Source: Meghimatium bilineatum
Lineage: Eukaryota > Mollusca > Gastropoda > Stylommatophora > Philomycidae
Assembly (NCBI GenBank): GCA_034231615.1
Contig: CM067307.1
Span: 2,213,647 to 2,277,646 of the forward strand
DNA: 64,000 nucleotides
Direction of reading: 5' to 3'
The translations under genes and the position numbers were made by a program. Below the pieces are notes generated by a model. It had not been told where the DNA came from and made no database searches. It worked only from the letters and a program-made list of their open reading frames with translations. Each line of letters opens with the position of its first letter. The first letter of the stretch is position 1. This document shows, one piece after another, positions 1 to 64,000 of the stretch.

Positions 1-158
1 AAAGGCAACCATACTTGTATGTTTCAGCGTACTTGTATGTCTGAAAAGTACTTGTATGTCTCAACCGTACGTGTATGTCTAAACCGTACTTGTATGTATG
101 AACCGTACTTGTATGTCTCAACCGTACTTGTATGTATCAAACGTAGAACATAAGTTTT
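1..158. repeat. 19-bp minisatellite, end of a P1 repeat unit
   Basis: About seven copies of a roughly 19-bp unit around GTACTTGTATGTCTCAACC. The same core forms the array at 23.46-23.97 kb and is embedded in a longer unit at 51.55-51.71 kb. The flank after the array resembles the flank at 51.72 kb, so this is the end of a third copy of the 'P1' segment also found at about 22.9-24.0 and 51.1-51.9 kb. Confidence 0.85.
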
Positions 159-326
159 GTGACAAATGGAGACTGCCCTGTGGCGGACGTTCAGGCAGGG
201 GCGGTTCCGAGCTCTATACTTCGAAAGGGCCAAGCCTCAATTACTAGAAGTCCTTCTCAATTGCCCCGGAGAACCAGGAGGCAAGGGAATAGAGCTACTG
301 GCCAAACAAACCAACGACCAATTAAA

Positions 327-1014
327 ATGATGCACTGGAATACTCAGGATATCAACAGCAAAAGAGATGGATACAGTAAAAAATTGGAGCTTGAAATTAT
401 TCTATGTGAAGAACAAGTTAATGTATGCTGTATTCAAGAAACACACCTCAGAAGCGACATAGCCTTTAAAATTCAGAGGCTACCAGTGCTACCTATCAGA
501 ACGAAAGGACAGACGGAATGGTGGAATTCCGACACTTGTTAAATATGATATCAGTGCATGTCAGATGGAAGTATATATGGATGGAGCAGAATACCAGATT
601 ATCCACCTAAAGGCAGACAGTACATAATTCCAGCTCCTGAACTACTACTGCCCAAGTGATAGACTATTGGCACTAGACACAATTCCAGACAAAGAGAGAC
701 TTACGGTGTGTGGTGACTTCAACAGCCACTCTCAGAGCTGGAGCTACGATCACATCGACAAAAGAGGTGAGGAACTTGAGAGCTGGCAAGATGACAATAA
801 TCTCATCCTTATTAACCAGCCAGTAGACTCAACAACCTTCTACTCGAGAGCATGGCACACCAACTCTACACCAGACCTGGCATTTCATTCACAAGGCATT
901 GAATGGAACATTACACATGTCGTTGGAAAGCAGCTTGGAGGTAGTGACCACAGACCAGTATTTTTTAAAATCCACAATGAATTTTTCAAGGACAAAAGCA
1001 CACTCACTTGGTGA
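327..1014 (+). pseudogene. LINE endonuclease (EEP fold), frameshifted
   Basis: The endonuclease nicks target DNA to start target-primed reverse transcription. The first frame shows MHWNTQDINSK, then the VCCIQETHLRS segment with the catalytic Glu. After a break at about 540-665 the next frame gives VCGDFNSHSQSW (conserved GDFN), the DKRGEELESW helix, TPDLAF, and the terminal SDHRPVFF with the catalytic Asp-His pair. All signature motifs of LINE APE endonucleases are present in order, but on two frames with a stop after codon 127 of the first. It is non-functional as it stands. Confidence 0.85.
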
Positions 1015-1038
1015 TACTATAAGAGAGCAGACTGGAAA

Positions 1039-1344
1039 ATGTACCAGCATTTAACCAATGTTCTAGCTAAGGACATGAACTTGGACAAAGACATCAATAG
1101 AGCAGTGCGTGAATTTAATAGATGCTTACTACATGCTGCTAGTAAAACCATACCCAGGGGGACACGCAAAAAATACAAACCCTACTTGAATGATGAACTG
1201 GAGAACATTCAAAATGAGATGGAAACATCTAGACAGCAGGCTGAGAACAGACCTAGCCAAGAACATCACAACAAATATCAGCAAACAAAGGCTAAATTTC
1301 AAAGAGCCAAGTTACAAGCCAGACGGAGCAGCTGGAAAGAATAA
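1039..1344 (+). pseudogene. LINE linker between endonuclease and reverse transcriptase
   Basis: A 101-codon frame, lysine- and glutamine-rich and mostly helical (KYKPYLNDELENIQNEME and following). This is the usual character of the region between endonuclease and RT, where many LINEs carry a W-N-ELE-type segment. It ends in a stop before any RT motif. A trace continues in another frame to about 1400 (TRKLWKLVKQLNH). It belongs with the flanking endonuclease and RNase H. Confidence 0.6.
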
Positions 1345-1484
1345 ACAGAGTCGCTGAACCTAGAAAGAGATACTAGGAAATTATGGAAACTTGTAAAACA
1401 ACTAAATCATGAAGGTACAGGGAGAAATACCAGGATCACACTTTATAAGTACTTAGTGAATTCTCTTATCAGTATAGGGTAACC

Positions 1485-1940
1485 ATGCAGTGGATACCCT
1501 CTCACTCTGGAATACCAGGAAATGAAAAATCAGACCAACTGACTAAGGATGGTTTTGCCGAAGACCAACCAGATATACCAATCACGTACCATCAGAGAAA
1601 ACAGATGATCAAGTCAATAAGAAAGCCACAGACACCAGCACAAGATGACTATCACATTATGAACATATCAGAACAAGTTATAATTCTACGCCTCAGAACA
1701 GGACACAACCGACTCCGCAGTCACATGTATACAAAGTTCAAGATTAGCAACACGACCATGTGTACATGTGGACAGGCAGCACAGAGTGCCAAGCATATAC
1801 TTCAAGAGTGTTCTGAACATGAAACACTGAGACAGGCATATTGTCCAGTGGAAAGAACACTGGAATCAAAGCTTTATGGACCACTATATGAACTACAAAA
1901 GATAGTGAGTTTTATTAAGGAGACAGAATTACAGATATAG
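1485..1940 (+). pseudogene. LINE RNase H and C-terminal zinc-binding tail
   Basis: The frame begins inside an RNase H domain. WIPSHSGIPGNEKSDQLTK contains the last catalytic His and Asp context seen in LINE RNase H domains. A later CTCGQAAQSAKHILQEC motif matches the C-x-C...H...C zinc-binding tail of I and Jockey-type elements. The earlier catalytic residues (first Asp, Glu) are absent, so the domain is truncated at its N-terminus by the same deletion that removed RT. The ATG at 1485 is internal to the ancestral domain. Confidence 0.85.
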
Positions 1941-1975
1941 ACATGTTTCAAGTGAACGAAAGAAGAAGAAGAACA

Positions 1976-2125
1976 ATTGATGTGTATCATGAGTGGATAA
2001 TTACTATAGAACAATTGTTGAATTTGATGCACCATTAACAAAAAAGCTTGTATGGTCAGTACAATATGGACAATCGATATTTGTGCCACATGTTAATACA
2101 ACCGAGTTGTGGTTATGAGTACTTT
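1976..2125. other. P1 segment continuation, no gene
   Basis: The stretch following the LINE tail (caattga...atcatgagt...) matches 51.80-51.87 kb, the flank of the P1 array there. This marks the LINE as an insertion into P1. No coding potential is seen. Confidence 0.6.
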
Positions 2126-2605
2126 CTTCCATCCACTCCAGCAGTGATTCCATGGATGACTTATATCCACTCCAGCAGTGATTCCATGGATGACTTATAT
2201 CCACTCCAGCAGTGATTCCATGGATGACTTATATCCACTCCAGCAGTGATTCCATGGATGACTTATATCCACTCCAGCAGTGATTCCATGGATGTCTTCT
2301 ATCCACTCCAGCAGTGATTCCATGGAACACTTATATCCACTCCAGTAGTGATTCCATGGATGACTTATATCCACTCCAGCAGTGATTCCATGGATGACTT
2401 ATATCCACTCCAGCAGTGATTCCATGGGTAAGTGTCTTCTATCCACTCCAGCAGTGATTCCATGGATGACTTATATCCACTCCAGCAGTGATTCCATGGG
2501 TAAGTGTCTTCTATCCACTCCAGCAGTGATTCCATGGATAAGTGTCTTCTATCCACTACAGCAGTGATTCCATGGGTAGGTGTCTTCTATCCACTCCAGC
2601 TGTGA
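2126..2605. repeat. 34-bp minisatellite with CCATGG in each unit
   Basis: About 13 units around CCACTCCAGCAGTGATTCC followed by ATGG and a variable end (ATGACTTATAT, GTAAGTGTCTTCTAT). The two end variants alternate, so there is some higher-order structure. Open frames on both strands here are repeat translations. Confidence 0.95.
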
Positions 2606-3220
2606 CTATGAGTGTCTTCTATACACAATATCGATTTCATGCATACGAGATCCTTCTATGCACTTTAGCTGCGATCCCATGGACAATAATGTCTTCTATC
2701 AACTCCAACAGCGAATCCATTGATACGTTTACTCTATCCACTTCAGCAGAGATTACATGAATATGTTTCTTTTATCAACTCCAATAGCGATTCCATTGAT
2801 GCGTTTCTTTTATCCACTCTAATAGCGATTCCATGGATGCGTTTCTTTTATCCACTCCAATAGCGATTCCATGGATGCGTTTCTTTTATCCACTCCAATA
2901 GCGATTCCATTTATGCGTTTTTATCAACTCCAATAGCGATTCCGTGGATGCGTTTTTTATCAACTCGAATAGCGATTCCATGGATGCGTTTTTTATCCAC
3001 TCCAATAGCGATTCCATGGATGCGTTTTTTATCCACTCCAATAGCGATTCCATGGATGCGTTTCTTTTATCCACTGCAATAGCGATTCCATGGATGCGTT
3101 TCTTTTATCCACTCCAATAGCGATTCCATGCACAAGAGTTCTGTCTATCCACTCCAGCAGCGATTCCATGGATGACAGTTCCTTCTATCCACTCCTGCAC
3201 CGTTTCGATGGACATGAGTT
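2606..3220. repeat. Diverged continuation of the CCATGG minisatellite
   Basis: Units of 36-40 bp with core CCAATAGCGATTCCATGG and ATGCGTTTCTTTTATCCACT. It is clearly related to the preceding array (shared CCACTCCA and GATTCCATGG) but has its own consensus. The final units at 3.13-3.2 kb return towards the first type (CCAGCAGCGATTCC). Confidence 0.9.
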
Positions 3221-3225
3221 GTCAG

Positions 3226-3655
3226 GAATATTATTGTTGAGTGAATATATATGTTCGTATGTTATTATTGTTGAGTGAATACATATGTTCGTATTTTATT
3301 GTTGAGTGGATACATATGTTCGTATGTTATTATTGTTGAGTGAATACATATGTTCGTATTTTATTGTTGAGTGAATACATATGTTCGTATGTTATTATTG
3401 TTGAGTGAATATATATGTTCGTATCTTATTATTGTTGAGTGAATACATATGTTCGTATTTTATTGTTGAGTGAATACATATGTTCGTATGTTATTATTGT
3501 TGAGTGAATACATATGTTCGTATGTTATTATTGTTGAGTGAATACATATGTTCTTATTTTATTGTTTAGTGAATACATTTGTTCGTATGTTATTGTTGAG
3601 TGAATACATATGTTCGTATGTTATTGTTGAGTGAATACATATGTTCGTATATTAT
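3226..3655. repeat. 31/34-bp minisatellite
   Basis: About 13 units around GAGTGAATACATATGTTCGT followed by ATGTTATTATTGTT. Long and short forms differ by loss of one TTA-containing step. It abuts the previous array with no unique spacer. Confidence 0.95.
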
Positions 3656-3689
3656 TTCGCACACATAAAACATATTTTCGTGTAGTATT

Positions 3690-4115
3690 TTTGTATGTAA
3701 CGTGTCATTTATAGAAACGTGTCCTCATTGCCACTCTGTAAGCTTCACGGTTCTGTGCAAGATGTCTAGTCAACCCTGTGTCATGTGATGAAGGTCTTCG
3801 ATATCCTGTGTCCATCATAGTCACTGTCTGCCTCGTGTTGTCTTTCCTGGAACTTTTCTCTCTATGATTCATCTTTCTAAAACAGTGGGTTTATTTAGAT
3901 ATAAAAAAATACATGGGCTTGTGTTCTTTGATTGTTCTGAGTAGCCAATGTTCTTCTATGTTCAGATATTTGTAAACGTCTGCGATCTCTGTTTTTCTAT
4001 CCATGATCTTCTTAGGACCTTCTTATAACATGAAATGTTATGCTCATGTTTTCTTTCTTATTGCGGATGTCATTGTCCATGTTTCACCGACATTTGTTGC
4101 CACTGAAAAAAGATA
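3690..4115 (-). mobile_element. LINE 3' end remnant
   Basis: The minus strand translates in shifting frames to pieces typical of the C-terminus of RTE/craniofacial-protein-2-like LINEs: GETWTM, RRSWMEK, a KVPGKTTRGRQ basic stretch and a WTQDIEDLHH segment. Stops and frameshifts are frequent. It is an old 5'-truncated copy; the family is inferred from motif order. Confidence 0.6.
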
Positions 4116-4351
4116 GCTTCGTGATGGTTGTAAATGTGTGCTTGCTGTTTCCCCATATCCGAGAATTATCTGTAAGAAATATACATAATAAAAAACGGAA
4201 ATTTAGAAAGAAATGTGTGTGTGTGTGTGTGTTTGAGAACCTCATGAATTGTGAGCGATTAGCTATTACTTCCAGTGTGGATTGGGGTGGTTTTTCTGAG
4301 ATTTATTTCATACACAGAATTATTAAGCTTTAAATCTAGTGCAATGCCTAT
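4116..4351. other. Intergenic, nothing recognised
   Basis: AT-rich DNA with a short GT microsatellite at about 4215-4232. An open frame of about 97 codons on the plus strand has no recognisable motif and overlaps the LINE remnant on the other strand, so it is not called. Confidence 0.5.
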
Positions 4352-4460
4352 ATGAGTGGTGCAGGAGATTCACAGAATTTCAAACATCAAGAGTGGTGTA
4401 GAGAACTTCAGATATCAAGAGTGGTGTATGAGATGCAGAGATTATCCGACATCAAGCTAC
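4352..4460. repeat. Short relative of the 32.2-kb minisatellite
   Basis: Three imperfect copies of a unit containing ACATCAAGAGTGGT, GAGATTCA and GAACTTCAGA. These are the building blocks of the roughly 16-copy array at 32.22-32.82 kb. It sits just left of the start of unit A, while the large array lies upstream of unit B. Confidence 0.8.
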
Positions 4461-4640
4461 TCAACAAAAGACAGGATTAGCTTAATGCCCCACATACTTC
4501 TCCCATGCATGCTCAGTCTGGTAGACAATTCCAAGCATTCACATAAATCATTATCCCCAAATTGGGCACACTACAGACATCATCATCTTCATTATCATCC
4601 CAGTTGATTGTAGTAGTTATTGTAAAATTCAGCAGACGAA

Positions 4641-4803
4641 CAATCCTATGTAAAAGAAGCCCTGACAAGACTTCAAAAAGAGCAGTGAGTCAACATAGAA
4701 CAGGAACCATCAGCCGCTATACCCTGAGAGATTTACTGAAGCGGAGATCTGAGCACCTATGGACGTGTCCGGTGTGAGAAGAGGATAATCAACATACATA
4801 ATA
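4641..4803 (+). mobile_element. Solo LINE 3' end (family L-RLL), present only in unit A
   Basis: It encodes a C-terminal piece, TGTISRYTLRDLLKRRSEHL followed by WTCPVC, then a stop after EEDN. The same C-terminus appears degraded at 6.38-6.48, 28.08-28.15 and 35.79-35.88 kb. The matching site in unit B (34,550-34,570, CAGACGAACAACAATAC) lacks it, so this is a 5'-truncated insertion after the duplication. Confidence 0.8.
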
Positions 4804-4811
4804 CAACAATA

Positions 4812-5425
4812 CATAAATGTTTTCTGTGTCAGTTCTGCTACAAATTGTTAACATCTGATAAATCTAAACAATCACATCATACAAATTATAATGAACTATT
4901 AAAAACTGTTCGAGAGAATTCTTCTGTTATTTAATCAATGCAGTGATGGTTGATTGTTTTTCATAATTTTTAATTATTAAATATATTTCTTTAGTATTAA
5001 TAAACACGAGAACGCTGAATAATTTGCGTTCTACACACAACACAAGCACCGCGGAAAAATATTATAACACATATACTTGGCCACCAACTTATTCTACGGA
5101 AACCCGTGCACACATGTTTTATAGTCTGGTAATATTTTAGTAAGACATACGGAATCATAAAAGATGAATTACAAAAAATGAATCGTAAAAGATGAATCGA
5201 TTTTGTAAAACGTAATAGTGAGAAAAACAGTTTAAAAATACAAGAGTTGAGATGTGCCAGAGTTTTAATTTTTGAATAAAACAACCGTGCTACATCATGG
5301 TTTGTGTGATCTAATGAAGAACAAAGAATAGTTGTGACAGTTTAAGTGTGCGATAATCTGTGCGTGTGTGTCTGACGTGAGGGGGGAGGGGTAGGGGATT
5401 TGTTGTAGAAATCTGTTTTATTAAT
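4812..5425. other. Unit A intergenic DNA
   Basis: AT-rich sequence paralogous to 34.57-34.97 kb. A G-run (5382-5394) and short GT tract are variable relative to unit B. No gene or element is recognised beyond the segmental homology. Confidence 0.6.
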
Positions 5426-5429
5426 AGAT

Positions 5430-5572
5430 GTGGCAATTTGAGTACAAGATAGTGTGATGGATTCATTGTTATACAAGATAGTGTGATGGATTCATTGTTA
5501 TACAAGATAGTGTGATGGATTCATTGTTATACAAGATAGTGTGATGGATTCATTGTTATAAATGTTAGCATT
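5430..5572. repeat. 29-bp minisatellite, four units, single-copy in unit B
   Basis: Four near-identical units of ACAAGATAGTGTGATGGATT followed by CATTGTTAT. Unit B has one unit at about 34,981-35,011. It is a newborn array. Confidence 0.95.
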
Positions 5573-5649
5573 TGTTAATAACAAATATAATTCAGTACTG
5601 CATTACATTTCATCTTACACTCATTGTTTTCTGTAATATTGACATATCA

Positions 5650-5950
5650 TTCGCTGAACATCATTTCATGGAAACCAAAAGGCAAATCGTAAATTCAATC
5701 TTCATACCAACATTGTCTTATCGATGTCAGACATTCAATTTAAAAAATAAACAGGACAGAAAGCTTAATACATATGATAGGAAATTTTTAGGGAAAGCAG
5801 CAAACAGAACACAAAGAGATGACGCGAGCAATGAATAGATGATTTCATGGATAAATATATTGAATAGCACACACTGAAATGATTCGACCACGTAATGAGA
5901 ATGAACCCACACGCCCATATACGCCCATAGGGGTTTTGCTGTGACTACAA
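5650..5950 (+). mobile_element. LINE remnant shared by units A and B
   Basis: Translates to METKRQIVNSIFIPTL then a CQT-like position, DRKLNTYDRKFLGKAA and NRTQRDD. It is the same family as 31.60-32.15 kb (MEVKRQMIYSIFLPTLCYQC). This is the region C-terminal to RT in RTE-like LINEs. Stops follow codon 88. The paralogue is at 35.11-35.40 kb, so the insertion predates the duplication. Confidence 0.75.
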
Positions 5951-6109
5951 AAACATGACCATGGAGATTCTGGCGGTGACCAGGGCAATTTAATGAGTAT
6001 ACACACAGAAGGTACACAGATCTGCATCTTTATTGACTCTATAAGTATGATGAGGTAGGTAGAAGTTGGTCTAGTTCACGGACAGTGGATTAAGGCATTG
6101 TGAAAGGCG

Positions 6110-6505
6110 AAGTTTAAAGTAATTACAATTATTTTCGTGCGGGACACGTGGGTGTTCGAGGTAATGAAATAGCAGATCAACTAGCGTCAAGCTCGATAGT
6201 GGCATAGGGCGATGGAGCAATGGATCCAGGTTACGTGTTAAACTCCATAAGAAGAATTATAGCACGCGAGAGTGTGACTAGTGTGGATAATAATACTGTT
6301 TCGACGACCAGGATTTAAGAACAGGGTCTGAAATGCGATGTTTCCAGATGTGAATATTTTGTAGGGCACAGAAGAATGATGGTCAACCAGCAGAGGACCG
6401 GTACTGTCAGCAGAAGTATAATGGCGGATAAACTGAGGAAGATATCGGAGCAACTATTGACGTGTCCAGTTTGCAGTGATGATGATACGAGGACTAACTG
6501 TTAAC
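6110..6505 (+). mobile_element. LINE RNase H and C-terminal remnant (L-RLL family)
   Basis: RAGHVGVRGNEIADQLAS is the last RNase H motif (His, GNE, Asp). After a stop it continues with RTGTVSRSIMADKLRKISEQ and LLTCPVCSDDD, the family's zinc-binding C-terminus. It matches 35.58-35.92 kb, where the RNase H motif is largely lost. Broken by stops in both copies. Confidence 0.8.
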
Positions 6506-7740
6506 CATCATTCAGTCCTTCTACATTTTACAGCAAATTCAGACAAAATACATGTCAGACAAACAGTAAGACCTACAGATGGATGGACATACAGACAGGC
6601 AGCCAGAAAGAAAGACAGATGGACTAAAAACTCAATAAAAATGCGCATGGTGTAAAACATATTTCCTATATGCATGTGCATATAAATTATGTGCAAAATA
6701 TTAACAAAATCAATAAAATATCAACTTGTGATCAGTTTTCCTCTTTCCTATATGTCACAGTTAAATCTATTCCAGTTACATGACGATGCCAGGGTCTCCA
6801 AGTTATGATTTGTTTACGGAAGTCATCCAGAAGTAGCCATGGTAATGGCATCAGAATAATACGTGCATCAGACATGGTCTCTGTGGCAAACTCGATTTTC
6901 AACCTGCACAAAGGAAAATAATGAATGTAATAATTCTGGTGTTTTAGTTCAAAACAAGTCAGTGTCAGTTTATTCAAATATAATTTATTTTTACTCCTCA
7001 ATGTATATGTATAGATGATCTTGCACTTCACGCCAATTTCAACCCGATCACAAAGTAAATCTATGTTATATTAGGTTATGTCTATGATATTATAATATAT
7101 TTCAACATTGTCCCTGTAGCATATTTTTTTTTTTCAAACAAACAAGTTCAATTATTTTCCTTGTCTATGGAAACAAAAACATGAAAATTGATTTTCCCAC
7201 TTTATATTTCCGAGACATATCATGCAGAATTTTACAACAATAAAAAAACAGTGGGATCGCGGTTGCGGTAATTCAATCAGCACCCACCTCTTGCTTAATG
7301 ATAACCGGAAGTTGTCGTGGTTTGATTACCAAACCGTGATCTCCATTATATTGTAATAATTTGTAAGGTCTGATATCAGCAAATGGGAACAACGTCCGCG
7401 GTTAAAAGTTCGTACCTCACTTTGAGATGTACAATTTACTGAAACAAATAATCAAAAGTATCAAACCTTGGACACCTGATACGGAGGGTAGAAGGGAGGG
7501 GGGCATATTTTCCCGCAAATAATGACTTGATTAATATTTTTTTAAATAACAATTTGAGTGTATGGAATTTCTTCTCTAAACTCCTGAAGATCTGTTCCCG
7601 TTGGTCTCACGAAGATTGTCTCTACGTTTTCTGTTATTGTATATGGGGGGGGGGGGGGTGAGGGCTGGGAGATGATATTTCGTGACATAATTAGGCAAGA
7701 GAGTCCCATAATTCTTGATAATCTGTTGACACTGGGGTGG
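6506..7740. other. Unit A intergenic DNA
   Basis: Paralogous to 35.93-37.43 kb, with conserved stretches at 6.72-6.90 and 7.24-7.35 kb. There is a poly-G run at about 7647-7657, matched by a variable G-run at 37.05 kb. No convincing reading frame. Confidence 0.6.
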
Positions 7741-7746
7741 AAAGAA

Positions 7747-7904
7747 GATGATATCAGGTAACACAGGAGATGATATCAGGTAACACAGGAGATGATATCA
7801 GGTAACACAGGAGATGAAATCAGGTAACACAGGAGAAGATGATATCAGGTAACATAGGAGATGATATCAGGTAACACAGGAGATGAAATCAGGTAACACA
7901 GGAG
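7747..7904. repeat. 22-bp minisatellite, left arm of an inverted pair
   Basis: About seven units of GATGATATCAGGTAACACAG plus GA. It is the reverse complement of the array at 8110-8416. Unit B has a different, 42-bp array at the equivalent place. Confidence 0.95.
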
Positions 7905-8109
7905 GTGTTAAAAGTTGCAATAACAATCTCGGGACATTTAAGAGATCATTGGAAAGTTGCAGTAATAATCTCGACCAGCATCATCATACTGTAGTTAGTT
8001 ATTATGTGTGATTTCCAGCTCTTTGGCAACCATTTTACCACTTATGGTAGTAGTTATATAAACACAGTCGGATTTCTGCACACGACTGACAGCTGCATCA
8101 GTGAAAATT

Positions 8110-8416
8110 ATGATATCATCATCTCTTGTGTCACCTGATATCATCTCCTGTGTTAACTGATATCACCTTCTACTGTGTTACCTGATATCATCTCATGTGT
8201 TACCTGATTTCATCTCATGTGTTAAATGATATCATCTCCTGTGTTAACTGATATCACCTTCCGCTGTGTTACTTGATATCATCTCATGTGTTACCTTATT
8301 TCATCTCCTGTGTTACCTGATATCATCTCCTGTGTTAACTGATATCACCATCTCCTATGTTACCTGATATCACCATCTCCTGTGTTACCTGACATCTCCT
8401 GTGTTACCTGATATCT
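8110..8416. repeat. 22-bp minisatellite, right arm of an inverted pair
   Basis: About 14 units of TGATATCATCTCCTGTGTTA plus CC, the exact reverse complement of the unit at 7747-7904. The arms are separated by about 205 bp that are single-copy and shared with unit B. Confidence 0.95.
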
Positions 8417-8564
8417 GTTTATTCATATCAAACTCCGGTATTGCACATTTTTGTCAAATATCCCTTACAGCGGTAGCAGACATCCAAGGCGACAGAGAGT
8501 TCACGCATTGAATGTATCAAATTGTCTGGTGTTGGTACCAGTACATGTACTCTATAACCATTTC

Positions 8565-8905
8565 AAACATCAGAGTGTTACATGTATTTACTTCAGAGTG
8601 TTACATGAATTTACTTCAGAGTGTAACATGGATGTACTTCAGAGTGCTGCATGGATTTACTTTAAAGCAGGACTATTCAATTGGCGGCCGTCGGGCCAAA
8701 TCCAGAAGCATAGGAAGTGGTCCGCGGATCATTGTTAAAACAGTGAAATAGAGTTATAAAAGACTAAGTGTATATGGACCTCTGGCCCGTGATGATCCCC
8801 ATTATCAAATTTTTGGCCCCCGACTAAATATAATTGAATAGCCCTGCTTTAAAGTGTCACATGGAATTACTTCAGAGTGTCACATGGATTTACTATACAC
8901 ACAAT
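8565..8905. repeat. 25-bp minisatellite interrupted by a MITE
   Basis: Units of about 25 bp around ACTTCAGAGTGTTACATGGA plus TTT: four to five copies before 8660 and two after 8855. The array is split by the hAT-type element at 8668-8846, so it existed before that insertion. Confidence 0.9.
8668..8846. mobile_element. Non-autonomous hAT element (MITE), complete with TSD
   Basis: A 179-bp element with terminal inverted repeats CAGGACTATTCAATT and the complement of CAGGGCTATTCAATT (14 of 15 match). It is flanked by a perfect 8-bp target duplication CTTTAAAG at 8660-8667 and 8847-8854. An 8-bp duplication and CAGG-type ends are the signature of the hAT superfamily. It has no coding capacity and was inserted into a minisatellite. 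Confidence 0.9.
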
Positions 8906-8924
8906 TTGATGGCGATTGTGATAA

Positions 8925-9295
8925 AAGAGCAGATAGGCTTACTACAGAGAGCAGATAGGCTTACTACAGAGAACAGATATGCTTACTACAGAGAACAGAT
9001 AGGCTTACTACAGAGAACAGATAGGGTTACTACAGAGAACAGATAGGGTTACTACAGAGAACAGATAGGCTTACTACAGAGAACAGATAGGCTTACTACA
9101 GAGAACAGATAGGGTTACTACAGAGAACAGATAGGCTTACTACAGAGAACAGATAGGCTTACTACAGAGAACAGATAGGGTTACTACAGAGAACAGATAG
9201 GCTTACTACAGAGAACAGATAGGCTTACTACAGAGAACAGATAGGGTTACTACAGAGAACAGATAGGGTTACTACAGAGAACAGAATATGATTAC
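8925..9295. repeat. 22-bp minisatellite
   Basis: About 16 units of GAGAACAGATAGGCTTACTA plus CA, with GGCTT/GGGTT variants, followed by three decayed units to about 9385. Confidence 0.95.
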
Positions 9296-9599
9296 TATGG
9301 AGAGCAGATAGACTTACATGGGAGAGCAGATACTCTCTCTACTGAGAGCAGATAGCCTAATTTGGAGAGCAGATAGATGTACGCTGCTGTTTTTTTCGTT
9401 AATTAAGTAATCTCCGTTTTAGTTTGGTAAATGACGATGCCAATGACGCCACATTGTGTGGAAAAAATCATATTGGTTTCCATGCTTTTACTTTGCACGG
9501 AAACACATGCTGTCGCTAACATACACACACAAAATGTGCACTAACAAACTATAATATTATCATTAAGTTAGATAAAACATCAGTGTGGTTAGAAGATAT

Positions 9600-11080
9600 A
9601 CTGCGCATGCGTTGAAACGTGCATTTATCACCAAGGCGTTAGAGTAAACGCTCTCTCGGTTACAAGAAACCGATGGATTGATGGAACTGAGAGGAAAAAT
9701 GTTTAGGGATAGCATGATAATTATCAATGGTAACAAGAACATGGCAGTGACAAAAGCATATTTTCATCTTGAATGTGGTAAGAGTAAGGTCAGTGGCTGT
9801 ATGATTGACGTCATGCGGTAGATATCTAAAAGAAACAACGGCGCAGTGACGAGCGGTGTTAAAGAAGTGCTGCAACGAATGCATGGTGAAGGAGGATATA
9901 GATGAGAAATGAAAGGAAACTAATTACTGAAACATAACAAAATATGAACAAAAATACGAACAAAAATATGACGAAACACAATGTATAAAGACGAAAACCA
10001 CACCGACCTATAACTAAACAAAGGAGTGATCGGACATAAGTTCAACAGGTTTCAAGGTATCACACTAAAAAAATATTACGATCTACGTAGATTGCACTTA
10101 GATATATCATCATTGACGCAGGATCTTATAGCAGTGACCTGAATATAAAGAACACCGTGGTGGGCAACACCGTTGAAGTGTGTGGCGACAGGAGTAGGTG
10201 TTCTGTGTTTGATGGCATGACGACGGTTACAGAAACAGTCGCTGAATCTTAAGCCAATTTCATCGATATACTGCTTGCCGCAGCGTTCACATATGATCAC
10301 GTAAATGACAATATGTGGTTCACGTGTGAAGTATTCATCAATAGTGAAAGTTGTCTCAATAAATGGTACGTAGCGCATCTGAACCACACAATGACGTGTA
10401 GCAACGACCGAGAGAGCAACGAACAGTGCCAAAATGGTCAGGAACGGAAGATCTTAGGTGGCTATGGAAAAGATATCATGTCCTGGATAGCGAAAATAGT
10501 GTGAAAATCAGACTAATGAAGGGAATAATGTTTAAGTATGATACGTCGGACAGTGGAGTTATGCGAATGAAAGGTAAGAAAAACTTTCACTTTATCAGAG
10601 ATGGATGAAAAAACCTAGGAATTAGTCAAGATATAAAACAGAAATAACTGACATACATGGAGGCAAGTCTATGAAAGGGGGCTGTCAGGGAACACGCGTC
10701 TATAGAAGAAATCAATAATTTGCCAGGATTTATCACGAATGTCGTCGTCATCACTACATAAGCGACGTAGACGAAAAAGCTGGAAGGATGGAGGAGAGTT
10801 GCAACGAGCGGGAGGATGAAAAGAAGTGTAGAGCAGAAAACCATGTGCATCAGTAGGTATGTAGTAGATGGATGTGCTGATGTAAGCGGGATGAATAATG
10901 AAAATGATGTCAGTCATGTTGACAGAAGCAGTAGAGACGTTAGACGTGAATTGAATAGCAGGATTAAGACTATTGATCAAGTTCATAAAGCGAGATTCTG
11001 TTCCAGATGTCAGTAATACAAATACTACCATCAATAAATCTGTAGAAAAGACATGGGAACGGGTAATCATAGGTCGACCA
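9600..11080 (-). mobile_element. Penelope-like element, degenerate
   Basis: Read on the minus strand: C-terminal reverse transcriptase pieces (about 11,070-10,670: RFMNLINSLNPAIQFTSNVS, YYIPTDAHGFLLYTSFHPP, RLRRLCSDDDDIRDKSW), then a GIY-YIG endonuclease (10,432-10,076), then a non-coding 3' region to about 9.6 kb. An RT followed by a GIY-YIG nuclease is diagnostic of endonuclease-positive Penelope-like elements. Frameshifts break the RT, and the 5' part of RT is missing. A related 3' fragment lies at 40.42-40.95 kb. Confidence 0.85.
10076..10432 (-). pseudogene. GIY-YIG endonuclease domain of a Penelope-like element
   Basis: A 118-residue open frame. IVIYVIICERCGKQYIDE carries the Y-x2-I strand, a CX2C zinc pair (residues 48 and 51) and YID in place of the usual YIG. 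Then a basic helix (CNRRHAIKH) and PVATHFNG, with the His expected in the CCHH arrangement of Penelope nucleases, and HHGVLYIQVTAI. The Gly-to-Asp change in the second signature and the lost Arg context suggest an inactive nuclease. A paralogous fragment (HAIKHRTPTPVATHFNG) is at about 40.43-40.50 kb. Confidence 0.85.
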
Positions 11081-11524
11081 AACTAGATGTTTCAAATGTC
11101 CGACAAAAAGCTTTTGTCCCTACATGTCACGCTGCCCCCCCCCCCTCCCCCAGAACTACTTCTCACTGCTTCCGTTTCAAGATGGCATCTTGACAAGTCA
11201 TGTTTCACATTTCTGTGGATTCGTGGCAATTTTGATTTCATTTTCTTGTATTGGAACTGGTGATAGTCATCGTGAAAGTTACTATAATCTCGATGTGGGT
11301 GTTTATGCTAAAATCTTGTCTCAAAAATTGTGCTATGAAAATTGATTTCTGTAAAAGTGATACAATTCATTTCCATACACATACGACAACCTTGGTACAA
11401 AAATGGAGTGTTCATTGTTGGTAGGGCGAGAACGATGAACTATGACCCGATCGGTTACTGTGAATGGAAATAATTGTTAGTATATGTGACCTATTTTATA
11501 AAATTGAGAGTCAAGAGTTGAGGA
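11081..11524. other. Intergenic, nothing recognised
   Basis: Contains a C-rich tract (about 11,132-11,150). A 73-codon frame lacks recognisable motifs. Confidence 0.5.
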
Positions 11525-11648
11525 TAACTAACCGCTAGTCTGGTCAATCATACATCCTAGTTCAGGGCAACTAACCGCAAGTCTGGTCAATCATACATCC
11601 TAGTTCAGGGCAACTAACCGCAAGTCTGGTCAATCATACATCCTACAT
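11525..11648. repeat. 42-bp tandem repeat, three units
   Basis: Three units of CTAACCGCAAGTCTGGTCAA followed by TCATACATCCTAGTTCAGGGCAA. The last two are nearly identical. Confidence 0.9.
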
Positions 11649-12068
11649 TTTTTTAAAATTCATCAGGAGAATAGTAAAAACGTTAATGTCTTCTACCAAA
11701 CATACAAAAACTTTCAAAAGAATTGACCCTTTAACCCTAACGACAGCTAATTATAAATTATATTAAATTTTCATTAGTCCACATTAGCAAGTATGTAGTT
11801 TAAGTTAAAATTTCACTGACACCACTCAGGACAAAAGTAGCAGTCGCCGGAGAGACGTAGTAGTTGCTATTCGGGGAAACATTTGTTCCTTCACATATAG
11901 GCTCATGTTCTCCTCGAATTACTAGACGCCGAGAGGATCCTCTAAGGAAAGGATAGGAAAGAGAGGAAAAAGAAGGAAAGTAGAACTAATCAGACTGAAT
12001 AATGTCAATGTTGAGTATTGTAAATGTTTTAGCACTTTTCAGCTCGGTCCGGAGCTGCAACGGTTAGC
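11649..12068. other. Intergenic, nothing recognised
   Basis: Unique AT-rich sequence with no open frame of note and no clear repeat. Confidence 0.5.
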
Positions 12069-12069
12069 A

Positions 12070-12245
12070 TACGGTTTCGATGTATTGTTTCTGCAAGTTT
12101 CCGATGTAATGTTTCTGCAAGTTTCCGATTTAATGTTTCTGCAAATTTTCGATGTAATGTTTCTGCAAGTTTTCGATGTAATGTTTCTGCAAGTTTCCGA
12201 TGTAATGTTTCTGCAAGTTTCCGATGTAATGTTTCTGCAAGTATG
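12070..12245. repeat. 24-bp minisatellite
   Basis: About seven units of CGATGTAATGTTTCTGCAAG plus TTTC, with TTTC/TTTT variants. Confidence 0.9.
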
Positions 12246-12289
12246 ACAACGAATAACACATATTGAAGGATAGCTTACACGAATTGCTA

Positions 12290-13120
12290 TTTACAGCCGA
12301 CCAAGTACTAGGTGAATCATCAGAAGGGCAACTACACAGACAAATAGACAGATTACACTAAACATGCCAAACATTTAACATGATAATAAATATAGAGATG
12401 ACCGAAGTAATGAAGATAAGAAGATCAGAAACAACACACCAACAATATATATTGGAAACAACAGATTTAAACAAATGACAGAATTCACATACCTAGGAAG
12501 CAATATAACAACAGACGGCAGGAGCAGCATAGAAATACACAATAGATGCAGTAAAGCATTCCAAACCCTAGGGCAAATGATACAATCTTCAGAAACACAC
12601 ATGTGGATTTAAACACTAAAGTAACACTATTCAAAACAATTATTATAACAACGCTGTGTTACCAATGTCAAAAATGGACGACAGCAAAGATAAACGTAAA
12701 CTTTTTGACAGCTGAAATGGCATGCTTGCGCAGAATCCTGGGAATATCACTAAGAGACAGAGTGAGGAATAAAGACTTTAGACAAAGAACCGGTACCACT
12801 CCAATTTTGTAATATATTAAGAGACAACAGATATAATGGTTTGCACACATTAGCAGACTACCATCAGCCAGCATACTACGGCAAGCTATGCTACACACAT
12901 CAGCAGACTACCATCAGCCAGCATACCACGGCAAGCTATGCTGCACAGATACAGTGAAGGCAGACCTATATACCGACCACAAAAACGATGGACCACTCAC
13001 ATAACAGAGGCGACAAACTGCACAATATACTCAGCATACAGGAGGGCCATCTCTAGAGAACTCTTCTACCCATGACGCTGAAAGGCAACAAAGAATTAAG
13101 CGAATACAAAGATTGATAAA
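12290..13120 (+). mobile_element. RTE-like LINE 3' half (same family as 51.88-54.33 kb)
   Basis: Shifting frames give ADQVLGESSEGQLHRQIDRL (after the RT active site), FTYLGSNITTDGRSSIEIHN, RCSKAFQTLGQMIQ, LFKTIIITTLCYQCQKWT, NFLTAEMACLRRILGISLRD, ISRLPSASILRQAM, RPIYRPQKRWTTHITEA. This is the order of the post-RT region of RTE-like LINEs. A 51-bp direct duplication (CAGACTACCATCAGCCAGCA) lies at about 12,853-12,950. Stops and frameshifts make it a pseudogene. Confidence 0.85.
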
Positions 13121-13247
13121 AAAATATAGATAATCTAACAAACTACCATGTCTTGTACTGATTTTGTTGCTTTATATCATACCTTCTTTACTATTTTATT
13201 ATATCTATTCAGAAAACCGTAAACCTTGAGTGGGTGTGAAAGAAAAG

Positions 13248-13762
<515 letters not shown>

Positions 13763-13779
13763 ATAAACCAACAAATTCA

Positions 13780-14085
13780 GTGAGGGTCGTAGGGGTGTCA
13801 CACTGTAGACATAATCACAAGGACAGGGTCGTAGGATTGTCAAACTGGAGACAGAAGCATACGGTCAAGGTCGGTATGGTGTCACACTGGAGACTTCAGC
13901 AAAATAACGCCATCAAAACACAGCAGTCCTCAGAGTATGGGAGGAGTGTAGAATAAACGGTATCAAGACACATCAGTCCTCAGTCAATGGGAGTAGTGTA
14001 GAATAAACGGTATCAAGACACATCAGTCCTCAGTCAATGGGAGTAGTGTAGAAAAAAAACATGCCCAGTGCATTCCTTGATGTTT
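13780..14085 (-). mobile_element. LINE 3' end with internal minisatellites
   Basis: The minus strand shows NIKECTGHVF near 14,070 and repeated VTPLRP/VTPYRP ends, the C-terminus of the LINE family also present at 62.94-63.20 kb (TDNIKEWTRQD, NVVPLRP). Within it a 42-bp segment starting GTCGTAGGGGTGTCACACTG is repeated about three times (13,786-13,893), and a 50-bp segment with CATCAGTCCTCAGTCAATGG about 2.5 times (13,930-14,050). Confidence 0.7.
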
Positions 14086-14099
14086 TAAATTCTGGATTT

Positions 14100-14375
14100 T
14101 TATTTGACTTCTTATTTTATTTATTTCTCAGGTGTTGCTTGCAAAATATATTTTTGTATGTCATTCTTGTCTCGTTACATGTTCAAACTAACATCCTACG
14201 AAGCTTCAAAACTGTCAGAAGTGTTTCTTGATATACTGAAAGTTTGCTTATTTGATGACGGACGAATATATCTGCCTTGTGTTCTATATAGCGAATATAT
14301 TAGCCTTGTCTTCTATATAACGAATATATATGTGCCGTATGTTTTATATAACAAATTGGGGTGCAAAGGGAACGC
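14100..14375. repeat. Segmental duplication, unit A part P3
   Basis: Matches 40,185-40,410: TCTTGTCTCGTTACA, ACTGTCAGA.GTGTTT and the TATATAACGAATAT motif repeated about three times in each copy. In unit B it directly follows the RTE insertion; in unit A it is 6 kb from P2. Confidence 0.85.
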
Positions 14376-14379
14376 ATTG

Positions 14380-15540
14380 CTCTAGGCGGGCCCAGGGTTA
14401 GCAGATAACCAAGATCCCAAATGTACCTCCACGCGGTGCACCCTGGAAACAGAAATACAGCAGCTCGAGCTGATTCTGGCCAAATCATTTGGGGATCGTG
14501 TCCGAGAATGTGGAGGTAGCAGATGGAAAGAGATTTGCCTGCACAAGAGACAGACATATCTCCGACACCACCAGCATCACCACATATAGCGACACTGTCG
14601 ACATACAGTGAAGCAGGTCAGTCCAGTCCGAACATTGGAGGGGCGGCCAATGTAAAATGCACGTAAAGGTAGTTGCATGGCGAGAGACATAGATTTCATA
14701 CCGAGTACAATGAAACAATGAAAGGCAGAACAGCGCTAGAGGACAGCGCGAACTGCAAATAGAAAGTGAAAAGTCCCTAGGAAAGGGGAACTACAAGCTC
14801 CGTCAGCTCGAGACGAGTTTCTAGTTACCTGTGTTCCTTACAGGCAGAGACCCAGGCCCATTCATTGGCGTTTGGTAAAGCAAGAAGACCTAATCCAACT
14901 CTAATGTCGAGCCTTCCTAAACCGGAAATATGCTCGCTAGGAGAAAGGGTTCCATACTCGATGCGCTCAGGCACAAAAGGGACAACGATTTAGTCCTGGC
15001 CCAACTCTACTGTCAGTTTTTCCTACACCGGAAATACACTTGAAGAGAGAAAGGGTTCAGTACCTGATGGGCTCAGGCGCTATTGGGACAAAGACGCTCA
15101 GCTCGAGAACGCCTTCCTCTCAAACGCGTGGTGTGAGACTCGAACTTGGACAAGGGGTACACGATGTCGGTGAATGACACCTCGGCTAAGAGGGCGAAAA
15201 AGCCAGGGTCCAACTCCTCTGTTGAGTTCTTCCCCTTAAGGAACCAGGCTAACGGATGAGAAACGGTTCAGTACCCAATGGGCACAGGCACAGCACGTCC
15301 AATTACACGAGGCAAGTTCATAGACAGTGGAACACCTCGTTCGAGTCAGACGAGAGCAAAAAAAATCGTCTGGGCGAAGAGTCTCTACTACGCGTGCCTG
15401 GAGACAGATATAGAGGCTGTCACAGGCTAAGGGTAGCCCACCCGAATTGTCAAGGCATGCCGAAATCGGATGTGCTAGGCCTACAAGGCGCATAACGGTG
15501 GCACAACGTAATCAAGCTCCCGCCGGAAATCGCACGGATA
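14380..15540. other. GC-rich block with three degenerate repeats, absent from unit B
   Basis: Composition is clearly richer in G+C than its surroundings. A theme of about 120-150 bp occurs three times (about 14,885-14,985, 15,000-15,095 and 15,210-15,320), recognisable by CCAACTC, TTCCTA..CCGGAAATA, AGAAA.GGTTC.GTAC and ATGGGC.CAGGC. A 31-codon frame (15,164-15,259) is the cleanest start-to-stop reading in one copy (MSVNDTSAKRAKKPGSNSS), but its coding status is unknown. No known element was recognised. Confidence 0.6.
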
Positions 15541-15734
15541 TCCGTGATGGTTACAATGGAGCGAACGAAAAACAAACAAACATATAACGAATTCTAAACG
15601 GACGTCTCTGGTGCTTGTATTTAGAAGCATGACTCCATCTTTCCTTGTCTGAATTAAATGTCTAGCTTCCATACATCCGTAGACAAGTGTACTTGTTACT
15701 AGCGATCTGAATAGTTGAATCTTTACAGTAATAT

Positions 15735-15843
15735 TAATCTTACTAACTGTCAGTGATCACAGGCTGAGTGATACGTGTTTAACGAATACAAGATGGAAGT
15801 AACTGTTGATGTTTCTGTAGTGTATCCATGATGATCTGACAGA
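15735..15843 (-). other. Highly conserved segment downstream of receptor gene 1 (candidate 3' exon)
   Basis: About 90 bp here differ from 41,510-41,602 at roughly one internal base, whereas flanking paralogous DNA differs at perhaps one base in six. On the minus strand it is preceded by a plausible acceptor (pyrimidine-rich, ending CTGTCAG, before ATCATCATGG) and contains a frame ending NSYFHLVFVKHVSLSL in both copies. It is probably part of the receptor transcript (terminal exon or 3' UTR). The simplest join to the upstream donor gives an immediate stop, so coding function is not established. Confidence 0.5.
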
Positions 15844-15865
15844 CAAGTGGCACAAGTAAACATAC

Positions 15866-15945
15866 ACGTGACATACATACACGTGACATACATACACGTG
15901 ACATACACACACGTGATATACACTCACGTGACATACACACACTTA
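15866..15945. repeat. 15-bp minisatellite, about five units
   Basis: CACACGTGACATACA units between the receptor ORF and the conserved downstream segment. The same position in unit B carries about 28 units (41.61-42.04 kb). Confidence 0.95.
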
Positions 15946-15957
15946 AATTATGATGAT

Positions 15958-16803
15958 TTACCAGGCCCTATATCCTAATTCATGGTACAGGAAGTCATCA
16001 AGCATTTCAAGTAATCGAAGCCCATCACATGCGGTTGATACTGCTACAGCCAGGATATAAGCAAATATGTTGTCGATCTCTGGACCTCGACCAATGAGCT
16101 CGATCTGCATAGAACTAGACGAGTGTCTTCGATGTAATTTTCTATATCTCAGTACTGCAGCTACAATCACGAGAAGTACAGCCAGAACTATTGGTAATGC
16201 TGTATCAACGGATCTGAAGATTTTCATAGCGTCCTGTGTTGGAAAGAGGCAACCTGCTGAAGCATATTCGTGACGGAAGTAGTGCACGATGATGGGTACT
16301 ACTACAAGAGAAGCTACCCAAGGGAAAACTAAAAGTCCGATAGTAGCTATTGTCACAACTCTCGGTGTCAGCTTCATTTTGGGATTGAAGTCTTCGATCT
16401 GAGCAATGAAGACAACAATCAGCATTACCAACAGCCAGTTACCGATAAAATCATGAATCAGACTGAGATTCCAAACAACAGAGTTGAAAATACAACCCAA
16501 ATTCAACTGACTGTTCCATTTCGCTACTCGCATAGGTATGACAATCGAACTGTCCAATAGATTAAGAACTAGACTGTTACAGATAATCTTGTTACGTAGA
16601 CGTGATCGTGTGTCTTTTGACCACAAGATGGCCACCAGAAACCAAACATTGAGTAAAGTACCAACTACAGCTTGAATAGTCTCTAGAGTGTAGAAGGTAT
16701 TTACGGTTTCTAGAAAATAATCCGTGTAATCTGACATATCATCTGTGTGATTTGTTTCGTTACTGCTCATTACTGCAGTGTGATTTGTTTCGTTACTGCT
16801 CAT
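15958..16803 (-). CDS. Rhodopsin-like (class A) GPCR-type receptor, copy 1, TM1-TM6 exon
   Basis: An intact 281-codon frame for a membrane receptor, presumably a plasma-membrane chemo- or peptide receptor; the ligand is unknown. The extracellular N-terminus has four N-glycosylation sequons, from a duplicated SSNETNHT. Six membrane segments lie at about 41-61, 74-92, 105-134, 150-172, 200-219 and 244-262. Class A marks are Asn52 (TM1), Asp84 in NLLDSS (TM2), Cys104 and Cys185 (the usual disulphide), Trp162 and Pro170 (TM4) and Pro204 (TM5). The DRY motif is replaced by QIEDF (135-139), with no Arg. TM6 lacks CWxP. TM7 is absent: the frame stops at TGGTAA, which overlaps a possible splice donor CTG|GTAAAT conserved in copy 2. 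The first ATG follows an in-frame stop about 36 bases upstream, and CTGCAG just before it could be an acceptor. The gene is probably multi-exon. It is about 85% identical to copy 2, with differences mainly in predicted extracellular parts. Confidence 0.85.
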   Translation of the reverse strand: MSSNETNHTAVMSSNETNHTDDMSDYTDYFLETVNTFYTLETIQAVVGTLLNVWFLVAILWSKDTRSRLRNKIICNSLVLNLLDSSIVIPMRVAKWNSQLNLGCIFNSVVWNLSLIHDFIGNWLLVMLIVVFIAQIEDFNPKMKLTPRVVTIATIGLLVFPWVASLVVVPIIVHYFRHEYASAGCLFPTQDAMKIFRSVDTALPIVLAVLLVIVAAVLRYRKLHRRHSSSSMQIELIGRGPEIDNIFAYILAVAVSTACDGLRLLEMLDDFLYHELGYRAW

Positions 16804-16862
16804 TACTGCAGTGTAGTTTTTATTAGAACAAACAGCTTACACATTTCATTTATTCAGTTCAG

Positions 16863-17303
16863 ATGTTATTTTCAGTTGTAAGCTTCAGATATTCAAATAT
16901 GTTGTTCTGTTCAGATATTCAAATATGTTGTTCTGTTCAGATATTCAGATATGTTGTTCTGTTCAGATATTCAAATATGTTGTTCTGTTCAGATATTCAA
17001 ATATGTTGTTCTGTTCAGATATTCAAATATGTTGTTCTGTTCAGATATTCAAATATGTTGTTCTGTTCAGATATTCAAATATGTTGTTCTGTTCAGATAT
17101 TCAAATATGTTGTTCTGTTCAGATATTCAAATATGTTGTTCTGTTCAGATATTCAAATATGTTGTTCTGTTCAGATATTCAAATATGTTGTTCTGTTCAG
17201 ATATTCAAATATGTTGTTCTGTTCAGATATTCAAATATGTTGTTCTGTTCAGATATTCAAATATGTTGTTCTGTTCAGATATTCAAATATGTTGTTCTGT
17301 TCA
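16863..17303. repeat. 26-bp minisatellite upstream of receptor gene 1
   Basis: About 16 nearly perfect units of TTCAGATATTCAAATATGTT plus GTTCTG. Unit B has only two or three degenerate, spaced copies (about 43,015-43,160). The array begins about 60 bp upstream of the receptor ATG. Frames through it are repeat translations. Confidence 0.97.
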
Positions 17304-18160
17304 GCAGTTATGTATGATTGTTAAAACCAGATGTTCTGTATAATTTGTCGAAACGGTCCTGCTCAGTTTATCAAGTCAGTTTTCTATTCGTTTGTTGAAA
17401 TCCGTTGTTCTGTAAATGTTCCTCTGTTAAACTTATTATGTTTAATTGTTCCAAGTAGTTTCTCTTGTTCACTTTGATTAATTATTCTCATCAATTCTTC
17501 GCCTTTCTTATTCTGTTCATTTGTTCTGGTTTCGATCTTATGTTCAACTGTTATGTTTGTTTATGTTAACTCGGTTGTTTCTGCTGTAAAAATGTACTGG
17601 TTCAATTCGGCTGAATTATTCACATTACGTTAATGTTGTATTGTTAACTTCAACTGTTAACTTGAATTGTTAACTTCAATTATTAACATCAGCTGTTCTA
17701 TTTACTGTTGGTATTGTTCTGTGTAGATTCTGCAGACTGTATCCGTATTCTCTAGGAAGATAGTAACAATACAAATAATAAATTTAGTTTGTGATTTCAC
17801 TAGAACATTTTGTGATTATTTCTACTAAATTAATAAAGTTCTACTTTTGTTATATTTATTTTAGAAAGTAACATGTTTGCATTTTAAAATTTATCATAGA
17901 AAAGTAACAATTTCTTAAAAGTAATAATTGAAAGATACATTGTACACTCTATAATGTCTCATCTGTAAATCGACAAAAACTAGATTGACCACTTCACTTT
18001 GCTGACTACTTCAATGTCATGGACTTTGAGTGTCTGTGATAATCATATGAAGGTAATGTAATCGTGCTTCTCAGATGACCGAATCGGATACGTAACAGGT
18101 ATTTTGGTCGAAACATCTATTTGTGTGTGTGTTTATGTGTTTCTAGTAATGATAACAATT
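17304..18160. repeat. Segmental duplication, unit A part P4 (receptor 5' flank)
   Basis: Colinear with about 43,255-44,030: TTGTTAAAACCAGATGTTCT, GTTGAAATCCGTTGTTC, GGTTCAATTCGGCTGAATTA, CTCTAGGAAGATAG and GTGCTTCTCAGATGACC are shared. By eye about 80-85% identical, clearly less than the receptor exon. No open frame. It ends near a GGTCGAAACATC motif resembling the Penelope 3' motif in unit B (44.27 kb). Confidence 0.85.
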
Positions 18161-18249
18161 CCTTACCTGTTCCAAGTTTTGCCTATTGTTGCAATGTAAA
18201 GGTTGAAAGTAAATCATTACCTTATTCACGATACATTTATAAAAATCGC

Positions 18250-18555
18250 TGGTACCTACCCTATACCTGGATTTACCTGCTGGTATAATATGTACTTACA
18301 CTATACCTCAACTTACTTTCTGGTATAATATGTACTTACACTATACGTGAATTTACCTGCTGGTATAATTTGTAACCACACTTTACCTGGATTTACCTGC
18401 TGGTATAATATGTACTTACCTCAAACCTGGATTTACCTGCTTTTACACTGTATCTGGACTTACCTGCTGGTGTAATATGTACTTAACTATACCTGGATTT
18501 ACCTGCTGGTGTAATATGTACTTACCACATACATGGAATTACCTGCTTGTATAAT
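18250..18555. repeat. About 40-bp minisatellite with minus-strand splice-donor motifs
   Basis: About eight units around GGATTTACCTGCTGGTATAA followed by TATGTACTTA. The reverse complement of each unit contains CAG|GTAAAT, a good 5' splice-site match, on the sense strand of the receptor gene. Not found in unit B. Confidence 0.9.
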
Positions 18556-18577
18556 ATATTATATTGTATGGATGTGA

Positions 18578-18740
18578 GAGCTGGACACTCACTGCACATA
18601 AAAAGAAAGCTGGACACTGCACATAAAGAAAGCTGGACACTCACTGCACATAAAGAAAGCTGGACACTCACTGCACATAAAAAGAAAGCTGGACACTGCA
18701 CATAAAAAGAAAGCTGGACACTGCACATAAAAAGAAAGGT
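18578..18740. repeat. 25-bp minisatellite, about six units
   Basis: Units of AAAGCTGGACACTGCACATA plus AAAAG, with an extra TCACT... step in some. Confidence 0.95.
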
Positions 18741-18949
18741 TGAAGACGTTTAAATATACGTGTTTACATGTGTAGGTATGCAGATGTGTGTGTGTTTTAT
18801 ACAAGTGTTATGGGTGTGTGTGCATACAAGTGTTACTGTCTGTGTGTTATACAAATGTTACATTTGGGTGTTATATATTTGCTTTTGAAAACTTTAAAAA
18901 AATGTATTTGTCAGAGTCAAAATAACAGAACTTGCAGAACGATATCAAC

Positions 18950-19495
18950 CACAGTTGACAACAGCCACAGTTGACAACAACCACAGTTGTCAACAACCCC
19001 AGTTGATAGAAATCACAGTTGACAACAACCACAGTTGATAGAAATCACAGCTGACAACAGCCACAGTTGATAGCGACCACAGTTGACAACAGCCACAGTT
19101 GACAACAACCACAGTTGACAACAGCCACAGTTGATAGCGACCACAGTTGACAACAGCCACAGTTGACAACAACCCCAGTTGACAACAACCACAGTTGATA
19201 GGAACCACAGTTGACAGCAGCCACAGTTGATAGAAATCACAGTTGACAACAGCCACAGTTGATAACGACCACAGTTGACAACAGCTACAGTTGACAACAA
19301 CCACAGTTGACAACAGCCACAGTTGACAACAACCACAGTTGACAACAGCCACAGTTGATAGCAACCACAGTTGACAACAGCCACAGTTGACAACAGCCAC
19401 AGTTGATAGCAACCGCAGTTGACAACAGCCACAGTTGACAACAACCACAGTTGACAACAACCACAGTTGACAACAACCACAGTTGAGAACATCCA
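18950..19495. repeat. 16-bp minisatellite
   Basis: About 33 units of CCACAGTTGACAACAG with GATAG and ACAAC variants. Minus-strand cysteine-rich open frames (up to 180 codons) are repeat translations, not cysteine-rich proteins. Confidence 0.97.
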
Positions 19496-19689
19496 CTATT
19501 GATAGTTGTGAAATGTGATAGCGGGGAAACATCTTGGTAGGATACCATCAAGGATGGTCGATGTCTTACGTTTCCGCTCTGGGTCCGTAATGGCCGAAGA
19601 TAAAGACTGAATTTATGACAGGACTACTTGCTAAACGAGTTACACGGTTTGTTACATTATTGTATATATTTTTAAACCTCAAACATACT

Positions 19690-19905
19690 GTATCTGTAAG
19701 TGATGTCTGTGTGTGACATTGTCTACCACACTGTGAACATATGTAGAAGCTGTCTGTATGACATTGTCTACCACACTGTGAACATATGTAGAAGCTGTCT
19801 GTATGTGGTATTGTCTACCACACTGTGAACATATGTAGGATCTGTCTGTGTGTGACATTGTCTACCACACTGTGAACATATGTAGGATCTGTCTGTGTGA
19901 CATAT
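19690..19905. repeat. About 45-bp tandem repeat, four units
   Basis: Units of ACATTGTCTACCACACTGTG plus AACATATGTAG and AAGCTGTCTGT/GATCTGTCTGT. Recent and nearly identical. Confidence 0.93.
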
Positions 19906-20344
19906 CGCAGCTCTTGTATCTCTTCCAATGTCTATATTCGTTTTTCAACGTGATGTATGATATTTTCTGTACCTGTCTCACGACTATTGCTTGTGAGACC
20001 CACAGTGTGATCTTCTTCTGGAGAACGCTCCCACAAATGTGTGTGTGTGTGTGTTTTTTTTTTAAGTGAGTTAGTAATTTCTTTAAAGAGTCTTTAAAAC
20101 GTCTCTTATGTCTTCCGAGCTAGTCTGTAGTTCTCAATATAACAACTTGTTTGGTAGAAAATCTATCATGCGGACAATGTGCCCTGCCCAGCGTGTCTGC
20201 GGCTTCATCAACATCATGTGTGTGTATGCTTACGTTATGTATAAGAAGTACAGAACAAGATACGAAATGAAGAGATGTGGAGACACACAGATTAAGGGAA
20301 GAAATTACGAGATATGGAGACGAATACAGCAGTATTAGAAATGA
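19906..20344. repeat. Unique flank containing P6 segment
   Basis: The last part (GAACAAGATACGAAATGAAG..., about 20,250-20,300) matches 49.48-49.53 kb. A short GT tract lies at 20,037-20,053. No gene recognised. Confidence 0.6.
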
Positions 20345-22795
20345 CAACATTGAGATCACACTGAGGTAGTACAACATTGAGATCACACTGATGTAAGTAC
20401 AACATTGAGATCACACTGAGGTAGTACAACATTGAGATCACACTGATGTAAGTACAACATTGAGATCACACTGACGTAGTGCAACATTGAGATCACACTG
20501 AAGTAAGTACAACATTGAGATAACACTAAGGTAAGTACAACATTGAGATCACACTGAGGTAGTACAACATTGAGATCACACTGAGGTAGTACAACATTGA
20601 GATCACACTGAGGTAAGTACAACATTGAGATCACACTGAGGTAAGTACAACATTGAGATCACACTGAGGTAGTACAACATTGAGATCACACTGAGGTAAG
20701 TACAACATTGAGATCACACTGAGGTAAGTACAACATTGAGATCACACTGAGGTATGTACAACATTGAGATCACACTGAGGTAGTACAACATTGAGATCAC
20801 ACTGAGGTAAGTACATCATTGAGATCACACTGAGGTAAGTACAACATTGAGATCAAACTGAGGTAAGTACAACATTGAGATCACACTGAGGTAGTACAAC
20901 ATTGAGATCACACTAAGGTAGATCAACATTGAGATCACACTGAGGTAAGTACAACATTGAGATCAAACTGAGGTAAGTACAACATTGAGATCACACTGAG
21001 GTAAGTACAACATTGAGATCACAATGACGTAGTGCAACATTGAGATCACACTGAGGTAGTACAACATTGAGATCACACTGATGTAAGTACAACATTGAGA
21101 TCACACTGAGGTAGTACAACATTGAGATCACACTGATGTAAGTACAACATTGAGATCACACTGAGGTAAGTACAACATTGAGATCACACTGACGTAGTGC
21201 AACATTGAGATCACACTGAAGTAAGTACAACATTGAGATAACACTAAGGTAAGTACAACATTGAGATCACACTGAGGTAAGTACAACATTCAGATCACAC
21301 TGAGGTAGTACAACATTGAGATCACACTGAGGTAAGTACAACATTGAGATCACACTGAGGTAAGTACAACATTGAGATCACACTGAGGTAGTACAACATT
21401 GAGATCACACTGAGGTAAGTACAACATTGAGATAGAACTGAGGTAAGTACAACATTGAGATCACACTGAGGTAAGTACAACATTGAGATAGAACTGAGGT
21501 AGTACACCATTTAGATAGAACTGAGGTAGTACACCATTGAGATCACACTGAGGTAAGTACAACATTCAGATCACACTGAGGTAGTACAACATTGAGATCA
21601 CACTGAGGTAGTACAACATTGAGATCACACTGAGGTAAGTACAACATTGAGAGATCACACTGAGGTAAGTACAACATTGAGATAGAACTGAGGTAGTACA
21701 ACATTTAGATAGAACTGAGGTAGTACAACATTGAGATCACACTGACGTAGTGCAACATTGAGATCACACAGAGGTAAGTACAACATTGAGAGATCACACT
21801 GAGGTAGTACAACATTGAGATAGAACTGAGGTAGTACAACATTTAGATAGAACTGAGGTAAGTACAACATTGAGATAGAACTGAGGTAGTACAACATTTA
21901 GATAGAACTGAGGTAAGTACAACATTGAGATCGCACTGAGGTAAGTACAGCATTGAGATCACACTGATGTAAGTACAACATTGAGAGATCACACTGAGGT
22001 AGTACAACATTGAGATAGAACTGAGGTAGTACAACATTTAGAAACAACTGAGGTAAGTACAACATTGAGATAGAACTGAGGTAGTACAACATTTAGATAG
22101 AACTGAGGTAAGTACAACATTTAGATAGAACTGAGAGAGTACAACATTTAGATAGAACTGAGATAGTACAACATTGAGATCGCACTGAGGTAAGTACAAC
22201 ATTGAGATAGCACTGAGGTAGTACAACATTGAGATCACACTGACGTAGTGCAACATTGAGATCACACTGAGGTAAGTACAACATTGAGATCACACTGAGG
22301 TAAGTACAGCATTGAGATCACACTGAGGTAAGTACAACATTGAGATCACACTGAGGTAAGTACAACATTGAGATCACACTGAGGTAAGTACAACATTGAG
22401 ATCACACTGAGGTAAGTACAACATTGAGATCACACTGAGGTAAGTACAACATTGAGATCACACTGAGGTAAGTACAACATTGAGATCACACTGACGTAGT
22501 GCAACATTGAGATCACACTGAGGTAGTACAACATTGAGATCACACTGAGGTAAGTACAACATTGAGATCACACTGAGGTAAGTACAACATTGAGATCACA
22601 CTGACGTAGTGCAACATTGAGATCACACTGAGGTAGTACAACATTGAGATCACACTGAGGTAAGTACATCATTGAGATCACACTGAGGTAAGTACAACAT
22701 TGAGATAGCACTGAGGTAAGTACAACATTGAGATAGCACTGAGGTAGTACAACATTGAGATAGCACTGAGGTAGATCAACATTGAGATAGCAATG
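20345..22795. repeat. 27/28-bp minisatellite, about 88 units, carrying splice-donor consensus
   Basis: Units of TACAACATTGAGATCACACT plus GAGGTAAG (28 bp) or GAGGTAG (27 bp). Sub-variants GATAGAACTGAG, GACGTAGTGC and GAGAGATCAC occur in patches, the last mainly after 21.6 kb. In the 28-bp form each junction reads GAG|GTAAGTAC, a near-perfect 5' splice site on the plus strand. A variant string around 20,471 recurs 718 bp later at 21,189, showing internal block duplication. Minus-strand frames are repeat translations. Confidence 0.97.
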
Positions 22796-23455
22796 CATCA
22801 CGTGCGATGATATACTGTTCACTGACACACCTGTTCACTAATCTATCTACATACATCAGACATTGTACTACCTCGACACGTTCATTCTATCTGACACACC
22901 TGTTCACTAATCTATTTCTTCTATCTGTTTGATATAATTGTATTATTTGGTGTCTTATCTTAAGGAAAAGTGTATAGATAATTAATACCACGTGATATTA
23001 AATAACTTACCTTATATCAATTAAAATAGTATAGAGGATGTGTTATCCTTGAAATAAATACACACGCTGTGAGAATTGTGGGAACTCCTACAATTGAATA
23101 CGACTTTCGTGAAGTTAGTGTGGTGAACTGGTGGAGACAATTTGTGTAAGTAGTATTAGTACTAGACAACATGATCTCCGGCGTTAGTTGTTTCATGTGA
23201 TAAGAAAAGTGGGATGTGTCGGATCATATTTCAAATATGGAGGTTCGTCTTCATGAGAAATGAGCATCAGAAATAGATAATGCGATAACTTAATGACATT
23301 CTTGATAAAATGTTTCAGTTTACAGAAATTCTTATTCAGCAAAAGTAGAGGGAGTTGATTTGTTCTGTTCTCATCAAAGTTTGTCAGCAATATACACTTA
23401 GCGGAGACGGTCAATCAATGTAAGAATAATCACTCGATGTGACATCGCTGTAAAT
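22796..23455. repeat. Segmental duplication P1 (middle copy)
   Basis: From about 22,960 it is colinear with 51,110-51,560 (GTGGGATGTGTCGGATCATA, TACTAGTACTAGACAAC-like and GAATACGAC.TTCGTGAA blocks). The leading part has a short tandem theme (CTGTTCACTAATCTAT, twice). No gene. Confidence 0.8.
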
Positions 23456-23972
23456 GATAACCGTACTTGTATATCTCAACTGTACTTGTATATCTCAACT
23501 GTACTTGTATATCTCAACTGTACTTGTATATCTCAACTGTACTTGTATATCTCAACTGTACTTGTATATCTCAACTGTACTTGTATATCTCAACTGTACT
23601 TGTATATCTCAACTGTACTTGTATATCTCAACTGTACTTGTATATCTCAACTGTACCTGTATATCTCAACTGTACTTGTATATCTCAACTGTACTTGTAT
23701 ATCTCAACTGTACTTGTATATCTCAACTGTACTTGTATATCTCAACTGTACTTGTATATCTCAACTGTACTTGTATATCTCAACTGTACTTGTATATCTC
23801 AACTGTACTTGTATATCTCAACTGTACTTGTATATCTCAACTGTACTTGTATATCTCAACTGTACTTGTATATCTCAACTGTACTTGTATATCTCAACTG
23901 TACCTGTATATCTCAACTGTACCTGTATATCTCAACTGTACTTGTATATCTCAACCGTACTTGTAGTGAAAG
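23456..23972. repeat. 19-bp minisatellite
   Basis: About 27 units of CTTGTATATCTCAACTGTA, almost perfect. Because 19 is not a multiple of three, all three plus frames stay open and give the same repeating peptide in turn. These are not genes. Confidence 0.98.
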
Positions 23973-24602
23973 TTTCTCGCGCATGTTTGGCTTCGCAATT
24001 CTTGAAATATTTCCTACAGTACAGCAATTGTCAATTCATTTAGAAAACGTACAAAGTGTATATTTGAATACTGGCAAAGCTGTTCAATAAGCTATAGCTC
24101 CTTGAGATAATACTCTCACAGCGTTGTTTAAATTGTTTCTTGGAAATCTATTTGCTCAAGATCTGTTGTATTATCAATTGCCATCTTGTTATACTTGAAA
24201 CAAGAACATGTAGAATAACACAAAAAGAGGTGCCCCACGTGAAGGATATCATCAGATGAAATATGACAACGCTTTAGGTAGAGTTTTCACTGTTCACTCC
24301 AAGATATTATGCACGCTTCTGTTTAAGAATGTTGTTTCACGAGGTTAAAGAACATAACATTCTTCACAGATGAAATATATAACATGACTTTGTGTGCCAT
24401 AGAAGATGAAATACTATCTATGGAAGCTGCAACTGCTGCCACCTTACTGTCCTCCTCACACAAGTCGGACACAGACTGCCAGTTTACCAACTGAAATGTT
24501 ACGAGACACGGCGTGTGATAACAATTTCTTAGTTACGTTGTGCAAGAGAATGAACCCAACTTGCTGTAAGATCACAAACTTGCTTACACTGTAATAACAG
24601 AT
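23973..24602. other. Intergenic, nothing recognised
   Basis: Unique sequence between the P1 array and the RTE-like LINE. Short open frames lack motifs. Confidence 0.5.
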
Positions 24603-24611
24603 GGCATATCT

Positions 24612-26455
24612 CATCATCATCATCATCATCAAGTGCCGTCTCCGCAACGAAGGTTGGCTGCAACGTATCTCCAACATCTCCTGTCTCTTGTCTTGGTGGT
24701 GCACTCTGCTAGACTGTAACCTGTCCATCGTGTAATGTTACTCTCCCACTTGTATCTCTGCCTACCTCTTGCTCGCTTCCCTTTGACTCTACCCTCAAGT
24801 AAGGTCTTCAATAGGGTGTCATGTCTTTTAATGTGTCCAAAGTATTTTATTTGCCTGATCTTTATTTCTCTTAATAGTTCTTTCTTCATATTAAGTGTCT
24901 TTAGCACCTCTTTATTTGTTTTCTTCTCTTTCCATGATGTTCTCTCTATTCTTCTATATACCCACATCTCAAAGGCATCAATTTTGTCTTCTAATTGTTT
25001 ATTTAGTGTCCATGTTTCTGAGCCATACATTAATATGGAATAGATGTAGCATTTTATAATTCTCATTTTTAACTTGTTTGTAATTTGTTTAGATATTAAT
25101 AATTTCCTCATGTCATTGAAGGTACTTTTAGCCATTCCTATTCTCCTTTTAACTTCTGTTTCACATCTGCCATCATTTGTGACTATGTGTCCAAGATATT
25201 GATACTGTTTTACTTGTTGTAGTTTCTCTCCCTGTATGTTTATGTTTACCTCCTGTTCTTCTGTGTCTTTGATGATTATCATGGTTTTTGTTTTTTGAAT
25301 GTTTATATCCAGTCCATATTCATTACTTGATTTATTGACTTGATCTATTAGTCTTTGTAGTTCATGTTCACTTTCTGCTAAAAGAACAGTGTCATCTGCA
25401 TATCTAATGTTGTTTATTATTTTCCCATTGATCTTGAGTCCTGGCGTTTCTTCTATATTTTTAAAGATATTCTCTGTGTAGATATTAAATAGGCTTGGTG
25501 ATAAAATGCATCCTTGTCTTACCCCTCTTCTTATTTCTATGTATGGAGAGTAGCTGTTTTCACACCTTAGTGATGCAGTTTGTTCCCAATATATATTTCT
25601 AATCAGCCTGATGTCTTTTCCATCTATGCCTATTTCTTGAAGACATTTGATTAATTTTTCATGTTGGACTCTGTCAAAGGCCTTGCTGTAGTCTATGAAG
25701 CAAATATAGATACTTTTTTGGACTTCTATATATTTATCTATCACTAGCCGGATACTCAGTATAGCTTCTCTGGTTCCTTTGTTTTTCCTAAAACCGAATT
25801 GTTCTTCACCGACCTCCATGTCTATCTTGTTCTTAATTCTTTCATGTATTATCTTGAGAAGTATTTTAGTTATATGGCTCATTAGACTTATTGTTCTATA
25901 TTCTGTACAGTCCACAGCCCTGGGCTTCTTAGGTAGTGGTATGAATATTGATGATGTTAGGTCTTTAGGTATATGGCCTGTTTCGTATATGTCATTGCAA
26001 ATTTCTGTGATAGTATCTACACCAAATTCATTTAGAGTTTTTATTATGTCTGCTGTTATGTTGTCAGAGCCTGCAGCTTTTCCACATTTTATTGAATTTA
26101 TTGCATGTTCTACTTCTGATTTCAGTATTGCTGGTCCATCATTGTTGTGTATTGTTGGTTTTTTGTTCCGTTGGTCGTCAAACAGTTCTGTTACATAATC
26201 TGCCCATCTTGTGAGTGCTTCTGTTTTATCAAATATTATTTTACCATTTTTATCTTTAATGCAGCCACCCCCATTTATAGGTTTTTTCTTATTTGTGATC
26301 AGCCTTATCTCCTTATGCATTAATTTTGTCTTCTGTTGTATGGACATCTCCTCTATTTCACTGCATTTTGTTTCTAGCCATTGTTTTTTCGCTGTTCTGC
26401 ACATGTTACGTATCTCCTTGTCTGTACTTGAGTATTTTGGTGTATTTTTAGCTTT
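24612..26455 (-). mobile_element. RTE-like LINE, 5'-truncated, with ATG-type 3' tail
   Basis: The coding frame ends at 24,629 and is followed on the minus strand by a (TGA)n tail, seen as ATCATCATC at 24,612-24,630. RTE-type elements characteristically end in short tandem repeats. The left-hand (5') end of the element stops at about 26,455, where Helitron helicase sequence begins. A second, degraded copy with the same 3' end is at 38,490-40,170 and a short third copy of the 3' end is at about 62,485-62,680. Confidence 0.9.
24629..26404 (-). CDS. Reverse transcriptase ORF of the RTE-like LINE (endonuclease missing)
   Basis: A 591-codon uninterrupted frame that stays open upstream of this ATG to the truncation point near 26,455, so the ATG is just the first in the truncated frame. 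Motifs in order: GKAAGSDNI (108-116), RTISLMSHITKILLKII (170-186), EQFGFRKNKGT (201-211), DYSKAFD with the first catalytic Asp (238-244), RRGVRQGCILSPSLFN (292-307), RYADD with the catalytic pair (334-338), YLGHIVTNDG (403-412), the ETWTL thumb motif, and a C-terminal GKRARGRQRYKW (542-553). No endonuclease is encoded, so this copy could not move by itself even though the RT frame is intact. The open frame suggests a young insertion. Clade assignment (RTE-like) is inferred from the C-terminal layout and tail. Confidence 0.9.
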   Translation of the reverse strand: MCRTAKKQWLETKCSEIEEMSIQQKTKLMHKEIRLITNKKKPINGGGCIKDKNGKIIFDKTEALTRWADYVTELFDDQRNKKPTIHNNDGPAILKSEVEHAINSIKCGKAAGSDNITADIIKTLNEFGVDTITEICNDIYETGHIPKDLTSSIFIPLPKKPRAVDCTEYRTISLMSHITKILLKIIHERIKNKIDMEVGEEQFGFRKNKGTREAILSIRLVIDKYIEVQKSIYICFIDYSKAFDRVQHEKLIKCLQEIGIDGKDIRLIRNIYWEQTASLRCENSYSPYIEIRRGVRQGCILSPSLFNIYTENIFKNIEETPGLKINGKIINNIRYADDTVLLAESEHELQRLIDQVNKSSNEYGLDINIQKTKTMIIIKDTEEQEVNINIQGEKLQQVKQYQYLGHIVTNDGRCETEVKRRIGMAKSTFNDMRKLLISKQITNKLKMRIIKCYIYSILMYGSETWTLNKQLEDKIDAFEMWVYRRIERTSWKEKKTNKEVLKTLNMKKELLREIKIRQIKYFGHIKRHDTLLKTLLEGRVKGKRARGRQRYKWESNITRWTGYSLAECTTKTRDRRCWRYVAANLRCGDGT

Positions 26456-26457
26456 CT

Positions 26458-27050
26458 TTCTTTCTCATCAAGCTGGTGATATTCTATTTTTGGACGCACC
26501 AGGCGGAACTGGGAAAACATTTGTCACTAATTTATTAATGGCATATGTTCGCAAACAGCAACAAATTGTGGTAGCAACAGAGTCGTCTCGTATAGCGGCA
26601 ACATTGTTACATGGCGGTCGTGCAGCTCATTCAAAATACCACTAGATTAGTAAGACATGATGATGTTGTATGCAATGATTCTGTAATGGCAGAGGTATTT
26701 AGAAGATGTGTTCTTATAGTATGGGATGAATGTATAATGCCCCACAAAAGAGCATTGGAATCCCTTAACAAGACTCTACAAGATTTAAGAGGCAACGAAA
26801 CTATAATGGGATATATAACTGTTGTCTTGTCTGCAGATTTTCACTGGACTCTGCCAGTAAAACCAAAAGTAACTAAAGCTGATAATATTAAAGCATATCT
26901 CAAACAATTATATTTATGCAACCATGATCTTAGCTTCAAACTCACAACTAACATTTATGGAACCATGTTGTTAACTTCAAACTTACAACATGCAGCAATG
27001 GGTACTTCTGCTTCTGCAAGTGATGGTGATATCTGTCATAGATTATGGCC
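26458..27050 (+). pseudogene. Helitron Pif1-like helicase fragment
   Basis: The Helitron replication protein has a 5'-3' superfamily 1B helicase. Walker A is visible as LDAPGGTGKTFVTNLL, followed by VVATESSRIAATLLHGGRAA. After a frameshift near 26,630 the next frame gives RHDDVVC, VFRRCVLIVWDE (Walker B with DE), HKRALESLNKTLQDLRGNE and VVLSADFHWTLPV, where the usual G-D-F-R-Q reads A-D-F-H-W. The last part (LYLCNHDLSFKLTTN) matches the following helicase segment. Rep nuclease, motifs V-VI and Helitron ends are not present. It is a fragment wedged between two LINEs. Confidence 0.88.
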
Positions 27051-28205
27051 TCCGCCTACTAACACTGTCATAAACACAAGTCGACAGATTGGAAAACGTC
27101 CATAATGAGGCAATGAGAGCGGTACAGTGGTGTGTTAGAGATACACCCATCTCTGCTATGCTATGAGATTTCTGCGTGATCTCCCCAGCATTACAGTGCG
27201 ACATCAGGTAGCACATGTTAAGTCGTACCTTAAAGTGTCAGAATACAACCACTACCCATTACACCATCGTGTAGATGAGTCAAAGGAAAAACTAATAAAG
27301 CGTGGCAGATCATGGATGGTAGAGGCTGAAGACACACTGCGAAGAATATGTGAATTAGAAGAAATAGGAAAGGGCAGTGAATGGGTGGAGGTAGACACTG
27401 AGAAGAAATCACTGACTAAAGTAATAATACATCTAGATAAAGCGTGTCGATGGACGGGTGTCAGGGCTTAGGATACTGTGCATGAACTCGCCCAGCTACA
27501 GTCGAAACCACAAGACATAATTATATACACAGATTGCTCTCTTAACAGAAACACAAATAAAAACGGTTAGCGTTTTGTTGTTTACAGAAATGGCGTGAAG
27601 TTGGTTGAGAAATCTTCAGCATATTCTACTGTCACATCGAGCATGAGGATGGAGATAGAGGGAGTTACAGCAGCACTTAATTGGTTGATAACTGATACAT
27701 CAACACACTCTGCAATACGCAGAGACCCTCAAAGCATGTTGCGCAAGATAGAAAAGTTCATGCTAAGAAAAGAATGGAGGGACTTATTGAACAACTCAGT
27801 TGTCCAGAGCATTACATGGATATACTGCCCTGGTCATGCTGGGGTCAGAGGAAACGAGAGAGCCGACTTATTGGCAATCACTGCGAAGATGGACGGCACA
27901 TTGCTGAGAAGAGATAAAGCAGACTTACTGAAGGCAGTAATGCATTTATTTTAGATGAAGATGATGTCAATGAGGTTAAGAACGTACACATACAGAGAAT
28001 ATTAGAAATCGGAGTATCTAGAGGTGAGGGAAAGAAAAGTAAATTTTTTGGAAAGTCCCGAAGATCACACAATCAACACCTGACCGGAACTATGAGTCTA
28101 CATACACTGGGATGACTGCTGGAGCGGAGGCCGGAGCACTTATGGGAATGTCCCGCGTGATGTGAAGCCAGTTTCTAATCAAGAATCAAGAATCAAGAAT
28201 TACAA
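27050..28205 (+). mobile_element. LINE with RNase H (L-RLL family), 5'-truncated and broken
   Basis: It starts within the post-RT region: DRLENVHNEAMRAVQWC, then LPSITVRHQVAHVKSYLKVS and RGRSWMVEAEDTLRRICELE. An RNase H follows: YTDCSLNRN (first Asp), SSMRMEIEGVTAALNWL (Glu), then CPGHAGVRGNERADLL (His and Asp). It ends with a frameshifted LLERRPEHLWECPA zinc-binding C-terminus at about 28,110-28,160 and a short AATCAAG-type tail (28,180-28,200). Stops at 27,469, 27,954 and elsewhere inactivate it. This is the longest copy of the family whose tails are at 4.65, 6.4 and 35.8 kb. Confidence 0.85.
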
Positions 28206-28535
28206 CTAAGATGAGAGCTAACTTTTATGATGATCAACATTCACAATGACGTTGTCATCAATTTACTTCAACTTGACTCAACATAATTCTGTGAAATCAA
28301 TGAAATGTATGTACAAGTTTGTGAACAAGGGATCTTATACAACCTGTGATTGATCCACAAGCCAGCAGAATGAACATTAAGAGATTACTATTATTCTACA
28401 TATTTTACACCAGCAGTAATGTGCATTTTTGTGACTAATTCTTTTCCCCCAAACTCATGTAACTTCCTGGTGATTGGGGCAACTACATGACCATATATAT
28501 TTTTTTAATTAGAAAAACACGAATGAGTAAATTAT
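28206..28535. other. Intergenic, nothing recognised
   Basis: AT-rich sequence with no motif. Confidence 0.5.
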
Positions 28536-28539
28536 AATC

Positions 28540-28705
28540 ATGGGTTTACTGATGAGATGGAGAATAATGAGTGAAATATGATCCCGAATTTTCAGATCAG
28601 CGGGAGAATAATGAGTGAAACCTAACTTTTATCCCGTGTTTGCTGTTTCGTGGGAGAATAATGAATGAAACCTCGGCTTTACTCGTCAGCGGGAGAATAA
28701 TTAAC
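28540..28705. repeat. Diverged tandem repeat, left part
   Basis: About three units with GGGAGAATAATGAGTGAAA spaced 50-55 bp. Related units (GGACAATAATGAGTGGATT, GGGGAATAATGAGTGAAAT) occur at 29.55-29.77 kb on the other side of the deleted LINE. Confidence 0.75.
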
Positions 28706-28859
28706 GAATAGATAATTATTATATATTCGATTATAAAAGAATGATTCTATAATATTAATTTTGAAGTTTATGTGGTCAGCTAATTTACTTCAGTATCACC
28801 GTCACATTGAATCGTTCATTATGTAGCTACAGTAGGCCTAACGTGTCGTGTGAACACAG

Positions 28860-29500
28860 AACCAGTGGACTGCCAGGGGCGTGTTCTGGTTCCACACTCG
28901 ACTGACAGCCTGTTAGGCAGCCATAAAGTAGGGATGTCATGATGAGACTGTCTCAAAAAGCATACAGATCTTGTCTAACTATATGCACAACACGTACAGT
29001 CTGATATTCGGCGAATTTATGCGTATGAGGCATCGATACTTATCGGCCCATCGGGTAATAAAGGCGAACTCCAGCAACGTGATGTGGACCGGATCGTGCA
29101 TGGTGAGGCAGGTAGAAAACCATGGTCATCCTCTGCATCGCACTTCACCTCCAGTCGTCTCGATTCGTTTTGCCACTGGTTTCAAATGATGTCCGACAAG
29201 AGAGTGAGGTCGACGCTCTGCACAACTCCTCCTCACTTTAATCAAAATCCCCAGTACAAGTCACCTTCACATCTACGAAAATTCACCCGAAGGGAAAAGG
29301 TTTTCCCACTGACTCTAGGAGCATGGAATGTACGCACATTGATCGACAGTGACTCTAACACAATAGACCAAAATTCGCCTACAATCGTCATTACATGTCC
29401 GAACTGTCCAAGATCATTTACAGCTCGAAAAGGGCTCATTAGCCATCTACGAACTATTCCGCATGGTCATAATTCTAACTGAATTTTCAAAAGTGGATTC
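28860..29500 (+). mobile_element. Internally deleted LINE: 5' leader joined to 3' zinc-finger end
   Basis: A 5' leader-like region runs to about 29,300. Then the very start of an APE endonuclease appears (LGAWNVRTLIDSDSN at about 29,310-29,360). It is fused in frame to a C-terminal C2H2 finger (ITCPNCPRSFTARKGLISHL, CX2C-X12-HX5H) that ends some RTE-related LINE proteins. Everything between (most of endonuclease and all of RT) is missing. The 132-codon frame (29,084-29,482) is open. This could be a single deletion copy or a non-autonomous lineage. Confidence 0.7.
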
Positions 29501-29554
29501 AAAAATGGTCATCATCACTTGTGATGGACGAACACACAATTAATAAATGATGTT

Positions 29555-29775
29555 AGCGATTTTGTTGATCAGCGGGACAATAATGAGTGGATTCTGATTG
29601 ATGTTTTGTTGATCAGCGGTAGAATGATGAGTGAATTCTGAACGCGGGTTTGCTGGGCAGCGGGCGAATAATCAGTGAATTTTGAACGCGGGTTTGCTGG
29701 ACAGCCGGGGAATAATGAGTGAAATCTTAACGCGGGTTTGCTGGGCAGCTGGAAAATAATGAGTGAAATTTTGGT
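29555..29775. repeat. Diverged tandem repeat, right part
   Basis: About four units of 50-55 bp with GCGGGTTTGCTGGGCAGC and AATAATGAGTGAA, the partner of 28,540-28,705. The internally deleted LINE apparently landed inside this array. Confidence 0.8.
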
Positions 29776-29829
29776 TCTATCCTAGTAGACGAAAATACAC
29801 TGTTCATGTTTTCAATCCCACTCTTAGAT

Positions 29830-30570
29830 AGTCACTGCGTATGACAATTCGCTGATATTTGTTACTACATACAATAACAAACATGGCTGCTGCTAACTCA
29901 AACATGGCGGCTTCAGTCTCCACGGAAATACGCGGGAATAGGTTGTTTTTCTACAAAGCAGAACATGTACTACCTGTTGATAATGTCTGTACTCGTGTAA
30001 TATCTGTAACGTGGAATGTAGAAACAATACAACCGATGTCACAACTCTAGGGCATCTTATAAGTTATCATGATAATATATGTGCACTTCAAGGACAATAA
30101 CCACATACAGCACATTTCACGCTCCCCTTGTTCTTATGCAAGGTTGCTTGTCCAACTAAAACTTGTTGCATTATTTGTGATTGTGTCACTTGTGTGACAG
30201 GAATTGTTTCTGATCACGTTGGAGTAATCGGGGATTAACATTGATACTTCCGTTGCGACAGAATTAATTAATTAATTCCCACTATTTTTGACTATTTTAT
30301 GTTGTATTTATTCGGCGGATAGATCAAAGTACTAGGCGTGTGTTGATCGTTCGAGTCACGTTATCAGACTAGATGTCCTTGCTGGACTGAAATATTTTAT
30401 ACGGAGACAAGAATGATTCTATTTAAGGTTATGATTTGCATATCATCTGGAAATAAGGAAATATTTATTTACCGAAACGTCGAGAGAAACCCGTCTATTG
30501 TTAGAATTACCACAGGTTGAAATAGAAGGCAGCATGAATTTTGTAATTAGTTCATAATACTTCTAGCATT
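29830..30570. repeat. Segmental duplication P5, copy 1
   Basis: Matches 45,155-45,295 plus 46,157-47,290: CATACAATAACAAACATGG, AACTAAAACTTGTTGCATTA, AGACTAGATGTCCTTGCTGG, ACCGAAACGTCGAGAGAAAC. The second copy is interrupted by about 0.86 kb of foreign DNA and has an amplified array. The 63-codon frame from 29,859 has no recognisable product. Confidence 0.88.
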
Positions 30571-30704
30571 TCTTCAGAAGATTGTAGCGTGAAATAATAC
30601 ATTATTGTCTTGAATGTGTGCAATCTTTAGTCGCTTCAAATCAGAACTTAAAACAACAGGTAAAAAAATGTGATGAGAGTTGTTCAAGTACTGAACAAGT
30701 ACAG

Positions 30705-30905
30705 ACGAAACACAAGTCTTGGAGAATAACCGGGGAATGCAAGTGCAGAAGAAACGCAAGTCTGGGAGAATAACCGGGGAATACAAGTACAGAAGAAACG
30801 CAAGTCTGGAAGAATAACCGGGGAATACAAGTACAGAAGAAACGCAAGTCTGGGAGAATAACCGGGGAATACAAGTACAGAAGAAACGCAAGTCTGGGAC
30901 AATAA
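30705..30905. repeat. 44-bp minisatellite, about 4.5 units
   Basis: Units of AAGTCTGGGAGAATAACCGG followed by GGAATACAAGTACAGAAGAAACGC. Three minus-strand frames are repeat translations. Confidence 0.95.
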
Positions 30906-31593
30906 CCCAGCGACAAACATATAGTATAATAATATAATCAGTAAACATTACATTATCAAGGTCACAAACATCGTTAACCTTCACCTTTCGAAAATTTTAG
31001 CTAGATTAATAATGTTTTTCAGAAGGAACTACGGAGCTGTAGTTAAATGAACTAAAATTGAATGTAGGACAATTTTTCTTGAATTATTAATTAGTTCGAT
31101 TATTTATGGTGATTGATTAGCTAGTAGACTGCTGGGGTTTTGGGAAAGACAAGCAATGACTGGGCTGGGTTTTTTTCTAATGTCCATGGATGCAACTGAG
31201 CTCACAGATTCAGTAATTTATTTTGGATGGAAGTGAAGTGCTGATCTATATGTTTGATTTAGTTTTATGTAACATGTTTCCTTCGTGCATGTTGTGAGCA
31301 CGATTGTTGTTAAACGTCAATCATAGCTGTAAAAGACAGAGGTATTTTCTACTTCTAACTTGAATATTGGTTAGATTAATTATTTCAAGTGGAGCCTATC
31401 TGTCTCTATCAATTTACGTATACACAACGGAAACACCATTAGTTAGAAGTAGGCCTACACTTCAACAACACATAGAGAAAACCAGTGCAGAGAAACATAA
31501 ACTTACAGAGAAATACGCAGGCTACTTATGTAAAACTGTGTCAGTCACGAGTTCCTGATTACAAGTCACGATGATTACTAGAGAAATTAGACA
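30906..31593. other. Intergenic, nothing recognised
   Basis: AT-rich unique DNA. A 63-codon frame at 31,367-31,558 lacks motifs. Confidence 0.5.
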
Positions 31594-32160
31594 ATGAAAG
31601 CCTCGATAAACGAAATATCAAAGGCAAATGCAGTAACATACCAACTGTCACCACTACTTCTTCACCGCAAGATCGAGATGGAAGTTAAGAGACAGATGAT
31701 CTACAGTATATTCCTACCAACACTGTGTTACCAGTGCCAAACCTGGTCTCTCTCATTTTCACATTACAGAAAGATAGTGACATGTGAGATGAAATTCTTG
31801 AGGAAAGCCGCACGGGTCACCAGGCTCTATAGATTTACGAAATGAAAATATCAGGGAAAGAACAGGTATATCATCTTCTACAAACTACATAGAAAGACAG
31901 CAGATCATGTGGTTTGACCACATTATGAAAATCATCACGTCAAATTGCCCCTACATGCATATAACCAAATGAGATCAGGGTACAACATCAGAGAAAGACA
32001 ACGAAAACGATGGATTGAAAACGTAAGAGACATCTTGAACAAACACGGACATAGCATAGCCGAGGTGAAAAATCTTGCTTTGGAACACAAGCTTGAGCTT
32101 CAATCACCCCTACGCTTAACGGCGAGAGTGGATAACAAACCACCTGGAGAAAGACAATAG
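31594..32160 (+). mobile_element. RTE-like LINE 3' half remnant
   Basis: Pieces in order: NEISKANAVTYQLSPLLLHR, MEVKRQMIYSIFLPTLCYQC, VTCEMKFLRKAARVTR, a degraded IEKQQIMWFDH-like stretch, then RERQRKRWIENVRDILNKHG. This is the standard C-terminal order of this LINE group. Stops near 31,845 and 31,940 break it. It is the same family as the remnants at 5.65 and 35.11 kb. Confidence 0.85.
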
Positions 32161-32217
32161 ACAATAAACACAAATTAATGGGATAGTTTCGCACAAGAAA
32201 GATCCCACCGGCGTCGC

Positions 32218-32825
32218 AGAATCAAGAGTGGTTAAGGAGATGCAGAGAACTTCAGACATCAAGAGTGGTTCAGGAGATTCAGAGAACTTCAGACATCAAG
32301 AGTGGTTAAGGAGATGCAGAGAACTTCAGACATCAAGAGTGGTTAAGGAGATGCAGAGAACTTCAGACATCAAGAGTGGTTCAGGAGATTCAGAGAACTT
32401 CAAACATCAAGAATGGTTAAGGAGATGCAGAGAACTTCAGACATCAAGAGTGGTTAAGGAGGTGCAGAGAACTTCAGACATCAGGAGTGGTTCAGGAGAT
32501 TCAGAGAACTTCAGACATCAAGAGTGGTTAAGGAGATGCAGAGAACTTCAGACATCAAGAGTGGTTCAGGAGATTCAGAGAACTTCAAACATCAAGAATG
32601 GTTAAGGAGATGCAGAGAACTTCAGACATCAAGAGTGGTTAAGGAGATGCAGAGAACTTCAGACATCAAGAATGGTTAAGGAGATGCAGAGAACTTCAGA
32701 CATCAAGAGTGGTTCAGGAGATTCAGAGAACTTCAAACATCAAGAGTGGTTCAGGAGATTCAGAGAACTTCCATCATCAAGAGTGGTTCAGGAGATTCAG
32801 AGAACTTCAGACATCAAGATTCGCA
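32218..32825. repeat. 37-bp minisatellite
   Basis: About 16 units of AGAGTGGTTAAGGAGATGCA plus GAGAACTTCAGACATCA, alternating irregularly with AGAGTGGTTCAGGAGATTCA units. Three related copies are at 4.35-4.46 kb. Arginine- and serine-rich frames are repeat translations. Confidence 0.97.
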
Positions 32826-32839
32826 TTAAAAGGACAACA

Positions 32840-33012
32840 CTGAGTAACACAATTTTTTGTTTTACTTTATCTAACTTGTCTATGTTTTTTTTTACTTTAT
32901 CTAACTTGTCTATGTTTTTTTTTTTACTTTATCTAACTTGTCTATGTTTTTTTACTTTATCTAACTTGTCTATGTTTTTTTTTACTTTATCTAACTTGTC
33001 TATGTTTTTCCT
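32840..33012. repeat. About 32-bp minisatellite, five units
   Basis: Units of TTTACTTTATCTAACTTGTC plus TATG and a variable T-run. Length differences lie in the homopolymer. Confidence 0.95.
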
Positions 33013-33165
33013 GTCACTTGTAATGTGTTGTTTTAAATCTGTAAACCGTTTTTCTCTATCAGGTCGGGATCTCTGGAAATACGCAATTGAATTATTTTTT
33101 TTAACAAAACCTACAGTATAAAACATCATTCGTAACAAAAGAAGAACAGTTATGTAGGCTTCAAT

Positions 33166-33850
33166 TTATTTGCCGTCCGATTTCCGTCGGACAATGACAT
33201 GTGGAACATTGCGACGAAGCATCCAACAGTAATCGACATGGTCACACTCCACCGCCCCTTGATAGCGTGACTCCATCAGGAAGATGTCTTGATGGAATCG
33301 TTCTCTGTGTTTATCGCTGACTTCGCCAAGGTTGTCAGGGAAAAAGTCAAGATGCGAATCGAGAATATGGATTTTGAGGGACATATTACAACCCATAATT
33401 CTGTATGCATCTATACACTGCTTGACAATATGTACATACTCGATTGATTTATGATTTTCTAGAAAGTTAGCGACAATAGATTTGAACGCCATCCATGCGC
33501 GAAATTCCTAACCATGTAACAAGTTCTCTAATTGTTTGTCTGCAATAGGTTTCCTAATCCGAGGTCCTACAATGATACATTCCTTTTATCTTTGCATCGC
33601 TAACTTGAGGAAACTTTCATTGAAGATAAGTGAAAGCTTTGCTCGTTTTATCTAACGCTTTTACAAAATTCTTCATGAGCCCCCACTTTATATGTAACGG
33701 TTGTCAAATGATGCTTTCTGTGTTAACTAATGGATGGTGGATCACATTGTTATGCCCCAGCTGGACATATTCCCTGATAGGTCACACCTGTCTTGCATCA
33801 TTGGTTGTCATTGTACTTTATTTTTGCAAACCATATTGTCATAATTTTCT
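33166..33850 (-). pseudogene. Degenerate gene of an unnamed mobile-element-associated family
   Basis: On the minus strand: HIKWGLMKNFVKALDKTSKA, KFPQVSDAKIK, a frameshift, IIVGPRIRKPIADKQLENLL, a stop, then an open 108-codon frame (33,492-33,166) with MAFKSIVANFLENHKSIEYV, RIMGCNMSLKIHILDSHLDF, FPDNLGEVSDKHRERFHQDI, SRYQG and VDYCWML. I recall this succession (LHIKLGLMKNFVKA, VGPQIREL, LHSHL..FPENLG, GERFHQDI, DYCW) from multi-copy uncharacterised proteins in insects, cnidarians and molluscs; the family has no name I can give with certainty. At least one frameshift and two stops mark it as dead. The ATG at 33,492 is internal. Confidence 0.75.
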
Positions 33851-33885
33851 TTCATATCAACAGAGTTAGTATTTTCCACAAGAAA

Positions 33886-34100
33886 ATATAAATGAAACGG
33901 AACATATAATGTTTTTCCAAAACAAAATATAAATGAAACGGAACATATAATGTTTTTCCAAAACAAACTTTGAATGAAACGGAACATATAATGTTTTTCC
34001 AAAACAAAATATAAATGAAACGGAAAATATAATGTTTTTCCAAAACAAAATATAAATGAAACGGAACATATAATGTTTTTCCAAAACAAAATATAAATGC
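33886..34100. repeat. 41-bp minisatellite, about five units
   Basis: Units of GAAACGGAACATATAATGTT plus TTTCCAAAACAAAATATAAAT. Aromatic-rich minus-strand frames are repeat translations. Confidence 0.95.
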
Positions 34101-34150
34101 ACAAATATCTTAAGAAGCCGATGTGATAGAGTTAAGCGGATGTCAAATAT

Positions 34151-34368
34151 GAAATCAGCGCTAGAAATTGACATAAGAAAACACTTATTCTGATATAAGA
34201 AAAGAAATCAGCGCTAGAAATTGACATAAGAAAACACTTATTCTGATATAAGAAAAGAAATCAGCGCTAGAATTTGACATAAGAAAACACTTATTCTGAT
34301 ATAAGAAAAGAAATCAGCGCTAGAAACTGACATAAGAAAACACTTATTCTAATATTAGAAAGTAAAAT
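34151..34368. repeat. 53-bp tandem repeat, four units
   Basis: Units starting GAAATCAGCGCTAGAAATTG and ending ATTCTGATATAAGAAAA. It directly precedes the start of unit B. Confidence 0.95.
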
Positions 34369-35104
34369 GTTGTTGGACAGTGCAATCAGGATTAACTTAA
34401 TATTTCACAGACTTCTCCCAGGCATGCTCTGAGTGTGGTAAACAATTCCAAGCACGCACATGATCATTATTCCCAAATTGGCACACTGCAGACTAGTCAT
34501 CATCTTAGTCATCTGCCCGGTTGATTTGACTGGTCATCGTCGACTTCGGCAGACGAACAACAATACGTAAATGTTTTCTGTGTCAGTCCTGCTACAAATT
34601 GTAAACAATTGTGCTTGGCCAACAACTTATTCTATGGAAACCCGTGTACACATTTTCTATAGTTTGGAAATATTTTAGGAAGACAAACAGAATCATAAAA
34701 TATGAATCGCAAAAGACGATTCGATATTGTAAAAGGTAATAGTAAGAAAATAGTTTAAACACACAAGAGCTGAGATGTGCCAGAATTTTAGTCTTTGAAT
34801 AACAAATCAGTGCTGCATCAAGGTTTGTGTGATCAAATGAAGAACACAGAATAGTGTGACAGTTTGAGTGTGCGATATTGTGTGTGTGTATCTGTTAGTG
34901 TGTGCGTGTGTGTGTGTGTGTTGCGAGAAGGGGGAGTTGTTGTAAAAATCAGTTTTATTAATAGATGTGACAAATTGAGTGTAAGATAGTGTGATGGATT
35001 CATTGTTATACAAGTTAGCATTGTTAATAGCAAATATAATCCAGTACTGCATTACATTTCATTTTACACTCATTGTTTTCTGTAATATTGAAATATCATT
35101 CGCT

Positions 35105-35405
35105 GAACATCATTTCATGGAAACCAAATGCAAATCATAAATTCAATCTTCATACCAACATTGTCTTATCGATGTCAGACATGGACATTAATTAAAGAAC
35201 ACGACAGAAAGCGTTCTACGTGTGATAGATTTCTATGAAAAGCATCAAACATAACACAAAGAGATGACTTGAGCAATGAATGGAATGACTGTTGGAACAA
35301 CTTTCATGGATAAATACATTGAAAAGCACAGACTAAACTGGTTCGTCCCCTTAATGAGAATGAGCCCATGTGGCCTTTGCTGCAACTAGTATCATGACCA
35401 TGGAG
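35105..35405 (+). mobile_element. LINE remnant, paralogue of 5,650-5,950
   Basis: Same family and position as in unit A (CATTTCATGGAAACCAAA start; later MDKYIEKHRLNWF). Heavily frameshifted; it inserted before the A/B duplication. Confidence 0.7.
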
Positions 35406-35584
35406 ATTATGGCGGTAAACAAGGGTCTTTGAGTGTGTATGAACACAGAACGTAACGCAGGTCTGCATCTTGAGTGGCTCTATGAGTATGATTAGGAAGA
35501 TACAAGTGAGCCTAGTTAGCGAACAGTGGATTAAGGCCTTGAGAAAGGCGAGGTTGAATGTAGTTACATTTATTTTTGTAGTAG

Positions 35585-35925
35585 AATAGCAGTAGAATTG
35601 GCATCAGTCTCGATTGTCGCACAGGGCGATGTGCAATCGATCGAGCTGACGTTTTGAACTCCATAAGAGATATAGCACGCGAGACTGAGACTAGTATGGA
35701 TTATCAATCGTTTTCCATGGCCAGGATTAAAGAACAGGGTCTGAAATGCGGCGTTGCTAGAAGTGAACATTTTGGAGGGCGCAGTAGAATGATGGTAAAC
35801 CGGCAGGGGACGGGTACTGTCAGCAGAAGTGTAATGGCGGATACACTCAGGGAGAGAACAAAGCAACTATGAACGTCATATGGTTATGAAGTTTGCAGTG
35901 ATGAAGATCCGACGGCTAATTAACT
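35585..35925 (+). mobile_element. LINE C-terminal remnant, paralogue of 6,110-6,505
   Basis: A 72-codon frame (35,654-35,872) includes ARIKEQGLKCGVARSEHFGG, GTGTVSRSVMADTLRERTKQ. The RNase H motif seen in unit A is mostly deleted. Inherited from before the duplication. Confidence 0.75.
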
Positions 35926-35929
35926 ATTA

Positions 35930-37435
35930 ACTGAACCCATATTACCCAGCAGCAGGAATAGACAACATGACAATGAAAACATAAACAGCAAAGAGGCATA
36001 GAAATAATAAGAAGGAGCTACTTACTTTCTGACACGTCACAATATTATCGCATATTAAGCGACTAAAAGTCTCATAGTCTGAATACTGATCATTATTAAG
36101 TCCTGCGACACCTTGCAGCAAATGTGGACACCATACAAGTAGAAAGACAGACCTACGGATGGACGGACAGACAGACAAACAGATGAATTTAAACCTCAAT
36201 TATAAATGCCCTCCGATTAAAACTCATTTCCTGCCTGCATGTGCATATAGATTATCCACAAATTATGAACAAAAATCAATAAAATATCAACTTGTGATCA
36301 GTTTTACTCTTTCCTATATGCCACAGTTAAATCTATTCCAATTACATGACGATGCCAGGGTCTCCAAGTTATGATTTGTTTACGGAAATCAGTCAGAAGT
36401 AGCCATGCTAATGGCATCAGAATAATACGTGCGTCAGCCATCGTCTCTCTGGCACACATGAAGTAAAACCTGCAAAAAGGAAAATAATAAATGCAATAAG
36501 TTTGGTGTTTTAGTTCAACGTGATTGATTTTCAATTTATTCAAATATAATTTATTTTCTTAACATCAATGTATATGTATAGATTAACTTTCACTTCACGT
36601 CTCTTTCAACCCGATCCCAAAGGTTCTATGTTATATCAGGTTATGTCAATGCAATATTTATAGATTTCACCATTATCCCTGTTACATATTTTTTTTTTCA
36701 AACAAACAAGCTCAATTATTTTCCTTATGAAAACAAAACCTGAGAATTAATTTTCCCACTTAATATTTCTGAGACATGTCATGCAGAAATTTACAACGAT
36801 AAATAAAATAGTGGAGATTGCGGTTACGGTAATCCAATCAGCACCCATCTCTTGCTTACTGATGACCGGTAGTTGACATGGTATGATTACCAAAACCCTC
36901 GACCTCAATTATATTTTGATGATTTTGAAAACTCTGATAAAACCAGATTGGAAAAATGTCCGCGGTTAACAATAAAGCACGTCACATTGAGATTTAATGA
37001 AACAAATAAATAAACATATGAAACATCTGACAGCTGTTACAAGGGGTAGGGGGGGGGGTATATCTCCCTCAAATAATGACGTCATTAATATATGTTTTCC
37101 GCAGAAAGATGTATGGGAGCACTGAGGAGATTTCAAATACAGCAGCATTTATTCAGAAAACAGGACTTGCTGTGTAGACATGTCAAACTGCGAACGAGAA
37201 CAAGAAGAAGAAGATATATGTTTTAATATATCAATTTGAATGTATGTAATATCTTTTGTAAACACTTGAAGAATTATTTTTTTTTTGGTGAGGGGTGAAG
37301 GAATAATATTTTGTTTACATAATTAGACAAGAGAGTTCCGTAATTCTTGATAGTCTTGTGACATGTGGGGTGAGCAGGGGGTGAGCAGGGGTGAAAATTT
37401 GCTAAGGAAAAGCTATTGACGTTGTTTATGAACAG
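35930..37435. other. Unit B intergenic DNA
   Basis: Paralogous to 6.5-7.74 kb. A G-run is at about 37,049-37,058. About 130 bp at 37.09-37.22 kb, ending in AAGAAGAAGAAG, have no counterpart in unit A and could be a small insertion. No gene. Confidence 0.6.
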
Positions 37436-37439
37436 CATA

Positions 37440-37925
37440 CATGAATTTCAGAGAATCTCAGATATATTTGAAACACTACAGTAATATTCTGTTAGAATCT
37501 CAGATATCATTGAAACACTACAGTAATATTCTGTTAGAATCTCAGATATCATTTCAAACATTACAGTAATATTCTGTTAGAATCTCAGATATCATTTCAA
37601 ACATTACAGTAATATTCTGTTAGAATCTCAGATATCATTTCAAACATTACAGTAATATTCTGTTAGAATCTCAGATATCATTTCAAACATTACAGTAATA
37701 TTCTGTTAGAATCTCAGATATCATTGAAACACTACAGTAATATTCTGGTAGAATCTCAGATATCATTGAAACACTACAGTAATATTCTGTTAGAATCTCA
37801 GATATCATTGAAACACTACAGTAATATTCTGTTAGAATCTCAGATATCATTGAAACACTACAGTAATATTCTGTTAGAATCTCAGATATCATTGAAACAC
37901 TACAGTAATATTCTGGTAGAATGTC
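37440..37925. repeat. 42/43-bp minisatellite with two phased sub-variants
   Basis: About 11 units with ACAGTAATATTCTGTTAGAA and TCTCAGATATC. Two linker forms, ATTGAAACACT and ATTTCAAACATT, are clustered: first two units of the former type, then a block of four of the latter, then five of the former. Confidence 0.96.
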
Positions 37926-37994
37926 CCAGTTCATTCGAAATCTGCAATAACAATCTCGGGAAATCAAAGAGATCATTGGAGAGTTGCAGCAACA

Positions 37995-38435
37995 TTCGCG
38001 ACCAGCATCGTCATACTCTAGTCAGTTATCATCGTTATACTCTAGTCAGTTATCATAGTTATACTCTAGTCAGTTATCATCGTTATACTCTAGTCAGTTA
38101 TCATAGTTATACTCTAGTCAGTTATCATAGTTATACTCTAGTCAGTTATCATAGTTATACTCTAGTCAGTTATCATAGTTATACTCTAGTCAGTTATCAT
38201 AGTTATACTCTAGTCAGTTATCATAGTTATACTCTAGTCAGTTATCATAGTTATACTCTAGTCAGTTATCATAGTTATACTCTAGTCAGTTATCATCGTT
38301 ATACTCTAGTCAGTTATCATAGTTATACTCTAGTCAGTTATCATAGTTATACTCTAGTCAGTTATCATAGTTATACTCTAGTCAGTTATCATAGTTATAA
38401 TCTAGTCAGTTATCATCGTTATACTCTAGTCAGTT
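37995..38435. repeat. 24-bp minisatellite, single-copy in unit A
   Basis: About 18 units of ACTCTAGTCAGTTATCATAG plus TTAT. Unit A has one diverged unit at about 7,985-8,010 (CATACTGTAGTTAGTTATTA). The 254-codon plus frame is a repeat translation. Confidence 0.97.
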
Positions 38436-38489
38436 ATGATGCGTGCTTTTCTGCCCTTATGAAACCATTTTCCCACTTATGGTTGTAGT

Positions 38490-40172
38490 TATATCATCAT
38501 CATCAAGTGCCGTCTTAGTAACGGAGGTTGGCTGAAACTAAACTCAAACATTCACTGTCTCTTGTCTTGGTGGTGCACTATGCTAGACTGTAACCTGTCC
38601 ATCTTGTGATGTTACTCTCCCACTTGTATCTCTGCTTACCTCTTGCTCGCTTCCCTTTGACTTTACCCTCAAGTAAGGTCTTCATTAAGGTGTCATGTGT
38701 TCAAAATATTTTATTTCCCTGATCTTTATTTCTCTTAGTAATTCTTTCTTCATATTAAGTGTTTTTATCACATCTTTGTTTGTTTTCTTCTCTTTCCATG
38801 ATGTTCTCCCTATTTTTCTATATACCCACATCTCAAAGACATACATTCAGTCTTTTAATTGATGTTTTAGTGTCCATGTTGCTGATCCATACATTAATAT
38901 AGAATAGATGTAGCATTTTATCATTCTTATTTTTAACTTGTTTGTAATTTGTTTAGATATTACTATTTTCCTCATGTCATTGAAGGTACTTTTAGCCATT
39001 CCTACTTTTAACTTCTGTTTCACATCTGCCATCATTTGTGACTATGTGTCCAAGATATTGATACTGTTTTACTTGTTGTAGTTTCTCTCCCTGTATGTTT
39101 ATGTTTAGCTCTTGTTCTTCTGTGTCTTTGCTGATTATCATAGTTTGTTTTTTTGGATATTTATATCCAGTCCATATTCATTACTTGATTTATTGACTTG
39201 GTCTATTAGTCTTTGTAGTTCATGTCCACTGACTTCTAAAATAACAGTGTCATCTGCATATCTAAGGGTGTTTATTATTTTCCCATTGACCTTGAGTCCT
39301 GGTATTTCTTCTATATTTTTAAAGATATTCTCTGTGTATATATTAAATAGACTTGGTGATAAAATGCATCCTTGTCTTACCCCTCTTCTTATTTTTATGT
39401 ATAGCGAGTAGCTGTTTTCACACCTTAGTGATGCAGTTTGTTCCCAATATATATTTCTAATCAGTCTGGTGTCTTTTCCATCTATGCATATTTCTTGAAG
39501 ACTTATGATTAATTTTTCAAGTTGGACTCTGTCAAAGACCTTGCTGTAGTCTATATAGAGCGAATATAGATACTTTTTTGGAATTGTATGTACATATTTA
39601 ACTATCACTAGTCAGATACTCAGTATAGCTTCTCTGGTTCTTTTGTTTTTCCTAAAACCAAATTGTTCTTCACCGTCCTTTAGGTCTTAATTCTTTCATG
39701 TATTATCTTGAGGAGTATTTTAGTTAAATGACTCATTAAAAGTATTATTATATATTATGTACAGGTCACATCCCTGGGCTTCTTAGGTAGTGGTATGAAT
39801 ATTAATGATGTTAGGTCTTTATGTATATGGCCTGTTTCATATATGTCATTGGAAAGTTCTGTGATAATATCCACACCAAACTCATTTAGATTTTTTATTA
39901 TATCTGATGTTATGTTGTCGGAGCCTGCAGCCTTTCCACCTTTTATTGCATTTTCTACTTCTACTTTCAGTATTGCTGGTCTATCATTGTTGTGTATTGT
40001 AGGTTTGTTTGTTCCGATGGTCGTTAAACAGTTGTGTCATATAATCTACCCATCTTGTAAGTACTTCTGTGTTATCATGTATTATTTTTCCGTTTTTATC
40101 TTTAATGCAGCTACCCTCAGTTATATGATTTTTCTTATTTGTGATCAAGATTCTATTTTGATCTGTCATCTC
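38490..40172 (-). mobile_element. RTE-like LINE, second copy, degraded
   Basis: Close relative of 24,612-26,455, with the same ATC-repeat 3' tail (38,493-38,504) and the same 3' end (AAGTGCCGTC). The longest open piece (39,608-39,138) keeps DYSKVFDRVQ, RRGVRQGCILSPSLFNIYTE and RYADDTV; others are at 39,035-38,847 and 40,169-39,984. Several frameshifts and indels. It was inserted at the end of part P2 of unit B; unit A lacks it. Confidence 0.9.
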
Positions 40173-40174
40173 TT

Positions 40175-40412
40175 TTCCTCCTTGAGTGTTCTATGCAAAA
40201 TATTTCTTTTGTAAATCAATCTTGTCTCGTTACACGTTCAAACCAAACATCTTACGCCGCTTCAACACTGTCAGATGTGTTTTTTGATAACTGGAAAGGT
40301 TGTTCATTTGATGCTGGACGATTATATTTACCTTGTGTTCTACATAACGAATATACGTGCCTTGTGTTCTATATAACGAATATGCGTGCATTGCGTTCTA
40401 TATAACGAATTA
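40175..40412. repeat. Segmental duplication, unit B part P3
   Basis: Matches 14,140-14,375, including the repeated TTGTGTTCTATATAACGAAT motif. Precedes a Penelope fragment that is absent from unit A at this place. Confidence 0.85.
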
Positions 40413-40419
40413 TTACTTT

Positions 40420-40955
40420 TGTAACCATCTTCATGCCATCAAGCACAGAACACCAACTCCTGTGGCCACACACTTCAACGGCGATGGTCATCACGGTGCT
40501 CTTGATATTCATGTCTCTGCCATCAGATTTTGAACCACCGATGATAGATCTAGGTACGCTCTAGAAAATCTTATTTTTGAATTTGGTACACTCAAGACTT
40601 TTGGACTCAATTCCGACCACTCTTATGTCTAGTACTGGGTTGGAGTGGTCTTTGTCTTTATCCATTTTGTTCTGTCATTTACGTCGTCTTTTGGTTTGTT
40701 TCGTTTCCACATACATTTACGTTTTTCCTGTACCTCCGGCGTCTCATTTCCATATTTTCGTTGGTTACGTTTGTGTGTTGTGATAATTTCCATTCGTCGT
40801 CTTGTGATGTTTTGTGCATTTCTTGATAAAGATCTTTTGGTTGAAACGTTTAATATGTTTTGTGTATTGTAATTTGTATGCTTTCTTGTGTGCATATCAT
40901 TACCCACTAGTTTTAGTTATAGTCCGTCGTGTCTGGGCGAAACTATTATAAAAAC
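40420..40955 (+). mobile_element. Penelope-like element 3' fragment
   Basis: NHLHAIKHRTPTPVATHFNG then HHGALDIHVSAI match the nuclease C-terminus at 10.1-10.2 kb. The 3' region has CTTGATAAAGATCTTTTGGT followed by TGAAACGTTTAA, a motif also seen at 44.26 and 46.03 kb in a form close to GTCGAAACGTC. Only the end of the nuclease and the 3' non-coding part remain. Confidence 0.8.
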
Positions 40956-40984
40956 CTGTATTTTACGTAAGTATAAATATATTT

Positions 40985-41490
40985 AGGAACCAAGATCACA
41001 GCAGACGGAGATACCAACTCAGAAATAACGACTCGAACCGCTCTCGCTTCCAACGCTTTTAACAAACTTTCAATCATCTGGAGATCGAAGATCGTAAGTA
41101 AACACATCAAACTGCGACTATTCATTGCAAGTTTCCATTATTGACATATGAATGTGAAAGCTTGAAATCTACTGTAATAATGGATAAGAAGTTAGTTACC
41201 TTCGAGAATAGAGGCCTCAGAAAGATCACATATACTACTTGGAGAGATTTCAAATCAAACGATATACTAAGAGAGTAGACAAAACAAGAATATGTGACGA
41301 ACATCATCAGAAATAGCTGCTGGAAATAAATCGGCCACATACTTAAAATGAAGAAAGACAGAATTCCACGACGTCTTCATGTGGACACCAGAGGGTAAAG
41401 AAAACAGGGAAGACCAAAGACAACGCTCAAAAGAAAGGCCCTATGTGCCAAATTGGCAAAAGAGTAATTGACTGACTGACTGACTGACTG
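40985..41490 (+). mobile_element. LINE 3' end remnant with ACTG tail
   Basis: YLGTKITADGDTNSEITTRT then ALASNAFNKLSIIWRSKIVS match the region after the RT core. Later IGHILKMKKDRIPRRLHVDT, GRPKTTLKRKA. It ends in a (GACT)n run at 41,470-41,489. Frameshifted. It belongs to yet another LINE family in this window. Confidence 0.75.
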
Positions 41491-41496
41491 AATCGT

Positions 41497-41605
41497 AATC
41501 TTACAAACGGTCAGTGATCACAGGCTGAGTGATACGTGTTTAACGAATACAAGATGGAAGTAACTGTTGATGTTTCTATAGTGTATCCATGATGATCTGA
41601 CAAAG
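41497..41605 (-). other. Highly conserved segment downstream of receptor gene 2 (candidate 3' exon)
   Basis: Near-identical to 15,735-15,843, with a plausible minus-strand acceptor (AACTTTGTCAG before ATCATCATGG). Its conservation matches the receptor exon rather than the flanks. See the copy 1 entry for frame limits. Confidence 0.5.
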
Positions 41606-41607
41606 TT

Positions 41608-42045
41608 ACATGTAAACATACACACACGTGACATACACACGCGTGACATACACACGTGACATACACACGCGTGACATACACACGCGTGACATACACACGT
41701 GACATACACACACGTGACATGCACACACGTGACATACACATACGTGACATGCACACACGTGACATACACACACGTGACATACACACACGTGACATACACA
41801 CACGTGACATACACACACGCGAAATACACATACGTGACATGCACACACGTGACATACACATACGTGACATACACACACGTGACATACACATACATGACAT
41901 ACACATACGTGACATACACACACGTGACATACACACACGTGACATACACAAACGTGACATACACACACGTGACATAAACACACGTTGCATAGGGACAGGT
42001 GACATGGGGACAGGTGACTTACACACACGTGACATATACACAACG
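41608..42045. repeat. 15-bp minisatellite between receptor ORF 2 and its downstream segment
   Basis: About 28 units of CACACACGTGACATA. ACGTGA recurs in nearly every unit and some units have GCGTGA. Frames of 92-176 codons on both strands are repeat translations. Confidence 0.97.
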
Positions 42046-42058
42046 AAATTATAATCAT

Positions 42059-42883
42059 TTACCAGTTCCAGAGTCCTAATTTATAGTACGGTAAGGCACC
42101 AAGCGTGGTAAGTAATCGAAGCCCATCACATGCGGTTGATACTGCTACAGCCAGGATATAAGCAAATATGTTGTCAATCTCTGGACCTCGACCAATGAGC
42201 TCGATCTGCATAGAACTAGACGAGTGTCCTCGATGTAATTTTCTATATCTCAGTACTGCAGCTACAATCACGAGAAGTACAGCCAGAACTATTGGTAATG
42301 CTGTATCAACGGATCTGAAGATTTTCATAGCGTACTGTGTTAGAAAGAGGCAACCTGCTGAAGCATATTTGTGACGGATGTTGAATTCATGCACGATGAT
42401 GGGCACTACAACAAGAGAAGCTACCCACGGGACAACTAAAAGTCCGATAGTAGCTATTGTCACAACTCTCGGTGTCAGCTTCATTCTGGGATTGAAGTCT
42501 TCGATCTGAGCAATGAAGACAACAATCAGCATTACCAACAACCAGTTACCGATAAAATCTTGAATCAGACTGAGATTCCTAACAACAGAGTAGAAAATAC
42601 AATCCATGTCCAATTTAAAGTTACGCTTCCAATTCTCTACTTGTAAAGGTAGGATAATCGAACTGTCCAGTAGATTAAGAACTAGACTGTTACAGATAAT
42701 CTTGTTACGTAGACGTGATCGTGTGTCTTTTGACCACAAGATGGCCACCAGAAACCAAACATTGAGTAGAGTACCAACTACAGCTTGAATAGTCTCTAGA
42801 GTGTAGAAGGTATTTACTATTTTGTCAAATTGCTCCATGTAATCTGATGTATCAGTTGTGTGATTTGTTTCGTTACTGCTCAT
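42059..42883 (-). CDS. Rhodopsin-like (class A) GPCR-type receptor, copy 2, TM1-TM6 exon
   Basis: An intact 274-codon paralogue of 15,958-16,803. Class A marks: Asn41, Asp73, Cys95, Trp153, Pro161, Cys178 and Pro197, with QIEDF (126-130) again replacing DRY. The N-terminus has one SSNETNHT where copy 1 has two. Intracellular loop 1 is identical to copy 1; loops 2 and 3 each show one change. The stretch around ECL1 (80-102), ECL2 (165-183) and everything after TM6 (259-274) differ strongly, including small indels. The frame ends at TGGTAA in CTG|GTAAAT, as in copy 1. Both copies being open and sharing unusual motifs argues for function. The final exon is not identified. The ligand is unknown. 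Confidence 0.85.
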   Translation of the reverse strand: MSSNETNHTTDTSDYMEQFDKIVNTFYTLETIQAVVGTLLNVWFLVAILWSKDTRSRLRNKIICNSLVLNLLDSSIILPLQVENWKRNFKLDMDCIFYSVVRNLSLIQDFIGNWLLVMLIVVFIAQIEDFNPRMKLTPRVVTIATIGLLVVPWVASLVVVPIIVHEFNIRHKYASAGCLFLTQYAMKIFRSVDTALPIVLAVLLVIVAAVLRYRKLHRGHSSSSMQIELIGRGPEIDNIFAYILAVAVSTACDGLRLLTTLGALPYYKLGLWNW

Positions 42884-42889
42884 AACTGT

Positions 42890-44035
42890 TGTGTAATTTT
42901 TATAACTACCAATAACTTACTTCATTAAGCTACCCCTTATGTACCCTCAAATAGCATACTTAATTCACGTATTCAGTTCAGATGGTATTTTCTGTTGCAA
43001 GCTTCAGTTGTACTGTTCAGATATTCACATGTGTTGGTCTGTTCAGTTGTTTTATTCAATTCCTCTGTTCATTTATTCTGTTTGGTTGTTTTGTACAGTT
43101 GTTCTGACCAGATATTCAAATATGCTGCTCTGTTCAGTTATTCACATATTATGTTCTCGTCACTTATTCAAATATGCTACTATGTTTTTTTTTCAAATAA
43201 GTTTTTTTTGTTTTCTTTCTATTATGTTGTTCAGATATGTTCTGTTCACCTGTTATGTATAATTGTTAAAACCAGATGTTCTGTATAATTTGTCGAATCC
43301 GTCTTGTTCAGTTGATCGTCAGTTGTTCTATTCATTTGTTGAAATCCGTTGTTCAGTAAATGTTGTTCTGTTAAAGTTTCTATGTTTAAGTGTTTCAAGT
43401 TGTTGCTATTGTTCAGTTACTTTGATTAATGTTCCCATCATTTCTTCTGCTCTGTTATTCTCTTCAGTTGTTCTGGTTCCGTTCTTATGTTCAATTGTAT
43501 GTTAGGTCAGTATGTTCAGCCACACAAATGTGCTGGTTCAATTCGGCTGAATTAGTAACATTGTGTAAATGTTGTATTGCTAACTTCAATTGTTAACTTT
43601 AATTGTTAACATCAACTGTTATGTTTATTGCTGATGTTGTTCCTGTGTAGGTTCTGCAGACTGTTTCCATATTCTCTAGGAAGATAGAAACAATAAAAAT
43701 AATAAATGTAGTTTATGAGTTCATTATATCATTTTATGATTATTTCTAGTAAATTAATAACGTTCTACGTTTGTCTTATTTACTATAGAAAGTAAATAGT
43801 TTGTATTTTAAAACTTATAATAAAAAAGTAACAATTTCATAAAAGCAATAATTAAAAGAAAAATTGTACACTCTATAATGTTCTCAATTGTATACCAACA
43901 AAAACTAGAATGATACTCATGTTACTGACCACTTCAATGACACGGACATCGAAGTGCATATGATAATCGTATGAAGGTAATGAAACCGTGCTTCTCAGAT
44001 GACCAGACCGATCACGAGAGTGTACCTCCCAGACA
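42890..44035. repeat. Segmental duplication, unit B part P4 (receptor 5' flank)
   Basis: Colinear with 16,805-16,890 and 17,300-18,090. It contains only scattered single copies of the 26-bp motif that is a 16-unit array in unit A. Short frames have no motifs. Confidence 0.85.
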
Positions 44036-44335
44036 AGAGACAAGAACTACCGAAAGTGAAAAATGTGTACCACCACATTCAGGTTTTTAATTGCCAGAAA
44101 TCAAGACACAAGAGATAATGCAACGAAAAGTTCTGACCCAGTACGTCTTATGAAAGCAACACAGAAAACAATAGACACTTACTTGACTAGTAAAAAGACG
44201 TGAATACAAGTTGTGTCGTCTCTATTTATCGTCTTTGCTCTATACCGGTTGGTAATCCTTGATAAAGGTCTTTCGGTCGAAACGTCAATTTGTGTGTGTG
44301 CCTATATTTGTTTCGTATTATTGGAAAACTTGATT
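44036..44335 (+). mobile_element. Probable Penelope 3' end
   Basis: Contains CTTGATAAAGGTCTTTCGGT followed by CGAAACGTCAATTTG at 44,259-44,295, the same motif as in the Penelope fragment at 40.83 kb. Unit A keeps only the last part (TTTTGGTCGAAACATC at about 18,100). Coding sequence is not visible, so the call rests on the motif. Confidence 0.5.
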
Positions 44336-44755
44336 ACCTTGTTTTTCAAGCTCAACCAACCATCACATATGATGACATATGAGGAGTGAGAACCGCTGTT
44401 ATTGCGTCACTTCTCTGTTTGTCTTGCTTCATCGTTGTTTGTGTGTTGTTGTTTTTTTCTATTTTCTGTTCGTGTTGTTTGACCTCTGACCTTCTACAAT
44501 TCACTATTCCATGTTATATCTATATTTAACTCTACCATGTGAACGTGGACGTCAATAGTTTTTAAATATAGTTACATAGTTACAGCTACATTTTGAGCAT
44601 GCACATCTTACTTACACATTGTAACGATCGTTGTGTGAGTACTATCTATGGGAGACAGACATTACAGTCCAGCTCTTTCATTAGTAACATACATGCTTTG
44701 TCAGTGTTGTACATGAATTTTAAGTTGGTGCTAGTTAGTTAGTTATTCCTCTACG
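44336..44755. other. Intergenic, nothing recognised
   Basis: T-rich unique DNA, no motif seen. Confidence 0.5.
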
Positions 44756-44778
44756 GCCAAAGAGGGCACATATGAAAT

Positions 44779-45150
44779 ATGAAACGTATATATAAATATA
44801 TGACGAGTCCAAATCCTAAAGACAACATCAACCTCCTGGGAAGGAAATATCAAAGTAGCATCTTCAGAATGCGCACACAAAATGTACAGCTTAACAATCA
44901 CCTGAATAGAATACAACCACAACACACTCCAGGGTGCCGGCTGTGCACTCATCCATATGAAACTGTTGACCACCACCTTTTTGAATGCCCAGCGCTGGAT
45001 GACATTAGGAAAATGCTTCTCCCTCCAGGGCCAGATAAATGGAACACATTATATGGAACAAAACAACAGCACACAAACTCATGCATATATCATACAATGG
45101 CATTGGCTCACAGGGCATGAACCCATGGACTGCTGGATCAGCAACCAACC
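44779..45150 (+). mobile_element. LINE C-terminal remnant (zinc-binding tail)
   Basis: An open 113-codon frame. LLGRKYQSSIFRMRTQNVQL resembles the region after RNase H, and CRLCTHPYETVDHHLFECPA is the C-x2-C...H...C tail of RNase H-bearing LINEs. Similar in layout to 1,640-1,830 but a different family. The ATG at 44,779 is internal. Confidence 0.75.
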
Positions 45151-45154
45151 AACC

Positions 45155-45295
45155 ATAGTCACTGCGCATAACAATTGACTAGCATTTGTTGATACATACA
45201 ATAACAAACATGGTTGCTGCCAACTCAAACATGGTAGTTCGAGTCTACTCAGAAATAAGCAGGAATATGTTTCTACAAGGCAGAAAAAGTACTAA
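45155..45295. repeat. Segmental duplication P5, copy 2, left part
   Basis: Matches 29,830-29,965 (GTCACTGCG.ATA.CAATT, CATACAATAACAAACATGG). Confidence 0.85.
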
Positions 45296-46157
45296 GGAAT
45301 AAATGTTTCAGTGTAGAGTAACAACCCTAAGAAGGAAGTAGGTGGCTGGAGTACTCCTATTGTTCATTCTCTCGCGAGTATGTTTTCTTAGCTCTCCGGT
45401 GCCTCTTTTATTGTGCGCAACCGTGTCATGTCTGTGTTTTCCTAACTTGGCTAGCTTGCTACAATGAGCCGGGCCATCTAGCTGGCCTTCACTGTGCACT
45501 TTTGACTTTGTTGCCATACTGTGTGTGACAATTCGTTTCCAGGAGATCGGACCTGACGTTATCTCAGTTATCTTACTAATTTACCTGTATATATCATCAC
45601 CATTATCTGCTCATATGTTCCTCTGCTGTTTGATGTTTCTCGTCTGTTTTTGCCGTATTGGTCTCTTTCTCTCCCTCCCCCCCTCTCTCTCTCTCTCCTA
45701 TCTGATCTCTCGTAGCATCTCATGTTACTCATCCCTTACATTATTATTGCATGTCTATAATACTCATTGCCTATTTCCACTTTTGAGGTAAGTATTTCAA
45801 TTTACTTTTAATTTGCCTGCCTTTATATCTTTTTCTTTTTCCACTTCTCACTTTCTGCTGTCCACGTTCCCCTCCTCACTTACCACTGTCTTCTCCCCAT
45901 ACCTTCTTTTCTCCTGTCAATCTGCTCCATCTTTACTCCTCCATTATATGTCTGCTATTATCCTACTCTGCTCCTTATTATAAACCAATTTGTCCCCATG
46001 TAAGATTTGTTTTATTTTGGTCTGTTTGTCTTGATGAAGGCTTTTTTGTCGAAACATCGTCTATCCATGTATTTCGTTGTTATGTTGTTTTATTTTTTAT
46101 TTTGTTAACACATCTACCTATTTTTGTTTATCTTGACAGATTATCTTGATATTAATA
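45296..46157. mobile_element. Insertion splitting P5, with Penelope-like 3' motif
   Basis: Absent from the first P5 copy, where the two flanks are continuous near 29,965. Near its right end it has CTTGATGAAGGCTTTTTTGT followed by CGAAACATCG, matching the Penelope 3' motif. It includes a CT-rich stretch (45,670-45,710). No nuclease domain was recognised. Minus-strand frame 45,308-45,517 is of unknown nature. Confidence 0.55.
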
Positions 46158-47290
46158 CCTGCTGATAATTTCTGTACTCTACATTCCTTTTGCCTGATAC
46201 ACACTGGCATGGGGGCTCTCTCACTGCGTAGCGCGCAGTAAACATGATTGTCGTTGTACTATCTGCACGTTATGGAAGCACACTAAAAATACTGTCACAC
46301 TGCACATTGCACTAGTGTGGCGTAGAATGGAGAAACAATACAACATGTGTCACATTTCCATAGCATCTTTAAAGTTGTCATGCAGAATTATATAGACATC
46401 ATTGACAATAACCACAGATAGAACATTTCACGTTACTCTCGTTAGAACATTTCACGTTACTCTCTTTAGAACATTTCACGTTACTCTCTTTAGAACATTT
46501 CACGTTACTCTCGTTAGAACATTTCACGTTACTCTCGTTAGAACATTTCACGTTACTCTCGTTAGAACATTTCACGTTACTCTCGTTAGAACATTTCACG
46601 TTACTCTCGTTAGAACATTTCACGTTACTCTCGTTAGAACATTTCACGTTACTTTCGTTAGAACATTTCACGTTACTCTCGTTAGAACATTTCACGTTAC
46701 TCTCGTTAGAACATTTCACTTTACTCTCGTTAGAACATTTCACGTTACTTTCGTTAGAACATTTCACGTTACTCTCGTTAGAACATTTCACGTTACTCTC
46801 GTTAGAACATTTCACGTTACTCTCGTTAGAACATTTCACTTTACTCTCGTTCTTATGCAAGATTACTTGTCCCACTAAAACTTGTTGCATTATTTGTGAT
46901 TGTGTCCCTTGTGTGACAGGAAATGTTTCTGATCAAGGTGGAGTAACCGGGGATTAACGTTGATACTTCAGTTGCGACAGAATTAATTCCCATTATTTTT
47001 GACTATTTTATTATGTATTTATTCAGCGGATAAACAAAAACTGGTTTTATCCGTCCAGCTTTAACAGTACTAGACGTGCTTTGATCTTTCGAGTCACGTT
47101 ATCAGACTAGATGTCCTTGCTGGACTGAAATATTTTATACGGAGACAAGAATGATTCTATTTAAGGTTATGATTTGCATATGATCTGGAAAGAAGGAAAT
47201 ACTTATTTACGGAAACGTCGAGAGAAACCCCTCTATTGTTAGAATTAGCACAGGTTGAAGTAGAAGAAAGCGTGAATTGTGTAACTATAG
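46158..47290. repeat. Segmental duplication P5, copy 2, right part
   Basis: Matches 29,966-30,570, with the amplified array at 46.42-46.86 kb as the main difference. Confidence 0.88.
46424..46857. repeat. 24-bp minisatellite, single-copy in P5 copy 1
   Basis: About 18 units of TTAGAACATTTCACGTTACT plus CTCG. The matching site at about 30,105-30,135 has one unit (CAGCACATTTCACGCTCCCC). Frames on both strands are repeat translations. Confidence 0.97.
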
Positions 47291-48005
47291 TGCGTTCATC
47301 AATAATTGTCCACCGATATTCTCTATTATCTCCGTAATTACTGAACATATCGACTCCATATTTTGCTTCAGTGTATTATTTCATAACCACGTTACAGATT
47401 TATGATTAATTATTACCTAGATTGAAGGGATTTATCGCAGCAGTCGCTACGAATGTCATTTTTAAGGTAGCAATTCTTCTTGATTAACAAAAAAAATAGA
47501 CAGAGTACAGTACCATTTACCATGTTCTGTGTTTTGTTTTACACGGTCTCAGTTGATATCGGTAAGAAACACGTGAAATACCAAGAAGTAACACCAGATT
47601 GTTGTTTTTTATTCATAGTTATATATTAAAATAATAACTAAACGTCAGTTTTCTCAGAGTTGTATCTCATATTTGATGTGTTTTGATTGTGATGTATTCA
47701 ACATATCATGTTTGTGTAAATTATTACAGCGTATTATAAAGTAGCATTTACAACTATAATATAACCATGTCTTTGAAAGTTAAATTCGTTTCATTAAAAA
47801 GTATAACTAGCTATTAGATTGTACAAATATTTTTCACAAGAAGCGTGACGTGGTACTCTATTTCATAGTATTTCTAAGCCCTCGGAAATACTATCAAGGT
47901 AGTTACGAGAAGATAACTATAATTTGAAAATAACCAAAATAAACGAGAGGAAGAAGAAATGTTGTAGATAGTTTCGATGAAGAAATTATTCAGAGAGCAA
48001 TTTAT
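47291..48005. other. Intergenic, nothing recognised
   Basis: Very AT-rich unique DNA. Confidence 0.5.
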
Positions 48006-48007
48006 AG

Positions 48008-48282
48008 ATGTAAAAAGATGTGTAAAGATGTGAAAAAATGTGTAATGATGTGAAAAGATGTGTAATGATGTGAAAAGATGTGTAATGATGTGAAAAGATG
48101 TGTAATGATGTGAAAAGATGTGTAATGATGTGAAAAGATGTGTAATGATGTGAAAAGATGTGTAATGATGTGAAAAGATGTGTAATGATGTGAAAAGATG
48201 TGTAATGATGTGCAAAGATGTGCAATGATGTGAAAAGATGTGTAATGATGTGTAAAGATGTGTAATGATGTGAAAAGATGTC
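48008..48282. repeat. 20-bp minisatellite
   Basis: About 14 units of GATGTGAAAAGATGTGTAAT. Histidine-rich minus frames are repeat translations. Confidence 0.97.
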
Positions 48283-49480
48283 TCCTATTAAAGCAAGGTT
48301 TAAATTATAGAGGATATGTGGCTTTTCAATCTCTCTGCAACAATCAGATTTGGAGTAATGCACTTCAGATCTATTTGCTAATCATCCCTTCCTGTCAGGT
48401 GCCCCTGTTCTCAACTATGACCACCATGTAATTTTTGACAGTTAAGACCACGATCAGTGTTGGAGTTATGTTGACTCCCAAGCATGACATGAGTAAATAT
48501 ATTTCTACGTATGAAATTCTGTATGGTTTCATCATGAGTAGAGCCTTCCTATTGGAATATCGTGTACTGAGCGTTTTATGTTGCTTAATGATTGGTCCGG
48601 CAATCTAATACTGATGCCTTCAGCCATTCTGTATGCGGGTGATCCGAGGTATATAAAGCTATAAATGTCTTGTAATATGAAATCATAAAGATGGATTTTA
48701 GTTAAAAGCAGAACAATTTTTTCTTTGACCAGAATGTTGCACGTGAAATATATTTATTGATTGTTCAATATCCAGAATCATGGGTTAAGTAAACTGCATG
48801 CCACGTCAGGATTGGAAGAAACCTAGGTACGATCCAGGCTTTCACTTCACATTCAAACAATGTACACCACTGGTAGACAATCATCCGCAATACCATTCGT
48901 AAAGTATTATTGTTGCTGATTATTTGTGTAATTATTTTTCTTCTTCTTCATTTGTAAACTCCCACTGGATCTCTCTTATAACAGGACAATGGACCTACTA
49001 TATTTCTAGGAGGATGTAGTCCAGAAATGTCTCTTGTATCTAGACAATGCCCCTAAGAAAATGTAAATACGTTACGTCATCATCTTATTTGCAATAATGG
49101 CGATACACATCAGTCTTCGGCTGTATTGAGTACTAACATAAATATCAAAAAGCAAAGTACCAAATGTAAAGAAGTATTGTCATAGAGACATAACAGACAA
49201 ATTCAGAATAAATCCTTTTTTTCCACGTTACGGTTCAGTGGGACAAATGCCAAGAAACAACCTCGAACTAGAAATATACACAAACAAAATGATCAATAGA
49301 ATGGTCTCACTGCCTCATCTCATTGTATGCTTCCAGACTTAGATTTTATCAGTACTTCAGTGACTGGTATTTTATCCTGTCAATGGATGTTGAGTAAAAT
49401 AATAGGACAAACTTCCAAGTTTGTGAATAGCTGTTTGAAAATAAAAATTAGGTTCCAGGATAAAAAAGAAGAAATGTTGA
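48283..49480. other. Intergenic, nothing recognised
   Basis: About 1.2 kb of unique sequence without repeat or coding signal that I can identify; the longest non-repeat, non-element stretch in the right half of the window. Confidence 0.5.
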
Positions 49481-49565
49481 GACGAACAGAACAAGATAAG
49501 AAATGAAGAGGTATGGGGACGAACCGATCAAGATCTGATGTACACCTAAATTATGGAATCAAATG
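49481..49565. repeat. P6 segment, copy 2
   Basis: GAACAGAACAAGATAAGAAA matches 20,250-20,270. In both places a minisatellite follows, but with unrelated units. Confidence 0.6.
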
Positions 49566-49567
49566 AC

Positions 49568-49922
49568 ATATGGCTTGGGAACACACTCAGAAAACTAGGC
49601 ATATGGCTTGGGAACACACTCAGAAAACTAGGCATATGGCTTGGGAAACACTCAGAAAACTAGGCATATGGCTTGGGAACAGAAAACTAGGCATATGGCT
49701 TGGGAACACACTCAGAAAACTAGGCATATGGCTTGGGAACACACTCAGAAAACTAGGCATATGGCTTGGGAACACACTCAGAAAACTAGGCATATGGCTT
49801 GGGAACACACTCAGAAAACTAAGCATATGGCTTGGGAACACACTCAGAAAACTAGGCATATGGCTTGGGAACACACTCAGAAAACTAGGCATATGGCTTG
49901 GGAACACACTCAGAAAACTAGT
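49568..49922. repeat. 33-bp minisatellite
   Basis: About 11 units of CATATGGCTTGGGAACACAC plus TCAGAAAACTAGG, with one 31-bp and one 24-bp deletion variant. Since 33 is divisible by three, every frame stays open. These are not genes. Confidence 0.97.
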
Positions 49923-49984
49923 GCATTTTTAGTTAGGAGATCATTGACATAAATTCTACAAGGAAAATGGACACATTCATAGAC

Positions 49985-50870
49985 CAAGAACACAATAACT
50001 CTACATCTTCTTCTACAAACAAGTATTGTGTGTCTGGCAGTTTTAATATGTATTCTTCTACAAACACTTAGTGTGTATATAGCAGTCTTAATACGTCTTC
50101 TTCTACAAACAATTAGTGTTCGCCTAGCAGTGTTAACACTTTTTACAAACAATTAGTGTGTGTACAGGAGTGGTAATATTTCTTTTTCTATAAACAATTA
50201 GTTTGTGTGTATAACAATGTTAATATTTCTTCTTCTACAAACAATTAGTGTTCGTCTAGCAGTGTTAATACTTCTACAAATAGTTAGTGTGCACGTGGCA
50301 GTGTTAATATTTGTTTTTCTGCAAACAATTATTGTGTGTCTAGTCATGTTAACAGTATGTCAATAAATTACTAGTGATCTAGTCGTCGCAATAGTTCCTA
50401 GTCTGAATCCCATTACTATGCTTATAGTCGTATACATGTCTTATTTTGCAATAAATCTTTAAGCATCTAGTCGTGACGATAACTTTTATTTTGTAATCAT
50501 TTGCTAGACATATATTCTTTTCAATAATTTTTTGCAATCAATTGCTTCTGTTATCTGGCAGTGGACAAGTCTGTCATTGTATGATAAATTACTATTCCTT
50601 TTTCCGTGTGTAATAACTACCATCTCTGACAAATATTTATCATGTACCTAGTCGTGTGAATCTGTTTATTTTTATATTTCTCCAATCAGTTACTATGTAA
50701 CTAGTTGTGTCAATAGGTTTATTTGTCTATAATTAGTTACTATGCAACTAGTCGTGAGAAAAGTTGTCTATTTCTACCGTTCGTTACTATGAATCTAGTT
50801 GTGTAAATAATTGAATTATTCTACAATCAATTGCTATGCAATTTGTCGTGTAAATAGTAATAGTTATTGT
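49985..50870. repeat. Old degenerate tandem repeat
   Basis: About 15 loosely similar units of 50-65 bp built on TCTTCTACAAACAATTAGTG and GTGTCTAGCAGTGTTAATA, decaying rightwards to ATTTGTCTA.AATTAGTTACTATG and CAACTAGTCGTG forms. Confidence 0.7.
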
Positions 50871-51099
50871 CATTATGTAATTAAAAAATATTGATATTAA
50901 TTTTGTTCAATTATATAATCTTTCAATTGTTCATGTTAGTGTAATATCTCTTAGGTGTTTTTTAATAAGGAATATCCTGACTCTGGCTACAACTGACTAA
51001 GAAGACAGTGCGTCAGCCACTGTACTACCTGCATACATAAATTTATTCCATGTGTTTTGTATAATTTAATTCTATATTATAAAATTGTTTTCTATATCA

Positions 51100-51560
51100 T
51101 GTCACGTGATCTCATTAAATTACCTACCTTATATCCAGGAAAATTGTATAGATAACTTATTATCCTAGAAGTAAACATAAATTGTGGGAACTACTACAAT
51201 GGAATACGACCTTCGTGAAATTAATGTCGTTAAATATTCGAGACAAATTGTTTAAATAGTACTAGTACTAGACAACGTGATCTCATGCGTTAATTGTTTC
51301 ATGTGATAAGAAAAGTGGGATGTGTCGGATCATATTTATAACATGGATGTCCGTCTGTAAATTGCGCTTTGGAAACAGATAACACGGTATTGTGTTCACG
51401 ACTTAATCGTATCCTTGACGTAATGTTTGGTCCTACAAAAAATCTTCTTAAACATAGAAATCGGATGTTGTTGTGTGTTGTTCTCATCAACGTTTCTCAA
51501 CAATATTAACTTAACAAACACGGTCAATGACTAAAGACTTGGATATGGGACAAATCACTC
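51100..51560. repeat. Segmental duplication P1 (right copy)
   Basis: Colinear with 22,960-23,440: GATAAGAAAAGTGGGATGTG, AGACAACGTGATCTC. No gene. Confidence 0.85.
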
Positions 51561-51715
51561 CATGTGACATCGCGGTACTTGTCAACTGTACTTGTATATC
51601 TGAGACAAATCACTACATGTGACATAGCGGTACTTGTCAACTGTACGTGTATATCTGAGACAAATCACTACATGTGACATCGCGGTACTTGTCAACTGTA
51701 CTTGTATATCTGAGA
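51555..51715. repeat. 60-bp tandem repeat containing the 19-bp P1 core
   Basis: Three units, each with GACAAATCACTACATGTGAC, ATAGCGGTACTTGTCAACTG and TACTTGTATATCTGA. At 23.46 kb the 19-bp core alone was amplified from the same ancestral site. Confidence 0.9.
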
Positions 51716-52476
51716 CACATAACATGAATTACGTGACCGTGAACTTTATGATGAGGTAAACAGGATGCAATACAGCCAACAACAACAACAACAACAACAA
51801 CAATTGAGCGTATCATGAGTTGATCATTACTGTTGAACAATTGTTGAATTATACACATCACTAGTACACGTAATTGTACTATCTATCTTTTCGCTAAACT
51901 CTTTATTGTATTTTATCGTCAGGTGTAGAAGAGTTATCTGGAGATGACCCTCTTGTGTGATGAGTAAATTGTGGAATTCGTCGCCTCTTTTTCTCGGTGG
52001 TCCATCGTTTTCTTGGTTTTCCTTCACATTATCTGTGTAGCACAGCTTGCTGTGGTATGATGTCTGATGGTAGTCTGCTGATGTGTGTAAACCATTTGAT
52101 CTGTTGTCTCTTAATATATTCCAAGATCGGGACGGTGCCGATTCTTTGTCTAATGTCTTCATTTCTCACTCTGTCTCTTAGCGATACCTAGGATTCTGCG
52201 TAAGCATGCCATTTCAGCTGTCACACGTTTACGTTTGCTTTGTGCTGTTGTTATCCATTTTTGGCATTGGTAGCACAGCGTTGGCATAATAATTGTTTTA
52301 AATAGTGTTGTTTTGGTGTTTAAATCTACATTCTTGTTTCAGAAGATTTGTGTCATTTGCCCTAGGGCTTGGTATGCTTTACTACATCTATTGTGTATTT
52401 CATAACTGCTCTTGCCGTCTGATGTTATAGTTCTTCCTAGGTATGTGAATTTTATCAATTGTTTAAGTCTATTGCT

Positions 52477-52581
<105 letters not shown>

Positions 52582-53133
52582 TCTTTCTGTTCTTCATTAT
52601 CTACATTACTTCGGTCTTTTCTATGTTTATCTTCATGTTCAAGATTTTGTATGTTTAATCTAATATGTCCATTTGTCTGTGTAGTTGCTCTTCTGATGAT
52701 GCTAGTAGTGCTTGGTCGTCTGCAAATAGTAATTCATTTAAATTATCCTTCAGATTATTTTATCCGTAGTCTTTGCTGCTTTGCAGATGTGATCTAAGTA
52801 TGTTATAAACAACGGTGGGGGTGGGGGGAAGAGATAGTACACATCCCTGTCTCACTCCCGAGTGAATTTGGAAATTTTCCGATGTACCTTTGCTCGTTCT
52901 TACTGCGCATTGACTATTGGCGCATATGCTCTGACATAGGCGTATCAGATGTTGAGTTAATCCATATGTATGTAATGTTATCCACAATTGTGCTCTATCC
53001 ACTCTGTCAAAAGATTTAACTTGGTTCACGAAAGCCAAATTTAAGTCTTGGTTATGTTCTGACGCTCTTTATGAAAGTTGTTTGATGGTGGTGAAAATAA
53101 AATCTGTACAGATTTTATTTTTTCGAAAACCCA

Positions 53134-53137
53134 TTTG

Positions 53138-53195
<58 letters not shown>

Positions 53196-53197
53196 GA
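53134..53197. repeat. TTG trinucleotide microsatellite inside a LINE
   Basis: About 21 TTG units (asparagine codons on the element's strand) between the RT fingers motifs, in frame with the decayed ORF. Confidence 0.95.
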
Positions 53198-53756
53198 GCC
53201 GTGGTTCCATATTTGAGCGCAGCCTCTTCTCTATTATCTAGCTAAAGATTTTTTTCTATGTGGCTTAAGAATGATATACCTCTATACTTAGTGACTTCCC
53301 CTTACTGCCTTTTGTCTTCAGATGGGAACAATCGCCATTGTATTCCACTCGTCTGTTGTCTTTTTGTGTCTTCCATATCGCATTGAACAGTCTGTGTAGC
53401 CACTTTATACCGGTCACTGTCAACATTTTATTAGTTATATAGGTATTCCGTCTATTCCTGGTGTTTTGTTATTTGGTGCATATTTAACTGCGTCTTCAAT
53501 TTAGGATTTCAGAATGTATGGTTCTAGGTCTTCTATTGTATTTATTATTGTGATCTCTTCTCTGTCCTTTAAGTTTAACAGTTCCTTCAAGTAATTTTTC
53601 CATCTGTCCATGATTTCTTAGGGCCTATTAAGTACGTTGCCGTGTTCATTTTTGATTAATTATATTGGTTCATAAATACCTTATTTTTTACTACTCATGT
53701 TTTGTACTTTCTAAATTTGACAATTTTTGTGTGTGTTAATCTTTGCAGTCTTATAT

Positions 53757-53925
53757 GTTAAGTAATCTTGTATGTTAAGTAATCTTGTATGTTAAGTAAT
53801 CTTGTATGTTAAGTAATCATGTATGTTAAGTAATCTTGTATGTTAAGTAATCTTGTATGTTAAGTAATCTTGTATGTTAAGTAATCTTGTATGTTAAGTA
53901 ATCTTGTATGTTAAGTAATCTTCAT
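53757..53925. repeat. 17-bp minisatellite inside a LINE
   Basis: About ten units of TTAAGTAATCTTGTATG within the linker between endonuclease and RT. Confidence 0.95.
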
Positions 53926-54339
53926 GCGTTTTTTTTTTGCACATATCTTGTGTTTTTGTTTTTATCTTTCGTTGCGTTCTTTACCTCTTCTATTCACCAA
54001 TCTGTTATTTTTGGTTTCATGCTTGTATGGTTTTTATATTCGCATATATTTCCTGTTGTTTATATGATGGTATTTTTCAAATATTCCCATTCTTCTTCTA
54101 TGTGCTGTGTGCTTTCTGGTAGTTTTTCAAATTCTTCTTTAACTTCCTGGATATATTTTTCGCGCATGTTTAATTCTTCAAATTTCTGTATATCCTTGTT
54201 GCCCCTTTGGTGCTTTGTGCTTTTCTTGTGCTTGATATTTTTCGCTTTGTTTGTTTTGACTGTTTTCATTACTGCTTTATGGTCAGTGGCTGCACACATG
54301 TTAGGTATTACTCGTGCGTCTGTTATTTTTCATGTATTG

Positions 54340-54975
54340 TTTTTTTAACTAACTAACCAACCAACCACCCAATCAACAAACTAACTAACTAATCAACCAC
54401 CCCATCAACAAACTAACTAACCAACCACTAAATCACCAAACTACCTAACCAACCTACTACTCAATCAACATACTAACTAGCCAACCAACCAACCACGCAA
54501 TCAACAAAATAACAAAATAACCACCCAACCACCCAATCATCAAACTAACTAACTAACAAACCACCCTATCATCAAACTAATTAACTAACCAACCACCCAA
54601 ACTACAAACTAATTAACCAAACACCCAATCAACAAACTAGCTAACTTACCAACCATCCAATAAAAAACATATTCACCAACCATCCAATCAACAAACTAAC
54701 CAACAAACTTCCAAAACAATCAGCCAACTAGCTAATAAATTTTAGGAAACCGACAAACTAATTAACCAGCTATCTAACTAGTAAATTTCCCAACCAGCCA
54801 ACTAACTAACGAACCACCCGAACAATTATATGACTATTTAATCAATCAATTAATAATCCAACCAAGTATCCAACCAATAAAACAACATATAAAACAACCA
54901 ATAAAATTACCAATAAAACAACCAATTAATTGACTAACTAACGAAACAATCAATAAACAAATTAACTAGCAATGA
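54340..54975. repeat. Degenerate CTAAC/CAACC repeat region
   Basis: More than 600 bp built from ACTAACTAACCAACCACCCA-like blocks with ATCAACAA spacers, strongly strand-asymmetric (almost no G). It begins at the 5' truncation point of the LINE. Confidence 0.85.
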
Positions 54976-55295
54976 ATATTTTTTACAGAAAATATTAATC
55001 ATACAAAGAAAGATGTATTCTGTTTATCCATCTGTTTATTAATTTTTAAGCTGAAAAACACATTGACCTGTTACTGACCAATACAGTAATAACGTAGACT
55101 ATGTGCTTGTTTTACAAAATAAGCAGTTTTTCTTGTACAGATGTCGCATATCCTTCTCGACTAGATTATGGATTGACTCGAAATATAACAAAAATAATAA
55201 CAATCGATTTTCATGAAATTCATGCGTGTTTACGTAATGAAAGCGAGAAATAATAAAATTAACAAACATAATTTTTTCTGCATAAAATAGAGAAG
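54976..55295. other. Intergenic, nothing recognised
   Basis: AT-rich unique DNA between two repeats. Confidence 0.5.
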
Positions 55296-55475
55296 AAATA
55301 GACATCTACTAGACATAAACTAGAGAAGAAATAGACATCTACTAGATATAAACTAGAGAAGAAATAGACATCTACTAGACATAAACTAGAGAAGAAATAG
55401 ACATCTACTAGACATAAACTAGAGAAGAAATAGACATCTACTAGATATAAAATAGAGAAGAAATAGACATCTGTG
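55296..55475. repeat. 33-bp minisatellite, about 5.5 units
   Basis: Units of GAAATAGACATCTACTAGAC plus ATAAACTAGAGAA. Confidence 0.95.
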
Positions 55476-55689
55476 CAACATATTTTAGATGTATTATTGT
55501 TATATTCATGTTCAAACATTCGGATGATCTGAAGGTATCAGTTTTGGCAAATCGGACCAACCATTATACAAAAATCAACTGACAGTAAATGACATGTCAA
55601 TATAGTGAGACTTTTCACTTGTGGGAAACCTCACAGTATTTTATCTATACAATTATATTTCTTTTTGTGGTACAACATTCAGAGAATTC

Positions 55690-55800
55690 GGTCTTCTACA
55701 TCATACTGGGGGAGTCAACTGACCACCAACATTCTACATCATACTGAGGGAGTCAACTGACCACTAACATTCTACATCATACTGAGTCAACTGACCACGA
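55690..55800. repeat. About 41-bp tandem repeat, three units
   Basis: Units with TTCTACATCATACTGAGGGA and GTCAACTGACCAC. The third unit has lost GGGA. Confidence 0.9.
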
Positions 55801-56000
55801 AAGCTGAACATGGTCATAACTTCCAATGTGTACGTGATGCCTCGCCTACGAACCGGTGGTGCATGTGTTGTTGTGAAAAACAACTTTATGCAGATCGAGA
55901 CAATTCCTTGGATGAGACTAGGATCAGACAAACATTTCAGCTCTGCATACTTAGAAAATTCATTGGATTGCAGGTAATGCATAGTTGGCTACTACACTCA
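55801..56000. other. Intergenic, nothing recognised
   Basis: Short unique spacer. A 72-codon minus frame has no motif. Confidence 0.4.
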
Positions 56001-56004
56001 TACC

Positions 56005-56503
56005 AGTGACCATGGTCCAGGACTGGTTAATATAGACAGCTGACGGGGGAAAGTGATGCTTGGCAGGGAAGCTGAAGTGACCATGGTCCAGGACTGGTTA
56101 ATATAGACGGCTGACGGGGGAAAGTGATGCTTGGCAGGGAAGCTGAAGTGACCATGGTCCAGGACTGGTTAATATAGACGGCTGACGGGGGAAAGTGATG
56201 CTTGGCAGGGAAGCTGAAGTGACCATGGTACAGGACTGGTTAATATAGACGACTGACGGGGGAAAGTGATGCTTGGCAGGGAAGCTGAAGTGACCATGGT
56301 CCAGGACTGGTTAATATAGACAGCTGACGGGGGAAAGTGATGCTTGGCAGGGAAGCTGAAGTGACCATGGTCCAGGACTGGTTAATATAGACGGCTAACG
56401 GGGGAAAGTGATGCTTGGCAGGGAAGCTGAAGTGACCATGGTCCAGGACTGGTTAATATAGACGGCTGACAGGAAAGTGATGCTTGGAAGGGAAGCTGAA
56501 GAT
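56005..56503. repeat. 71-bp minisatellite, seven units
   Basis: Units starting GTGACCATGGTCCAGGACTG and ending GGCAGGGAAGCTGAA. Copies differ by only a few bases (for example GGCTGACGG/CAGCTGACGG/GGCTAACGG), indicating recent amplification. Relatively GC-rich for this window. Confidence 0.97.
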
Positions 56504-56634
56504 CACTCCAATTCTGAATGTTGTGAATGGTAAATTAGCAACACAACATTTTGAAATTAGCCCATTTTCATCAGGGTAATTGTCAATAAAAATATATCCA
56601 TCTAAGAGCTAAACTTCTGTGTATGAAATAAAGA

Positions 56635-56850
56635 TGTGTAGAAACCACACATTGCACATATGAAGTTAGAGAAACCACCACATTTCATATAGGAAGTTTG
56701 CACATAGGAAGTATGAGAAAGCACCACAATTGCACACATGAAGTAACTACGGGAAAGCACCAAATTGCACATGTGAAGTAAGTAAGGGAAAGTACCACAT
56801 TGCACATTTGAAGTTAGAGAAAGCACCAAATTGCACATGGGAAGTAAGAA
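56635..56850. repeat. 31-bp minisatellite, irregular
   Basis: About seven units with CACATTGCACATATGAAGTT and AGAGAAA, with frequent indels. Confidence 0.85.
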
Positions 56851-56959
56851 CTAATCTCGTGTAATTCCGGGACATTAATACAATAACAACAACAACTGGA
56901 CAATTTGTGAGACTCAACTAGGTTTTCCTTACTTTTTTGTGCGTTCTGAATGCGCTACT

Positions 56960-57375
56960 GCCGGAGACTGTGATCTAGTTATCTTCTGCCTGTGACTGTG
57001 ATCTAGTTATCTTCTGCCTGTGACTGTGATCTAGTTATCTTCTGCCTGTGACTGTGATCTAGTTATCTTCTGCCTGTGACTGTGATCTAGTTATCTTCTG
57101 CCTGTGACTGTGATCTAGTTATCTTCTGCCTGTGACTGTGATCTAGTTATCTTCTGCCTGTGACTGTGATCTAGTTATCTTCTGCTTGCGAATGTGGTCT
57201 AGTTTTCTTGTGACTGCGATTGTGGTCTAGTTATCTTGTGACTGCGATTGTGGTCTAGTTATCTTCTGCTTGCGAATGTGGTCTAGTTATCATGTTCCTG
57301 CGACTGTGCTCTAGTTATCTTCTGCCTGCGACTGTCATGTAGTTATCTTGTGTCTTCTACTGTGATCTATGTATC
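56960..57375. repeat. 28-bp minisatellite
   Basis: About eight perfect units of CTGTGATCTAGTTATCTTCT plus GCCTGTGA, followed by about six diverged units (GCTTGCGAATGTGGTCTAGT). Confidence 0.96.
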
Positions 57376-57504
57376 TTGATTATAACAGCTTATTATTATG
57401 AACTTCTCAGCCACAGAGCCAGTCTAGTACAGATAAATGTAATTGAGTTATCAAGTAACGTCACATAATAACGAATTCCCTTCAATACAGAGATGCGTCT
57501 GTGC

Positions 57505-57842
57505 ACGGGGGGGGGGGGGGGGGCTGCGTAGCGCTGTGGTTGGCCCAATTATGCACAAGGGGGGGGGGGGCTGCGCAGTGCTGTGGTTGGCCCAATTGTT
57601 TCACATGTGTGTTGTCCTAGGTTCATTCTCCAGTTGAAGCGGAAATAGTTTTAGATCGTAGCGGTTCCCGGGTCGTTCCAGATTACCGGATTGGCAACCG
57701 GATTAATCCGGAAAGTAAAGACTTCGAGGGAGAAGAGATGGCTACCGCCCTCATTTAGCAGTGGCACTGAAATGTGAGTTCGCTGAAATCTCACAACTCT
57801 ACGACGCTAATAAATGATATGGTTTTACTTTACTTTAACAGC
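57505..57842 (+). mobile_element. tRNA-derived SINE-like element with duplicated head
   Basis: A tRNA-like head (GCTGCGCAGTGCTGTGGTTG, then a B-box-like GGTTCATTCTCC) is followed by a non-tRNA body (CCGCCCTCATTTAGCAGTGG, GTGAGTTCGCTGAAATCTCA) and a TTTACTTTACTTTA tail. The first about 45 bp (G-run, GCTGCG..GTGCTGTGGTTGGC, CCAATT) occur twice, each preceded by a poly-G run (about 18 and 11 Gs). The SINE call rests on B box, body and tail; the family is unknown. Confidence 0.6.
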
Positions 57843-58012
57843 TTTGTGTAGTCAATGGTTGACTAGACATTTACTTGTTTAGTAACTTTCCCATAGTCTA
57901 GTCAATGGTTGACTATACACTTACTTGTTTAGTAACTGCTCCATTGTCTAGCCAATGGTTGACTATACACTTACTTGTTTAGTAACTGGCCCATAGTCTA
58001 GCCAATGATTGC
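57843..58012. repeat. 57-bp tandem repeat, three units
   Basis: Units with AGTCTAGTCAATGGTTGACT, ACACTTACTTGTTTAGTAAC. Confidence 0.9.
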
Positions 58013-58339
58013 CTACGTTACGGGTTTATTGATATTGATTGATATACAGTTAAAAAATGTGACGCGACTTGTTTTTATCTACTTTTATAATAGATGTTCG
58101 CTGATTGGACATCATTCAATCTATCGACTATATCCGCCTGATCATTAACTTCACGTGGTTACCTGAATTGCACTCACCTCATGATTCGCGAGGTGATAAA
58201 AGAGTTCAAGCTCAAAACAACATTTTTGGCAATAACTTGTGACAGGTTCATGAATATCTCGTGAAAATTAATAACACAAAATTCTCTGACAATATTATGG
58301 AATGCCTATAAAAGATTGAAGGTCATCGAAAAAATTAAG

Positions 58340-58670
58340 TTGAAAATTCAAGTACGGTTCATCGCACTAAATAAAAACCATACATTATCATTGGACGTTT
58401 ACAAACTGGACAATCGCAAAGTGTAGTGACCAGGCAATTTAATGTGGTTAGAAGCAGCATTAGTCGCCCTTCGGGACGATTTCAACAAACGGGCTCAGTG
58501 GCAGACCTACCGTTCAGTGGAAGACCCATATTTTAACTCCCGCCGAACACCACTTCATACTGCGATGTCACCTCAGAAATAGCTTTGCATCTGTGTCCTT
58601 CAAAGTCCACTCAATGACAGCAGCTCGTAAATGTCAGATCAAACGATCAGGAACAGGCTGTACAACACTG
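58340..58670 (+). pseudogene. Tc1-like transposase N-terminal fragment
   Basis: TGQSQSVVTRQFNVVRSSIS, RFQQTGSVADLPFSGRP and TPAEHHFILRCHLRNSFASV, KVHSMTAARKCQIKRSG across two or three frames match the paired-type helix-turn-helix region of Tc1 transposases (the G-x-S-x-x-x-VAR-F..S..TISR and TGS.D.PR.GRP motifs). The DDE catalytic core is absent: at about 58,685 the sequence switches to a LINE. TACAGTTAAAAAATGTGACG at 58,045 could be the left terminal repeat. Confidence 0.8.
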
Positions 58671-58684
58671 GTCTTTGGGATAGA

Positions 58685-59118
58685 ATACCCTACCCCAAAC
58701 TTGGACTTTAAGTAAAACAGCGGCAAAGAAGATCAACGCCTTCGAGCTGAAATGCTACAGAAAGATACTTAGAATATCATGGAAGGATAAAATCAGAAAC
58801 TCAGATATTATAAACACACTGAATATTCCAGAGTGTTGGTTACTAAACACAATAACAAAAAGAAAACTACGCCTGTTTGGTCATATAAAGAGACATAACT
58901 GTTTAGAGAGACAAATAATGGAGGGAAGAGTACCTGGGAAGAGGAGAACGGGGCAGACCAAGAAGACGATGGACTGACGACATTAAAGATAACATGAATA
59001 CATCGCTAGAAAATGCAAGCCACATCGCCCAAGACAGAGAGAGGTTCAGAGAGTTCATTGGGAAGACAACGTTCTGGAAGGAATACGTCACATGACACAT
59101 ATAAGAAAGAAGAAGCGA
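58685..59118 (+). mobile_element. LINE 3' end remnant with AAG tail
   Basis: TAAKKINAFELKCYRKILRI, SWKDKIRNSDIINTLNIPEC, LRLFGHIKRHNCLERQIMEG, RVPGKRRTGQTKK, then SLENASHIAQDRERFREFIG in the next frame. This is the canonical C-terminal order of RTE-like LINE proteins. It has a short AAGAAGAAG tail at about 59,105-59,114. Only two or three frameshifts, so a fairly recent fragment; the 5' end abuts Tc1 sequence. Confidence 0.85.
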
Positions 59119-60180
59119 TATTATCACAAAACAAACGTATTCATCTATGCAAGTTTACTTAATGACTGAATTATACTTTCATTAAATCAGATTATACTTA
59201 CTTTCTCTCACAGATAAATGGTCTTTTGTCTGTGCAGGGCAAATCGTTCCATCCCTTTTGAATATAAGAATTTATTTCAAGGCACTGTTCAACGTTACCT
59301 GTTCAAAATAAAAATGAACTATAAATAGATAGATCAGATAATGATATATATATATATAATAATAATAATAATAATATAACCCTTACCAGTGTCTGCTGAC
59401 GCTGTTATATCCGGAAATTATTGTTTCTAGTTTAGAATGGACTGCCTTAAGTTACTTCAACAATTTTTCCGTGTTACTATTGGCACAATTGTTTTACTTA
59501 TTTTTGGCTCTATATATGTATTTTGTCCAGTATATTATGTGTGAGAATATTTTGTCCTGGGATAATTTTGTGTTGTGATACTTTCTCTGAATATATTTTC
59601 TCCTGTGGATATTTTCTCTAGGGATATTTTGTCTTGAGGATATTTCATCGACTACATGTCAACTGGAACAGAATAGAGAGTAGCTCAGAGCTCACTCAAA
59701 GAAGATTTCGTTTTGGAGAGAATATGCCAAATCATAAACGGACTGTGCACCAGTGGTGATGGTTACATTCTCGTCTGTATTACGTGTTTGTCAGTCTGTA
59801 TAATTGAAACTTCAGAAAATACCTACCCTTGTTGTTAGGTTCTCCAGGATTCCAGTGGCTGTGTCTAGAGAAATCTCTGAAACTTGGAACCCACTCCCAT
59901 TGTCCAGGATGCAACCTTGAAGATCCCGCTACCCATGTTGACCCGACTGTGGACATAAGAAAACATATTATAGTGGTACGTGCTTGTAATTCGGTTATGT
60001 TTATGTTTATGTTTATGTTTATGTTTATGTTTACTTACACTTCCATGGTGTCCATTATTCATATTCGTCTATGTTTCACTACAAAAATTCAACGTTTTCA
60101 CCTAAAAGTCTTTATTAAATAATAATAAATACGACAGCTGTAAAACTGTATAACAATGATGAAATTTACGATGAACGCAC
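59119..60180. other. Intergenic with minor simple repeats
   Basis: TA/AAT run at 59,343-59,375, a degenerate GGATATTTT.TCT theme at 59.57-59.65 kb and a TTTATG run at 59,997-60,032. No gene recognised. Confidence 0.55.
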
Positions 60181-60189
60181 AAACTACCA

Positions 60190-60516
60190 GACTATTGGGA
60201 ACCCTACAAACAGCATTCAAAGTTAGGTACCATATTGGGAACCCTACAAACAGCATTCAAAGTTAGGTACCATATTGGGAACCCTACAAACAACATTCAC
60301 AGTAAGGTGCCATATTGGGAACCCTACAAACAACATTCAAACTAAAGTACCATATTGGGAACCCTACAAACAACATTCAAAGTTAGGTACCATATTGGGA
60401 ACCCTACAAACAACATTCACAGTAAGGTGCCATATTGGGAACCCTACAAACAACATTCAAACTAAAGTACCATATTGGGAACCCTACAAACAACATTCAA
60501 ACTAAAGTACCATATT
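60190..60516. repeat. About 40-bp minisatellite with a two-unit higher-order pattern
   Basis: About eight units with CATATTGGGAACCCTACAAA and CAACATTCA. Linkers alternate among AAGTTAGGTAC, CAGTAAGGTGC and AACTAAAGTAC, giving a repeated three-unit block. Confidence 0.95.
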
Positions 60517-60599
60517 CTCCGATAGTGCACATTCAACATAAAATTAAACACAGGTGTGTTCCACGTAAGCACTATGTCTAAAACACAGTAGTGTTCACT

Positions 60600-60965
60600 C
60601 TAAAACTCAGCTTTCACAGCGGTGTTCACTCTCTCTAAGAAAATGCGGTGTTCCCTTTCTCTAAGAAACTGAGGTGTTCACTCTATTTAAGAAACGGCGG
60701 TGTTCACTGTCTCTAAGAAACTGCGGTGTTCATTCCCTCTAAGAAACTGCGGTGTTCACTCTCTCTAAGAAATTGCGGTGTTCACTCTCTCTAAGAAACT
60801 GCGGTGTTCACTCTCTCTAAGAAACTGCTGTATTCACTCTGTCTAAGAAACTGCGGTGTTCACTCTCTCTAAGACACTGTGTCTTCACTCTGTCTAAGAA
60901 ACTGCGGTGTTCACTCTCTCTAAGACACTGTGTCTTCACTCTGTCTAAGACACAGCGGTGTAGAC
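60600..60965. repeat. 26-bp minisatellite
   Basis: About 14 units of GCGGTGTTCACTCTCTCTAA plus GAAACT. The right end has a paired variant with GTGTCTTCACTCTGTCTAAG. Confidence 0.95.
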
Positions 60966-61305
60966 TCTGTCGTGATGATGTATAGCTAGTGACATATCTG
61001 GAGACATTCGAGACTGACATTTCTGGGCAATAAGTTCATCCATTGATCTCTCTGTTCGCTGTCAATCTCTGCCAGACGTGCATTGTATAATTTACATGAT
61101 GACTGTGGGAGAAATAGTAGATTTGATATTAGAATAACGACATGCATGAACTGTATATGTATATATTCTTCATCTATTGCAACATTTCATTGGGTGAAAT
61201 GTTTAGCTGGTGGCGTCCTACTCCTCTCCAGTTGTACTTATTATTACAGATTAATTCTTCCAATCTCCCACAGAGAACGTAAACAAATAGTCTTTCATTA
61301 CTGCA
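60966..61305. other. Intergenic, nothing recognised
   Basis: Unique spacer before the SINE-like element. A 78-codon plus frame has no motif. Confidence 0.45.
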
Positions 61306-61309
61306 CGTT

Positions 61310-61505
61310 TTCCTGTTGATGAGTGCAGGGAGGCTGTTTGGCTGTGGAAATAAATGCCTCTTTGCCATAACTGTCGCCACGACGTATACATGAAGAATTG
61401 CTTATTTCACCTCCGAAAGACAACAATCATCCCTTCAGTTAATTAAACCCAGGACCTCAAGCTGCTTAGATCGGCGTTCTAGCCATACCGCCACGCGTAG
61501 AGATG
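61310..61505 (-). mobile_element. tRNA-derived SINE-like element (candidate)
   Basis: On the minus strand a tRNA-like head (GTGGCGGTATGGCTAGAACG, then GGTCCTGGGTTTAATTAACT as a weak B box) is followed by a body with GTCTTTCGGAGGTGAAATAA and GTCGTGGCGACAGTTATGGC. The sequence matches no other copy in the window, so the call is tentative. Confidence 0.45.
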
Positions 61506-61554
61506 TACACTGGACTATAGGAACCATTGTTATCAATATCGATACGACGAAAAC

Positions 61555-61780
61555 CAGCATTGTTTGGACATGTATGCCCACATGATTCAGTCAATCATAA
61601 ACAACACTGCATGGAATCGTTAATGGTGAAAGAGGCAGAGGAGGGTAAATAAAGAAATGGACAGACAACATCACGGACTGGACAGGACAAGATTCCTCCT
61701 CACTATTCTGCATCGTAGAACATGGAAGTCGCTAGAGGAATCTGTGTGTTGATACATACAATGTGGTACCCCTACCATCC
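61555..61780 (+). mobile_element. LINE 3' end remnant
   Basis: LFGHVCPHDSVN, then GERGRGG, IKKWTDNITDWTGQDSSSLF and a VVPLPS end. Same family as 62.94-63.20 kb (minus) and 13.78-14.08 kb (minus), recognised by the TDNI..WTGQD motif. Confidence 0.7.
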
Positions 61781-61799
61781 TGACAAGTTACATGTTTAT

Positions 61800-62112
61800 A
61801 GAACAACTTACTTCACCATCTGCTGAAACATACTTCACCATCTGCTGAAACATACTTCACCATCTGCTGAAACATACTTCACCATCTGCTGAAACATACT
61901 TCACCATCTGCTGAAACATACTTCACCATCTGCTGAAACATACTTCACCATCTGCTGAAACATACTTCACCATCTGCTGAAACATACTTCACCATCTGCT
62001 GAAACATACTTCACCATCTGCTGAAATATACTTCACCATCTGCTGAAATATACTTCACCATCTGCTGAAATATACTTCACCATCTGCTGAAATATACTTC
62101 ACCGTCTGCTGC
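61800..62112. repeat. 22-bp minisatellite
   Basis: About 14 units of TACTTCACCATCTGCTGAAA plus CA. The last four units carry TA instead of CA, a directional variant pattern. Confidence 0.97.
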
Positions 62113-62189
62113 CGATAGAGACGTAAATTGCACGACGATGACATGAGGTCTAATTTTCCTCACTCCCGGTTGTGACTCTTGAAATAATT

Positions 62190-62340
62190 TTGATAGTGTA
62201 TTGATATTGTCGTATGGATATTGTTGTATTGATATTGTCGTATGGATATTGTTGTATTGATATTGTCGTATGGATATTGTAGTATTGATATTGTCATTGA
62301 TATTCTCGTATTGATATTGTCAAATCAGTATTATCGTATT
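62190..62340. repeat. About 27-bp minisatellite, five units
   Basis: Units of GATATTGTCGTATGGATATT plus GTTGTATT, decaying rightwards. Confidence 0.93.
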
Positions 62341-62349
62341 ATGCTATTA

Positions 62350-62470
62350 AGGAGCACTATCAAGTTACAGGCTTGCATGTGGTGGTTAAATATCACCATC
62401 TAGTTACAGGCTTGCATGTGGTGGTTAAATATCACCATCTAGTTACAGGCTTTCATTTTGTTGGCTCGCT
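62350..62470. repeat. 45-bp tandem repeat, about 2.5 units
   Basis: Units with AGTTACAGGCTTGCATGTGG and TGGTTAAATATCACCATCT. Confidence 0.93.
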
Positions 62471-62484
62471 TGTGCATTTCAGGG

Positions 62485-62682
62485 CTCGAAAGGGGTGCAA
62501 AGAAAGTCAAAGGGAAGTGAGCAAGAGGTAGGCAGAGATACACGTGGGAGAGTAAGCTCATAATATGGACAAGTTACAGTCTAGCAGAGTGCACCACCAA
62601 AATAAGAGACAGGGGATGATGGATGTCTGTTACAGCCAAACTTCATTGCAGAGAAGACTGATGATGTTGATGATAACTAATG
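62485..62682 (+). mobile_element. RTE-like LINE 3' end, third copy
   Basis: AAAGGGAAGTGAGCAAGAGG, AGTCTAGCAGAGTGCACCAC and AGAGACAGG.GATG match the reverse complement of 24.63-24.80 kb. It ends in a degraded GATGATGTTGATGATAA tail. Only the last 200 bp are present. Confidence 0.8.
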
Positions 62683-62930
62683 AGGATAAATATTACCGCG
62701 GCTTCAAGCCAACCGACTCTCTCGGGATTGAATGCATAACAATAACCTTTGAATGCCTTCCATCCAATCAGGCAAGGGCTGCCACCGAAAACTAAAATGG
62801 AATATATAAAAAAATGTGTGAATATTTTCTAATAAACGAAATCCAAAAAGAGTTAGCGATTGTTCAGTACAGACATCTAGTTTTATATGTTCAATACACA
62901 CATCTAGTTTTATATGTTCAATCAATCAAT
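62683..62930. repeat. Spacer and short CATCTAGTTTTATATGT repeat
   Basis: CAGTACAGACATCTAGTTTT and ATATGTTCAATACACACATC occur twice here and again at 63.25-63.35 kb, on both sides of the LINE fragment at 62.94-63.20 kb. Confidence 0.7.
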
Positions 62931-62934
62931 AAAC

Positions 62935-63215
62935 CCGTAACCCTTCAGGGTCGTAGGGGTACCACATTAGATGCTTCAGCATACAGAGTCCTCCAGAGAA
63001 TTATACACTTAGCGATGCGGATGAGTGTGGAAATATCTTGCCGTGTCCATTCCTTGATGTTGTCTGTCTATGCCTTTATTTGTCCTCCTCTGCTTCTTCC
63101 ACTCTCGACAGTTACCTGCAGTATTGTTTTGAGAAGGAATCTTACCTGCATACATGTCCGAACCATGCTAGTTTTCGTCGTTTCACTATTGAAAGCAATG
63201 GCTCCTGAAATCCTG
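62935..63215 (-). mobile_element. LINE 3' end remnant inserted in a tandem repeat
   Basis: On the minus strand: LLKTILQVTVESGRSRG, TDNIKEWTRQDISTLIRIAK, LWRTLYAEASNVVPLRP. Best preserved C-terminus of the family also seen at 13.78 and 61.56 kb. One stop lies in the basic segment. It is flanked on both sides by the CATCTAGTTTTATATGT repeat. Confidence 0.8.
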
Positions 63216-63239
63216 CACACATCTCTACTTTATTTCTTA

Positions 63240-63700
63240 CGTACACAATATGTACAATACAGACATCTAGTTTTATATATTCAATACAAACATGTAGTTT
63301 TATATGTACACTAGAGACATGTAGTTAAATATGTTTAATACAGAAATCTTGTTTTATATGTAAAGTTAATCAACATTCTCCTCTAATTTTATACGTACAC
63401 GTAATTAACATTATCATCTAGTTTTGTGTGTACAAGTAATTTAACATCGTCATCTAGTTTTGTGTGTACAAGTAATTTAACATTGTCATCTAGTTTTGTG
63501 TGTACAAGTAATTTAACATCGTCATCTAGTTTTGTGTGTACAAGTAATTTAACATTCTTATATACTTTTATATGTACGTATAATTAATATTCTCGTTTAG
63601 TTTTACGTGTACATGTAATTAATATTCTCATCTTATTGTATACGTACACGTAAATTAAAAATATCTTCTACCTTTATATGCACACGTAATTATTTACATC
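63240..63700. repeat. Two related repeats based on CATCTAGTTTT
   Basis: First a 28-30-bp form (63.25-63.36 kb), then a 36-37-bp form with TCATCTAGTTTTGTGTGTAC and AAGTAATTTAACAT (63.41-63.56 kb, four close units), then decayed units to 63.70 kb. Confidence 0.85.
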
Positions 63701-63914
63701 AAACAACAATTTAAATATTTACCACACTGTGCATCTAGAAATAGCAGTAACACAATTCGTATCTAGGGAGCAGGATATACAATTATATTAACTTTACTTC
63801 ATTCATATATATATATATATATATACTAGATAGAACAAACATATACGATAAATCCATCGCACGCATACACACATGCACGCACACACATACACTTTATACA
63901 CCAAGAACCATCTA

Positions 63915-64000
63915 GATAAGTGGTTCTCAAACTTCATAATGACGTGACACTTTACTACAGTTTATTATATTCTGGTGACCCCAAACCAAAATATTATTTT
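63915..64000. mobile_element. hAT-like non-autonomous element, cut by the window edge
   Basis: AGTGGTTCTCAAACTTC at 63,920 and GGTGACCCCAAACC at 63,975 resemble the ends of widespread hAT-derived MITEs. The other end lies outside the window, so no target duplication can be checked. Confidence 0.45.

Follow-up and report, generated by a model that had tools for sequence, protein, structure and literature searches.

An earlier note on this DNA, a window of 64,000 nucleotides from the slug Meghimatium bilineatum (CM067307.1, positions 2,213,647 to 2,277,646), described two receptor exons that are almost identical through their core, silent sites included, yet diverge wherever a ligand would be expected to touch. 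The locus raises the question of how core homogenisation and diversification of a putative recognition face can occur side by side, only a few bases apart, in one exon, and whether gene conversion, constraint, selection or a combination of these is responsible.

Gene structure and genomic setting

Both exons are real, open and on the minus strand, as are all features given below in window coordinates. In gene A, the coding part of exon 1 (15962..16803, an open reading frame of 281 amino acids) covers the N-terminus, TM1-TM6 and ECL1-3 and terminates at a phase-2 donor, TG/GTAAAT, while exon 2 (6732..6903) contributes the final base of the split codon and then TM7, a helix-8-like stretch, a short tail and the stop. 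Gene B has the same layout in its exon 1 (coding part 42063..42883, identified by its open reading frame and the shared GT donor), with TM7 and the tail in exon 2 (36304..36469); both second exons were delimited by protein-level conservation and the spliced frame. The position of the GT donor is identical in all eight intact exon-1 copies, the exon-2 acceptor and frame fit the exon-1 donor of gene A in spliced translation, and a TM7/tail exon conserved at the protein level lies downstream of five of the six copies examined; for copy L005, its own TM7 exon was looked for and not found. Since each window gene carries TM7 and its tail on a further exon, A and B likely encode seven-helix proteins. 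What had been taken for a variable C-terminal end is ECL3 ahead of the splice donor, exon 1 reaching only from TM1 to TM6.

Nor are the two genes simply a pair. The collection of paralogues that the earlier note had proposed, carried out as a search of the whole 1.61-Gb genome, returned nine exon-1 loci (one of them frame-broken), all inside 0.5 Mb of one chromosome, and second exons at eight places genome-wide, in the same 0.5-Mb cluster; no convincing family members were found outside it. A and B are members of a small, single-locus cluster of previously unclassified receptors. Assembly haplotigs were rejected as the origin of the A/B pair because the flanks differ by ~16-20% and the introns are unlike in length and repeats.

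Receptor class

Judged from its sequence, the family resembles a divergent rhodopsin-like (class A) GPCR. N52, W162, P204, C104 and C185 are invariant in all eight copies, and we take these to be N1.50, W4.50, P5.50, C3.25 and the ECL2 cysteine, respectively; both cysteines of the TM3-ECL2 type are thus present, and the TM1 numbering is also anchored by the GPR84 alignment. DRY, CWxP and NPxxY are replaced in the predicted proteins: across the eight-copy alignment there is no arginine in the stretch LIVVFIAQIEDFNP, the CWxP place reads CDxL in five of seven spliced members and CDFM and CDSF in the other two, and the NPxxY place reads MPxxW in six of the seven and MPxxY in L006.

No Pfam family, the nematode SR families including SRZ among them, scored above cut-off for the two window proteins or the seven spliced members; the best sub-threshold matches were Srsx (E 0.0078, a weak match in one of seven members) and a GntP permease (E 0.0059, in one). 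All six PDB profile matches of the spliced alignment were GPCRs (five GPR84, one US27), weak at E 0.014-0.061 and covering TM1-TM2 only; with the exon-1 profile, one match was unrelated. Hydropathy placed segments where helices would be expected, some of them short or weak, and exon 2 is TM7-like. An AlphaFold2 run on the two window proteins reached a pLDDT of 41 and, at that low confidence, showed six helical segments in exon 1.

Divergence of core, outer parts and flank

Differences between A and B were counted by the Nei-Gojobori method in regions whose borders were drawn by hand after the alignment had been inspected. The stretch 16,145-16,230 is identical to gene B at silent sites too, its true match being 42,246-42,331, one base off the position claimed previously. 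TM5 and TM6 hold no differences, TM1 one, TM2 six, and TM3 and TM4 four each. As described before, ICL1 is unchanged and ICL2 carries one replacement; ICL3 carries one replacement and one silent change, against the single change claimed. The outer parts are the most variable, as the note had stated, although calling them ligand-facing rests on a predicted topology. The N-terminus (16693..16803 in gene A) differs at 14/78 bases, in addition to a 33-nt tandem duplication in A that encodes MSSNETNHTAV and is absent from the other seven aligned copies. ECL1 (16495..16524) differs at 10/30 aligned bases, roughly a third and so below the former estimate of as many differences as matches, and by a 6-nt indel; ECL2 (16213..16287), variable around the conserved cysteine 185, differs at 6/75 bases plus a 6-nt indel; and ECL3 (15961..16008) at 16/48 bases, with all 16 amino-acid columns varying in five close copies. 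The 5' flank differs at 50/322 bases distally and 17/83 proximally, an identity of 79-85% that agrees with the 80-85% first reported.

The same pattern holds across the five close copies. Extracellular positions, 77 of 270, hold 55 of the 84 amino-acid positions that vary when gaps are included as variation, and none of 269 circular shifts of the variability pattern reached 55 (best shift 54), so this outer clustering is not chance. Tree-wide, the core has a dS of 0.149 and a dN of 0.109, the extracellular parts a dS of 0.429 and a dN of 0.776, and the 5' flank a divergence of 0.511. Extracellular omega is 1.8 (p 0.016), site models restricted to the extracellular parts prefer M8 over M8a (2dlnL 22.6, p 2e-6; omega 5.7 in 22% of codons), and single-base codon differences number 34 silent and 215 replacement outside, against 87 and 123 in the core. 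Rather than the even silent divergence without replacement excess against which the earlier note had set its reading, we found core silent divergence well below the flank and a replacement excess in the loops. Core omega, at 0.73, does not differ from 1, and fast sites occur in the core as well (M8 over M8a, p 5.5e-5). We do not rely on whole-gene site models (2dlnL 81, omega 9.8), as they assume a single silent rate along the gene, and the low core dS inflates their omega.

The silent contrast is best read as core and loops against flank rather than core against loops. Codons for the same amino acid differ silently in 0.078 of pairs outside and 0.045 in the core, segregating four-fold sites are 1/7 extracellular versus 9/86 in the core (p 0.56), and the extracellular dS of 0.43 owes much to codons carrying multiple changes. 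Because extracellular codons with unchanged amino acids are slow too, a silent slow-down confined to the core is not firmly established. The core is also unevenly frozen, with within-clade silent differences of 0.30 at codons 167-173 and 0.06-0.14 at 293-312.

Site models used five close copies; flank counts used four or five, as the distal 5' flank of L002 differs and L005 is without exon 2. Codon models were run with our own script, whose extracellular M0 likelihood equals the IQ-TREE value on the same data (-1019.09); for the core, IQ-TREE favoured another tree (-1367.39) over the fixed one (-1375.02). Extracellular columns number 103 in the IQ-TREE comparison and 88 (residue present in A) in the site models. 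Alignment is poor over the 400 bases that follow exon 2 (206/335 ungapped columns vary), and these were excluded as a neutral yardstick.

Conversion, constraint and selection

We consider it probable, well short of certain, that this is a cluster of ligand-recognising 7TM receptors whose core is subject to gene conversion and whose outer face is under diversifying selection. The earlier proposal of a converted or constrained core with diversifying loops is supported by the loop omega above and by segregating four-fold sites, 9/87 in the core versus 92/310 sites in the 5' flank (four copies; Fisher p 1.5e-4). In the exon-2 core, 0/14 four-fold sites segregate, versus 52/212 sites in the preceding intron (four copies). 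Conversion or codon constraint could each freeze silent sites, and we consider it unlikely that strong purifying selection, reaching down to codons, holds the core while loops are relaxed or mildly selected. Such constraint would fit the close tracking of the coding core by the frozen parts, the slow silent sites in unchanged extracellular codons and the between-clade silent dips at codons 68-77, 132-158 and 238-247, in or beside cytoplasmic loops; the Sawyer/GENECONV-type permutation inside the exon, proposed in the earlier note as a test of conversion, was also not significant (p 0.06 in five copies, 0.17 in eight). However, four-fold sites in TM5-TM6 and TM7 differ by 0.47-0.49 between clades and by only 0.018 and 0.000, respectively, within the clade, and in the TM5-ICL3-TM6 block (16009..16212 in gene A; 0.467 between clades) 1/38 segregates in the five-copy clade. 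Sites that are free between clades and nearly frozen within are not fixed codons, which favours conversion over codon constraint; a core omega of 0.73 is moreover high for pure constraint, and the loop omega exceeds 1. In AU tests of tree shape, the best tree for the core is rejected by the loops (AU 0.006); the loop tree stands when tested on the core data (AU 0.42), as do all 15 trees when tested on the flank.

Could the loops instead be merely unconverted and neutral, with no positive selection? A loop dS of 0.43 (model-based) near the flank value of 0.51 is what loops retaining old divergence would give, and the overall replacement excess is moderate, but loop dN (0.78) lies above the flank, M8 is preferred over M8a in loops alone, and unchanged loop codons fall below flank-level divergence. 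L008 and the frame-broken copy are a second, independent pair with loop divergence above flank: in their late N-terminal and TM2-end/ECL1 blocks 30.5/106 replacement sites differ, several-fold more than in the 5' flank (13 mismatches and 4 gaps in 217 aligned bases), while TM4 to ECL3 differs at 8/377 bases, with ECL2 and ECL3 hardly differing. We therefore regard neutral loops as quite improbable. Local hypermutation or donor-template cassette exchange targeting the outer parts is very improbable, for although the L008/broken pair differs much only in the late N-terminal and TM2-end/ECL1 blocks (less so in TM3) and silent sites there differ too (4.5/31.7), in the five copies extracellular dS does not exceed the flank value and, for both blocks of the broken copy, none of the eight intact exon-1 copies is a closer match than L008.

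Under the favoured combination of conversion and selection, tandem duplicates would swap coding cores through interlocus gene conversion, keeping the membrane bundle and cytoplasmic signalling face alike, and diversifying selection would alter the N-terminus, ECL1-3 and the outer end of TM7, with conversions that overwrite outer parts being lost or obscured. The proteins, presumably expressed in sensory or other tissue, would recognise different ligands with one shared output, most likely as chemoreceptors or other recognition receptors. Counting against this account, conversion tracts that stop near exon and loop borders call for explanation, and so does the near lack of ECL2 and ECL3 differences in the L008/broken pair.

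Silent-frozen and intronic blocks

Beyond the earlier observation, we noticed a new feature: silent change is almost absent from ~80 bp at TM3/ICL2/TM4 (codons 132-158; 16330..16410 in gene A, 42437..42517 in gene B) in all eight intact copies, compared with 40-48% across most of the gene. In this block, 22 degenerate codons in a row that keep their amino acid show no silent variation (permutation p 5e-5), and the block occurs at nine places in the genome, all within the receptor family. A known RNA finds no support: structure z-scores are -1.5 sense and -2.2 antisense, and no Rfam family came near gathering score in window positions 15,500-17,000. Also unconvincing is an antisense frame across the block (one frame, 42-75 aa, varying in length among copies).

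Near the exon-1 donor, an intronic block of ~90 nt (15735..15830) is 95-99% identical in the five close copies (tree length 0.08 versus 0.51 in the 5' flank), and no other place in the genome was found among 40 scored of 626 candidates. An acceptor-like TTTGTCAG or CTGTCAG lies ahead of this block, but an alternative exon was rejected, since joining exon 1 to the block gives an immediate stop in A, B, L004 and L005.

As a long shot, the family might be a cassette system in which the ICL2 block at nine loci is a conversion start or a DNA/RNA signal (e.g. for choosing or pairing copies), with the chassis copied cluster-wide, loops kept apart as identity or ligand tags and L005 perhaps borrowing a neighbour's TM7 exon.

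Relation to known systems

With nine loci, the cluster offers a compact, countable case and a clean system for asking whether selection or sequence steers conversion tracts. Lying outside current Pfam models, and lacking DRY, CWxP and NPxxY, the family is a candidate for a role in chemoreception or in recognising mates or self. CEACAM proteins are immunoglobulin-type receptors, whereas the slug family is predicted to be 7TM. The CEACAM family nevertheless offers a parallel, being described as a case in which gene conversion brings about concerted evolution and selection supports escape from it (PMC7042247). Caenorhabditis SRZ chemoreceptors, to which none of the seven members scanned against Pfam matched, are stated to be without a conserved potential disulfide, and core conversion is not among the SRZ features compared here; by description, the slug family keeps a cysteine before TM3 and one in ECL2 (PMC2576165). 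Rodent V1R pheromone receptors, a different family, likewise occur in clusters with gene conversion and adaptive change, a core-versus-loop split of the two forces not being among the V1R features compared here (PMC2644715). Among molluscs, the Aplysia AcCR candidate chemoreceptors, as described, keep the TM3 arginine and place their intron near residue 80-95, in contrast to the slug family, with no arginine in that stretch and an intron between TM6 and TM7; yet they too are clustered and rhodopsin-like, have a short N-terminus and sites for glycosylation, and in subfamily a contain a single intron (PMC2700072).

Gene structure and genomic distribution

Both candidate receptor genes lie on the minus strand, with exon-1 frames that run from the N-terminus to the third extracellular loop (ECL3) and are open for 281 codons in copy A (window 15,958–16,803) and 274 codons in copy B (42,059–42,883). 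In both, the frame ends in TGG TAA AT, and a phase-2 GT donor was found at this position in all eight intact copies. Scanning for protein-level conservation identified a further exon, preceded by a proper acceptor, in five of six downstream regions, including 6,732–6,903 (−) for A and 36,304–36,469 (−) for B, giving introns of ~9.1 kb and ~5.6 kb, respectively. Seven genes could be joined in frame to yield products of 327–337 residues, to which exon 2, encoding the seventh transmembrane helix (TM7) and a short tail, contributes 54–56. The N-terminus of A (16,693–16,803, −) carries a 33-nt tandem duplication, and the glycosylation-like sequence MSSNETNHT is present twice.

Searching the genome (1.61 Gb in 32 contigs) with the A protein returned 10 matches from 13 scored candidates, equivalent to nine loci because one locus is broken into two pieces. 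This collection of paralogues, recommended by the earlier note, placed all nine exon-1 loci on contig C10, which holds the window at 2,213,647–2,277,646, between 1.767 and 2.257 Mb. The distant copy L008 as query recovered the same nine loci and three more matches with E > 1, each with internal stops, and the TM7 exon occurred at eight places genome-wide (11 candidates scored), confined to the same cluster. Exon-1 protein identity to A was 79–85% for B, L002, L004 and L005, which with A form one clade of five close copies, and 58–59% for the other clade (L006, L007 and L008). Exon 1 of L005 (C10:1855349–1856179) is intact, and a DNA search of the 21 kb to the next copy found no TM7 exon (best match E 0.034, 24 bases, opposite strand); L005 may be a relic, or may share the TM7 exon belonging to L002.

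A non-coding block in intron 1 (15,735–15,830, −) was 95–99% identical in the five close copies, matched nowhere else in the genome among the 40 (of 626) candidates that were scored, and is followed by a stretch matching a genome-wide repeat. Elsewhere in the window, two reverse transcriptase frames (24,629–26,404, −, Pfam RVT_1, E 3.9e-44; 39,138–39,608, −, RVT_1, E 5.8e-24) are retroelement remains, and a PIF1-like helicase fragment (26,611–27,105, +, Pfam E 1.2e-15) is perhaps Helitron-type in origin, an element type that we infer. Tandem arrays with units of ~8–71 bases are numerous (e.g. 13,144–13,780; 18,845–19,600; 20,259–22,824; 23,335–24,080; 41,572–42,096); gene B has one directly beyond its exon-1 donor, and gene A has a 26-base array directly upstream.

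Protein class

Pfam assigned no family at its cut-off; seven members gave one weak Srsx match (E 0.0078) and one GntP permease match (E 0.0059). A profile of the seven spliced members returned six PDB matches at E ≤ 10, all to GPR84 or the viral receptor US27, with E 0.014–0.061 and spanning TM1–TM2, and an exon-1 profile again found GPR84/US27, plus one unrelated chain (E 1.8). Residues N52, C104, W162, P204 and C185 are invariant, and we take them to fit class A N1.50, C3.25, W4.50, P5.50 and the ECL2 cysteine. The DRY arginine is absent, the CWxP place reads CDxL in five of the seven spliced members, and the NPxxY place reads MPxxW in six. Structure prediction of the A and B proteins was too weak for use. 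We conclude with moderate confidence that the cluster encodes divergent rhodopsin-like 7TM receptors, a family unclaimed by the libraries searched.

Divergence of core and extracellular parts

Between A and B, dS was 0.051 and dN 0.025 in the core (transmembrane and cytoplasmic parts), compared with 0.155 and 0.252 in the predicted extracellular parts (N-terminus and ECL1–3). Across the five close copies, tree-wide dS and dN were 0.149 and 0.109 in the core (238 codons) and 0.43 and 0.78 in the extracellular parts (88 codons, outer TM7 included), with a 5′ flank length of 0.51 on the same tree. The earlier observation of a near-identical core and divergent extracellular loops in A and B was correct. 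Extracellular omega was 1.81 (p 0.016 against omega 1), and site models of selection, which the note had proposed, favoured a selected class when restricted to these parts (M8 over M8a, 2ΔlnL 22.6). Omega by part was 1.6 for the N-terminus, 0.4 for ECL1 (10 codons), 2.8 for ECL2 and 2.5 for ECL3 with outer TM7, each part alone being too short for significance. In the whole-gene model, which assumes a single silent rate and so gives indicative sites only, posteriors ≥ 0.9 fell at five sites in the N-terminus, two in ECL1, one at the outer end of TM3, two in ECL2, four in ECL3 and two in the outer part of the TM7 exon, with none in ICL1–3. Codons with unchanged amino acids differed silently in 34 of 436 extracellular and 87 of 1946 core comparisons; the high extracellular dS thus stems largely from codons with multiple changes, leaving exon against flank as the firm contrast at silent sites.

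The frame-broken copy (L037 and L038, C10:1908595–1909415) is a recent relative of L008: their 5′ flanks align over 217 bases with 13 mismatches and 4 gaps, and the 377 bases spanning TM4 to ECL3 contain 8 differences. In two divergent blocks pooled (late N-terminus and TM1 top; TM2 end and ECL1), replacement sites differed at 30.5 of 106 and silent sites at 4.5 of 31.7, and the TM3 part differed at 7 of 66 replacement sites; some of these changes may postdate the frame break. ECL2 and ECL3 were nearly unchanged, so a given pair need not involve every loop.

Conversion and constraint

Four-fold sites segregated at 9 of 86 core positions in the five copies, and in four copies at 9 of 87 core versus 92 of 310 flank sites (p 1.5e-4). 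Recent homogenisation is most strongly supported by a four-fold difference that is low within the clade and high to the other clade, at 0.018 and 0.467 in TM5–ICL3–TM6 and 0.000 and 0.488 in the TM7 core, showing that these codons are able to change. Together with the extracellular omega, this contrast supports the note's interpretation of conversion or core constraint combined with diversifying loops. The best tree for the core, ((A,L002),(B,L005),L004), was rejected by the loops (AU 0.006); the loops preferred ((A,B),(L002,L004),L005), which the core did not reject (AU 0.42), and by the AU test the flank rejected none of 15 trees. The suggested conversion test inside the exon, by permutation of silent polymorphic sites, was not significant (p 0.06 for 18 sites in five copies; 0.17 for 56 sites in eight copies), nor was the longest silent-invariant run in five copies (p 0.08). 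Freezing of the core was uneven, with within-clade differences at all degenerate codons of 0.30 at codons 167–173 and 0.06–0.14 at 293–312. Beside conversion, constraint on the core is a less likely alternative.

Codons 132–158 (TM3 end, ICL2 and TM4 start) form a frozen block that is new to us: 22 successive same-amino-acid degenerate codons were silent-invariant in eight copies, compared with 53 of 75 varying elsewhere (permutation p 5e-5). Silent difference between clades was 0.00 at codons 132–151 and 0.05 at 152–158, rising to 0.10–0.18 at 112–131 and 0.33–0.34 at 159–173, against 0.40–0.48 over larger gene parts (four representatives). Lesser dips at codons 68–77 (0.14) and 238–247 (0.17) fall in or beside cytoplasmic loops, with a further dip at 313–322 (0.27). 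The ICL2 stretch occurred at nine places in the genome (nine candidates scored), every one in this family. The block reflects either family-wide conversion, perhaps because perfect homology extends furthest where the protein is fixed, or constraint on the DNA or RNA itself, to which RNA folding and an Rfam search lent no support.

Comparison with known systems

Titles and abstract openings returned by literature searches gave no account of this receptor family or of the exact core-versus-loop pattern, a pattern already known in kind. Conversion and adaptive change, both proposed here for the M. bilineatum cluster, are described for V1R clusters (PMC2644715). Candidate chemoreceptors of Aplysia (PMC2700072) are likewise clustered, but retain the TM3 arginine, whereas the M. 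bilineatum receptors lack the arginine of the DRY motif.
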